From Isoetes taiwanensis (taxonomy: Eukaryota > Streptophyta > Lycopodiopsida > Isoetales > Isoetaceae), in contig JAJEKV010000160.1 of the NCBI GenBank assembly GCA_021234155.1, positions 354,388 to 418,387 of the forward strand: a stretch of 64,000 nt of DNA, written 5' to 3'. The notes beneath the pieces were generated by a model. It did not search any database. It was not told the DNA's origin and saw nothing but the letters and a program-made list of their open reading frames with translations. Made by a program: the position numbers and the translations under genes. Shown here piece after piece: positions 1-64,000 of the stretch; within the stretch, counting starts at the first letter, position 1, and each line of letters opens with the position of its first letter.

Positions 1-1383
1 CACAGCCACTAGATGTGGCCTGCTTTGGGCCATTCAAGGTCAAATTCACATAACAGGAGCAGGTATATGCATATTTTGATGACAGTGTGCAGCCAACTAC
101 AGATATGCACTCCATCCAAACGCTAATTGCGTCTCTTACTCCCAAAATATTCACTACTGGGTTTTCTTAAGATGTGACGGTCCTCGGTCGATAAGGTCAG
201 CTCTACCGCACCCTTGAAATGATAACATGGCTAAATTGATAATACGAGGTTGATGTTAATGGAGATGAAAGCATGCAAATAGTTTAAAGAACTTGCAGAT
301 GCAGCAAACATGGTAGTATCACGGTTTGCGGTGTGCCCCTAGCCCCCCACGATTCTGAAGAGATTTCAATCCATGAACCTCCTCTACAATTCCAGTCTGC
401 TCCCATTTTGAGCTTGCCGCAATTGCTCCCATCTGATCGCCATAGCTCAAAAAAGCTTCTCATTAACTCTAGAGCCAAAAGAAGTAAACCGGGGACATTA
501 CACCGCAAGGCAAGCTTTTTGTCACAGGGGATGAAATGATTGCAGCAAGAATTGAGCAAGAAAGAAAAAGCTAAGGATGCTGCTAGAGAGAGGAAAGAGA
601 AGTCGGATGAGAAGAAGAGGTTGCAATTGAGAGAAAAAGGCAAGAGAATTGGATGCAAAGAGAAGAGCTGAAGCAAAGGTCGTTAGAAGGTGCAAAAAAA
701 ACCCCGCAAGACGCCTTTTATGAAGAGTCCACCACAAATTTCAGGGCAGCATACTACTTTGAAGATAATGGTAAGTGCAAGTTCACACTTGTTCAAGGAA
801 AAAAGCTTCACAATTGCTCAAAAGAATGCTAGAGCTAGAGCCAGGAAGAGGCTAGATAAGCTAAGAGGAAGGGCAACCAATTGGGTGCAACCTGTTGTAC
901 CATTCCGTTGTGTCCAACCTACTGTTGAGCCAGTAGGTGTAATTGATGATGGTGAAAAAAATTTAGTTGTAGAGCATGATGTAGTTGAGGAACAAGAGGT
1001 AGAGAACAATAATTTGAGGCAAGATTTCATGCAGGACAGCCAAAATCCAAGTGAATTTGATGATGACTGCATTGGTTGCAGCATAGAAGACACTCACATA
1101 TGTTCTTGGGATGAAAGATGCCGAAAGAAGAAGCAAAAGTTGGAGCAGTCTAAAGCCTCTAAATCCCATGGGAATTTGGGATGAGAATCCTGAAGATATG
1201 TGGACTGCACCAGATGGTTATCATGGTAGGGATGACCATTTCAATCAGCCAATGCATGTGGTCCAGCAGGATTCTGATACCACTGATGGGTCTGATTTTG
1301 AGCCTCCAGCCAAGAAGACCAAGAACCTTGATGATTTGTACAGGCATGAGGCTGAACAACACTTGAAAAGCTTGGGAATGTGA
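1..1383 (+). pseudogene. Pogo-like DDE transposase, 3' part (copy A)
   Basis: The copy begins at the window edge, at the last catalytic Asp motif (PLDV; Asp codon at 12-14), and ends at the TGA at 1381-1383 after the C-terminal residues HLKSLGM shared by all copies. What remains is the end of the DDE_1 domain and the long tail: a Lys/Arg/Glu-rich predicted helix (about 540-690), a YEESTTN-FEDNGKCKFTL block (about 719-800), an acidic stretch around 930-1010, a small Cys-containing block (CIGCS, then CSWDE), and a charged C-terminus. The frame changes several times: around 120-240, near 570-700 and near 1170. Several breaks sit at CTG/CAG sites where the other copies differ. Everything upstream of the window is unseen, so the copy may be complete to the left. 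Confidence 0.75.
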
Positions 1384-2186
1384 GGCTGCTTCACTTGCAT
1401 AGTTTAGCTTTCAATTTAGCTTTCAGTTTACATGATCTCAACTTCAATTTTGTGTAAGAGTTCTATAAATCAATGAATGCATAATTTTGCTCTCTTGTTA
1501 AATCATGTCAGCTTATATATTGCAAAAGATGGAATGATTTGAAGTCTGATCTAAATTGCCTATCATTTTGGTAATCAACCCTCTTGATTATTGCATGGTA
1601 TTGTGTTTTTACCTTGAGGTGAATTTATGGCAATAGCTCTTGGAGCTTTTTGTCATCAATCCACCTCAAGGTGGTTTGATCTGTTTGCTGGTTTGCTGCA
1701 GGAGGGGATGAAATGGTTATAGCCATTGGCTATGAAGGTTCAAATCCTTCCATCCCTGTATTCATGTGTTTGTGTGGATGCATGCCTATATTGTTGTCTT
1801 TGAGTATGCCATTGAGATTTTTATGCGTGCTATATGAGATCCATGCTGATCCATGTTGTGTCCAAGATGTACCAATTGATGGCATGAGTTGCACCAAGTT
1901 GGATGCAGGTTGTACGATTTGAGGGCACAAGGTGGACTATCTGCAGTGCAAGCTGTACCATTGGAGTTCCTACATGTGCCATCTGTGGACTGCTCTGGGC
2001 CATAGTTAATAGTGCCATATTGGGCATGGATGTGCCAACAAGGGCCAAAAGGCACCTCTGTTCCATTGCATAATTCAGGTAACTCAGTTTTTATTTTGCT
2101 GTTTTTTTTTTCTCATTAGGTGTGTCAGGTTCTGGAGCACGAATTGATCTAAAAATTGCTTGCTGCAGATTGAATTTCATATGTGA
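1384..2186. other. Spacer downstream of transposase
   Basis: Apart from the tRNA-like element there is no convincing gene. The stretch just after the stop codon (TTCTATAAATCAATGAATG near 1460) is AT-rich and could hold a polyadenylation region. It is shared with units B and C. Confidence 0.5.
1705..1756 (+). ncRNA. tRNA-like hairpin, lacking a full cloverleaf
   Basis: A 6-bp acceptor-like pair (GGGATG at 1705-1710, CATCCC at 1751-1756) encloses a perfect 5-bp T-arm-like stem, GAAGG/CCTTC, with a TTCAAAT loop. The Pol III B-box-like string GGTTCAAATCC is present. Only about 23 nt lie between acceptor and T-arm, with one small stem (AATGG/CCATT), so a D-arm or anticodon arm is missing and no anticodon can be read. 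The same structure is conserved in unit B at 44634-44675. It may be a degenerate tRNA or a tRNA-derived SINE head. It is unlikely to be a working tRNA. Confidence 0.35.
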
Positions 2187-2737
2187 ACAGGCCATTTTTC
2201 TCTTAAGTGTTCCAAAGCCGGGCACCCTCCCTTACCAATTAACCTAAGAGGAAAAGAGTATCTGCTTCTCTACGATATATCTTCAGTTACTGGTTTGCGG
2301 GAAATTGAGGACTTTTATGCTTTTGTTGTAGATCTAGAATATTTCATTGACTTTGAGCTGGAAGTGCCAAGGGCAGTGATAACAGATGCCATACTCTGTC
2401 AAGGAGCAAAGTTGGAAAGCACCTCATTGTATGTGAGACCACTCTGCCACAACAGAAGTCAATGTCGATGATAGCTTGCTTACGGAGGGATATAAGAAAC
2501 ACTAGTGATGCCGCTGCGCTAGTTCCAAGCAAGTTACAAATTTCATGTCTGCCTAACCATACTGTAGCAGATATTATGCAGAAAGAAACAACTGGACCAT
2601 CTTCTGCTATAACAAATGCCTGTGCTACATCTCTTGGGGCAAGTTCTACTACAGATCCTACTACAAGTACTAATGATGTTGCTGCTGCAACCCTTCGGGG
2701 CGCTCAAATGCTTCAATGCTTTTCAGTTGGAAGATAA
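2187..2737 (+). pseudogene. Conserved two-frame coding remnant, unknown function
   Basis: An open frame of about 94 codons runs from 2187 to the TGA at 2469-2471 and includes the string REIEDFYAFVVDLEYFIDF, which has protein-like composition. It is overlapped in another frame by 2462-2737 (ATG at 2462), rich in Ser/Thr/Ala. The pair looks like one coding region broken by a frameshift. The B counterpart (about 45090-45690) is broken at different places, mostly at CTG/CAG sites. It follows the transposase in the same orientation and could be a second ORF or an exon of the element. I do not recognise the family. Confidence 0.3.
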
Positions 2738-3043
2738 TTTAACGTCCTCATGTTATGAACCATAGCTAGCAGCTTAATCAACACAACCCGAGCATCAACT
2801 GTTGCCAAAAGCATGTTATGAAAATGGTCTGCTTCTACACTTCTGCTTGAAAATGTCATTGTCGCATGCTAGTTGGCTAAACTCACTCAACTTGGCCACC
2901 TCTTAGAAATTACCCATGGATAAATGGCCATTCTGCATGATACAAATAGACGGTAATGACAAAGATAAGATAAGATAAGATGAAAAAAGGAATGGTATTT
3001 GAAGAACTAAGTCTGCAACTTCATCATCAAATGTAACTCTTAT

Positions 3044-3730
3044 TTATAATTCGTCCAAACTAATATCATTAAGGGCATCATGGAGAAGGCCAGAAACCAC
3101 TACGATCTTGTCACCATCCCCGCTCTCCCCGCCAAAGAAAAGTGCGTTTCTAACCAATGAACAAGATGAGGGTGACCACTGAACCTCAACTGCATAGATT
3201 GGTGGCACAATAAACATCAAAAACAGTCTAATGCCAGTATGAACTACAACACACATGATATGCATTAACTACAAGTCACAAGCAACCTCCACATGCTTAA
3301 CTGGCTTAATCACCAAGGTATCTATAAAAATATTATGTTGTTCTTGGGCGTCCCTTAGAAGTTTATCGGTATAAATATTCCTCTTGAGATATACAACCAT
3401 CCCACATCAACTTCAACCGGACCTTTGTCTTTTGGACTTATCTATGAATATCAAAGCTATGAATATCGAGCATAGAACAAAATCTTAAATGTGAGGGTTC
3501 AAAATGAGAAGTCCACATTGCATATCATGCTCCCTTCTGATAAAGGAAAAAATATAATGTCCACCATTACTAGAACATTTAGCATTTCCAGAAACGAACT
3601 GCAGCATAACCCGAGGAACCATGCAATGCTTGTAATAAGACCTTCCAAATGCATCATTCTGATCTACAAAAGAAAATAAGGATGCAATTGTGTCTTTCTC
3701 TAACTGACCTTTCTGTTTTTGTTTGTTCAT
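3044..3730 (-). pseudogene. Conserved minus-strand ORF pair, unknown function
   Basis: On the minus strand, 3485-3730 (81 codons) reads through a Phe/His/Cys-containing segment with the motif HCMVPRVMLQF. It is followed by 3044-3265 (73 codons), ending SGLLHDALNDISLDEL before a stop. The first ORF recurs in unit B at 46387-46650 with only small changes near its N-terminus. The second is shifted in B at CTG/CAG sites. They may be two exons of one minus-strand gene, since about 220 bp lie between them, but I saw no clear splice pair. The family is not recognised. This lies in the near-identical block shared by A and B. Confidence 0.25.
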
Positions 3731-4312
3731 CTAAACTTGTTAACAATGTTATGGTCTCTCTCGCGATATCTTTTATGTTTCAAAAAAATAGGATTCTACC
3801 TATGCACCATCCATTCTTTTCAAACGCATGCAATCTGATAGTTCCCCGCATATTCAGGCTACCCTGATCTGGAAAGAAAATGCGAGAACAACATCTTTCT
3901 TTTGCTATTATCTCTGGCCCTCCAAATGGCATATTCACTTCATATTACATAATCCACACTAATCTATGCCTTAGATTCAGGATATTCCAAGCATATTCTG
4001 CAAACCTCACAATCACGCCCAGGGTGGTTGGGCAAACCCACCCGTTCAAAGTATGAAAATAAAACAATGAACAAATCTCATGCTTAGTCAACAACCTCCA
4101 AATCCATGCCATCTAAAGGGCAACCAAAACCTTATTATAAAAGCAAAGAGCCTCTTAAGTCATTTGCTTGCACGATGTGGCTATTTCCATTTCTTTCTCC
4201 TAGGTAATCACTTCTATTTGCTTCCGTGATAATTTATTCTATTGCCTGATAATTGCGTGATATTCTATTTAGTTTGTATTTCTTGTAAGTTAATTAAAAC
4301 ATGATTCCCAGT

Positions 4313-4561
4313 TTAGCAATGACCAATAATGTCACAATCGAGGAAAGATTTTACCCTATTAGATTTCATAGATGTAGATGATAGCTTCAACATGTAATCC
4401 GAAATTGTTGCACCGGTTGCAATTCCTTGATGTTGGGGCATGTGGCAGCACCAAAATGCACCACTGGGAAAATTCTTGAACCCATTGTGATATTGTGCCA
4501 AAGGGCAAGGAAACGATGGATGGGTCATTAGGGGATTAGGGCTGGGGATGACAGATCTCAA
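4313..4561 (-). CDS. Hypothetical 82-aa ORF conserved in A and B
   Basis: This minus-strand ORF of 82 codons starts MRSVIPSPNPL and ends CDIIGHC. The predicted protein is identical in unit B (47220-47468). It contains HMPQHQG and several Cys and His residues, but no domain I can name. Because the surrounding DNA is also nearly identical, this does not prove selection on the protein. It may be a terminal exon or a chance frame. Confidence 0.2.
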   Translation of the reverse strand: MRSVIPSPNPLMTHPSFPCPLAQYHNGFKNFPSGAFWCCHMPQHQGIATGATISDYMLKLSSTSMKSNRVKSFLDCDIIGHC

Positions 4562-4724
4562 ATGAATCTGAATTTAACCAGCTAATTTGACGCCTTCAAA
4601 TTCCTTGTGTAGTTTGTGGTGTTCTTTTCCCGGAGCGGCCCTTCAATCGTTGCATAGACCGATCTTGCAATACTTAGTTTCCATGTCCGATTCTTTTCAT
4701 TGTCATCACTTCTTGGTTAGAGCT

Positions 4725-4961
4725 AAATATCCCACATGCCAAATGCTAAGATGGGGACAAACATTTCTTATATATATGTCTGCGATAATACTGAAAACTC
4801 AGCAAGCTGTGTGATGAGCACAGAGCGAACTATTCTTTCGCCTTTTACTAAAGAATACCGTGTGCTCGTCACAAATCGCGGCATATGCCATTTTTTGGGA
4901 TGCCTTCTCTTTGCAGAGGGCTCAACAAAAAACCAAATAGAAAATGTTGCAAAGCCTTTTC
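4725..4961 (+). repeat. 240-bp hairpin repeat, copy R1 (unit A)
   Basis: This is the first of four copies in unit A. It begins AAATATCCCACATGCC and ends GCAAAGCCTTTTC. Its core holds two nested inverted pairs, GAGCACA/TGTGCTC and ATTCTTT/AAAGAAT, which could fold into a long hairpin. It lies in a longer segment (about 4545-6600) that recurs, shortened, at about 13350-14880. Confidence 0.85.
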
Positions 4962-7100
4962 TTCTGCAGTCGTGGTAGATGGCTTTTGATAAGGTATCTT
5001 TTTTTTTGTTCTTTGTCCGTAATGCGTTTCTTGTAAATCTCCTCTTTTGGTTAGTACATATAGGACTAGGTAACTTATAGACACTGAAGTTGCAATAGAA
5101 TTAGTCTCTTTCACCTGTGTAAGGTATCATTCTAGGATAGGAAAGAGCTGAATCCGACTGCTGGAGCCTATAATTAGAGAGCATTGTATTATGAATAAAC
5201 AGAACAAATCTGCAGAGTTTGAGATGCCTGGTACATAACGGTGCATGAGATGCAAAAATTCGTTAGATATCAGAATGTGATGAGGGAGAGATCAACCACA
5301 TTTTCTTCCTTACAATGACTGTAGAAGGTATAGATTCCCCTAGCACAAGAAATGGCTAAAGAACCATGTAGCTAGTTGCAGTTTCAGTTGCAAAGTGTTT
5401 TCCTTTGTTGCCCAGAGTTTGTGATGAGGAGATTTAAGTTAGCTAAGGATGCAGTTAACTGTTAACCAGTTATAGTTTGCAGACATAGTAGCTCTTATGT
5501 TTGTCTGTGCATGCTTGCGTAGTATGTCTTCTACTTTATGATTTTTGTGCTGAGATTTTCAGTTATGTTCTTATGTTTGTTGTCCTGAATTTTCTTTTAT
5601 GCTTTTGTTGGTAATGCATTAAAGGTTTTGTTTGCAGATATGGTTCTTGCAAATGTGTTTTTTCATACATTTAGTTAGTAGATACATTGAGACTTTACAC
5701 AGCATGCACTGAGAGTTGAGATGTTGAACATTTTTGTCAACAATTACATATTGATCTGCCAGAAGGAAAGCATCATTACTGGCATATAAGGTTCGTGAGA
5801 TGCACAGAATGGTGTGACTGCTGGAAGGCAGGCATTATTGTTGACACATAAGATGCATGAGATGCAACGATCAGAATAAAGTGTACTAAACTACGTACGA
5901 TGAATGACAGTAGCATTTAATTTGTCCTTCACATTGATTGTGGAAAATATGGATTTCCATTGTATGCCCATAGAAAATCCGTGCTCTGAATCATGGGTTT
6001 CAAATGGAGCTCTCTAACGAGAACTCACACGTGAGCTAGGCAAGCAAGCCTAAAAACATGTACCAATCATGAGGAATTGAAGCACTTGATTGTGGCCCAT
6101 CCTCTAGTTTTGCTGGGATTTTATGCATATCTATAAATGGCCTCCACTTTCTCTATTTACTGTGGTGGGTTATGTATGCAATGCACATGTTCCATAGCAA
6201 TAAATGGGCCCTGTTCGCAACTGTCATTTTTTAAATAGATTTACCTCTGATTGGAATCCAACTACGCACACAAGACTTACAACATAAACAAGACAACTCC
6301 GCTGATGTGAGGCTTGAGTTATTATTTTCAGTTTTGTATGTCAGTGTTAGATGATTTTGAAGAAAGGAGTGCGAACTAGCTATGTGATGTGAAAGATGGA
6401 ATGGCTTCAAGGTTTTGTTTTTTCATGGCAGATTCAAGTCCTTGCAAAGTCCAATACTGCAGAAGCTGGAGACTCGGGCTTGGACAGAAACATGAGTCTT
6501 CTGTTTGGCTATATGCATTGTGCTCTATCATATTTTGTTCATAATATACAGATTTTTATCAAGTCATAATGAATAAACAAAAAGCATATGTTGTGTCTAG
6601 TATAATGTAGATGCAGGATTTTTTCAGGGAGTTTTTGCAGAGAGGTTGCTTTTTACAGTAAACTAATATGCTGTCCTATATCATGCTATTAACTTAAATC
6701 GGTCATGCTTTTGGCTTCTTGTGTATATAGAACCAATTGATTCGATATACCTTGTGATATTGAATATAACAAGGTTAAATTTGAAGACCATGAAACCTTG
6801 AGGTATTGTAATACAAAGACATTAAAAAAGAAATAAGATCTATTACTTTGACTTCTATTGAAATGTTTTAACAAATACAGGAGGCAAAACGCTACACAGT
6901 TGTCCAAAAGGGCCGTTTTATTGTTTTGAACAGAAGTATGTGGGAGCTAACTAAGGTGCACGATAACAGTAAGGGTAGACTCATGCTTCCATGTAATGTT
7001 ATTGCAATTACAGGCATAAGTATGAAGACGTCCAAATTTTTTAAATGCTCTTTCCTTAAGACCATTTTGCAACAGGGTCATTTATAGAAGACATGTTATG
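4962..7100. other. Long gene-free stretch
   Basis: The stretch is AT-rich and nearly identical to 47869-49830 of unit B apart from small deletions in B. It contains no convincing coding region. Parts (for example around 5740-5900 and 6450-6600) are diverged duplicates of 14340-14880, so it belongs to the local duplication that also spread the 240-bp repeat. Confidence 0.5.
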
Positions 7101-7109
7101 ACAATACAA

Positions 7110-7251
7110 CTAGTCAAACAAGAATTCAGAGAGAGGAATTTCAGGAAGCAGAACCTGTCTCAGCATTGCCTGCATATTCTCAAAGTAGGATGGCCATTTC
7201 GGATCCGTTGCTCCTTGCAGTAGCTTTAATGCACCCAAAAAGTAGTCATTT
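7110..7251 (-). pseudogene. Minus-strand gene fragment cut by the copia insertion
   Basis: A short minus-strand frame, ending PEIPLSEFLFD and a stop, runs up to the copia insertion point. In the empty site of unit B (about 49868-50100) the same DNA continues without interruption. There an adjacent frame includes AQFNAGDIQEGLIQF. The composition is protein-like, but I cannot name the family. The insertion and the frame breaks make it a non-functional fragment in A. Confidence 0.25.
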
Positions 7252-7259
7252 GAACTTAT

Positions 7260-7500
7260 TAGAAGTGCTTTCAGTGCTTCAGTGCTTTCAGTGCTTTCTA
7301 GATGACTATACATGCTTTGAGTTGAATCAAACCTTCTTGAATATCTCCAGACATCATTTGTTGCTGGCGTGGCATGTCTATATAAAATACAGTCACGCCC
7401 ATCCAACTTAGTTAGTCTTTTCAAACCGGTGGAAGGTTATGCTCTTGTATCTTCTTCATTCTTCAAGGAATACATTCTATTCTATAGTCCTTTTAGTTCA
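7260..7500 (+). repeat. Copia 5' LTR (anomalous)
   Basis: The repeat starts TTAGAAGTGCTT and ends TTTTAGTTCA directly before the primer-binding site. It matches the 3' LTR in the GATGACTATACATG, ACATCATTTG, GTGGCATGTCTATATA and CTTCATTCTTCAAGG blocks. Positions about 7315-7350 do not match the 3' LTR. They resemble host flank found at 12612-12645 instead, and GTGCTTTCA-type repeats are expanded just upstream. Confidence 0.8.
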
Positions 7501-7514
7501 TGGTATGAGCACGG
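7501..7514 (+). promoter_or_regulatory. Copia primer-binding site
   Basis: TGGTATGAGCACGG abuts the 5' LTR. The usual plant copia site complementary to initiator Met tRNA begins TGGTATCAGAGC. The match is good except for a missing dinucleotide exactly at the CAG, in keeping with the CHG-site damage seen across the window. Confidence 0.7.
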
Positions 7515-7929
7515 ATTTGAAGGATGAAGGAGAAACATGGTTGATCCAACTGATTCTTGATCTAGATTTGTAGATCAAAGGTAAAACCGTGAAGGTGAAG
7601 TGGATTTGTTTAGTCTTTAAATAAGCTAAATTGTGATTGAATCGGATAAGCAGGATGCCTGGAATCTTGCAATTCTTGCAAGAACAGGTTCAAGAGGGTT
7701 GATCAAAACTCTTGATGATTCTCATCTAAGATTGTGAGATATTTGAAATTTTCTAGCTGATTTGTGCCGGTTCTAATAGTAGAGTAAGCCATTAATTCAA
7801 ATTTAACCTCTCTTCTAATTTTAGAGTCAATTCTTTTTCGGCTCTTGTGGTCACGAAGCCTCTATTTTCGAATTTCCTGGTCTTTCTCAATTTTTACATT
7901 CTCCTCGCCCATTGTGCTCTTTTGTGCTT

Positions 7930-8690
7930 TATCATGGCGGTTAGTCATGATCCTTTCGAAATATTTTCAAAGATCCGTTCTTGATGATCATAATTGTTTT
8001 TACTTGGAGAGAAGCTTTCAAGACAAATCTTAATCTCAAGGATTTGGGTGAAGTTCTTGATATTCCTCCTATTTTCCCAAAACAGATGATGAAAAGAAGA
8101 AAGATTTCTATGCTCTCAATCATCTTGGGCTTGTATTTGCAGGGATTATCTTATGGATATTAAGGAGTTCTCTGGCCCGGAATGACCTTTTTTCTCGCAA
8201 AAGAAGTGTGTTCTTAAAGGTGAAGGACAACGTTTGTTATTCAGACCAAAATGGATAATCTGGTTAGTACATTGTTCCAAAGATGCGAGACTATTTTTGA
8301 AGCAACTCAAGACTTTACATGCCAGTATATTAGTCTTTGGAAGCAGAGATGAAAGAGGTGACTTATTCTTTATGCTTTGAAGGGGTTGTAAATGGCCGAT
8401 GAATACAAGCAGCCAAGATCAACACAAAAGTTCTACAAATTGGGAGAAATAGAATCAAGATTGATTTTCATCATCTACAACAACACTTGTTAGATGAAGA
8501 GCATGGAAAATAAGAGATCCATTCAAATTGAATGATTTATTATTCTCATACCATGGTTCCTTCTTATCTCTAAGATGCTACCAGATAAAACTACATCTTT
8601 AGAGGACAACTCGCCAAGATGGATATTTCACTTGCTGGTATTGTGGTAAGAAAGGTCATATGAAACGTCGATGTTGAAGTTGCAAAGAAG
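7930..8690 (+). pseudogene. Copia gag remnant with CCHC zinc knuckle
   Basis: The gag-like start is near ATGGCGGTTAGTCATG (7934). A segment resembling the plant copia gag polypeptide (a Trp-Arg-x-x-Phe block near 8004-8030, then NLKDLGEVLD) follows, broken by frameshifts. At 8633-8674 there is a perfect CX2CX4HX4C zinc knuckle, CWYCGKKGHMKRRC, immediately followed by an in-frame stop. In copia elements this protein forms the virus-like particle core and binds RNA. This copy is clearly non-functional as read. Confidence 0.65.
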
Positions 8691-9329
8691 AGTTTGTCAA
8701 TTTGCAAAAGAGAACTCAATGAATTTACTTTGCAAGTCTTTCTACTTCTTCAATTTCAAAAGGTGCCAAAGTTGCAAATTTGTTGATGAGTTAGAAGCTT
8801 CAATTTCTTGGTATTGTGCTGCAGAACATTTATTTCTAAGAAGAGTGATAGTTAATCATGATTCAAGATGATAGAAAACATCTAACATGCAAATCAAATG
8901 TATTTTCATCACTTCAAAGGTATGACTCTACAAGAAGTTGTTGTGAAGATGGCAATGGAAATCTTACATTTGCTAACCTTGAGCACAAGGAAAGGAACAT
9001 CTCATATGAATTAAAGTTTGATCCATCAATGACTTTCCAACTTAAGGATGTTCTTCTTGGTGTACCTTGGTTCTTTGGTTAAACATTAGTGTTAGCCCAT
9101 TTGATAGACAATTGGGTTTATCCATTTTTTTTTTGGGAGGTTTGGTCTACATCTTGCTATAAAAATCCATTACACTTTATTGATGTAAATTTGCTTGGTC
9201 CTCAAGAGAGGACATTTAAAAGAAGGTCCAAATGTGCTTCAAGGAAAGTTGAGTTCTCTTTTTTCCACCTTTTAAACAATCATCTCAAGAGTCTTCTCTC
9301 ATCTAAAACTCTTCAAACTCCGTAATCTT

Positions 9330-10110
9330 TGTGGCATGATATAGAGGTATGAAAACCCATGATTGCGCTTTGATTATAGCATCCAAATTAAATATGGACA
9401 CAAGGATTACCATCTCTTAAGTTTCAAGACCTTAAGATGCCATGCCCGCAGATTTAAAGTCCAGTGCACCTTATCCCAAACAAAGATATGCCATGGTTGG
9501 CATTGGCCATAGTCTTTTAGAGCTTATTCACAATGTATGTGGTTACATGCCTATTGAGTCATTCACCCGAGCAAGACTTTTTTGTGTTTGTGGATGTTTT
9601 TAGTAGGTACACATGGGTCTATACTCTTACATTTCAAATCTCAAGCTTTTTCTACATTCAAATCTTGAGGCCCTTTGGTTCCGGAATATTTCTACATCAA
9701 TCAAGGCTCCCAGAATGGTAATGCAAAGGAATATTTGTCTACCGATTTTGAAGATTATCCAAGGGTATTCATGGGAACTCATAGTGCCCTATGCACATTT
9801 ATTGGGTTATGAAATTGGTGGGGAATTTTTTGGATTTGGCAAGGAGCATGTTAAAACACAAGAATTTGTCTCCAATTTTTGGATGAGGCATGTTCCCTTG
9901 ATGTTATCATAACGAGCTCCAACAAAAGCTTTGAATGAAAAAACACCCTTTGAGGCTATTTTGGAGTTAATGACCATATATAACATCTTCGAGTATTTGG
10001 TTGTGTAGGATATGCTTCTTATCCTCGAAATCCTTTTCAAAAGAAAGGGAACATGGATAGGTCCTAAAATAAGGTCATATTCATTGGCTACACTTGGAGA
10101 ACATGAAGGC
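9330..10110 (+). pseudogene. Copia integrase remnant
   Basis: In several frames the order is: LWHD-like GAG-pre-integrase remnant (about 9337), ELIHNVCGYMPI-like block (about 9519-9560), the integrase core motif FVFVDVFSRYTWVYTL (about 9578-9625) with the first catalytic Asp, STDFEDY (about 9740), NRAP-TKALNEKTPFEA-like block (about 9910-9955), and VFIGY-like KVIFIGY (about 10072-10090). These are standard landmarks of copia integrase. The region is frameshifted throughout. Confidence 0.7.
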
Positions 10111-10774
10111 TTGAGATAAAAAGTGCGATAACAAGAATGGTTTTGCTATCCAAGAGTATGGAATTTCTGGAAGATGCTCAATACTCATTTGATTCTCAGT
10201 TTCTGATTGATTATGACAAGGCAATTTTCAATCTCTTTGATGTTGAACCCGGCCGAGAGCCGTTTCAAAATCTTGAAGTTCACTTTCATCTATGCCTCCA
10301 TACGTATTTTCATTACCTTCAAATGATGATCTTGTTGTTTTTCATGAATAGTATGGGTTCTTCTTGTTGAAGTCCATTTGATCACTCACCATCATCCTCT
10401 TTGTCTCTTCCCCGTTGTTCATGATTCCTCGTTTCTTTCCCCTGTTTCTCACACCCATTCTTTTCTTCCAATCCTTATATGATTTTGAGCCTCAAGTGAT
10501 TTACACATAACTTCCGACTTCACCATCATTGTCTCCTTTGTTCTCGAACTAAATCAAGTTGATTCTTTTGAGTATTCCTCCCGCTAGTGAATTGTACCCG
10601 AACGATTTGAACAAACTTGCTGATTTGTCTTTGAGTCCGGTGGCGGGCCGGGTGTTGGCAAAGATTTGGGTATTTGGTGTGATACATCTAATATGTGTAA
10701 TTATGCTTTGATGGTTAAAGTTCTTAATGATTGTGATCCTATCTTCTATGGTCAAGTTAACAAAAGTTGATCAT

Positions 10775-12200
10775 TGATTAGTGCAATGAAGGAGGAATTA
10801 GATATGTTACATAAACAAGGGACTTGGGAGCTTGTGCCCTAAAAACCTCCGTGCAAGAATATCATTCAAAAAGGCTTATATCGCGCAAAAATATCGCTCG
10901 ATGGTACGATTTTAGGCACAAAGCAAGACTCGCCATAAGGGAAATACACAACAAGAAGGTTTTGACTATAATGATGTTTTTGCACGTGGTGGTGGGCTTG
11001 AAAATTATTTCGCACGTTTTGCTTTAAGAATGACAAAATTCTTGGCTTTATTGTTCATCCTAGATTTCAAATCAGAGATTCTTAAATGGTGATTTAGAAG
11101 AGGAGTTGTACATGAAATAGACCTCAGGGTTTTGTGAATAAGGATATATTCGGTTATGTTTGTAAGTCAAGAAAAGTTTGTATGGACTTAGACAAACCTA
11201 GATGTGAATAAGATAAATGCTTATCTTATCAATATGGGATGGAAAGGATCTAGATAAGATCCTAGTCTTTATTTTAAGTTTCAAGACTCCAAAGTTTTAT
11301 AATTCTTCTTTATGTTGACGATACAATTATGATTATTGTAGTGCATTCTCTCTTATTGAAACACTAAGGCCTCTATTGGCGTGATTTTTGAGGTTACGAC
11401 CTTGGCCTTATGCACTATTGTTTAGGTCTTGAAGTATGGCAAACTTCACCGTTGATCCATTTGACTCTCAAAAAAGTATGTCAAAGATTAAATTTTGGAT
11501 AAATTCCATATCAATGGATTGCAACTGGTGAGTAATTATCCCCTTGGGATCCGGGAAGGTTGACTCTTCAATCGATGATGAAGATATCGATGCTACTCTC
11601 TATAGACATAGGCTTAGTTGGTGCATTGCTCTATCTCACCATTACACGTCCGGATATAACATATGCCGTTGGAGTTCTTACCGATTCATGACACATCCAA
11701 AGCAATCTCTTTGCGGAAGGCTTATCCGGTGGTTCGTTATCTTAAAGGTACTCATAATGAGGGTCTTTTTATGGCATTTTATTTCGTAACCCAAACTATG
11801 GTCTATTAGGATTCGATATAATTTTCCAATAGCGATTTGGATTCAAGAAAATCTCTCCTTACAGTTTTGTGTCTTTCTTTGGCAACCCTCTGTTAGTTGG
11901 GGTTCTAAAACTCAAAGTACTACTAGTATTAGTACTATGTAAAAGGCCAGCTGAAAGCCTTAGCCCATACTACCGGGGAATTAAAATGGACGATTCATTT
12001 TATGAAGATCTTGGTGTATCACCAAACGACATCAACTCTTTTGTGATAATAGTGGAGCTATTTCACATGTTAAGGATTTCAAGATATATATGAGATCAAG
12101 CATTTGGATATTAAACTTTGTTTTATTAAAGCAGCTGCAAAAATGGTTCTCTTACTCTTTTCTATTATCCACCAAAATATACTTGGCTGATGGTTTCACT
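10775..12200 (+). pseudogene. Copia reverse transcriptase / RNase H remnant
   Basis: The RT start is recognisable as AMKEELDMLHKQGTWELVP (about 10783-10839). The catalytic box is LLYVDDTI, with YVDD at 11321-11332. The RT/RNase H connection is marked by TITRPDITYAVGVL (about 11638-11679) and by traces of the terminal region near 12150-12200 (a YLADG-F-TKPL-like segment). The order integrase before RT confirms copia. Frames change many times and the usual LYGLKQAP-type motif near 11160-11200 is barely visible. Confidence 0.72.
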
Positions 12201-12329
12201 AAACCACTCTATGAGATTGTTTAAACAAATGAAAGGTGTTTTACCTCGGGCCTTTATGGATGAAGGGGGATAATATCAATGGGGATATTTGTTTTTTTGT
12301 TTTCTCAGCCATGTTAGAATGGGGGGATA

Positions 12330-12551
12330 TTAGAAGTGCTTGATATACTATTGAAAACTTTTAGATGACTATACATGGTCCATTATTGGACCATGGGACA
12401 CTATTTCATTTAGACATCATTTGTTTAAACAACGTGGCATGTCTATATAACCACGCCCATTGGTTAGTTAGTCTTTCAAAGCATTATTTGTATTCTTGAA
12501 TCTTCTTCATTCTTCAAGGAATACATTCTATTGAGAAGTCCTTTTGGTTGA
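12330..12551 (+). repeat. Copia 3' LTR
   Basis: It is preceded by a purine-rich GAATGGGGGGATA tract that can serve as polypurine tract (about 12317-12329). It starts TTAGAAGTGCTT and ends near GGTTGA. It is about 20 bp shorter than the 5' LTR because it lacks the odd inserted sequence. Confidence 0.8.
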
Positions 12552-12639
12552 TAGAACTTATATGATTCTTATTATAACCACTTGATCGAAACATTCCTCG
12601 GGCTTAAAACCTTTTGAATTGAATCAAACCTTCTTGAAT

Positions 12640-12850
12640 ATCTCCAAAATTGAAAAAAGTGCCTTTGAAAAGTAGAACATCCTTGAGTATCCAACTTAAA
12701 TATAGATTATATCCAACTTAAATATTTGAATGGGCACAACCAACTTGGAAGGCTAAATTCTAGCATTTTTGGTAATCTTTCAAGCCTTTCAAGACTATAT
12801 TTCTCCCATAACATTTTAATAGGTTTCATCCCAATATCTAACTTCAATGA
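12640..12850 (+). pseudogene. Leucine-rich-repeat fragment (plant LRR type)
   Basis: Around 12726-12840 the frame reads SSIFGNLSSLSRLYFSHNIL then IGFIP. This follows the plant extracellular LRR pattern (LxxLxxLxxLxLxxNxLxGxIP) found in receptor-like kinases and receptor-like proteins. Only about one and a half repeats are readable, and no kinase or transmembrane segment is nearby. The B counterpart (about 50130-50250) keeps the same core with other frame breaks. It is a gene fragment carried inside the macro-unit. Confidence 0.45.
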
Positions 12851-13493
12851 AAGGAGAAAGATTCTTCATCCAACTATATTTGTTTATCAAATGTTCAATC
12901 CTAAAAGATTGGGATCCTTCAACTATTTTGTGGAAATGTTACGGATCCGGATTGTGATGCATCTTCGACGATGATGATGACGACCAAACACCATTGATGA
13001 TGATACTCAAATCCCAAAGTCATGCATTGATCTAGTCCGGGGTGTGGGATAGGCATTGCCCAACACAATAAGATCTTTTAATGTAGATTGTTGAAAGGTC
13101 GGTTAGAACAATTCTTTTTATGATAGATTGTGGCAAGATGGAGTTAGATCAAATGTCGAGTGCATCCATTTAAGCCAAATATCAGCCCATTATGCCAAAT
13201 ATTATATAAGGGTAACGAAGTCTATCGAACATTGTTTTTTTTCTTTGTCACATCTTCATTTCGTTTAGGATTAATAGATGTTTTTGCTTAAAATGCCAAA
13301 GGCCCAATCAAAATGATGGGTCATTAGGAAATTATTGAAAATAGGCTTGGAAATGAGCAGTATCCCAAATGAATCTGAATTTGGAACGGCCCTTCAATCT
13401 TTGCATAGACCGATTTTATGGATCATTTGGACTTGCAATACTTAGTTTCCATGTCCGAGGCTTTTGCCATTGGTATCACTTCTTGTTAAAGCC
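12851..13493. other. Gene-free stretch
   Basis: No coding region is supportable. Its right part (from about 13310) matches the start of the local duplication that also covers 4545-4725. Confidence 0.4.
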
Positions 13494-13730
13494 AAATATC
13501 CCACATGCGGATGCTAAGATGGGGACAAAAGTTCTTATATATTGATAGGGGATAACAAATGAAAACTTCTCAAGCCCGTAGTGATGAGCACGAGCTTAAC
13601 TATTCTTTTCGCCTTTTACTAAAGAATACCGTGTGCTTCGTCACAAATCGCAAGATATGCCATTTTTGGGATGCCTTCTTTTTGAGAGGGTTCAACAAAA
13701 ACCAAATAGAACATCTTGCAAAGCCTTTTG
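13494..13730 (+). repeat. 240-bp hairpin repeat, copy R2 (unit A)
   Basis: It has the same start and end as R1. The paired elements of the core are partly altered here (GAGCACGAGCTTAAC in place of the GAGCACAGAGCGAAC of the other copies), whereas copy R2 in unit B has the standard core. Confidence 0.8.
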
Positions 13731-14881
13731 CTTATTATTGAAACTAAAGCGGTTGTAATGGAATTAATATGGGACACCTATGTAAGGCAAACCATTAGGA
13801 TAGAAGAGAGCTAAATCCGATTGTGAAGCTTATAATAAGGGAATAAAAAGAACTCACCGCAGATTTTGAGATGCCTGATACATAAGGTGCATGAGATGCA
13901 AGAATTAGCTATATATTAGAATGTAACGAGAGAGAGACCAAACACATTTTCGTCCTTTCCATTTACATTGATCAGAGAAACTATACATTCCATAGCATAC
14001 CCTTAGCATTGATCATTGACGTGTTGTGTGGCACAAGGGAATGGCTAAAGAACTATGTAGCTAGTTGCAAAGTGTTTTCTCAGATTTAAGGATGCTCATT
14101 TCTTCAATCCCGTAGTTTCTGCACATAGTAGTCTGTTATGTTTGTCTATGCATGCTTGTATGGTATGTCTTCTACCTTATGCTTTTTTATGCTGAATTTT
14201 ATGTTCTACACCTTAGCTTGGTATCCTAAATTTTCATTAAAGGTTTTAATTTGTTTGATTGTAAATATGGCCTTTCATACATTTGGTTAGTAGATACATT
14301 GAGACTTTACACAAAGATGATCCGAGAGTTGAGACGTTGAGTATTTTGTTAACAATTACATATTGATCGCCACAAGAAAGGCATCATTACCGGCATATCG
14401 GGTTCATGAGATGTACGTAATGGTGTGAATTAAGTACATAAGCTTAATGGAACAGAACTCACCTTTAAAGTTGAGAAATTTAAGAAATTTTTGTCAACAA
14501 TTACATCTGCCAGAAGGAAGGTATCATTGTTGGCACATAGGGTAGATGCGACAATCGATTACAAATTGAATCGACTACATAGATGAATGACACTCATTCA
14601 CTTTTGTCCAATTGTGGAAAATATAGATTCCCATTGCATGCCCCATAGAAGCATGGCAAGTGAGCTAGATCTCACAGGTGAGCTAGGCAAGGAAGCCTAA
14701 AAGGATATACCTATAGCAGGAATATAACGTCATTTAGTCCAACATCTAGGTTTTGAAGACTTCGGGCATGGACAGAGACATTAGTCTTCTGTTGGCTATA
14801 TGAATTGTGCTCTACCAAATTTTGTTGGTAATATGACAGATTTTAAGTCATAATGAGTAAACAAAAAGCATATCTTGTGCC

Positions 14882-15119
14882 AAATATCCCACATGCCAGA
14901 TGCTAAGATGGGGACAAAAGTTCTTATATATTGATAGGGGATAACGGAAAAACTTCAAAGAAGTCGTGTGATGAGCAGTGAATTTAACTATTCTTTCGCC
15001 TTTTACTAAAGAATACCGTGTGCTCGTCACAAATCGCGGCATATGCCATTTTTTGTGATGCCTTCTCTTCGGAGAGGGCTCAACAACAAACTAAATAGAA
15101 CATCTTGCAAAGCCTTTTC
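14882..15119 (+). repeat. 240-bp hairpin repeat, copy R3 (unit A)
   Basis: It begins AAATATCCCACATGCC directly after a segment related to 6550-6600. The distal arm TGTGCTC and the ATTCTTT/AAAGAAT pair are intact. The proximal arm reads GAGCAGTG. Confidence 0.8.
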
Positions 15120-15325
15120 TTCTGCATCCCAATTAAGCGTTTGTAATGCGTTTCTTGTAAATCTGCTCTTTTGATTAGTACTTATTATTGAAACTAAAGC
15201 AGTTGCAATGGAATTAATATCGGACACCTATGTAAGGCAACCATTAGGATAGAAGAGAGCTAAATCCGATTGCTGAAGCTTATAATAAGGGAATATTGTA
15301 AATTGAATAAAAAGAACTCACCTGC

Positions 15326-15563
15326 AAATATCCCACATGCCAGATGATAAGATGCGGACAAAAGTTCTTATATATTCATATGGGATAACAGCCGAAAACT
15401 CAGCAAGCCGTGTGATGAGCACAGAGCGAACTATTCTTTCGCCTTTTACTAAAGAATACCGTGTGCTCGTCACAAATCGCGGCATATGCCATTTTTTGGG
15501 ATGCCTTCTTTTCGGAGAGGGTTCAACAAAAAAACCAAATAGAACATCTTGCAAAGCCTTTTC
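15326..15563 (+). repeat. 240-bp hairpin repeat, copy R4 (unit A)
   Basis: This copy has both complete inverted pairs: GAGCACA 15417-15423 with TGTGCTC 15462-15468, and ATTCTTT 15433-15439 with AAAGAAT 15451-15457. It sits 200 bp after R3, so R3 and R4 look like a local tandem duplication. Confidence 0.85.
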
Positions 15564-16189
15564 TTCTGCATACCAATTACTTTATTGTCTAATAAATCGT
15601 ATCACGGCACCCGTTATCCGCCTCTCCTCTTTTCTTTCCTCCGCGGCCATTTTTCTATGTATGGCGTTGTTCTGGCAGCTCTGTTGTGTTATATAGCGAT
15701 CTTTCAGCTAAGTATATGTTGCCCTGCAAATTATGTTGGATTGCTGGACTTTCACACTCCACACATTTGATAGTTTATACTAACATGTCTTATGACTATT
15801 CTGTTAAGTCAATGGCCATTTGGTCTTTATATAGATTAGCTCATGCAATAAATACTGGTACATAATCATAGAAGTTGAATAGATACTTTTGACTTGCTAG
15901 GTTATTGAAGGGTTTACGTTATGGAGATCGAGTTTTGGTCTTCTACACTTGGGACATGGATGAGAAGTCGCAATTGAGAACACGAAGCAATTAGAGCCGA
16001 CGCAACAGAGCTTGGATCTATCCTCCTCCCGATGTGGCAATTAAAAGTCAAGAGTTGCTTCTACTTGGGATCATTCTGGATGGCCGATAAATCTGAACCC
16101 CATTTTTTCAGTTGCCATGGCTTTGCATGCATGTTTAGAGATGGTGACCGAATTATCCATTTCTATTAAATTCTCTGGCTATACAAGTT
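15564..16189. other. Gene-free stretch with a short conserved ORF
   Basis: The region is shared with about 52872-53491 of unit B. A frame reading through WSSTLGTWM then IKSQELLLLGII is visible in B (53205-53393) and in broken form in A. I cannot assign it to a family. Confidence 0.3.
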
Positions 16190-16222
16190 GAATATGAATC
16201 CATCTTAGGTGGATTCATATTC
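16190..16222. repeat. Perfect 13-bp hairpin
   Basis: Arms GAATATGAATCCA (16190-16202) and TGGATTCATATTC (16210-16222) flank a 7-nt loop. It is conserved in unit B at 53492-53524. It lies just upstream of the GCATG minisatellite and could mark its edge. Confidence 0.8.
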
Positions 16223-16339
16223 ATCTTCATCTTCGATTTTTTTTTTTTTGGGTCACATGTGTCTATAACACCCTTTTATGTTGGGGGGGGGGAGGGAGGG
16301 ATCACATGTGTCTATAACACCCTTATCTTGAAGGAGGAG

Positions 16340-17000
16340 AGAATGTGTGTGTCTGAGAGAGAGACCATGTTGGAGCCTAGGTGGCATGCATGAGCCACCT
16401 TGGCATGTTGAATCCTAGGTGGCATGTTGGATCCACCTTGGCATGTTGGAGCCCACGTGGCATGTTTGAGACACCTTGGGATGTTTGAGCCCACGTGGCA
16501 TGTTAGAGTGGGCATGGCATGTTTGAGCCAACTAGGTGGCATGGTGGATCCTAGGGGTACAACATTTGAACCATAAGAAATAACATATGAAATTAATTAA
16601 ACCATTAGAAAATATTACATTAGAAATGTCATATTACATTGATGTTTCAATTGGAATGTTGAAGCGGCATGTTGGAGCCTAGGTGGCATGTTTGATCCAC
16701 CTTGGCATGTTGGAGCCCACGTGGCATGGTTGAGCCACCTTGGCATGTTGGAGCCTAGGTGGTATGTTTGAGCCACCTTGGCACGTTGGAGCCTAGGTGC
16801 CGTGTTTGAGCCACCTTGGCATGTTGGAGCCCACGTGGCATGGTTGAGCCACCTTGGCATGTTGGAGCTTAGGTGGCATGTTTGAGCCACTTTGGCATGT
16901 TGGAGCCTAGGTGGCATGTTGGAGGCCACGTGGCAAGTTTGAGCCACCTTGGCATGCTGGAGCCCATGTGGCATGTGCGGAGCCAAATGGTAGATCCTAG
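16340..17000. repeat. GCATG-rich minisatellite (unit A)
   Basis: Imperfect units of about 40 bp alternate GGCATGTTGGAGCC with TAGGTGGCATGTTTGAGCC and ACCTTG. A unique spacer at about 16556-16650 splits two blocks. Many units contain the local dyad AGGTGGC...GCCACCT and several contain CACGTG. The minus strand stays open for 158 codons (16615-17091), reading a repetitive Cys/Trp/Pro/Asn-rich peptide. I regard that as a by-product of the repeat. Confidence 0.85.
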
Positions 17001-17009
17001 GGGCACAAC

Positions 17010-18155
17010 ATTTGAACCACAAAAAAATAACACATTGTTCCTGGCAAACCTTCAACCTCAGTGCTTTAGAACCTCCAAGTTGTTTATGCAAGAAACTTGG
17101 AAAAATTATGCAAAGAACTCAAGTTCTAAGTGATTTCCCAAAACCAAGAAAAGGCACTCTCAACAAAACTTATGCCATGCACAAACAATCTCGAATTTTG
17201 ATGCCATTTCAGTTCAAGCAAGTGCTCTAGTATGCAAAGAATCTTTAACCAAAAGTCTAACCCCAAAACATATGCAGAACCCGTTCAATTTTGATAATTT
17301 GACCAAGTCAAAATAAAGTCAATGTTCCTAGTAGAATTCATATTTTTGCAGCTATCTCCGAACCGCTTGCAAGCAGAGTGCATCAGATTCTCAGAACAAG
17401 AAATATGCAAACGTGACCTTAAAATGTGATTTCTGACTGACAGACTGTCACTTTGCAACAATGACTTAGAACTTAAGATTTTTCAGTTTTTTTATGATGT
17501 TTCTTGAATGTTTTTTTCTAACATGAGTTGTGGTGGAGAGGGATAAGAGGAAACTAGGTGTACATAGGTTGGAGTATATATGCTAGTTTTGTCATTTTCT
17601 ATTTTTGCACGCATCCCAAGAAATCAAATTTGGGGGTCTAAATTTGGCCAAATTCAATTTTTTCAAAGCCCATTACATTTTGGAATAAGAAAATTTGGAT
17701 AATAAGGACTTTTTGTTTTTAGGGCAAGAATGGCTAGGATGCATGATTTGGCAACAAAAGGTGATGACTTGGCAAGCAAAGATGGCACGACAATTGAGGG
17801 TGGTGATGTGGCAAGAAAATTAGCAAACAAAGTTTCTCCTAGTCAAGAACTTTTTGTGACATGGATATGATATGGTGATGATGTGATATAATGGAATTTT
17901 TGACATGTATACACAATGATGCTTGGATTTTGAGATTTTCAGGACAACTTTTTGTCTTTTCTAGGAATGTCATGTCAAAGGTGTACTTTCTCTCTCTATC
18001 TTTATGTTTTTGGAGAGAGAATATGGTATTGGACTTTAGAAATGGCTAAATTGGATGGAATGATTATAGTAAAGCCTTGAGAAATAGCAAATCATGCCTT
18101 AAGATGTAACATCATGGCAAAAGCTTGAATCATGCAAAGTACCATTGAATTTTGA
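17010..18155. other. Gene-free stretch
   Basis: AT-rich DNA shared with 54330-55431 of unit B. No coding region, RNA gene or transposon terminus is supportable. Confidence 0.45.
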
Positions 18156-18392
18156 GTGGTCTTTGGGGCCTTCAACCTTGACTTCAAGTGTTCAAGATGC
18201 TTAGGTGATCAATTGTCCTTCAAGAAATGCCGATATGGTGCCAAACTAGTGTCCATCTTTGGTTTTTCATATCAACGTGTCTTCTACAAGTTGCCAGGTG
18301 ATGGATGTTTTCAAGTTTCACGCTCTACAAGCTCACACGCACACACATGTATTAAGTCAAATGCTTGTGAAGTGTGTCAAGCATACATATAG
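18156..18392 (+). CDS. Hypothetical Cys-rich ORF conserved in A and B
   Basis: The ORF has 78 codons starting MVFGAFNLDFKCSRCLGDQ. The first 78 residues are identical in unit B (55432-55764), where the frame runs on to 110 codons. It contains several Cys residues (KCSRC, CEVCQ) without a spacing I recognise. It is followed by the AC-rich tract. It could be a fragment of a larger gene or a chance frame in a well conserved block. Confidence 0.2.
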   Translation: MVFGAFNLDFKCSRCLGDQLSFKKCRYGAKLVSIFGFSYQRVFYKLPGDGCFQVSRSTSSHAHTCIKSNACEVCQAYI

Positions 18393-18464
18393 CTGTTGTA
18401 TGCTGCCATTTTGTGGCAGTAATGGAATGTGGACAATTTGGTCATGTATGGATTCTTATAAAAC

Positions 18465-18640
18465 CATAAAAAACCACACCTCCTTAAAACAAAACAACAC
18501 CTCAAACAAACACTACCTTAAAAAACAACGCTTAAAAAAAACATCCCTTCAAAAAACCATACCGCCTGAGAAAACAACACATCCTTAAAAAAGAAACTAC
18601 ACCTCCTTAAGAAACCGCACATTCTTTTAAAAAAACTATG
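18465..18640. repeat. A/C-rich strand-asymmetric tract
   Basis: Degenerate repeats of CCTTAAAA with ACACC and AAACAAC fill this stretch, so one strand is almost free of G. It recurs in unit B at about 55738-55905 with small length changes. Confidence 0.7.
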
Positions 18641-19390
18641 GCTCCTTATCAAAAACTACAGCATATTCTTGAAAAACTATACCTCCGTATAACTACATGT
18701 AGGTTTTCTTCAAATCTTCAAAAAAACAACCCATATTCTATTTTTTCTATTGTTTTCAGCCGTGGACCAAATGTTGGGGTTGTAGTAGTGAGGAGAAAAG
18801 CAGAATATGTGGATATATGAAAGTAAATTTAGCCATCAATATGTTGATTGTATTGTTCATGATGTTGAAAATGGTAAGAAGACAAAAATTTTACTATAAA
18901 TGACTGTGAGCAAGTTTTGCATAAAAAATTATGTGAAGAATGGTCGTCCCAGTTGCATGAAGGAGTTGAGAAGGTAGATTGTAGGATAAAGAAAGAAAGT
19001 ATTCGAATAAGCTATTGTATTCGAAAGCAAACAGTGTACTAAGATAGAGGAAGTGGAAGAAAGATGTAGATGGCCATTTGCTCCGGTGGAAGAAGACCAT
19101 GCTGATGATACCCCTTCTGCAGTCATTAACATCTGCATCTTTAAATCTAGTTAATTGTATAAGACCTTAAAAGTCGAAGAAGCGTTGTATGTATATACTA
19201 TCAAATATTTTTATGAGTATAAATAGACATGCATCAAGTGGTCGAGGGCAAGGAGTTCGGCCTCCGCCTGCTTCTTATAGCTAGATAAAACATTGTGATC
19301 ATGAACATGATAACAATGCCACAACATGATGTTGCTTCCTGGAATAACCATGCAACACTGCCATAGACTCATAAGTGCTGGAAAACTGTT

Positions 19391-19702
19391 TCACCAACTA
19401 TCTGCTGTTCTATCCTCTTCTCTACAAATAGTCCAAGCCACCAACATATTTTTATTCTTGGCTACCCTGAAAAGTGTCTTAACAAAGTCTTCTCTCTCAC
19501 TCAAACAACGAGCTACATCTACCTTTGAACTAAACTTAGCAAGCAATTTGCCCAACCAATCAAATGTCTCAAAGGTCTCTTTGTTGTTACCGATCTGAAG
19601 CGTGGTGGAAAAACCAAACCCACAGACTCGTCCTTGAGACTCTACATAGATGTCGTTTTGTGAAAAAGCAGGGAAAGAAGAAAAAAAAAAATGCTCGAGC
19701 AT
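19391..19702 (-). pseudogene. Hypothetical minus-strand ORF, 103 codons
   Basis: The frame includes ETFDWLGKLLAKFSSKVDVA and SEREDFVKTLFRVAKNKNM, which has protein-like composition with amphipathic segments. The B counterpart (about 56640-56937) keeps most of the DNA but breaks the frame near its start. I do not recognise the family. It may be an exon of a captured gene. Confidence 0.25.
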
Positions 19703-19749
19703 TACGGCTTAAAGAGCCATGTAAGGTAGCTAGCATAGCAAAATGACTT

Positions 19750-21430
19750 TCAGTTCCTAAATTGGTGGATTTGTTGGGAAATGGGAGAATCTAGGAGGAC
19801 TCGGAAATGCGATTTGGGTGCGAGGCCGTCCCCCGGCCAAGTTTATGCTCTACTCTGATTTTCTAGCTGATTTCATTACGGATGAACTATAACAACCTCA
19901 CGAGGTGCGGCGTAGGAGGTATAATCCTAGAAGACTAACTGATTGTTATCATTATGAATCATCCACACAATTATCCTGGTCCGTTTGATGTTTTGATCCA
20001 CATTATACGGTATCGCTAGCATGGTTTGTTCATGATCAAAAGGATCTCTAGAGCATACGACGAAGATGAAGAAGAATAGTTACATATCATGTTATGTTCG
20101 ATAATCGTATTAGTATAGTAGTACTAATGTTATTTTGTTTCTATTTGCGAAGAATATCACTATCTATATCTTATCCCTCATATATAATTTACATTGGGTA
20201 GATTCTAGTCTTTGATACTGGGTAGATTCTAGTCTTTGATACTGTCTTCAAATATTGACACGTAGGTGCATGTTGTGCAGTATACTTCTATAGAAAATAT
20301 TTTGACATGTAGCAAGATAGCAAGGGAAAAAAAACTTTGCTTCGAAGGCAAGCCATCTCCATCTGCAAGCTATCTGCGACAACGTATTGTCTGCAAGGAG
20401 AGACAATCTCGGCGAGTTCATATGGTGTCTAAGCCTAAGTTTTCCTTCTCTTATTTTCTTTAAATCGAAGTTTGCCATTCTTCAACGCCTACTCTTTGGC
20501 ATAAGGTATGTTTTTTATCTCATTCTGGTGCTAAATGTTAGTCTGATCCATTCCAGAAATATGTATTTTTCACGCTTTTCCCCTTTCTCGCCTTGGCAGA
20601 TCTGATCCGTGAGAAGGCCTTGATTTTTACTTGACCCTTTTTTTTTTTTTTTTTGAGGTATAAATCTATCAAGCCAAGTAAAAGCTCTTTCTTAAGTAGA
20701 TGAAACCAGGGTATTCCATTTTCGGCAAATGAAACCAAGCTATTCTTTTTCGACTGGGGTATGGAGGTCTAGTCCTTCCAAGCTATGGGTTCGGCTCCTT
20801 CTTCTCTGTGATTTCCGTATGCGATATCCTGCCCTAACATTCACCATTAGGTTAAGCAAAAAAAGTAAATGAAGGGAGATACGGCAAAAAAGGAAATGAA
20901 GGGAGCAAAGAAGGAGATTCGTAGAACCAAATATTGTGGCTAAATTTAAACTGAAGCAAAGGGGCAGGAAATTGCTAGGAGATTTGATAGGGCCAGGCAT
21001 TTGAGATTGATGCAGCTTCTGCTCAGGGGCACGCAATGGACATGAGCAATGAGATTACTTTTGCTAACTACTTTATGTGCAAAGTCAAATCAAGTATATC
21101 TGTTTCAAGGACTGGATTTCGTCCCTGGATTCGAACAGATCGTTGCTAGGCAGGGTCTGCGATGCTTCTTTCCAACGCTCTGCTCCTTCCTATTTTGACA
21201 TATTCCGGCACTGTTCTATTGAAGGAAAAAGCACTGTTTTGTTCACTATTATAATTGTGTGGCTAGAGTTAGATCCCAAATCAGGTTATTCACAAGATTG
21301 TTAGTAACGCAGGGTTTTGAAATGTAAATGATAGAGAGGTATGCTGGCTATGAGAAGGGGAAATAAAAACTAGTAAACTAAAAACTAAACCTACATAGTG
21401 CAAAATCGTTATGTGTAAATCTAAAATCAA
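19750..21430. other. Gene-free stretch with T-rich runs
   Basis: The region contains a poly-T run at about 20638-20654, a 22-bp local repeat at about 20207-20240 (GGGTAGATTCTAGTCTTTGATA twice, B has it once), and no supportable gene. Confidence 0.4.
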
Positions 21431-21431
21431 G

Positions 21432-21470
21432 AGGAAGGAAGGAAGGAAGGAAGGAAGGAAGGAAGGAAGG
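21432..21470. repeat. (GGAA)n microsatellite
   Basis: About ten GGAA units. The B counterpart (58733-58762) is about two units shorter. Confidence 0.95.
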
Positions 21471-21942
21471 TTCTTTTATCGTCTGCGGAGGCCAATCGGC
21501 CTATGGGACCCAAATTACATCAAGAGAAAACATTCGAAGAATAGAAATCTAAAATCAAGAGAAAAAATATTAGACATACTCAAGGCAAGAAACAGAAAAG
21601 GCAAAAAAAGGAAAGAAAAGAAAGAAACACTAGAATAACCAACCGTGGACTCAAACACTAGAAAATATAACCAACCATGGACTCTATTGAAACGACAAGG
21701 AAAAAAAGGAATAAGAACACTATTCCAACACAAGTCCTACCATTTAAAAATATCGGGCTATCATTCAGCTCTAAATTTGCAAACCAAACATGCAAACTAC
21801 TTTTAACATTTGAAGTCTGTATGCATTAAGGGTTGGTACTTTTGAATTAAGGGAACAATGCTAAAAGCTTAAGCTAATAATGATTAGGAGCAAGGGGACG
21901 ATGTGAAAAGCTTACGTCAAGGCTAGTTAGGTAATTTTGATT

Positions 21943-22093
21943 AACATCCATGTTCAAGACACTTTCCCACACAATTTTAAGGACATAACGTCATTTTGAT
22001 CACCATATTTCCTTCAACATCCATGTTCAAGACACCTTTCCCACACAATTTTAAGGACATAACGTCATTTCGATCACCATTTTTCCTTCAACA
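21943..22093. repeat. 73-bp tandem duplication
   Basis: Two copies starting AACATCCATGTTCAAGAC at 21943 and 22016. The same pair occurs in unit B at 59236 and 59309. Confidence 0.9.
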
Positions 22094-22410
22094 TTGTACG
22101 TGGTTTATGACAATTTCGATACGTTGCATCAAGTATCTTTTACATAGCGTGTTATTTGCACCCAGCTGACCAAAAGAAGGCCGTCGCGATAAATTTCTTG
22201 TATGGTAAATAAGTTTCAAAGTTCTCGCTTGTGCACAAGATCATTTATCGCACTGTGGCCACGGTGCGAAACAACACTATATGACTACACAAATATGGCA
22301 TGTTTCGCACAATGTCCACGGTAGGAACTTTGCATAAGGTGTGAGTTAAAGTTAGACACAAGGGGATTTGAACCCGGTAAGGCCATTGTTTTTATTTGTT
22401 TTACTATTTT

Positions 22411-22419
22411 CACTACAAA
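22411..22419 (+). repeat. CACTA left terminal inverted repeat
   Basis: CACTACAAA pairs with 40174-40182. The next bases differ from the right end, and the 9-bp perfect core is shorter than the usual CACTA TIR. Confidence 0.9.
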
Positions 22420-22427
22420 GGGATCGT

Positions 22428-22870
22428 CGGCGTCCAACGACGTCAGGGTCGCCGATGAACGGCTGGTCGTCGTCGTTGATCGGCGACATCGTCGTTCAAC
22501 GGCGACAACGTCGTTCGGACGTCGTTCAACGACGGTCATCGTGGCGACGGTCGGATTTGCTGCGTGGCATGGGTATCACGCTTTGCCAGTGGCGGGTCTG
22601 CGGTCAAACATCGCCGCCTAAACGTCGTTCAGCGGCGTTTCACAGTGAGGCGGCGCCGCTACCGCGTCATGCGTGGAATGGGCGTTGCCACCGGGCAGGC
22701 CGCGTCAAGAACGCCAAATAAGGCCGTTGAAGACGGCGCACAACGCTGACGTGTCGCGCACGCTCGCGTGGCATGGTCTTTGGTGCCAAAAGCTTGGCTC
22801 GCCTGCGTGTCAAGACACGTCGCTTTTTAAACGTCGTTAAGCGGCGTGACCTGAGGATTTTTAATTTTGC
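22428..22870. repeat. CACTA left subterminal motif cluster
   Basis: Repeated near-palindromes of the type CGTCGTTCAACGGCG occur at about 22438, 22491, 22517, 22623 and 22831, in both orientations. In En/Spm such clusters are the binding sites of the TNPA-type protein. The GC content is far above that of the flanks. Confidence 0.8.
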
Positions 22871-24619
22871 CAAATAAAACCCTAACCTAACCCTACATCC
22901 ACGTTATAAGTGGATCCACGATAAGCTATTTGTTATTCTTATTTTTGAGTGTTCTTCCCTATCTTGCTATAATGGTCCCGTGGTTGAAGACCACCTTCGC
23001 GATATGTTCCTTCTAGCGATAATCCTCCTCCTCCAAGGGAAGACAACTCCAAAGCTAACCCCCGCTTCTCCGCCGAGAACCCTCCCTTCACCATCGTGGC
23101 AAAGATGAGTGAAAAGGAGCTTCGATTGCACTAACATCCGGCGTTCCATGCGGGAACGACCGGGTAGAAAATGGCTCATCGAGCCAAACAAAGAGAAAAA
23201 CGACATTAATGGTGCGGATAATGATGCAAATGGTTGCATCAAACCGTCACGTCCTCGGGATGGACATAAGTAATGTATAAGCTTTTTTATGAATGGAAAC
23301 AATAAGTTTTTTTTTATCTATTTGTGTTGTCGTTGTATAAGCTTATTTTATGAATGGGAACAATCATATTATTTTTATTTATTTGTGTTATTTGTATTGT
23401 ATGTTGTTTTTACATTTATGTTAAACAATCACGGTTGGTCACCTTCGTTCCGGATCCTTTGCAAGATCGGTGGTGGTTCGTAGTTCCATGTAAGGCTCGC
23501 TCCCTGCATATTTGAAGGTGAAGAAGAGATGGCGGGCCGAATAGGGAGGTTGGGGGTTGGGGGGGAGACTATTGTCATGATAGAAGACTACCATCGATAG
23601 AACCTTCATTACTTTATTATGATTATTATATTTTCTTCCCACATATGAATAAGAAAATACTTTGGCATGCGAATTTGTGTATACTACAAACCATATTAGG
23701 CAACATTAGTATTGCAACTTCAAGTTATCATAGACATTTATGCCAAGTTAATTGGCATCCTAGTATAGACCCTATGGCTTGCAAGCGCCGTCGGGCAGTT
23801 CTACATACAGTTGAGTACACGCTTTATGTTTAATTAATCATAAAATGTGAAGATTCCCTTCAAAATGCAAGATTCATATACAAAAATCATATATGTATTC
23901 CCTTCAAAATACAAAATTCATATAAAAAACCCATACACAATTCAAATACACAAAACAAAGTGGATGCGGTGCACATCTAGTGGTATATATCGGCATCGGT
24001 GTGATCCACTCATGAGCTTTCGAAGGTGCTCGGCGGTGATTTCCTCCACCCGTCAGAACAAGCCTCCCAAGTATGGAATCAAGCCCTCCGGCATGGTGTC
24101 TGCATTTTCCCAAGGAATTCATGTACGAGCACTTCATGCCCCTGGTTGGTGCTGGTGCAACTTTTGAAAGTAGGGCTTGACCAAATGTTTCCCTTCCCAA
24201 AGGCCCCTATCCTCTAGCATACGGGCCAAGCACTGCTTGAGCTCACCATGCATTTCTTTGCACTTTCGAGCTTTGTATTGAGGGAAGGTTCGGCCTCCCG
24301 ATGTCTGGCGAGGTCTTTCCGCCCCCTATCATGCGGCTTTGTCATGGCTTGCTTGAACTCAGGCCTTTCTTGGGTTAGGTTCGTCTCTAGCCACTCGGAC
24401 TAGAAGGCGGTTAGTGCTCAGGAGCGCTGCCACGGCCTCCGGGTGCGGCATCAAGCGGGCATGCATCGGGAGAAGCGGCCATGGCGGATGTAGGTGAGGA
24501 GCTCGACGAAAGGAGGAGGAGGAGGAAATTTGGAGGGCGCAGAGAAGAGGACGAGGACGAGGCGGAAGGCCGGAGGACTAATAGGGCAAATATATGGCAT
24601 CTCGGCATACTAAAAACAA

Positions 24620-24720
24620 AACAAATTTCGTGACGACGTCGTTATAGCCGTGAGCGTCGTTATAGGCGTCGTTAAGCGACCTTTAAACGTCGTTAAACGG
24701 CGTCTATCGTCTAAAAAGCA
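24620..24720. repeat. Internal subterminal-type motif cluster 1
   Basis: Several GCGTCGTTATAGGCGTCG and CGTCGTTAAACGGCG motifs lie here, about 2.2 kb from the left end. They resemble cluster 2 at 32100-32230, including a shared GTCGTTAAGCGACCT block. Confidence 0.7.
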
Positions 24721-25028
24721 GCGTCTGTTCTTTAAAAGTCATCGGCCGGCTTTCATTTTTCCCATTTCTTTTATGATTTGAGTATTGCGAACGATCCTCG
24801 GATCCTAGTTTTTCATTGCAGTTATTGTGAGTTTTTTCTTTATTGCTTTTGGGATACATGGCCATGGAAGGTATGCTTGACGCTTGAACCGGATTCGGGA
24901 GGAGATGAGGATTCAAGAGAGAGAGAGATATGGAACTGTCTTCACAAGTAAGGCTACACTCTGTAGTTTATACACTTTATTGTATTTTATCTATTTTCTA
25001 ATCGCTTGGTGTAGGAGCCGTCGAGGGC

Positions 25029-25250
25029 ATGAGAAGGAAGGGAATCCTCCGTGAACCCCCTCCTCCACTCGAAGATGAGGACTATGAAACAACGATCCAT
25101 CGGATGAAAGTGTTAAAGAAGTATGTGATTGGTGAGAAGGCACTGACCAAATTGCTAGGAAACGGTGAGCTGCCTAGCATGATGAGGGTGCTTCTTGAAA
25201 AGATGGTCGGGGTTTTGGAAGCACCACGGAAAAACAAAGCATTAACATGA
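25029..25250 (+). pseudogene. Possible coding remnant inside CACTA, unknown
   Basis: A 73-codon frame starts MRRKGILREPPPPLEDEDY and continues with a Lys/Leu-rich predicted helix. It ends in a stop with related-looking sequence continuing in another frame to about 25380 (a WSYGSKGMDKW-like segment). It could be part of a CACTA protein or a captured exon. I cannot assign it. Confidence 0.25.
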
Positions 25251-25812
25251 TACTAAGCGTCGACATATGCATGGCTGGCCCCGGACATACTCTGACATGG
25301 AGCTATGGTTCAAAGGGGATGGACAAGTGGATGACTTCACGATAGAAACCATAAGCCAAGCTTTCGGGGAGGAGTATCTTTGAATTGTTCAAGTGATCTT
25401 TTGTTCAATAAACCTATGTTTTTTGTACATTGTTATATTTTCTCTTGGGTACAATCTAGCATTGATACATATGCATGAACATGATCTGAAGGATTCTTGA
25501 AGATATTTTGCATTCTTCCGTTGGATATCGCCTTCTTGATTCGATTTGCCATTTTGAACTGGCGTTCAAGCGACATTCGACTTGGATTTGGTAGAACCGA
25601 CTTAACGAGATTATTTGTGGTTTGGACTCTCCCGTAGCTCTTACAAATGGGACACTTCCATGTTCTAAATCTTTCAAATGCACATTCTTAGAAGTTTGTG
25701 ATGGGCCGGTCGGCTTGGATTTTTCTCCAACACGGTGATAGAAGCAGCCACTAAATTTATGTTTCTTTGTGGCTTGAAGTCAACTTGCATCTTCAAATCT
25801 TCCAAATCATTT

Positions 25813-28800
25813 CGGTTGCCCTGCATAGCGGGCTGCCGACAGTTCTAATGCTAACCCTTTGACCTAGACCTTCTCCAAAATTCGAAAATTGGGCCGTGTG
25901 TCTTTGGAGATGAATTAGGGATCCACTGGCAAAAACCGAATTTATTTTTCCGTGCAATGCATTAATTGCCGAATTCTGAATGTCTTGCCCTTTGCCAAAG
26001 CGCCCCAGAGCTTCTACTTGCCACATCGGGAGGAGGAAAGGCCCAAACTCCGCTCCGTCAGTTCCCCTTGCTCCGTATTCTCGACTCTTTTGCTTACCGG
26101 CGGGTCCCAAGTGCAACGAGACCGGGACTTCGGCCCCCAAAGCGTAAACCCTTCTAGAGCACGGCAACCCGCGGGGTTTCACGTTTGAGGCCCTCCTTGT
26201 CGGTCGGTAGGGACCTTCCCGTGTCTTGAAGTGGAGTTGGGGTGTTGGCCTTGAGCCCGGACCCTAAAATCCCCTCAGGGCTGCTTGCCCCAAATTTCCC
26301 TCTCCCCAAGGCCACGAGGGGCCGGACGGGTGAGCTCCCTCTCAGGAATCGCGTCGACTCGCCAATGGACTCGGAAGCGTCGACATTGCCACAGGGACCA
26401 AGTTAAAGTGGCGGGAAGACCACCCGAACTCCAAGCGCCAAAGTAGCTCACTTCCATCACACTTTCGTAGTCAATTGGCCTAGGATGTCCATGCGGGATC
26501 TTGTCGTGGAGGGCGTGAGTGTTTCCTTCTTTTGTGAAACCGGCCAGGTGTAACTTGCTCCCTAGGGTAATTTCGCCATTCGGACGATTTGGCGGGGGTC
26601 TATTTGCCATCGAGCATCCCCGGTGCCGAACGACAAAACAAGGCGGTTTCTACAAGGGCCGACATCCCGGGCGCCCAGCGGTTTGACAAGTTCTCCGGAC
26701 CCGATCTGGAATCTTTGGACCTTCCGAAGAGGGGCCTGAGCGGAGGATCAGCGGTCGGATAGGGAACGGGCTCGGGAGGGTGGTCGTTGCGGCCAGGGGG
26801 GGCTGCCGCCGGGAAGGCTGCCTCGGGAACTTTTGGATCCGCCTCACGGGGTGGGACTCTCCCCTCTTGTGAGGGGATCCTGCAAGGTCTGGCCTCGTTT
26901 GACTTGGGGAAGGGTGCGGCTTTCGGTTTGCCACCAGCGGGGCTGCCCGGCCGTTCTAATCTAACCCTTTGACCTAGACCTTCTCAGAAAATTCCGAAAA
27001 TTGGGCCGTGTCTTTGGAGATGAATTAGGGATCCGCTGGCAAAAACGAATTTATTTTTCGGTGCAATGCATTAATTGCGAATTTACGAATGTCTTGCCCA
27101 AAAGCCCCCGACTTCTACTTGCCACATCGGAGGAGGAAAGGCCAAAACTCGCTCCGTCGGTTCCCTTGCTCCATATTCTCGGCTGCGCTTCTCGGCCGGT
27201 CCCAAGTGCAACAGACCGGGACTCGGCCCCCAAAGCGTAAAACCCTTCTAGAGGCAGCAGCCCACGGGGTTTTACGTTTGAGGCCCTCTCCTTGTCGGTT
27301 CGGCGGGACCTTGGCCGTGTCTTGAAGTGGGTTGGGGTGTTGGCCCCCGGAGGCGGACCCTAAAATCCCTCCGGGCTGCACCCCAAATTTCCCTCTCCCA
27401 AGGCCACAGGGGCCGGGCCAGGCGACCTCCCTCTCGGAATGTGATCTGACTCTGCCAATGGACTCAAGCGTCGACATTGCCACAGGGACCAAGTTCGGTG
27501 GCGAGAAGACCACCGAACTCCAAGAAAGCCAAAGTAGCTCACTTCCATCACACTTTCGTAGTCAATTGGCCTAGGATGTGCATGCGGGGGATCTTGTCGT
27601 GGAGGCGTGAGTGTTTCCTTCTTTCGCCAAAACCGGCCCAGTGTAACTTGCTCCCTAGGGTAATTAAGCCATTCGGGCGATTTGGCGGGGTCTATTTGCC
27701 ATTCGGGAGCATCCCGGTGCGACGACAAAGCAGTCGCGGTTTCTACTGGTAGAGACATCGGGGCCGTGATTTTGACAAGTTCTCGGGACCCGATCTGGAA
27801 TCTTTTGGACCTTCAGAAGGGGCCTGACGGAGGATCAGCGGTCCGGGATAGGGGAGGCACGAGACTCGGGAGGTAGTCATTAAGCGTGCGACCCAGGGGA
27901 ATTTGCCGGGGAAGAGGCTGCCTCGGGGAACTTTTGGATCCCGCCTCACGGGTGGGACTCTCCCTCTTGTGAGGATCATCCGCAAGGTCCGGCCTCGTTT
28001 GACTTGGGAAGGGTGCGGCTCGGTTTATACAGCGGGCTGCCCGGCCGTTCTAATACTAACCCTTTGACCTAGACCTTCTCGAAAATTCGAAAATTGGGCG
28101 TGTCTTTGGAGATGAATTAGGGATCCGGCAAAAACCGAATTTATTTTAGGTGCAATGCATTAATTGCGAATTCTGAATGTCTTGCCAAAGCCCCAGAGCT
28201 TCTACTTGCCACATCGGGAGGAGGAAAGGCCCAAACTCCGCTCGTCGGTTCCCCTTGCTCCGTATTCTCAACTGGCGCTTCCGGCCCGGTCCCAAGTGCA
28301 GCGGACCGGGGACTCGGCCCCAAAGCGTAAACCCTTCTAGAGCACGGCAGCCCACGGGGTTTCACGTTTGAGCCCTCTCCTTGTCGGTCGGCGGGACCTT
28401 GCGTCGTGTCTTGAAGTGGAGTTGGGGGGTTGTTGGCCTTGAGCCTTGGACCCTAAAAATCCCTCCGGTGCTTGCCCCAAATTTCCTCTCCCCAAGGCCA
28501 CAGGGGCCGGGACGGGCGACCTCCCCTCTCGAATCGCGATCGGCTACGCCAATGGACCGGAGCGTCGACATTGTCACAGGGACCAAGTTCCGTGGCGAAG
28601 ACCACCGAACTCCAAGAAGCCAAAGTAGCTCACTTCCATCACACTCGTAGTCAATTGGCCTAGGATGTGCATGCGGGATCTTTGTCGTGGAAGGCGTGAG
28701 TGTTTCCTTCTTCGCAAAACCGGCCGTGTAACTTGCTCCCTAGGGTAATTTCGCCATTCGGACGATTTGGCAGGGTCTATTTGCCATTAGACATCCCGGT

Positions 28801-30767
28801 GCGGCAACGAAAGCAGTCGCGGTTTCTACAAGGCCGACATCCCGGGGCCAGCGGTTTGACAAGTTCTCCGGACCGATCTGGATCTTTTGGACCTTCGAAG
28901 AGGGGCCCCGAGCGGAGGATCAGCGGTCGGATAGGGGCAAGACTCGGGAGGGTGGTCATTAGCGTCTGCGACCGGGGGCTTGTTGCCGGGGAAGGGCTGC
29001 CTCGGGGAACTTTTGGATCCGCCTCACGGGGTGGGACTCTCCCCTCTTGTGAGGGATCCACCAAGGTCTGGCCTCGTTTGACTTGGGGAAGGGTGCGGCT
29101 CGGTTGCTACCTAAGCGGGCTGCCCGGCCGATTCTAATGCTAACCCTTTGACCTAGACCTTCTCCGAAAATTAGAAAAATTGGGGCGTGTCTTTGGAGAT
29201 GAATTAGGGATCCCGGCAAAAACCGGAATTTATTTTAGTGCAATGCATTAATTGCGAATTCACGAATGTCTTTGCCAGCATAAAGCCCGACTTCTACTTG
29301 CCACATCCGGGAGGAGGAAAGGCCCAAACTCCGCTCCCGTCAGTTCCCTTGCTCAAAGTATTCTCTTTGCTTCTCGGCCAGGTCCCAAGTGCCTTGAGAC
29401 CGGGACTCGGCCCCAAAACGTAAACCCTTCTAGGCACGGCAGCCCACGGGGTTTTACGTTTGGGAGACCCTCTCCTTGTCCCGATTCGGTAGGGACCAGG
29501 CGGTGTCTTGAAGTGGAGTTGGGGTGTTGGCCTTGAGGCCGACCCTAAAATCCTCGGGGCTGCTTGCCCCAAATTTCCTCTCCCAAGGCCACGGGGGCCG
29601 GACTGGCGACCTCCCCTCTCAGGAATCGCGATCGACTCTGCCAATGGACTCGAGCGTCGACAGACACCAGGGATCAAGTTAAAGTGGCGGAAGACCACAG
29701 AACTCCAAGAAGCGCCAAAGTAGCTCACTTCCATCACACTTTCGTAGTCAATTGGCCTAGGATGTGCATGCGGGATCTTGTCGTGGAGGGTGGAGTGTTT
29801 CCTTCTTTTCAAAACCCGGCCCAGGTGTAACTTGCTCCCTAGGGTAATTTAGCCATTTTGGACGATTTAAGGGGTCTATTTGCCATTAGGAGCATCCCCG
29901 TGCGAACGACAAAAGCAAAGGCGGTTTCTACAAGGCCGACATCGGGGCGCCCGCGGTTTGACAAGTTCTCCGGACCCGATCTGGAATCTTTTGGACCTTC
30001 GAAGAGGGGCCTGCGAGCGGAGGATCCAACGGTGGGATAGGGGAACGGGCTCCGGGAGGGTGGTCATTAGCGTCAGCCCCGCCCCTGGGAAGGGCTGCCT
30101 CGGGAACTTTTGGATCCCGCCTCACTGGGGTCGGGACTCTCCCCTCTTGTGAGGGATCCCCTGCAAGGTCACGGCCTCGTTTGACTTGGGGAAGGGTGCC
30201 CATTTCGGTTGCAACCAGCGGGCTGCCGACCGTTCTAATGCTAACCCTTTGACCTAGACCTTCTCCAAAAATTCGAAAATTGGGCCGTGTCTTTGGAGAT
30301 GAATTAGGGATCCCACGGCAAAAACCGAATTTATTTTCATGCAATGCATTAATTGCGAATTAACGAATGTCTTGCCCTTTGCAAAAGCGCCCCAGGCTTC
30401 TACTTGCCACATCGGGAGGAGGAAAGGCCCAAACTCATCTCGTCGGTTCCCCTTGCTTCAGTATTCACCTTTAGCGCTTCGGCCCAGTCCCAAGTGCAAC
30501 AGACCGGGACTCGGCCCCAAAAGCGTAAACCCTTCTAGAGCACGGCAACCCGCGGGGTTTACGTTTGACCCTCTCCTTGTCGGTCGGTAGGGACCTTGGC
30601 GCCGTGTCTTGAAGTGGAGTTGGGGTGTTGGCCTTGAGCCAGCGGACCCTTAAATCCCCCAGGAGGCTGCTTGCCCCAAATTTCCTCTCCCCAAGGCCAC
30701 GGGGGACGGGGCGAGGCGACCTCCCTCTGGAATCCTTGGATCGACTCGCCAATGGACTCTTAAGCGT
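25813..30767. repeat. 1.09-kb GC-rich tandem array, about 4.5 copies
   Basis: The anchor CAATGCATTAATTGC recurs at about 25955, 27064, 28153, 29241 and 30341, and CTAACCCTTTGACCTAGACC recurs about 120 bp before each. The period is 1.09-1.11 kb. The array ends mid-unit at AAGCGTC (30767). Open frames in it are not conserved between copies, so I treat them as chance frames. Copies differ mainly at CCG, CTG and CAG sites. It is inside the CACTA element. Confidence 0.92.
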
Positions 30768-31770
30768 CCATGAAGTGGTGGCAAGCTTGATTTTAGTATG
30801 AAAGTATGCAAGTGAAGCTCAATGGTGCACAAGTCCGGTTTATTAAAGTGGATAGATAAACAAGGATGGAGAGAAATCTAAGTGGATACATAAACAAGAA
30901 TAGATAAAATACATAAGTAATGAAACAAATCTAAGTTGCTAATAATATTAACTTAAAAAAAAGGACACGTCGATATAAACCAAAAAAGATCAAATGAAAG
31001 CATAGGGCGGGCTCTAGAATAGGTATAGCTTAAGCGGTCCAAATCCCATCGCGACAACAAATTAATTGCCGTGGCGGTCACATTCATATGGACTCATTAT
31101 GGGTGTACGAAATTGAATATCTCGAACTTCGAAATTCAAGGTGAGGCGTCGTTGAACCACAAGGCGGTCCAAAACCCTTAGCAATAATCTATGAAGAGGC
31201 TGCAACCATATATGAAGTTGTATGTGATCATGCGCAGAGAATATGGCAAATCAAAAAGCTCTTCTTGCGCCTTTGCATGAATTTGAATTTGGGCATGCCT
31301 TTGTAGATTGTATGCGTAAGAGCAACACGGTGAGCCATATGTTTTGCTTGCTACAGTCATGAAAAGTGATTGGCAAGCTTGATTTAGTATGAAAGTATGC
31401 AAGTGAAGCTCAAAAATTCAAGGTGAGGACGTCGTTGAACCCCCAAGCTAAGGTCCAAAACCCTTAGCAAAAATCTATGAAGAGGTCACAACCATATATG
31501 AAGTTGTATGTGATCATGCACGAGAGAATATGGCAAATCAAAGAAGCTCTTCTTGCAGCTTTGCATGGACTGTAGCTGGGCATGCCTTGTGTAGATTCGT
31601 ATGGACTCATTATGGAGTGTACGAAATTGAATATCTCGAACTCGAAATTCAAGGTGAGTAGGATATGTTATATTAGGAAGGGTCTATCTTGTGCCACCAC
31701 AATATAGATAAAAAACATAAGTAATAAAACAAATAGATCTAAGTTGGTAACTTAATAAAAAAAAAGACGT
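30768..31770. repeat. Nested direct repeats after the 1.09-kb array
   Basis: A block starting GGCAAGCTTGATTTTAGTATG at about 30781 recurs at about 31372. A block ATTCAAGGTGAGG...GGGCATGCCTT at 31131-31305 recurs at about 31416-31590. A block GACTCATTATG...CTCGAA recurs at about 31090 and 31603. No gene is supportable here. Confidence 0.75.
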
Positions 31771-32099
31771 CGTCGGTATACACATTTGGCGTCATTCCCC
31801 CAAATACGGCCCACCTCTTTTTTCTCTGCTCATTTTATGCGGATCGAATATTGACTCGATCCATGGTGAAAATTTTTTTAATCATCTAAGTTAATTGAAA
31901 GATAAAAAATTTGAGTTTGATTTCTACATTTTCTATCACAAAAATGTCCGGAGGTGGAGGCAAACCCGGACTTTCAACATCACATTCAGAAGCGGTTTCA
32001 CGAGTTAGATTCTTGCATAAATGACCGACCCTCCACTGGTAACAATCCTTCTTTGTATAATAATTATAATTATAATAATAACTTATAATTATAACTTAA

Positions 32100-32230
32100 T
32101 AAAAAAAGGCACGCGTCGTTTAACACAAAGAGCGTCGTTATAGGCGATCGTTTAACGACTAATTGCGGACGTCGTTAAGCGACCTCCGGCGTCGTTCAAC
32201 GGCGTCGTAACTTTTATCGAAAAGCAGAGC
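32100..32230. repeat. Internal subterminal-type motif cluster 2
   Basis: Motifs such as GCGTCGTTATAGGCGATCG, GTCGTTAAGCGACCT and CGTCGTTCAACGGCG occur here, related to cluster 1 at 24620-24720. The cluster could be the remnant end of a nested CACTA element or a duplicated promoter region. Confidence 0.7.
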
Positions 32231-32650
32231 GGCTTTTCGCGCCTAGTTTTTTGGTTCTAAAAGCGGCTGGAGGGCGTTTTTCGTGGCGATTTTTGGCGCG
32301 GATCATCCTTCGCGGTCCTTTCCAAGCTTCAAGCAAGCATCCAAAGGTATTTCAATGGATCAATCAACTCTATTTTTGAATTAGGCTTGTTGTTTGATAG
32401 ATTTAGGGCTTCTTGTTTTTTCTTGTTTGTTTTCAATCCATCCCATTTCTATCCTCCTCTTCTTTCCATCCTTGTTTTCTTCAATCCATTTCGCCTCTTA
32501 TTAGTATGAATCGAATCCTCCTCCTTCTTCTTCCAATCATCTTCCAATCATTGGTTTCTTCCTTCTAATCTTAGTTCTTCCAATCTTCCATTCATTTTCT
32601 TCTTCTTCTTCTTCACCACTTTCTCATTCTATTCAATCTTTCTTTCCTAT

Positions 32651-32745
32651 CTCCTCCTCCTCCTCCTCCCCTCCTCCTCCTCCTCCTCCTCCCTCCTCCT
32701 CCTCCTCCTCCTCCTCCTCCTCCTCCTCCCCTCCTCCTCCCTCCT
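32651..32745. repeat. (TCC)n microsatellite
   Basis: About 95 bp of CTC/TCC triplets with occasional extra C. The preceding 200 bp are also pyrimidine-rich on this strand. Confidence 0.95.
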
Positions 32746-32749
32746 TACA

Positions 32750-35385
32750 TGTTCTTGCCAAGACTACTGATCCACAGTTATGCAAACAATTACATTAAAA
32801 GAACCTTGTTCAAGGCAAGATCACTTATCCCAATATCCACCCCGGGTTTTTAGGCAAGGCCACATCGTGCACTCTCAAACCAAAGCCCATATAACTTGCC
32901 AAATAATCTTCCATCTATAAATTTGAAGAATCTTACATATTGTCATATAATTTTACATTTTTAAACTTGAATCTTACGTCTTGTCATATAAACTTACACC
33001 TATAAACATAAATCTTACATCTATAAAGTTTTGAATTTGGAAGTATACAGTGTAAAGTAAACTTTGAATCTTGATATAAGGTATTCCATCCTCTTCCGCG
33101 TTAACGCCAACTCTAACAGCAAAATGGAGACAATTAGAGGAGAGAACCCGTACCTGCAGCCAATCATGCAAACGTTAGCAGTAATCCCGGTAACGATGCA
33201 AGGGCCAAAAGGTACATTGGGTCTCTCAGTTTATCACTGATCACCAATTGTATCCTTTTGCCCTGAGTAAGCATTAACAAGATGAATGGAATTAAAGCTT
33301 GAGATCTTCCATAGCTTAAGTTCTAAGATAGCATAATCAGTTATAATCATAAAGCAAAAAATCAGTTTTATAGCGTAAATATCAAGATAACATAATCATC
33401 TTTATAGCTTAATTCCATGTTCGTCTTATAGCATGACTATATTTGCAATCTAGAATTAGAATCATAAACAAATATCATAGAAGCCTTCTTCTATTAAAAA
33501 TTAACTCAGATATGCCTTTGTACTTCACCAATTTGATCTCCAAAGAATAAGAAGACAACTTAGCATTCCAAATTGCTTAGCATGTTTTAATTATATAACC
33601 CTTCATATTTAGGATACTTTATTTGTCCACCAGCGAGATATAAGGACGATTTTCAGATTTTACAGCACCATGATAAACCCAAATGGGTACCAAGCATGTA
33701 AGTACTACCATTATTTGAACATATTTTTATCAAAGTGAGATAATAGAACCAGCATATAGAATCGTCTCAGATATATGCTTGCTATCTAGTATTCTATAGA
33801 ATCATAAGCAATTTGCTTTTGGTAATATGTAACGGACATGTAGCTCATAAGTTTCAGCATATTTCCTTTTAACTTAAATCTTGTAAGCATATCTGTGCAT
33901 TCTTATAGCATGCAATAAATCTATTCAAGAATAAACTGGAATGTATACAAGAACCTGAATGGAGTCGTCTTTGTCATTCATAGTTTATTATATCGAAATC
34001 ATGTAGCAAATCCAGTACCAAGCTGCTTCTATCTGATCTGTTATGTTAGGCATCCACCTATTTTCGACATCAGTTTGTGTTTGTCTATCAGACAATAGTG
34101 GATGCATTTCAAGCATAAACCTGCTAGCATAAAAAATATGGTAAATCTTGATCGAATATAAAGAAGATAAGCCAATCACTAGTTATGGCATAGAACAATG
34201 AACCTGGAATCATTCTCATTTCTTGGGCCTTCATGCCATACAAGCATTAATCTACTATTGAATATCAGAAGCTAACCTGTTTTAACAGCATTTTTTGCCT
34301 CTGAATATATTGGATTCGAGTTTCAATAGCTTGATATGGCCATAGATAAACTGGTACAAGCAGCCTCCAAATATGCTGGATCTGTTTCAGGAATCCGTTA
34401 TCCAGAAAAGGCATCGATTGTCACAGAGCTCCCACAAGATCTAGAAACTGTATATTTGATAGTCTGATACTTTCTTTGTGCAAGAAGAAACTGCAGTAGA
34501 ACATCTAGCCGGCTCTGCCATACTTGTGTAAAAGCGGGAAAAAGGAAGGGCGCCTTCATAGCAGTAGCAGTCAGAATTTCTAGTCCACAAAATGTGGCCA
34601 CGATTTCCAATTCACAAAATACTTAAAAATACTTAAAGAGAAAATTCCTTAAGGAAATTAATAAATGGAAAATTGGCCATGCATGTAGCTTACGGGACCA
34701 ACATATAGCTTTGAGCAAAGCCCCAAGTGAAATTAAATATTAAACATGCATTCTTCTTGTCCAACCATTATGTCAAATAGCTCCAAAAAGCAAACGGGTT
34801 ATTTAGAACCTATCCTTTTCAATTGAAATGCTATTTATAACATATTCTTTCAATTTGAATGCCAACGTACAAGGCTCGGTAATTTATGTACTTTGAAAGA
34901 TCATAGGTTGTCACAACCATAGGCAAGAAAAACCATACCTTAAAGTGGAGGGCCACGTTCCATAAGCTCTATTGTACTTAAGTATAAGTTACAAAAAGTT
35001 AAAATGCAAAAACACAATTGCATGTACCCCCACATGTCATGTCATGCTTTGCATGTTCACCATTATTAATTTTTGTGTAATATCAACTTTTTCCATATTG
35101 CCAAAGTACCACCATATTGGTATTTTATAAGCCATCACATGCATCACAAATTTGCACTCTCATACCAAGTATCACAAATCTTGAAATTGAGAAAATAACT
35201 TGAAACATCTATATTCAACCCATAGATATTTGGGTTATTTAATGTAACTTCATATTAACTTTGCACATGCGTCAACCTTAAAGGCTATATATTTCAAGAC
35301 TTTGCACATGTCTTGCATTTCAAGACTATATTTGTTTTGCATTCTCTCATCTCAAAGAAGAGAAGACCCCAAGAGAATATTCCCT
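32750..35385. other. AT-rich gene-free stretch inside CACTA
   Basis: No coding region or structured repeat is supportable. Short open frames on the minus strand have no recognisable domain. Confidence 0.45.
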
Positions 35386-35532
35386 CCTTCTTCTTCTTCT
35401 TCTTCTTCTTCTTCTTCTTCTTCTTCTTCTTCTTCTTCTTCTTCTTCTTCTTCTTCTTCTTCTTCTTCTTCTTCTTCTTCTTCTTCTTCTTCTTCTTCTT
35501 CTTCTTCTTCTTCTTCTTCTTCTTCTTCTTCT
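35386..35532. repeat. (TTC)n microsatellite, about 49 units
   Basis: A pure run of about 147 bp. The overlapping open frames (poly-Ser, poly-Phe, poly-Arg, poly-Glu) are produced by the repeat and are not genes. Confidence 0.97.
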
Positions 35533-35944
35533 TTTTTTTCCATGGAAGAAGGCGTGGGATTGAAAGACGAGGCCCATTCTTCCTCTATTTTTATTACAAG
35601 AAGGGGCGTCGTTGAAAGGCTAGGCCCCTTCTTTTATGTTCTTCCTTTTTTTTTTTTTTTTCATTTTTTACATGTCAATATATAGTTCTTTTTAATTAAC
35701 AATGTAAATAGTTTAAGTCAATGATCTTTTCAACGTGAATGGTCTTTTTGTTTTTTTTTTTTTTATTTATTTCTTTATTTATGTAAGTTTTCTAATTATT
35801 GAATGCCTTTATTTTTTGCATGTACACTAATAACAAAATGCATGCGCTCTTGGAAATCGATTTTTAGCTACTTCGAAGACATTCTAGGTAAGAATTTGAG
35901 TTTGAGTAGGAGAATAAAATTTTAATGTTTTATTTAGGTAAAAA

Positions 35945-36265
35945 AAAACTTGGGGAGACTTGGACAAGGGCATGGTCGGCCCGCCTTTGAGTGAGAAGAC
36001 TAGGTGTTAGGGTCCAAGCTCTCACCGCTTACTCTTGTAATTTTATTGATTAATGTATTTAGTTTAGAAAATATTGGGAGACTTTTTTGAGTGGAGAAGA
36101 CTAGGTGTTCCGGTCCAAGCTCACCGCTTACTCTTTGTAATTTTATTGATTAATGTATTTAGTTTAGAAAAATTTGGGGAGACTTGGACAAGGGCATGGT
36201 GGCTCCGCCTTGAGTGGAGAAGACTAGGTGTTCGGGTCCAAGCTCACCCCACTCTTCTTGTTTAT
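35945..36265. repeat. Three direct repeats of about 110-130 bp
   Basis: The block GGGAGACTT...GAGAAGACTAGGTGTT...GTCCAAGCTC...TTATTGATTAATGTATTTAG recurs three times (starting at about 35952, 36076 and 36176). The middle copy lacks about 30 bp (GGACAAGGGCATGG...). Confidence 0.85.
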
Positions 36266-36559
36266 TTTTTTATTAATATATCCAATAAATAGAAATCTTT
36301 ACTGATTGGACAAGGCGGGGTTTTTGAAAAAATTGCATTATTGATTTTCGGTTTTCTAGTTAAGAATGTTGTTTTTAAAGATGTTAGGGATGTCAAAGAA
36401 ACACTGATGTGGAGTGGTTAAGAGTAAGAAAAAAATTTAAATAGTTGTTTTAAAAAAAAAATTAAAAGGGAAACTAACTCTTAAGAAAGTAGGTAAAGAT
36501 TCATAATGAAGGTTTGAAAAAAGTCACAAAGCAAGATTAATGAATCTAAATTGGTTTGT

Positions 36560-38660
36560 AGGTATGGCCCCGGATTGTGAAGACACTAATGATTAGTGAG
36601 ATTAGACGATGGTCATAAATGAGATATGTGCTAACGAAAGTCCCGACCGGAGATGCAACTGGTCAACGTGGTCCGACCATTTTGTCGGACATGTGAAAAG
36701 GAAGTACCAATTTGAGTTAGCACAAAATGGCCAGTCAAGAAGAAATGTTGACTTCTCTCCTTGACACACATGTAAAGCCAATGATTGGAAACCCCATGGA
36801 TGAACTGAAGACATGTTTGAAGCATTCAAAGTCGCGACTTTAAAAGTTCAAATGCCGAGGCTCGTGTCAAGGAATGGGTAGCTTCATGGAATTCCTCAAA
36901 GAAGCGACGTTTGATCACAAGAACATCATTGCGGATCTCAATGCACGTCGGTTGGAGGTAATTAAAATGCTTTGCATCGGGGAAGCTCTAGTGGAGCGAG
37001 GGCCTAGCAAGGCCCACTTTTCTTTGGAGAATCACATGAACACATCAATCTTTGTTGATCCCATGCCCGAGAGGCCGTGGATGTGATACTTTTATTGAGG
37101 AGAAACCAACACATCGCACGTATCAAATCAAGATCAACGGAACACAACACTTCCAAGATGATGAGCTATACAGTGGATGGGTTTTCAAGGGCAAAGATAG
37201 GGCAGAGACGTATGAGATGGCTCAAAGATACATACACGCTTCAAGAGCCCCGCATCACCTTTGGCTACATCCATTGGACTTGCATATGAAGTTGCTAGCT
37301 CTAGTGGGGGATACCATAGGGCCAATGGTGATTCTACCTTTCATGATTGCCATGTTTAAGAGTATTAAATTTTTTTAATTGTCTAATAACCAAATATATA
37401 AAGACACTTTTAATTATTCAAATCCCAATGTTTTGTAATGAACTTCCCATGTTGCTAACATTTGTTGCTTTCCTACTATGTTATTCGCATCGACTCCATA
37501 TAAATAACTTGCAAGTTTTTGCACATGTCCGAAGAACCATGGGATGCGACACGATGGCATATCTATTGTTCACAACTTTACTTCTCGCGTGGCTTGGTAG
37601 CCTTATTGACAGCCCTAAACCCTTTAAAGGCCTTTAAGAGGCTAAGTTGGTCGCTCGGGTTTAGCTTCGCCACCACCGCCACCTCCACCATTGTGTGGAT
37701 TTGGTATGGATTTTTCTAGGATAAAATGTAAGTTAACCATTTATTTTTAACGTTCTAATGTTTTTAAATGTAAGCGTGTAAAATGCGGTTCGCCCTTCTT
37801 TTTCCTATGCATAATGTTAAATGCCGTGGTTATGGGGATCTTCTTCTCACCACCACCTGCCAAGAGCGGAAAAGGACCTCGCGCATCCAGCAAGGAAGAC
37901 GAAGAGTGGAACTCCGAGATATCAACGAGGCGATAACCTCAAGATAGGTGGAATGCCTTGCAATTCCGGGATGTCGCCCGCAGAAATGGAGATTGCGGCG
38001 CCAGTTGAACAAAGTAGGCGGAGGTCCGCGCCCATGACCCTCCACGTCATAGCTCATACACTCCTTGAGAATTCAATCTTGGGCCCGTCCCCGAGCACGA
38101 GGAGAATGAACCCCCACGAAGAGCGCCGAATCGCCGTTTACGCCGAATTGAGTGGACGCAATTCCTCTTCAAGCTCGTTAAAGATGCGGCACCACCACGC
38201 ACCACCTCCACGAAGGCATCTCTTTCAATATGAGTGAGTTCATCTTGAATTATGCCCTTTTTGTTCACTAACACATATTCATATGTTAGTCGATGTTGAG
38301 TGTAGTAGCAAGAGTTGCCGCGCCACAAAGACTGCTAGATGGCGACAATTTTTGGAAGATGGCTAATAATGTCACAAATAGCGTTTGCCATAACGTCCAC
38401 AAGGGTGAATGGAACCTCGGAGCCTATGATGAGGAAAAGAGAGGATCAAGGAGCTTTTAGAAGCGAGAATATCCCGAGCTCAAGTCGGGAGAGATCTCAT
38501 GGAGGAGGTTTGTTCAAAGGGGTAAACATGTTAAATCCACCAGGTATTAGGCTCTTTCGTTCTTCATTATCAAAAACCTCATTGTACTCATATTTTATTT
38601 ATATTTTGCGAGGTAATCGTGGAAGAAGCGGCTAAAGCTCTTGCCAAAAGCTCTGAGGAG
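36560..38660 (+). pseudogene. Degenerate coding remnants in the CACTA 3' half
   Basis: Several plus-strand frames with protein-like composition follow one another. Examples are 36874-37086 (with ALVERGPSKAHFSLENHMNT), 37052-37378, 37821-38237 (138 codons, Ser/Pro/Arg-rich) and 38339-38635. The base composition here is less AT-rich than the flanks. A CACTA accessory protein (TNPA or Transposase_24 type) would be expected here, and a GSRSF string near 38450 is weakly suggestive, but I cannot confirm a domain. A captured host gene is the alternative. Confidence 0.3.
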
Positions 38661-39239
38661 TCCCGATAAAGGGAAGTGGTATGGCAATGGCCTATCCGTT
38701 GACTAATGAGGCATTTCAAGTACATCATCTCTCCCATGAGCATTATAATTAGATGATGCCATGTGGACTAAGTCCTTGTATTGCATTGTAGTGTTTGAAG
38801 GCCAATATATTATCAAAGAAAGGGGAAGCTAGAACAAAGGCAGCCACTGACGCGAGAATACGACGAGAAGCAAGTGGCAGCCATAGTGCCAATAAGACTG
38901 GATGCGAGTGATTTATGGCTTTCTACGGATAAGCTATTTGTAAGTATAAATTTGGTTTTATAATGTAGGTTCTCGAGTTGAACACTAACATTAGTTTTGG
39001 TGCTCATTCTCAATAGATATCATTCTTTGGTGGCGATTACGCTAAAGATGAACGAAAAGGGCCTTCAAACAAGGCGGGATCATGCGGCCATCGCGTCACG
39101 CTTCTTGGCGTGAAAGGGGGATGAAGTGTGTATCATTCATTAGATAATTATTTGTGACTACAATGAACTAATTGTTGCGATACAATATAATGCGTGTAAA
39201 TGAAGACGAAGCCAATGAAGAAGAAGAATAAGAGAGCAA

Positions 39240-39690
39240 CAACTAAAGACTTAATATATTTTGTAATGTGCAAATTACATTGTGAAATATATTAATTGAA
39301 TTCAATTTAAATTTTTATGCTTTGTTCTTATTATTTGTGATTTTTTTGTTATGTTAATTTTATGCTTTCGATTCTTTTTTTTATTCTTAGATTTATTAAA
39401 CATTTAATTACATATTAAACAATAATGCTTATCTACCATTAATATAATTTAATCAATATTTGTTTCTATTTTTCGAATTTTTAAAATTTTAAATATTTAT
39501 TCTTGATTTATTTTGTTCATATTTAATATTTATTAATACTATTAATATTATTGATAATATTAATATTAATAAATATTACTAAATATTTATTTATATTAAA
39601 TATTTGTTAATTTTGAATATGAATATTAACCGGTCCGTTAAATCATATTGAATAATATTAAATAAATATTTTTTTTTATCAAAATTCCTT
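39240..39690. other. Extremely AT-rich block next to the right subterminal cluster
   Basis: The stretch is dominated by TAATATTA and AAATATTTATT-type strings with many short palindromes and almost no G or C. It ends abruptly at the GC-rich CACTA right-end cluster. Confidence 0.8.
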
Positions 39691-40160
39691 AATCGCCGTT
39701 GAACGGCGTTTAAGGCAAGGGCCGCCATGTCGGCCAGCTGCCGTTGAGCAACGTTAATCAAGGATGGCGCAAAGCCAGCCAGACAGTGTGGCTACGCCCG
39801 ACAACGCCGTTGAACGACGTTTCACATCAGCGACCACGTCGGTTACTTCGGCAACCGCCACTGGGCGGACATGATGGCGTGTACTTGTCGTCGTTGAACG
39901 GCGTTGCCTGTCATCATCGCCACGGCCGCTACCGGGCGCCGATCACTCGGCGGCGGTGCAGCGTCGCGACCGCGGTACGCAAGCGGCGTTGAACGGCGCC
40001 ATGTAAAATTAAAGACGCCGGCGATTTGCGACGCCAGATAGCGACGCATAAATGTCGTTTATCGACGGTCCGACGTCTAAATAGACGCCGTTTATCGACG
40101 TTTTGACGCCGATCATCGACGTGAACGACGCCCGGACGCGCCGTAAAGACGCGATAAATA
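39690..40160. repeat. CACTA right subterminal motif cluster
   Basis: CCGTTGAACGGCG-type motifs occur at about 39696, 39741, 39807, 39893 and 39986, followed by GACG...CGTTTATCGACG motifs up to 40125. They are mostly inverse to those of the left cluster, as expected for subterminal repeats. Confidence 0.8.
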
Positions 40161-40173
40161 ACAGGGCTTTGGT

Positions 40174-40182
40174 TTTGTAGTG
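40174..40182 (-). repeat. CACTA right terminal inverted repeat
   Basis: TTTGTAGTG is the exact inverse of the left end. It is directly followed by the TTT target duplication. Confidence 0.9.
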
Positions 40183-41889
40183 TTTCACTTAAAAAGTACA
40201 ACATGAGGCATAAATACCTTTGTCGCATACAATTCTTCATTACATTTGCCTACTTCTTTGACACCATCCACCAGAAAATGGAAGAAGTTTCTTACATCAA
40301 ATAAAGACCATATTGGCCATATTATTATATTGAATATGTTGTAATCATTGTATGTATAATGGTTATATAGCTTAGTTAAAAACTTAATTTTACTAGTTTG
40401 TATTAGTTAGTGTTGTCATATAGGTTTTTTCCAATGGTATCTACCTTACCTATAGTATATTTATGCAAAGATCGCACCATAGTCATCTTTGTAAAAAACG
40501 CCTTGTTTCTATAGGCATATGAAGTTTTTTGCACGATGGCCATGGGTGTGATAAATCAACTTTTGCATAAGTGTATGCTCTTAATTCGTGATGTGAGCTT
40601 GTAGGAGTTTCATAAAGCGATGCATTTTTATTTGCTCGAAACAAGGTGCTACAATTCCGCCATGGCAAGCGCCAGGTCTGAGAAGGCTTGGGAATAGTTC
40701 CAAGCATGGTATGATGAGATCTAAGTAAGAAAACTGCGTATCAACTATCACACCGGAAGAGTTAGCTTCATGACTTGAAACCCGGTGGATGCTACTCTAA
40801 TTTCACGATAAATTGCACTGATTTGTACATATAATTTACGAGGTGACCAAACATATTGACATGTATGATGGGTACATTTACAACTTTATGATCGTGGCAA
40901 AAACTAAAAGTTGTTGAGAGAAGCATCCTCTCTCTCAACCGGAAATGTTATATTGAGTCTAAAAGTCTTTTCTCGAAGCTACTTCCTAAAGCTGATCATG
41001 ATAAGGTGTGAAGGTCATTCAAGAGGCTACCATCCGGCTTATGTGAGAAGGATGGGAGGAGATATCATGTTTGCTACTTACATGATCTATTTGATCCCAC
41101 CATGAGATCCGTGGGGCGCAAATAAAAAGCTATTGTAGATCCTCATTTCACCTATAGAAGGAGTATTTGATGCGGACAAACAAAAAGAACTGGTGGAAAA
41201 ACAAAGGCGGGGATGAGGGGAAGAGTAGGAAGACAAAGGCGAGGGATGAGCGAGAATGTTGATAGATGAGGTATGATGGAAGCCTTAAGAGAGGGTGCCG
41301 TATTGGAACATGGGCCACATATCTCATGATCCATCGAAAAGCTCCATTGTGGCTCATGTTTTCTTGCCAAGTGAGCGGCTCTTGGTTCTTAGGGTTAGCC
41401 GTGAAACCCTAATGGCTTACCTTTGATCCTTGATTGAAACCGCTATAGTGGATCCTCTATGGCACACCATCATGCAACACTCTGAGAGCGACTAGTTGCA
41501 TGCATGAATCGGATTTGATGCTTGATGGCACACCTGGCATACACTATTTTACGCTAGTTTTTCTTAGAATCAAGCGTCCAAAGGCATGTATCCTCCACAT
41601 TTCATGTATTTCAAAATTTCCACGATCGCATGCAAAGAAATAGTAGCCATTTTTATGAAGTTTGAAAGAGTTTTCAATTTTGAATGTAAATCGTGTGCTT
41701 CTTTGAGGACCCTTCATTTTGGCAGGTCCTCAAGATGGAATTACATGGCACTTGATCCCCGCCGGAGGGCTTGCCCGATCCATACTACCGCATTCTTATA
41801 AATTCTATGTTATGGTTCTTAGTTCTCTGTCTAAACTTATCTTGGTTTGAATTTATCTTTGCCTTCCCATTTCATTCTGTTGTTTCAAG
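40183..41889. other. Spacer upstream of transposase copy B
   Basis: It is shared with 59708-61413. It contains a perfect 9-bp hairpin (GTTGAGAGA 40913-40921, TCTCTCAAC 40931-40939), also perfect in C (60446-60454, 60465-60473), and a short conserved frame around it (40911-41105; C 60444-60701) with no recognisable domain. The transposon terminus and any promoter should be here, but I cannot define them. Confidence 0.45.
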
Positions 41890-44341
41890 ATGCAATTAAG
41901 GGGAAGAACAATGCAGCATGGATCCTCCGATCAAAGCTTCTCGTGCAAAATGTGCACACAATCACCGCATCACTTATTCTCAGCCTACTTCTAATTCCCT
42001 TGGTGGAAAGAGGATTAGAAGTATGGCTAGAGGTTCTGGAATGAAGAGCAAATGAAAGATGATGTTGATGCAGTTGAAGATGGGATCATGAGTCTTAGAA
42101 GGGCCAACAAATACTTTGGGGGTTCCTCTAACCACTTTAAGAAGATGGATTACGTGTGTGAGACGGATGCAAAAAAATGGATCAAAAGCAGGATGGCATT
42201 GACTAAAGAAGAGGGAGGAGGTTCTTCAATGGTGTTTCTAAATGGTAGATGAGGGTAGGGGTGTGACATTGCGAGGGGGCTTAAGGGAGAAGGTATCTGA
42301 AAATGTGTATCAACATGGCCCCGCCTTCAAAAGATGGTCTTCGGGTAAAAAATGGTGGAGAGGATTCAAGCACAGGGCACCCAACATTGGTTCTTAAAAG
42401 GCACGAATGTGTTGAAATTCAAAAGAATTAAGGCTATGAATTCTAGCAATTTACACGAGTTCTATTCTACACTTAGGAAGTTGTACAAGGACTTCAATCT
42501 AGAGCCCCTCAAATTTGGAATGGAAGGAGGCATACAAGCAGGCGATAGGGCTGGGATGAAGATCTTGGCACCAGGGGTGCTAGGAATATTCATGAGAACA
42601 TCCCACAAAAATAGAGTGGTGGCCCAGTCTTAAGTTGTGTAAAAATGCCTTGGGGTCGAATTCCTAACCTCTACATCTTTAAGGGCAAGAGGCTAAGGAA
42701 TGTAGATCTTGTAGGCTCGGTTTGTGAACCAGTCTTATGGCCTTTCAAAAAAAAGGCATGGGTGACTAATATTCTATTCGATGCTTGGCTAGAGCATTTC
42801 AAAGAAGTGTTCCTGGTGGAATAAGCAAGGAGAGACCTCACTTGCTGATTTGTGATGGTCACGGGTCTCACCATACCTTGATTGCAGTCCAACATGCAAA
42901 AGAAATTGGTCTTCATATGTTGCAGCTTCCTCCACACACCTCCCACAAATTACAGCCACTAGATGTGGCCTGCTTTGGGCCATTCAAGGTCAAATTCAAG
43001 GATAACAGGAGCAGGTATATGCATACTCATGACAGTGTGCAGCCAACCAAGGAAGATATGGCAGCACTCATCTCAAATTCAATTGCTAGTTCTCTTACTC
43101 CCCGAAAATATCGATTTTTTTTTCTTAAGCGGCATTTGTCCTTTTCAATGATAAGGTATTCTACCGGACCTTTTAGTGATAACAACATGGTTGTAATTGA
43201 GGACAATGATGAGGTTGATGTTAATGGAGATGAAAATGTTGCAAATAGTTTGGAAGAACTTGCGATCGACAAACATGGTAGTATCCGTTTTTTGCGTGCC
43301 CCTAGCCCGACCACGATTCTGAAGAGATTTCAATCCATGAACCTCCTCTACAATTCGGTCTGCTCCCATTTGATTCTTTGCAATTGCTCCCATCTGATCT
43401 GCCATAGCTCAAAAGCTTCTCATTAACTCTAGAGCCAAAAGAAGTAAACTGTCAGGACACTGCTACCAAGGCAAGCTTTTTGTCACCGGATGAAATGATT
43501 GCAGCAAGAATTGAGCAAGAAAGAAAAAGCTAAGGATCTTTTGCTAGAGAGAGGAAAGAGAATTTGGATGAGAAGAAGAGGTTGCAATTGGAGAAAAAAG
43601 GCAAGAGAATTGGATGCAAAGAGAAGAGTTTTGAAGCAAAGGCTGTTAGGGAAAAAAAGAAAACCCCATAGACGCCTTTATGAAGAGTCCACCACAAATT
43701 TCGGGGCAAGCATACTACTTTGAAGATAATGGTAAGTGCAAGTTCACACTTGTTCAAGGAAAAAGCTTCACAATTGCTCAAACGAATGCTAGAGCTAGAG
43801 CGGGGAAGAGGCTAGATAAAGCTAAGAGGAAGGGCAACCAATTGGGTGCAACTGTTGTACCAACTTGGTTGGGTCCAACCCTCTTTGTTGAGCCGGAGGT
43901 GTAATTGATGATGGTGAAAAAATTTGGTTATAGAGCATGATGTAGTTGAGGAACAAGAGGTAGAGAACAATAATTTGAGGCAAGATTTCATGCGGGACGG
44001 CCAAAATCAAGTGAATTTGATGATGACTGCATTGGTTTGCGGATAGAAGACACTCACATATGTTCTTGGGATGAAAGATGCCGAAAGAAGAAGCAAAAGT
44101 TGGAGCAGTCTAAAACCTCTAAAATCCCATGGGAATTTAGGATGAGAATCGAAGATATATGGATTTCGCACGGATGGTTATCATGGTAGGGATGACCATT
44201 TCAATCACCAATGCATGTGGTCAAAAGGATTCAGATACCACCGATGGGTCCGATTTTGAGCCTCGACCAAGAAGACCAAGAACCTTGATGATTTGTCTGG
44301 GCATGAAATTTGAACAACACTTGAAAAGCTTGGGAATGTGA
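41890..44341 (+). pseudogene. Pogo-like DDE transposase, full-length broken copy B
   Basis: The start ATG (41890) and final TGA (44339-44341) correspond to those of copy C. The HTH region is readable at about 42052-42252. The first catalytic motif, Asn-Ala-Asp-Glu in copy C, is lost here: the DNA around 42517-42545 reads differently and the Asp codon is gone. The second half of the DDE domain is open from 42785 to 43426. It contains LLICDGHGSHH (Asp codon 42854-42856) and LPPHTSHKLQPLDV (Asp codon 42962-42964), giving a DD35D-type spacing. The charged tail is broken at about 43430, 43600-43650, 43850 and 44130. With D1 missing and many frameshifts it cannot encode an active enzyme as read. 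Confidence 0.82.
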
Positions 44342-44633
44342 GGTTTACATGATCTCAACTTCAATTTTGTGTAAGAGTTCTATAAATCAATGAATGCATA
44401 ATTTTGCTCTCTTGTTAAATCATGTAGCTTATATATTGCAAAAGATGGAATGATTTGAAGTCCGATCTAAATTGCCTATCATTTTGGTAATCAACCCTCT
44501 TGATTATTGCATGGTATTGTGTTTTTACCTTTGAGGTGAATTTATGGCAATAGCTCTTGGAGCTTTTGTCATCAATCCACCTCAAGGTGGTTTGATCTCA
44601 TTTCTTTGGTTTCTTTGCGGGGAGGGATGAAAT

Positions 44634-44675
44634 GGTTATAGCCATTGGCTATGAAGGTTCAAATCCTTCCATCCC
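44634..44675 (+). ncRNA. tRNA-like hairpin, unit B copy
   Basis: GGGATG (44634-44639) pairs with CATCCC (44670-44675) around an unchanged T-arm-like GAAGG-TTCAAAT-CCTTC. Like the unit A copy it is too short for a cloverleaf. The exact conservation contrasts with changes on both sides. Confidence 0.35.
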
Positions 44676-45089
44676 CTGTATTCATGTGTTTGTGTGGATG
44701 CATGCCTATATTGTTGTCTTTGAGTATGCCATTGAGATTTTTATGCGTGCTATATAAGGAGATCCATGCCGATCCATGTTGTGTCCAAGATGTACCAATT
44801 GATGGCATGAGTTGCACCAAGTTGGATCAATTTTGCATCGATTTGAGGGCACAAGGTGGACTATCTGCCGATTGCAAGCCGTACCATTGGAGTTCCTACA
44901 TGTGCCATCTGTGGTCGCTCACGGGCCATAGTTAATAGTGCCATATTGGGCATGGATGTGCCAACAAGGGCCAAAAGGCACCTCGTTCCATTGCATAATT
45001 CAGGGTAACTTCGGTTTTTATTTTGCTATTTTTTTTCTCATTAGGTGTGTCGGGTTGGAGCACGAATTGATCTAAAATTGCTTCTTTCA

Positions 45090-45690
45090 TAGATTGAATT
45101 TCATATGTGAAAGCGGAGACCATTTTTTCTCTTAAGTGTTCAAAAGCTGGGCACCCTCCTTACCAATTAACCTAAGAGGGAAAGAGTATCCGCTTCTCTC
45201 GATATATCTTGATTCTTGGTTTGCGGGGAAATTGAGGACTTTTATGCTTTTTTGTTGTAGATACAGAATATTTCATTGACTTTGAGTGGAAGTGCCAAGG
45301 CGTTGATAGCAGATGCCATACTACGTCAAGGAGCAAAGTTGGAAAGCACCTCATTGTATGTGAGACCACTGCCACAATGAGAAGTCAATGTCGATGATAG
45401 CTTGCTTTGAGGAGGATATAAGAAACACTAGTGGTGCATTGCGCTAGTTCAAACAAGTTACAAATTTCATGCGCCTAACCATAATGTAGCGGACATTATG
45501 CAGAAAAAAAAACAAGCTGGACCATCTTACGCTATAACAAATGCATGCTACATCTATTGGGGCAAGTTCTACCACTGGATCCTACTACAAGTACTAATGA
45601 TGTTCTTCCCTTGCTGCAACAACCGGGCGCTCAAATGCTTCAATGCTTTTGAGTTGGAAGACAATTTAACGTCCTCATGTTATGAACCAT
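45090..45690 (+). pseudogene. Unit B counterpart of the coding remnant at 2187-2737
   Basis: The DNA is colinear with 2187-2737 but the frames are broken, for example where GAGCTGGAAG becomes GAGTGGAAG (about 45286) and CTCTGCCAC becomes CTGCCAC (about 45369). It is useful for deciding which frame is original. Confidence 0.3.
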
Positions 45691-46386
45691 AATTTGGGCG
45701 ACTTAATCAACACAACCGAGAGCATCAAGCGTTGCCAAAAGCATGTTATGAAAATGGTGCGCTTCTACATACGCTTGAAAATGTCATTGTCGCATGCTAG
45801 TTGGCTAAACTCACTCAACTTACCACCTCTTAGAAATTACCCATGGATAAATATGACAAAGATAAGATAAGATAAGATGAAAAAAGGAATGGTATTTGAA
45901 GAACTAAGTCTGCAACTTCATCATCAAATGTAACTCTTATTTATAATTCGTCCAAACTAGTATCATTAAGGGCATCATGGAGAAGGCCAGAAACCACTAC
46001 GATCTTGTCACCATCCTGCTCCTGCCAGCAAAAGTGCAGTTTCTAACCAATGAACAAGATGAGGGTGACCACTGAACCTCAACTGCATAGATTGGTGGCA
46101 CAATAAACATCAAAAACACTTATCTTTAGTCTAATGCCAGTATGAACTACAACACACATGATATGCATTAACTACAAGTCACAAGCAACCTCCACATGCT
46201 TAACTGGCTTAATCACCAAGGTATCTATAAAAATATTATGTTGTTCTTGGGCGTCCCTTAGAAGTTTATCGGTATAAAATTCCTCTTGAGATATACAACC
46301 ATCCCACATCAACTTCAACCGGACCTTTGTCTTTTGGACTTATCTATGAATATCAAAGCTATGAATATCGAGCATAGAAGCAAATC

Positions 46387-46650
46387 TTAAATGTGAGGGT
46401 TCAAAATGAGAAGTCCACATTGCATATCATGCTCCCTTCTGATAAAGGAAAAAATATAATGTCCACCATTACTAGAACATTTAGCATTTCCAGAAACGAA
46501 CTGCAGCATAACCCGAGGAACCATGCAATGCTTGTAATAAGACCTTCCAAATGCATCATTTCGATCTACAAAAGAAAATAAGGATGCAATTGTGTCTTTC
46601 TCTAACCCGACCTTTTCTGTTTTTGTTTGTTCATCTAAACTTGTTAACAA
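46387..46650 (-). pseudogene. Unit B counterpart of the minus-strand ORF at 3485-3730
   Basis: The frame has 87 codons. It is identical to the A copy over the C-terminal 60 or more residues and differs at the N-terminus by a frameshift near 46610. Function unknown. Confidence 0.25.
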
Positions 46651-47219
46651 TGTTATGGTCTCTCTCGCGATATCTTTTATGTTTCAAAAAAATAGGATTC
46701 TACCTATGCACCATCCATTCTTTTCAAACGCATGCAATCTGATAGTTCCCCGCATATTCAGGCTACCCTGATCTGGAAAGAAAATGCGAGAACAACATCT
46801 TTCTTTTGCTATTATCTCTGGCCCTCCAAATGGCATATTCACTTCATATTACATAATCCACACTAATCTATGCCTTACATTCAGGATATTCCAAGCATAT
46901 TACGCAAACCTCACAATCACGCCCGGGGTGGTGGTTGGGCAAACCCACCCGTTCAAAGTATGAAAATAAAACAATGAACAAATCTCATGCTTAGTCAACA
47001 ACCTCCAAATCCATGCCATCTAAAGGGCAACCAAAACCTTATTATAAAAGCAAAGAGCCTCTTAAGTCATTTGCTTGCACGATGTGGCTATTTCCATTTC
47101 TTTCTCGTAGGTAATCACTTCTATTTGCTTCCGTGATAATTTATTCTATTGCCTGATAATTGCGTGATATTCTATTTAGTTTGTATTTCTTGTAAGTTAA
47201 TTAAAACATGATTCCCGGT

Positions 47220-47468
47220 TTAGCAATGACCAATAATGTCACAATCGAGGAAAGATTTTACCCTATTAGATTTCATAGATGTAGATGATAGCTTCAACAT
47301 GTAATCCGAAATTGTTGCACCGGTTGCAATTCCTTGATGTTGGGGCATGTGGCAGCACCAAAATGCACCACTGGGAAAATTCTTGAACCCATTGTGATAT
47401 TGTGCCAAAGGGCAAGGAAACGATGGATGGGTCATTAGGGGATTAGGGCTGGGGATGACAGATCTCAA
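47220..47468 (-). CDS. Hypothetical 82-aa ORF, unit B copy
   Basis: The predicted protein is identical to that of 4313-4561. No recognised domain. Confidence 0.2.
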   Translation of the reverse strand: MRSVIPSPNPLMTHPSFPCPLAQYHNGFKNFPSGAFWCCHMPQHQGIATGATISDYMLKLSSTSMKSNRVKSFLDCDIIGHC

Positions 47469-47631
47469 ATGAATCTGAATTTAACCAGCTAATTTGACGC
47501 CTTCAAATTCCTTGTGTAGTTTGTGGTGTTCTTTTCCCGGAGCGGCCCTTCAATCGTTGCATAGACCGATCTTGCAATACTTAGTTTCCATGTCCGATTC
47601 TTTTCATTGTCATCACTTCTTGGTTAGAGCT

Positions 47632-47868
47632 AAATATCCCACATGCCAAATGCTAAGATGGGGACAAACATTTCTTATATATATGTCTGCGATAATACTG
47701 AAAACTCAGCAAGCCGTGTGATGAGCACAGAGCGAACTATTCTTTCGCCTTTTACTAAAGAATACCGTGTGCTCGTCACAAATCGCGGCATATGCCATTT
47801 TTTGGGATGCCTTCTCTTTGCAGAGGGCTCAACAAAAAACCAAATAGAAAATGTTGCAAAGCCTTTTC
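47632..47868 (+). repeat. 240-bp hairpin repeat, copy R1 (unit B)
   Basis: Nearly identical to R1 of unit A. It has both complete inverted pairs in the core. Confidence 0.85.
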
Positions 47869-49867
47869 TTCTGCAGTCGTGGTCGATGGCTTTTGATAAG
47901 GTATCTTTTTTTTTGTTCTTTGTCCGTAATGCGTTTCTTGTAAATCTCCTCTTTTGGTTAGTACATATAGGACTAGGTAACTTATAGACACTGAAGTTGC
48001 AATAGAATTAGTCTGAATCCGACTGCTGGAGCCTATAATTAGAGAGCATTGTATTATGAATAAACAGAACAAATCTGCAGAGTTTGTGATGAGGGAGAGA
48101 TCAACCACATTTTCTTCCTTACAATGACTGTAGAAGGTATAGATTCCCCTAGCACAAGAAATGGCTAAAGAACCATGTAGCTAGTTGCAGTTTCAGTTGC
48201 AAAGTGTTTTCCTTTGTTGCCCAGATTTAAGTTAGCTAAGGATGCAGTTAACTGTTAACCAGTTATAGTTTGCAGACATAGTAGCTCTTATGTTTGTCTG
48301 TGCATGCTGCGTAGTATGTCTTCTACTTTATGAGTTTTTGTGCTGAATTTTCTTATGTTCTGCCCCTTAGCTTGTTGTTTGCAAATGTGTTTTTTCATAC
48401 ATTTAGTTAGTAGATACATTGAGACTTTACACAGCATGCACTGAGAGTTGAGATGTTGAACATTTTTGTCAACAATTACATATTGATCTGCCAGAAGGAA
48501 AGCATCATTACTGGCATATAAGGTTCGTGAGATGCACAGAATGGTGTGACTGCTGGAAGGCAGGCATTATTGTTGACACATAAGATGCATGAGATGCAAC
48601 GATCAGAATAAAGTGTACTAAACTACGTACGATGAATGACAGTAGCATTTAATTTGTCCTTCACATTGATTGTGGAAAATATGGATTTCCATTGTATGCC
48701 CATAGAAAATCCGTGCTCTGAATCATGGGTTTCAAATGGAGCTCTCTAACGAGAACTCACACGTGAGCTAGGCAAGCAAGCCTAAAAACATGTACCAATC
48801 ATGAGGAATTGAAGCACTTGATTGTGGCCCATCCTCTAGTTTTGCTGGGATTTTATGCATATCTATAAATGGCCTCCACTTTCTCTATTTTACTGTGGGT
48901 GGGTTATGTATGCAATGCACATGTTCCATAGCAATAAATGGGCCCTGTTACGCAACTGTCATTTTTAAATAGATTTACCTCTGATTGGAATCCAACTACG
49001 CACACAAGACTTACAACATAAACAAGACAACTCCGCTGATGTGAGGCTTGAGTTATTATTTTCAGTTTTGTATGTCAGTGTTAGATGATTTTGAAGAAAG
49101 GAGTGCGAACTAGCTATGTGATGTGAAAGATGGAATGGCTTCAAGGTTTTGTTTTTTCATGGCAGATTCAAGTCCTTGCAAATTCCAATACTGCAGAAGT
49201 TGGAGACTCGGGCTTGGACAGAAACATGAGTCTTCTGTTTGGCTATATGCATTGTGCTCTATCATATTTTGTTCATAATATACAGATTTTTATCAAGTCA
49301 TAATGAATAAACAAAAAGCATATGTTGTGTCTAGTATAATGTAGATGCAGGATTTTGGGAAGAATTCAGGGAGTTTTTGCAGAGAGGTTGCTTTTTACAG
49401 TAAACTAATATGCTGTCCTATATCATGCTTTTGGCTTCTTGTGTATATAGAACCAATTGATTCGATATACCTTGTGATATTGAATATAACAAGGTTAAAT
49501 TTGAAGACCATGAAACCTTGAGGTATTGTAATACAAAGACATTAAAGAAATAAGATCTATTACTTTGACTTCTATTGAAATGTTTTAACAAATACAGGAG
49601 GCAAAACGCTACACAGTTGTCCAAAAGGGCCGTTTTATTGTTTTGAACAGAAGTATGTGGGAGCTAACTAAGGTGCACGATAACAGTAAGGGTAGACTCA
49701 TGCTTCCATGTAGTACCAAACAATATGTTATTGCAATTACAGGCATAAGTATGAAGACGTCCAAATTTTTTAAATGCTCTTTCCTTAAGACCATTTTGCA
49801 ACAGGGTCATTTATAGAAGACATGTTATGACAATACAACTAGTCAAACAAGAATTCAGAGAGAGGAA

Positions 49868-50100
49868 TTTCAGGAAGCAGAACCTGTCTCAGCATTGCCT
49901 GCATATTCTCAAAGTAGGATGGCCATTTCGGATCCGTTGCTCCTTGCAGTAGCTTTAATGCACCCAAAAAGTAGTCATTTGAACTTATGTGATTCTTATT
50001 ATAACCACTTCGATCGAAACATTCCGGTCAGGCTTAACGTCTTTGAATTGAATCAAACCTTCTTGAATATCTCCAGCATTGAACTGTGCCTTTGAAAAGT
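49868..50100 (-). pseudogene. Minus-strand gene fragment at the copia-empty site
   Basis: This is the uninterrupted version of the fragment at 7110-7251. Two overlapping frames are readable: one ending PEIPLSEFLFD-stop, one with AQFNAGDIQEGLIQF and KPDRNVSIEV. The GAACTTAT where the copia element inserted in A lies at 49981-49988. Not assignable to a family. Confidence 0.3.
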
Positions 50101-50129
50101 ATCCAACTTAAATATCAGTGCAGTATCCA

Positions 50130-50250
50130 ACTTAAATATCCTGCTTGTGGGGCACAACCAACTGGAAGGCTAAATTCCTAGCATTTTTGGTAATCTTTCA
50201 AGCCTTTCAAGACTATGTTTCTCCCATAACATTTTAATAGGTCTTACTGC
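50130..50250 (+). pseudogene. Leucine-rich-repeat fragment, unit B copy
   Basis: The core SIFGNLSSLSRL then FSHNIL is kept as in unit A. The preceding segment retains CTGCTTGTGGGGCACAACC, where unit A has lost the CTG-containing part. Confidence 0.4.
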
Positions 50251-50785
50251 ACATCTAACTTCTATGAAAGGAGAAAGATTCTTCATCCAACTATATTTGT
50301 CGATCAAATGCTCAGATCCTAAGATTCGTCCTTCAACTATTTTGTGGATCAGAATGACGCCCTGGATCTCGATTGTGATGCATCTTCGACAGAACAGTGC
50401 CGGATAGGTGTGGGATAGGCATTGCCCACCGAAGCAATAAGATCTTTTAATGTAGATTGTCGAAAGGTCAGTTAGAACAATTCTTTTATGATAGATTGTC
50501 GGAAGATCAGTTAGATCGAGTGTCAGAGTGCATCCATTTAAGCCAAATATCAGCCCATTATCACATCTTCATTTCGTTTAGGATTAATAGATGTTTTTGC
50601 GCAAAATGCCAAAGGCCCAATCAAAATGATGGGTCATTAGGAAATTATTGAAAATAGGCTTGGAAATGAGCAGATCCCAAATGAATCTGAATTTGGAACG
50701 GCCCTTCAATCTTTGCATAGACCGATTTTGCGGATCGACTGGACTTGCAATACTTAGTTTCCATGTATCACTTCTTGTTAAAGCC

Positions 50786-51022
50786 AAATATCCCACATGC
50801 CAGATGCTAAGATGGGGACAAAAGTTCTTATATATTGATAGGGGATAACAGCTGAAAACTCAGCAAGCCGTGTGATGAGCACAGAGCGAACTATTCTTTC
50901 GCCTTTTACTAAAGAATACCGTGTGCTCGTCACAAATCGCGGCATATGCCATTTTTTGGGATGCCTTCTTTTCGGAGAGGGTTCAACAAAAAAACCAAAT
51001 AGAACATCTTGCAAAGCCTTTT
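50786..51022 (+). repeat. 240-bp hairpin repeat, copy R2 (unit B)
   Basis: Standard core with both inverted pairs. Its unit A partner R2 is altered in the proximal arm. Confidence 0.85.
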
Positions 51023-52196
51023 GCTTATTATTGAAACTAAAGCAGTTGCAATGGAATTAATATCGGACACCTATGTAAGGCAACCATTAGGATAGAAGAG
51101 AGCTAAATCCGATTGTGAAGCTTATAATAAGGGAATAAAAAGAACTCACATGCAGATTTTGAGATGCCTGATACATAAGGTGCATGAGATGCAAGAATTA
51201 GCTATATATTAGAATGTAACGAGAGAGAGACCAAACACATTTTCGTCCTTTCCATTTACATTGACTGTAGAAACTATACATTCCATAGCATACCCTTAGC
51301 ATTGATCATTGACGTGTTGTGTGGCACAAGGGAATGGCTAAAGAACTATGTAGCTAGTTGCAAAGTGTTTTCTCGGTTAAGGATGCTCATTTCTTGAATC
51401 GAGTTTGCGGACATAGTATTTGTTATGTTTGTCTATGCATGCTTGTATGGTATGTCTTCTACCTTATGCTTTTTTATGCTGAATTTTATGTTCTACACCT
51501 TAGCTTGTTATCCTAAATTTTCTTTTATGCTTTTGTTTGTAATTCATTAAAGGTTTTGTCTGCAGATTGTAAATATGGCCTTTCATACATTTGGTTAGTA
51601 GATACATTGAGACTTTACGACATGATGCGAGAGTTGAGGCGTTGAGTATTTTGTTAACAATTACATATTGATGCATACAAGAAAGGCATCATGCGGCATA
51701 TCGGGGTTCATGAGATGTCTGAGAATGGTGTGAATTAAGTACATAAAATTTAATGGAGCAGAACTCACCTTTAAAAGTTGAGAAATTTAAAATTTTTTGT
51801 CAACAATTACATCTTGAGGAAGGAAGGTATCATTGTTGGCACATATAGATCACGACAATGATTACGTTGAGCTGACTACATAGATGAATGACACTCATTC
51901 ACTTTTGTCCAATTGTGGAAAATATAGATTCCCATTGCATACCCCATAGAAGCATGGCAAGTGAGCTAGATCTCACCGGTGAGCTAGGCAAGGAAGCCTA
52001 AAAGGATATACCTATAGCGGGGAATATAGCGTCATTTAGTCCAATACTGCGAGAAAATTTGAAGACTCGGGCATGGGCCGAGACATTAGTCTTACATTGG
52101 CTATATAATTGTTCTACCAAATTTTGTTGGTAATATAGCCGTGATTTTAAGTCATAATGAGTAAACAAAAAAGCATATCTTGTGCCAAATATCCCA

Positions 52197-52421
52197 TGCC
52201 GGATGCTAAGATGGGGACAAAAGTTCTTATATATTGATAGGGGATAACGTTGAAAACTTCGCCAAAGAAGTGTGATGAGCCGCAGCGAACTATTCTTTAA
52301 GCCTTTTACTAAAGAATACCCGTGTGCTTCGTCACAAATGCGGCGTATGCCATTTTTGTGATGCCTTCTCTTGGAGAGGGGCTCAACAACAAACTAAATA
52401 GAACATCTTGCAAAGCCTTTT
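52197..52421 (+). repeat. 240-bp hairpin repeat, copy R3 (unit B)
   Basis: The sequence is rearranged around the proximal arm (GATGAGCCGCAGCGAAC), with an extra C in ACCCGTGTGCTTCGTC. The ATTCTTT/AAAGAAT pair is intact. Confidence 0.8.
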
Positions 52422-52631
52422 CTTCGCATCCCAATTAAGCGTTTGTAATCGTTTCTTGTAAATCTGCTCTTTGATTAGTACTTATTATTGAAACTAAAAG
52501 CGGTTGCAATGGAATTAATATCGGACACCTATGTAAAGGCAACCATTAGGATAGAAGAGAGCTAAATCAGATTCTTTGAAGCTTATAATAAGGGAATATT
52601 GTAAATTGAATAAAAAGAACTCACCCCACAA

Positions 52632-52871
52632 AAATATCCCACATGCCAGGATGATAAGATGCGGACAAAAGTTCTTATATATTCATATGGGATAACGGTA
52701 GAAAACTTAGCAAGCCGTGTGATGAGCCACAGGCTTAACTATTCTTTTAAGCTTTTTACTAAAGAATACCGTGTGCTCGTCACAAATCGCGTGACATATG
52801 CCATTTTTTGGGATGCCTTCTTTTGGGAGAGGGTTCAACAAAAACCAAATAGAACATCTTGCAAAGCCTTT
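52632..52871 (+). repeat. 240-bp hairpin repeat, copy R4 (unit B)
   Basis: The proximal arm is altered (GAGCCACAGGCTTAAC). The distal arm TGTGCTC and the inner pair are intact. It follows R3 closely, as in unit A. Confidence 0.8.
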
Positions 52872-53204
52872 CTTAGCATACCAATTACTTTATTGTCTAA
52901 TAAATCAGACACGGCACCGTTAAACCTCTCCTCTTTTCTTTCCTCATGCCATTTTTCTATGTATGGCGTTGTTCTGGCAAACATTTGTGTTATATAGCGA
53001 TCTTTCAATTAAGTATATGTTGCCCTGCAAATTATGTTGGATTGCTGGACTTTCACACTCCCACATTTGATAGTTTATACTAACATGTCTTATGACTATT
53101 CATTAAGTCAATGGCCATTTGGTCTTTATATAGATTAGCTCATGCAATAAATCTTTGGTACATAATCATAGAAGTTGAATAGATACTTTTGACTTGCTAG
53201 GTTA

Positions 53205-53393
53205 TTGAAGGGGTTTTACGTTATGGAGATCGAGTTTTGGTCTTCTACACTTGGGACATGGATGAGAAGTCGCGAATTGAGAACCACGAAGCAATTAGAG
53301 CCGGCCTTAATGAGCTTGGATCTATCCTCCTCCGATGTGGCAATTAAAAGTCAAGAGTTGCTTCTACTTGGGATCATTACGGATGGCCGATAA
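53205..53393 (+). pseudogene. Short ORF, unknown, unit B
   Basis: A 62-codon frame with WSSTLGTWM and VAIKSQELLLLGI. The colinear region in unit A (about 15920-16090) has the same words broken into different frames. No family recognised. Confidence 0.2.
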
Positions 53394-53491
53394 ATCGAAC
53401 CCCATTTTTTTCAGTTGCCATGGCTTTGCATGCATGTTTAGAGATGGTGGCCGAATTATCCATTTCTATTAAATTCTCGGCTATACAAGTT

Positions 53492-53524
53492 GAATATGAA
53501 TCCATCTTAGGTGGATTCATATTC
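53492..53524. repeat. Perfect 13-bp hairpin, unit B
   Basis: Arms and loop are identical to those at 16190-16222. Confidence 0.8.
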
Positions 53525-53659
53525 ATCTTCATCTTCGTTTTTTTTTTTTGGGTCACATATGTCTATAACACCCTTATGTTGGGGGGGGAGGAGGGATCAC
53601 ATGTGTCTATAACACCCTTATCTTGAAGGAGGAGAGAATGTGTGTGGCAATCCAGAGAG

Positions 53660-54300
53660 AGACCATGTTGGAGCCTAGGTGGCATGCATGAGCCACCTTG
53701 GCATGTTGAATCTAGGTGGCATGTTGGATCCACCTTGGCATGTTGGAGCCCACGTGGCATGTTTGAGACACCTTGGGATGTTTGAGCCACGTGGCATGTT
53801 AGAGTGGGCATGGCATGTTTGAGCCAACTAGGTGGCATGGTGGATCCTAGGGGTACAACATTTGAACCATAAGAAATAACATATGAAATTGATTAAACCA
53901 TTAGAAAATATTACATTAGAAATGTCATATTACATTGATGTTTCAATTGGAATGTTGAAGCGGCATGTTGGAGCCTAGGTGGCATGTTTGATCCACCTTG
54001 GCATGTTGGAGCCCACGCGTGGCATGGTTGAGCCACCTTGGCATGTTGGAGCCTAGGTGGTATGTTTGAGCCACCTTGCGCGTTGGAGCCTAGATGGTGT
54101 TTGAGCCACCTTGGCATGTTGGAGCCCACGTGGCATGGTTGAGCCACCTTGGCATGTTGGAGCTTAGGTGGCATGTTTGAGCCACTTTTGCATGTTGGAG
54201 ACCCTAGGTGGCATGTTGGAGGCCACGTGGCAAAGTTTGAGCCACCTTGGCATCTTTGGAGCCCATGTGGCATGTCGCGGAGCCAAATGGTAGATCCTAG
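53660..54300. repeat. GCATG-rich minisatellite (unit B)
   Basis: The same two-block arrangement as in unit A with the same unique spacer (about 53850-53945). The number of units is almost unchanged. Small indels at CTG-like positions interrupt the long minus-strand frame less than expected (148 codons open, 53911-54357). Confidence 0.85.
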
Positions 54301-54329
54301 GGGGCACAACATTTGAACCACAAAAAAAA

Positions 54330-55431
54330 TAACACATTGTTCACGGCAAACCTTCAACCTCGATTAGCTTTTAGAACCTCCAAGTTGTTTATGCAAAAAC
54401 TTGGAAAAATTATCAAAGAACTCAAGTTCTAAGTGATTTCCCAAAACCAAGAAAAGGCACTCTCAACAAAACTTATGCCATGCACAAACAATCTCAATTT
54501 TGATACCATTTCGGTTCAAGCAAGTGCTCTAGTATGCAAAAGAATCTTTAACCAGTAAAAAGTCTAACCCCAAAACATATCAGAGAACTTGGTTCAATTT
54601 TGATAATTTGACCAAGTCAAAATAAAGTCAATGTTCCTAGTAGAATTCATATTTTTGCAGCTATCTCGAACCCTTGCAAGCGAGTGCATCGATTCTCGGA
54701 ACAAGAAATATGCAAAGCGTGACCTTAAAATGTGATTTTCGTGATTGACATCACTTTGCAACAATGACTTAGAACTTAAGATTTTTCAGTTTTTATGATG
54801 TTTCTTGAATGTTTTTTCTAACATGAGTTGTGGTGGAGAGGGATAAGAGGAAACTAGGTGTACACGGGTTGGAGTATATATGCTAGTTTTGTCATTTTCT
54901 ATTTTACCGCATCCCAAGAAATCAAATTTGGGGGTCTAAATTTGGCCAAATTCAATTTTTCAAAGCTTGATTACATTTTGGAATAAGAAAATTTGGATAA
55001 TAAGGACTTTTTTGTTTTTAGGGCAAGAATGGCTAAGATGCATGATTTTGCAACAAAAGGTGATGACTTGGCAAGCAAAGATGGCCGCGGCAATTGAGGG
55101 TGGTGATGTGGCAAGAAAATTAGCAAACAAAGTTTCTCCTAGTCAAGAACTTTTTGTGACATGGATATGATATGGTGATGATGTGATATAATGGAATTTT
55201 TGACATGTATACACAATGATGCTTTGATTTTTGAGATTTTCGGGACAACTTTTTTTGTCTTTTCTAGGCTCTCTATCTTTATGTTTTGGAGAGATAATAT
55301 GGTATTGGACTTTAGAAATGGCTAAATTGGATGGAATGATTATAGTAAAGCCTTGAGAAATAGCAAATCATGCCTTAAGATGTAACATCATGGCAAAAGC
55401 TTGAATCATGCAAAGTACCATTGAATTTTGA
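54330..55431. other. Gene-free stretch, unit B
   Basis: Counterpart of 17010-18155. It lacks a segment of about 30 bp present in A near 17965-17998. Nothing else to report. Confidence 0.4.
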
Positions 55432-55764
55432 GTGGTCTTTGGGGCCTTCAACCTTGACTTCAAGTGTTCAAGATGCTTAGGTGATCAATTGTCCTTCAAG
55501 AAATGCCGATATGGTGCCAAACTAGTGTCCATCTTTGGTTTTTCATATCAACGTGTCTTCTACAAGTTGCCAGGTGATGGATGTTTTCAAGTTTCACGCT
55601 CTACAAGCTCACACGCACACACATGTATTAAGTCAAATGCTTGTGAAGTGTGTCAAGCATACATATCCATTTGTTGTATCTTGCCATTTTGTGGTGATAA
55701 TGGAATGTGGACAATTTGGTCATGTATGGATTCTTATAAAACCATAAAAACCACACCTCCTTAA
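55432..55764 (+). CDS. Hypothetical Cys-rich ORF, unit B copy
   Basis: The frame has 110 codons. The first 78 residues are identical to the A copy, and the extension includes ICCILPFCGDNGMWTIWSCM. Function unknown. Confidence 0.2.
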   Translation: MVFGAFNLDFKCSRCLGDQLSFKKCRYGAKLVSIFGFSYQRVFYKLPGDGCFQVSRSTSSHAHTCIKSNACEVCQAYISICCILPFCGDNGMWTIWSCMDSYKTIKTTPP

Positions 55765-56999
55765 AAAACAACACCTCAAACAAACACTACCTTAAAAAAC
55801 AGCGGCTTTAAAAAACATCCTTCAAAAAAAACCATACCGCTGAGAAAAACAACACATCCTTAAAAGAAACTACACCTCCTTAAGAAACCGCACATTCTTT
55901 TAAAAAAACTATGGCTCCTTATCAAAAACTACAGCATATTCTTGAAAAACTATACCTTCGTATAACTACATGTAGGTTTTCTTCAAATCTTCAAAAAAAC
56001 AACCCATATTCTATTTTTTCTATTGTTTTCAGCCGTGGACCAAATGTTGGGGTTGTAGTAGTGAGGAGAAAAGCAGAATATGTGGATATATGAAAGTAAA
56101 TTTAGCCATCAATATGTTGATTGTATTGTTCATGATGTTGAAAATGGTAAGAAGACATAAATTTTACTATAAATGACTGTGAGCAAGTTTTGGATAAAAC
56201 ATTATGTGAAGAATGGTCGTCCCAGTTGCATGAAGGAGTTGAGAAGGTAGATTGTAGGATAAAGAAAGAAAGTATTCGAATAAGCTATTGTATTCGAAAG
56301 CAAACAGTGTACTAAGATAGAGGAAGTGGAAGAAAGATGTAGATGGCCATTTGCTCCGGTGGAAGAAGACCATGCTGATGATACCCATTCTGCAGTCATT
56401 AACATCTGCATCTTTAAATCTAGTTAATTGTATAAGACCTTAAAAGTCGAAGAAGCGTTGTATGTATATACTATCAAATATTTTTATGAGTATAAATAGA
56501 CATGCATCAAGTGGTCGAGGGCAAGGAGTTCGGCCTCCGCCTGCTTCTTATAGCTAGATAAAACATTGTGATCATGAACATGATAACAATGCCACAACAT
56601 GATGTTGCTTCCTCGGAATAACCATGCAACACCGCCATAGACTCATAAGTCTTTGGAAAACTGTTTCACCAACTATCACGCCGTTCTATCCTCTTCTCTA
56701 CAAATAGTCCAAGCCACCAACATATTTTTATTCTTGGCTACCCTGAAAAGTGTCTTAACAAAGTCTTCTCTCTCACTCAAACAACGAGCTACATCTACCT
56801 TTGAACTAAACTTAGCAAGCAATTTGCCCAACCAATCAAATGTCTCAAAGGTCTCTTTGTTGTTCCGACCAAACGTGGTGGAAAAACCAAAGGGTTTCGA
56901 CTCGGTCCATGGACTCTACATAGACGCCGTTTTGTGAAAAACAGGGGAAAGAACAAAAAAAAAAAATGCTCTGAGCATTACCGGCTTAAAGAGCCATGG

Positions 57000-58580
57000 C
57001 AGGCAGCTAGCATAGCAAAAATGACTCGGATTTCCTAAATTGGTGGATTTGTTGGGAAATGGGAGAATCTAGGAGGACTCGGAAATGCGTATTTGGGTGC
57101 AGACCGTCCCCCTCTGGCCAAGTTTATGCTCTACTCTGATTTTCTGGCTGATTTCATTACCAGATGAACTATAACAACCTCCTGAGGTGCCGGCAGGAGG
57201 TATAATCCTAGAAGACTAACTGATTGTTATCATTATGAATCATCCACACAATTATCCTGGTCCGTTTGATGTTTTGATCCACATTATACGGTATCGCTAG
57301 CGTGGTTTGTTCATGATCAAAAGGATCTCTAGAGCATACGACGAAGATGAAGAAGAATAGTTACATATCATGTTATGTTCGATAATCGTATTAGTATAGT
57401 AGTACTAATGTTATTTTGTTTCTATTTGCGAAGAATATCACTATCTATATCTTATCCCTCATATATAATTTACATTGGGTAGATTCTAGTCTTTGATAAT
57501 CGTCTTCAAATATTGACACGTGAGGGCATTTGTGCAGTATACTTCTATAGAAAATATTTTGACATGTAGCAAGATAGCAAGGAAAAAAACTTTGCTTCAA
57601 GGCAAGCCATCTCCATCCGCAAGCTATCTGCGACAGCATTAATGCGCAAGGAGAGACAATCTCGAAGTTCATATGGTGTCTAAGCCTAAGTTTTCCTTCT
57701 CTTATTTTCTTTAAATCGAAGTTTGCCATTCTTCAACGCCCTACTCTTTGGCATAAGGTATGTTTTTTTATCTCATTTCGGTGCTAAATGTTAGTCCTGA
57801 TCCATTCCGTAAATATGTATTTTTCACGCTTTCTCTGCCTCGGGCGCTTTGGCCGTGATACTGGTCGTGAGAAGGCCTTCGATTTTTGCCGCCTTTTTTT
57901 TTTTTTGAGGTATAAATCTATCAAGCCAAGTAAAAGCTCTTTCTTAAGTAGATGAAACAGTGGTATTCCATTTTCGCAAATGAAACCAAGCTATTCTTTT
58001 TCGATGGGGTATGGAGGTCTAGTCCTTCAAGCTATGGGTTCGGGCTCCTTCTTCTCAGGTGATTTCCAGGTATCGATATCCCGCCCTAACATTCACCATT
58101 AGGTTAAGCAAAAAAAGTAAAATGAAGGAGATCAAGAAAAAAAGGAAATGAAGGGAGCAAAGAAGGAGATTCATTAGAACCAAATATTATGGCTAAATTT
58201 AAACTGAAGCAAAGGCGTGAAATTGCGGGGAGATTTGATAGGGGGCGGGCATTTGAGATTGATGAAACTTACTTTCGGGGCACGCGAATGGACATGAGCA
58301 ATGAGATTACTTTTGCTAACTACTTTATGTGCAAAGTCAAATCAAGTATATCTGTTTCAAGGATCCGGATTTCGTCCCTGGATTGAACATCGTTGTTAGG
58401 CGGGGGTCTGCGATGCTTCTTTCCAACGCCTGCTCCTTCCTATTTTGACATATTCCGCACTGCGTTTCATTGAAGGAAAAGCACCATTTTTGTCTACTAT
58501 TATAATTGTGTGGCTAGGGTTAGATCCGAAATCAGGTTATTCACAAGATTGTTAGTAACGGTGGTTTTGAAATGTAAATG
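57000..58580. other. Gene-free stretch, unit B
   Basis: Counterpart of 19750-21330. No supportable gene. It has many small differences from A at CTG/CAG/CCG. Confidence 0.4.
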
Positions 58581-58583
58581 ATA

Positions 58584-58610
58584 GAAGAAGAAGAAGAAGA
58601 AGAAGAAGGT
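58584..58610. repeat. (GAA)n microsatellite with local duplication, B only
   Basis: About eight or nine AAG units lie between two copies of GGTTTTGAAATGTAAATGAT. Unit A has a single copy of that 20-mer and no microsatellite (about 21312-21331). Confidence 0.9.
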
Positions 58611-58732
58611 TTTGAAATGTAAATGATGATAGAGAGGTATCTTTGGCTATGAGAAGGGGAAATAAAAACTAGTAAACTAAAAAACTAAACCTACATAGTG
58701 CAAAATCGTTATGTGTAAATCTAAAATCAAGA

Positions 58733-58762
58733 GGAAGGAAGGAAGGAAGGAAGGAAGGAAGG
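58733..58762. repeat. (GGAA)n microsatellite, unit B
   Basis: About seven to eight units, shorter than in unit A. Confidence 0.95.
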
Positions 58763-59235
58763 TTCTTTTTATAGATGCATGAGGCCAATCGGCCTATGGG
58801 ACCCAAATTACATCAAGAGAAAACATTCGAAGAATAGAAATCTAAAATCAAGAGAAAAAATATTAGACATACTCAAGGCAAGAAACAGAAAAGGCAAAAA
58901 AAGGAAAGAAAAGAAAGAAACACTAGAATAACCAACCGTGGACTCAAACACTAGAAAATATAACCAACCATGGACTCTATTGAAACGACAAGGAAAAAAA
59001 GGAATAAGAACACTATTCCAACACAAGTCCTACCATTTAAAAATATCGGGCTATCATTCAGCTCTAAATTTGCAAACCAAACATGCAAACTACTTTTAAC
59101 ATTTGAAGTCTGTATGCATTAAGGGTTGGTACTTCTGAATTAAGGGAACAATGCTAAAAGCTTAAGCTAATAATGATTAGGAGCAAGGGGACGATGTGAA
59201 AAGCTTACGTCAAGACTAGTTAGGTAATTTTGATT

Positions 59236-59386
59236 AACATCCATGTTCAAGACACTTTCCCACACAATTTTAAGGACATAACGTCATTTTGATCACCATA
59301 TTTCCTTCAACATCCATGTTCAAGACACCTTTCCCACACAATTTTAAGGACATAATGTCATTTCGATCACCATTTTTCCTTCAACA
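59236..59386. repeat. 73-bp tandem duplication, unit B
   Basis: Same pair as 21943-22093. Confidence 0.9.
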
Positions 59387-59707
59387 TTGTGCGTGGTTTA
59401 TGACAATTTCGATACGTTGCATCAAGTATCTTTTACATAGCGTGTTATTTGCACCCGGTGACCAAAAGAAGGCCCGTCGCGATAAATTTCTTGTATGGTA
59501 AATAAGTTTCAAAGTTCTCGCTTGTGCACAAGATCATTTATCGGGATCAGCCCACTGATGCTTAAACAACACTATATGACTACACACAAATATGGCATGT
59601 TTCGCACAATGTCCACGGTAGGAACTTTGCATAAGGTGTGAGTTAAAGTTAGACACAAGGGGATTTGAACCCGGTAAGGCCATTGTTTTTATTTGTTTTA
59701 CTATTTT

Positions 59708-61413
59708 CACTTAAAAAAAGTACAACATGAGGCATAAATACCTTTGTCGTATACAATTCTTCATTACATTTGCCTACTTCTTTGACACCATCCACCAGAA
59801 AATGGAAGAAGTTTCTTACATCAAATAAAGACCATATTGGCCATATATATTGAATATGTTGTAATCATTGTATGTATAATGGTTATATAGCTTAGTTAAA
59901 AACTTAATTTTACTAGTTTGTATTAGTTAGTGTTGTCATATAGGTTTTTTTTTCCAATGGTATCTACCCTTACCTATAGTATATTTATGCAAAGATCGCA
60001 CCATGGTCCGCGACAAAAAAACGCTTTGTTTCTATAGGCATATGAAGTTTTTTTTTGCACGATGGCCATGGGTGTGATAAATCAACTTTGCATAAGTGTA
60101 TGCTCTTAATTTCGTGATGTGAGCTTGTAGGAGTTTCATAAAAGGCGATCACATTTTTATTGCTTTCGAAATAAGGTGCTACAATTCCGCCATGGCAAGC
60201 GTCCGGTCTGAGAAGGCTTGGGAATAGTTCCAAGCATGGTATGATGAGATCTAAGTAAGAAAATCTGGCATTATCAACTATCACACTTAAGAGTTCGCTC
60301 ATCGCTTCAAAACCCGTGGATGCTACTCTAATTTACGATAAATTCTGCCTCGATTGTATATATAATTTTCGAGGTGACCAAACATATTGATATGTATAGT
60401 CTGGTACATTTACAACTTTATGATCGCGGGCAAAAACTAAAAGTTGTTGAGAGAAGCATCACTCTCTCTCAACAGGAAATGTTATATTGAGTCTAAAAGT
60501 CTTTTCTCGAGCTACTTCCTAAAGCTGATCATGATAAGGTGTGAAGGTCATTCAAGAGGCTACCATCTCGCTTATGTGAGAAGGATGGGAGGGAGATATC
60601 ATGTTTGCTACTTACATGATCTATTTGATCCCACCAACGATCAATGGGGCGCAAATAAAAGCTATTGTAGATCCTCATTCACCTATAGAAGGAGTATTTG
60701 ATGCATAAACAAAAGAACCGGGTGGAAAAACAAGACAGTGGATGAGGGAAGAGTAGGAAGACAAAGCCGAGGATGAAATGTTGTTGATAGATGAGGTATG
60801 ATGGAAGCCTTAAGAGAGGGTGCCCGGTATTGGAACATGGGCCACATATTCGCAGTCAACGGGCTCCATTGTGGCTCATGTTTTACTGCCAAGTGAACGG
60901 CTCTTGGTTCTTAGGGTTAGCCGTGAAACCCTAATGGCTTACCTTTGATCCTTCAATTGAAACTGCCGTGGATCTCTATGGCACACCATCATGCAACACT
61001 ACTAACGGCTAGTTGCATGCATGAATACGGATTTGATGCTGATGGCACACACAACCCACTATTTTTACGGCCGTTTTCTTCCGAATCAAACGCCCAAAGG
61101 CATGTATCCTCCACATTTCATGTATTTCAAAATTTCCACGCGGCCCGCACATGCAGCAAAATATGAAGCCATTTTTATGAAGTTTCGGAAAGAGTTTTCA
61201 ATTTTGAATGTAAATCGTAGGCTTCTTTGAGGACCCTTCATTTTGGCGGGTCTCCAAGATCGATACATGGCACTTGATCCCCGCCGGGGCTTGCCCGATC
61301 CATACTCTGCATTCTTATAAATTCTATGTTATGGTTCTTAGTTCTCTGTCTAAACTTATCTTGGTTTGAATTTATCTTTGCCTTCCCCCATTTACATTCT
61401 CATTTTTTTCAAG
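59708..61413. other. Spacer upstream of transposase copy C
   Basis: Colinear with 40183-41889. It includes the conserved 9-bp hairpin (60446-60473) and a short frame (60444-60701). No defined transposon end or promoter. Confidence 0.4.
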
Positions 61414-63874
61414 ATGCAATTAAGGGGAAGAACAATGCCTGCTGTGGATCCTCAAGTCAAAGCTCCTCGTGCAAAATGTGCACACAATCCTGGCATCACT
61501 TATTCTCAGCCTACTTCTAATTCCCTTGGTGGAAAGAGGATTAGAAGTATGGCTAGAGGTTCCTGGAATGAAGAGCAAATGAAAGATGATGTTGATGCAG
61601 TTGAAGATGGGATCATGAGTCTTAGAAGGGCCAACAAAAACTTTGGGGTTCCTCTAACCACTTTAAGAAGATGGATTACGTGTGAGACAGATGCAAAAAA
61701 TGGATCAAAACAGATGGCATTGACTAAAGAAGAGGAGGTTGAGGTTCTTCAATGGTGTTTCCAAATGGTAGATGAGGGTAGGGGTGTGACATTGCAGGGC
61801 TTAAGGGAGAAGGTATCTGAAATGTGTATCAACATACCAACTGCCTTCAAAGATGGTCTTCCAGGTAAAAAATGGTGGAGAGGATTCAAGCATAGGCACC
61901 CAACATTGGCTCTTAGAAGGCCTGAATGTGTTGAAGTTCAAAGAATTAAGGCTATGAATTCTAGCAATTTACACGAGTTCTATTCTACACTTGGGAAGTT
62001 GTACAAGGACTTCAATCTAGAGGCCCCTCAAATTTGGAATGCCGATGAGACAGCATACTGGCAAGGAAAGAGGGCTGGGATGAAGATCTTGGCACCAGGG
62101 GGTGCTAGGAATGTTCATGAGAACATCCCACAAAATAGAGAGTGGTGACCGTCTTTAAGTTGTGTAAATGTCGCCTGGGGTCAATTCTAACCCTACATCT
62201 TTAAGGGCAAGAGGCTAAGGAATGTAGATCTTGTAGCTGGTTGTGAACCAGGTCTGGCCGCTATGGCCTTTCAAAAAAAGGCATGGGTGACTAATATTCT
62301 ATTCGATGCTTGGCTAGAGCATTTCAAAAGAAGTGTTCCCGGTGGAATAAGCAAGGAGAGACCTCACTTGCTGATTTGTGATGGTCACGGGTCTCACTCA
62401 TACCTTTGATTAAAACCAACATGCAAAAGAAATTGGTCTTCATATGTTGCAGCCTTCCTCCACACACCTCCCACAAATTACAGCCCACTAGATGTGGCCT
62501 CGCTTTGGGCCATTCAAGGTCAAATTCAAGGATAACAGAGGAGCGGTATATGCATTCACTCATGACAAGGTGCGACCCAACCAAGGAAGATATGGCAGCA
62601 CTCATCTCAAATTCAATTGCTAGTTCTCTTACTCCTGAAAATATTCGAGCTGGTTTTCTTAAGACAGGTATTTGTCCTTTCAATGATAAGGCTGTTCTAC
62701 CAGACCCTTTAGCTGATAACATGGTTGTAATTGAGGACAATGATGAGGTTGATGTTAATGGAGATGAAAATGTTGCAAATAGTTTGGAAGAACTTGCAGA
62801 TGCAGCAAACATGGTAGTATCTGGTTTGCAGGTGCCCCTAGCCCCAGCCCTGATTCCTGAAGAGATTTCAATCCATGAACCTCCTCTACAATTCCAGTCT
62901 GCTCCCATTTCAGTTGCTGCAATTGCTCCCATACAGTCTGCCATAGCTCAAAAGCTTCTCATTAACTCTAGAGCCAAAAGAAGTAAACTGTCAGACACAC
63001 TGCAAGGCAAGCTTTTTGTCACTTCGGATGAAATGATTGCAGCAAGAATTGAGCAAGAAAGAAAAGCTAAGGATGCTGCTAGAGAGAGGAAAGAGAAGCT
63101 AGATGAGAAGAAGAGGTTGCAATTGGAGAGAAAAAAGGCAAGAGAATTGGATGCAAAGAGAAGAGCTGAAGCAAAGGCTGTTAGGGAGGCCGAAAAACCT
63201 GCAGTACGCCTTTATGAAGAGTCCACCACAAATTTCAGGGCAGCATACTACTTTGAAGATAATGGTAAGTGCAAGTTCACACTTGTTCAAGGAAAAAAGC
63301 TTCACAATTGCTCAAAAGAATGCTAGAGCTAGAGCCAAGAAGAGGTTAGATAAGCTAAGAGGAAGGGCAACCAATTGGGTGCAACCTGCTGTACCAACCC
63401 GTTGTGTCCAACCTACTGTTGAGCCAGTAGGTGTAATTGATGATGGTGAAAAAAATTTAGTTGTAGAGCATGATGTAGTTGAGGAACAAGAGGTAGAGAA
63501 CAATAATTTGAGGCAAGATTTCATGCAGGACAGCCAAAATCCAAGTGAATTTGATGATGACTGCATTGGTTGCAGTATAGAAGACACTCACATATGTTCT
63601 TGGGATGAAAGATGCGAAAGAAGAAGCAAAAAGTTGGAGCAGTCTAAAGCCTCTAAATCCCATGGGAATTTGGGATGAGAATCAAGATATATGGATACGC
63701 ACGGATGGTTATCATGGTAGGGATGACCATTTCAATCAGCCAATGCATGTGGTCCAGCAGGATTCTGATACCACTGATGGGTCTGATTTTGAGCCTCCAG
63801 CCAAGAAGACCAAGAACCTTGATGATTTGTACAGGCATGAGGCTGAACAACACTTGAAAAGCTTGGGAATGTGA
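61414..63874 (+). CDS. Pogo-like DDE transposase, best preserved copy (C), frameshifted
   Basis: This is a cut-and-paste transposase of the Tc1/mariner superfamily, pogo/Tigger branch. From the ATG at 61414 a 244-codon frame holds a pipsqueak-type HTH (residues about 49-90, RGSWNEEQ to LRRWIT), a CENP-B-type HTH (about 98-170, ending WWRGFKHRHPTLALRR-PE) and the start of DDE_1 with IWNADETAYW (Asp codon 62044-62046). A break follows near 62146. The second Asp is in LLICDGHGSH (62380-62382) and the third in the QPLD region (62491-62493), with breaks at about 62400 and 62480. A frame from about 62406 to 63326 carries an acidic linker and a highly charged Lys/Arg/Glu helix (about 63030-63200). 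Further breaks at an A-run near 63295 and near 63680 precede the acidic, Cys-containing C-terminus. I chose 61414 because an earlier in-frame ATG (61366) is not shared with copy B. Confidence 0.82.
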
Positions 63875-64000
63875 GGTTTACATGATCTCAACTTCAATTT
63901 TGTGTAAGAGTTCTATAAATCAATGAATGCATAATTTTGCTCTCTTGTTAAATCATAAAACTTATATATTGCAAAAGATGGAATGATTTGAAGTCCTGAT

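Follow-up and report, generated by a model that had tools for sequence, protein, structure and literature searches.

Systematic base-calling error at CAG and CTG as the probable source of differences between repeat copies in an Isoetes taiwanensis assembly

Comparison of three copies of a repeat unit in Isoetes taiwanensis revealed a marked loss of the trinucleotides CAG and CTG (CWG) from one copy, and some copies of the 5.8S rRNA gene in the same genome are altered at the same words. We consider these changes very probably technical, namely systematic nanopore base-calling errors at CWG in native DNA, with CHG methylation as the proposed cause. Technical error is the best explanation because CWG loss with frequent CG gain, 5.8S damage at CAG/CTG, the probable Guppy 3.1 platform and the precedent of errors in CCWGG all agree with it.

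Repeat units and the origin of the assembly

The genome consists of 1,658,258,908 bases in 1110 contigs, and the published I. taiwanensis assembly is described as 1658.30 Mb in 204 scaffolds and 909 contigs (PMC8566536). From this agreement in size we infer that the two are the same assembly. For the published assembly, native DNA was sequenced from ligation libraries on R9.4.1 with Guppy 3.1 flip-flop base calling, and the assembly was made with miniasm, racon, pilon and LR_Gapcloser, the last being used with pilon between rounds (PMC8566536). Self-comparison of the window, the whole 64-kb stretch analysed here, revealed three copies (A, B and C) of a repeat unit of approximately 19.5 kb. The units and the tracts referred to below are as follows.

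1..22414, + strand: unit A, which starts upstream of the window; approximately 5.3 kb of it (7260-12553) has no counterpart in B
40183..59704, + strand: unit B, approximately 19.5 kb, its first part being the most CWG-altered copy
42952..45900, + strand: damaged tract of B, with 40 of 54 polarised CWG lost (summed 300-base bins)
45900..49988, + strand: clean tract of B, with 3 of 75 polarised CWG lost (aligned parts 45900-48014 and 48379-49968)
51806..55300, + strand: stretch of B in which the CWG of A are mostly missing (43 of 52 over 8 bins)
59705..64000, + strand: first part of unit C, which runs on downstream of the window
25827..30768, no strand assigned: array of four and a half units of approximately 1.1 kb with gap-rich differences

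The array units have 4 or 5 CWG sites in common per unit, too few for a test. The tandem unit carries U5 genes along: eight U5 snRNA-like copies in the window lie above the gathering score (4805-4922, 13574-13692, 14962-15080, 15406-15523, 47712-47829, 50866-50983, 52268-52382 and 52712-52835), and at least 47 U5 matches are present genome-wide. The unit also contains pieces of a DNA-transposon transposase, with DDE_1 in B (42770-43423) and HTH_psq plus a sub-cut-off HTH_Tnp_Tc5 match in C (61354-62145). Short tandem repeats have 38-base offsets at 16366-16984 (A) and 53962-54275 (B), and 6-base offsets at 35384-35540. The sequence 20 kb upstream of the window (L009, L010) is all N and may be a scaffold gap.

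Loss of CWG among the repeat copies

In all seven aligned pairs, we counted the sites at which CWG in one copy is altered in the other and used the anagrams GAC/GTC as the control. In five pairs, CWG was disrupted more often than the anagrams.

13245-21335 with 50558-58585: CWG 119/201, GAC/GTC 46/262
21313-22414 with 58608-59711: CWG 8/14, GAC/GTC 4/44
40183-44343 with 59705-63876: CWG 86/138, GAC/GTC 31/117
1426-5107 with 44343-48014: CWG 55/137, GAC/GTC 13/113
2-1385 with 42952-44343: CWG 39/63, GAC/GTC 16/48

CWG was not enriched between 5647-7259 and 48379-49988 (1/89, GAC/GTC 2/64) or between A and C at 2-1385 and 62480-63876 (35/93, GAC/GTC 18/46), and in a further pair, L006 with L007, CWG differed at 0 of 216 sites. 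When five pairwise alignments were pooled, 269 of 579 CAG/CTG were disrupted, whereas the average class of trinucleotide stood at 14%; CCG/CGG ranked above CAG/CTG (198/346) and the remaining CG-containing classes were high too. The eight strings that the earlier note had quoted as examples of the clustering are all present, at 2124, 45049, 2161, 45083, 3123, 46016, 50116 and 50140.

Since pairs alone give no direction, we polarised the changes from the three copies, counting a site where the other two units agree, in the first two of three aligned segments. In B, CWG was the trinucleotide class disrupted most, with 42 of 84 sites lost; the figure was 302 of 4300 for the other trinucleotides and 2 of 62 for GAC/GTC. 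The losses were 10/52 in A (rest 198/4196) and 11/53 in C (rest 244/4242), where CCG/CGG ranked slightly above CWG (4/18 in A, 6/20 in C). As the trinucleotide counts overlap, Fisher p values serve as a guide only. We also scored whole events against shuffles, omitting those whose flanks differ between both reference copies. CWG was touched by 32 of 68 events in B (7.1 expected, maximum 14 in 500 shuffles), by 6 of 27 in A (1.9 expected, null maximum 7) and by 8 of 43 in C (5.4 expected, null maximum 12), so that by event the CWG excess is clearly beyond chance only in B, weak in A and not significant in C. In B, CCG/CGG (4 events, 1.8 expected, null maximum 7), CG and homopolymers stayed within the null, and CHH-type sites were under-represented (13 against 31.0). 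The earlier note had placed the clustering at CHG; because CCG/CGG events in B lie within the null, that claim holds for CWG and is better read so. Where the three copies overlap, the signal is CWG and is mainly a property of B.

The damage is patchy along B. CWG was lost at 40 of 54 sites from 42952 to approximately 45,900 and then at 3 of 75 over the remaining aligned sequence; the edge between the two tracts, near 45,900, is fairly sharp. Counted without the flank filter, the other differences of B amount to 102 events in the 3053 columns of the damaged tract (50 indels, 52 substitutions) and to 17 in the 3771 columns of the clean tract (9 indels, 8 substitutions). The corresponding indel and substitution events were 26 and 35, then 7 and 8, in A, and 16 and 39, then 17 and 21, in C. 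In bins with two copies, A is the CWG-poorer near 13500 and 19500 and B at 51806-55300; in the latter stretch the direction is read from CWG presence alone. As the earlier note put it, changes within a pair do go in either direction, yet many bins have one copy that is the CWG-poorer.

Such patchiness and its sharp edge, together with the use of LR_Gapcloser with pilon between rounds (PMC8566536), would suit gap-filled sequence that was left unpolished and carries generic nanopore noise. This explanation, taken together with a CWG weakness of the basecaller or consensus that is independent of methylation, seems to us very unlikely. Generic noise would favour homopolymers, yet in B only 21 of 68 events lie at homopolymers of 3 or more, with 23.0 expected, and we rejected homopolymer error as the main cause. 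As for a methylation-independent weakness, the comparable errors at CCWGG were linked with Dcm methylation and went away with a model trained on it (PMC6591954). In terms of base-calling error at CWG, the patchiness may reflect polishing, gap filling or methylation borders. A more speculative proposal, about which we are doubtful, is that CAG/CTG-poor tracts are a fossil methylome that marks CHG-methylated DNA copy by copy; the edge in B near 45,900, close to U5 genes, would then be a real methylation border and not only a polishing border.

The kinds of change bear on real mutation as the source. When methylated repeats decay through deamination of 5mC, changes gather at methylation contexts, and copies would diverge most at CHG and CG. 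The high disruption of CG-containing trinucleotides agrees with this, as do 8 of the 53 polarised lost CWG sites, which now read CAA or TAG. However, deamination predicts transitions, loss of CG and few indels, and CG should become rarer in methylated repeats and not commoner, whereas 28 of the 53 sites are now CG-containing words and indels make up 35 of the 68 events in B, about half. C-to-T or G-to-A changes at the motif with few indels are thus not the pattern of B. Among 120 clusters in which one copy is the odd one out (174 in total, less 54 in which all three copies differ and which were dropped as unpolarised), 32 had lost CWG and 4 had gained it. The same context did not give the identical wrong word significantly often (2 of 280 pairs against a null mean of 0.54, with 150 of 2000 shuffles giving as many); CAG before C tends toward CAA(A) words, a tendency noticed post hoc, after the strict same-word test.

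Technical error is very likely in the CWG-poor tracts of the window, and it is well supported that many indels of the bad tracts are technical. The earlier note had gone further and taken most frameshifts of the window to be technical through CHG, which is only partly borne out: polarised indels touch CWG in 16 of 35 cases in B, 3 of 13 in A and 2 of 21 in C, and 19 of the 35 in B have no CWG contact.

Copies of the 5.8S rRNA gene as an outside reference

The 5.8S rRNA is highly conserved. From at least 40 copies in the genome we took 20, spread over the score range, and excluded L035, L042, L043 and L049; the others were sorted, after gap and CWG counts had been seen, into 10 clean and 6 suspect copies. 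The clean copies define the reference and so match it by construction; in total, 6 of their 50 CWG sites are altered. In L047 and L048, all five CWG sites are altered while most of the gene is intact; the numbers of altered sites are 3 in L045, 2 in L037, 1 in L036 and 0 in L034. Comparison with the Rfam consensus revealed disagreement with L048 at CAG positions and agreement with L034 there. L047 and L048 are thus wrong at the motif in a sequence known from outside, and technical error is nearly certain in copies of this type.

Comparison of seven rDNA pairs gave the following results (disrupted CWG, mean of the pair).

L033/L037: CWG 26/36, mean 0.18, excess
L045/L048: CWG 19/31, mean 0.18, excess
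L036/L048: CWG 21/35, mean 0.28, excess
L034/L036: CWG 29/43, mean 0.40, excess
L047/L048: CWG 3/21, mean 0.09, slight excess
L038/L041 (old pieces): CWG 23/73, mean 0.33, with 146 mismatches, 113 of them transitions, and 3 gaps
L038/L046 (old pieces): CWG 22/66, mean 0.33

The four pairs with a full excess have many gaps. The small difference between L047 and L048 fits shared errors but also a shared mutation. The old dispersed pairs L038/L041 and L038/L046 have no CWG excess, few gaps and many transitions. Old dispersed rDNA does decay as deamination predicts, and L038/L041 has the C-to-T/G-to-A pattern with few indels; the same pairs, as true decay in the same genome with few gaps and no CWG excess, tell against deamination as the source of the CWG losses, and a 5.8S sequence altered at all five CWG sites cannot be functional rRNA. 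Taking these points together with the CG gain and the indels, we regard real mutation as very unlikely. The earlier note's view that deamination is insufficient, with indels and odd substitutions, is borne out by these data, and its proposal that base calling goes wrong at CHG sites, here CWG, is supported by the 5.8S copies hit at CAG/CTG, with methylation as the suggested cause.

The 5.8S pieces L030-L033, L038-L041, L044 and L046 have varied flanks and are spread over many scaffolds, and some scattered 5.8S pairs exhibit ordinary decay with few gaps. Nuclear plastid DNA was rejected as a further test because C840 and C1052 carry plastid-like stretches that derive from two different plastids. 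Their rbcL regions are 89% alike with no gaps, and the rbcL frames are open both in C840 (L021-L024) and in C1052:5391001-5441000 (L025-L029). C840 has a GC content of 0.27 and is likely a contaminant, and the stretch in C1052 has a GC content of 0.41 and lies inside an 11.4-Mb scaffold. Contaminants from non-axenic growth have been reported for the published I. taiwanensis assembly (PMC8566536).

Proposed mechanism, consequences and known systems

In the mechanism that we propose, the DNA would be sequenced native, with the cytosine of CWG carrying CHG methylation (5mC) on both strands, and a basecaller untrained on 5mC in this context would write other words. The wrong words would often contain CG, with CTG becoming CCG, ACG or CG and CAG becoming CGG or CGT, and would sometimes be CAA(A). 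Because the reads agree in such an error, they cannot be used to polish it away, and short-read polishing may have mended some stretches only, leaving the damage patchy. Methylation as the cause of the CWG errors is suggested by the motif and by the precedent below; a limited literature search found no Isoetes methylome.

If technical error is right, the CWG-poor tracts of the assembly, rRNA genes included, contain too many frameshifts and pseudogene calls, and elements there look too old and copies too divergent. Frame breaks, missing motifs and copy divergence in the CWG-poor stretches of the window should be confirmed by reads before any biological meaning is given to them. The count of CAG+CTG relative to GAC+GTC may serve to recognise such tracts in the bare sequence. 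With a cut-off of 0.75, chosen after the data had been seen, this index is below the cut-off in 34 of the 64 bins of 1 kb that make up the window. Of 20 stretches of 2 kb picked by hand elsewhere, 4 were all N and 16 readable, and 4 of these 16 lie below the cut-off. The index is rough, being 0.66 for L034 despite its intact 5.8S CWG sites.

A narrow literature search found no CWG-specific consensus errors in plants named in titles or the openings of abstracts, and we do not claim their absence from print. Lower nanopore accuracy in plants has been described, together with species-specific basecallers, and plant DNA modifications absent from training data are named as a cause (PMC9749173, PMC7501810). 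These studies have the platform in common with the present case; unlike it, the main text of PMC9749173 does not use the term CHG, and the relevant passages of the two papers contain no CWG word spectrum. The closest comparison is with errors at Dcm motifs. In a Klebsiella benchmark, Dcm-methylated CCAGG/CCTGG accounted for approximately 70% of the consensus errors that nanopore basecallers of the time made under default models, and training on Dcm-methylated DNA nearly removed the CCWGG errors (PMC6591954). That case differs in concerning bacterial CCAGG/CCTGG, an older Guppy and an accurate reference, whereas ours concerns a plant, any CWG context and the consensus alone. In both, consensus errors are centred on a motif with a CWG core, where native DNA and 5mC are established in the Dcm case and suggested here (Wick et al. 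2019, PMC6591954). Since CCWGG contains CWG, the Dcm errors are a close precedent for those in Isoetes.
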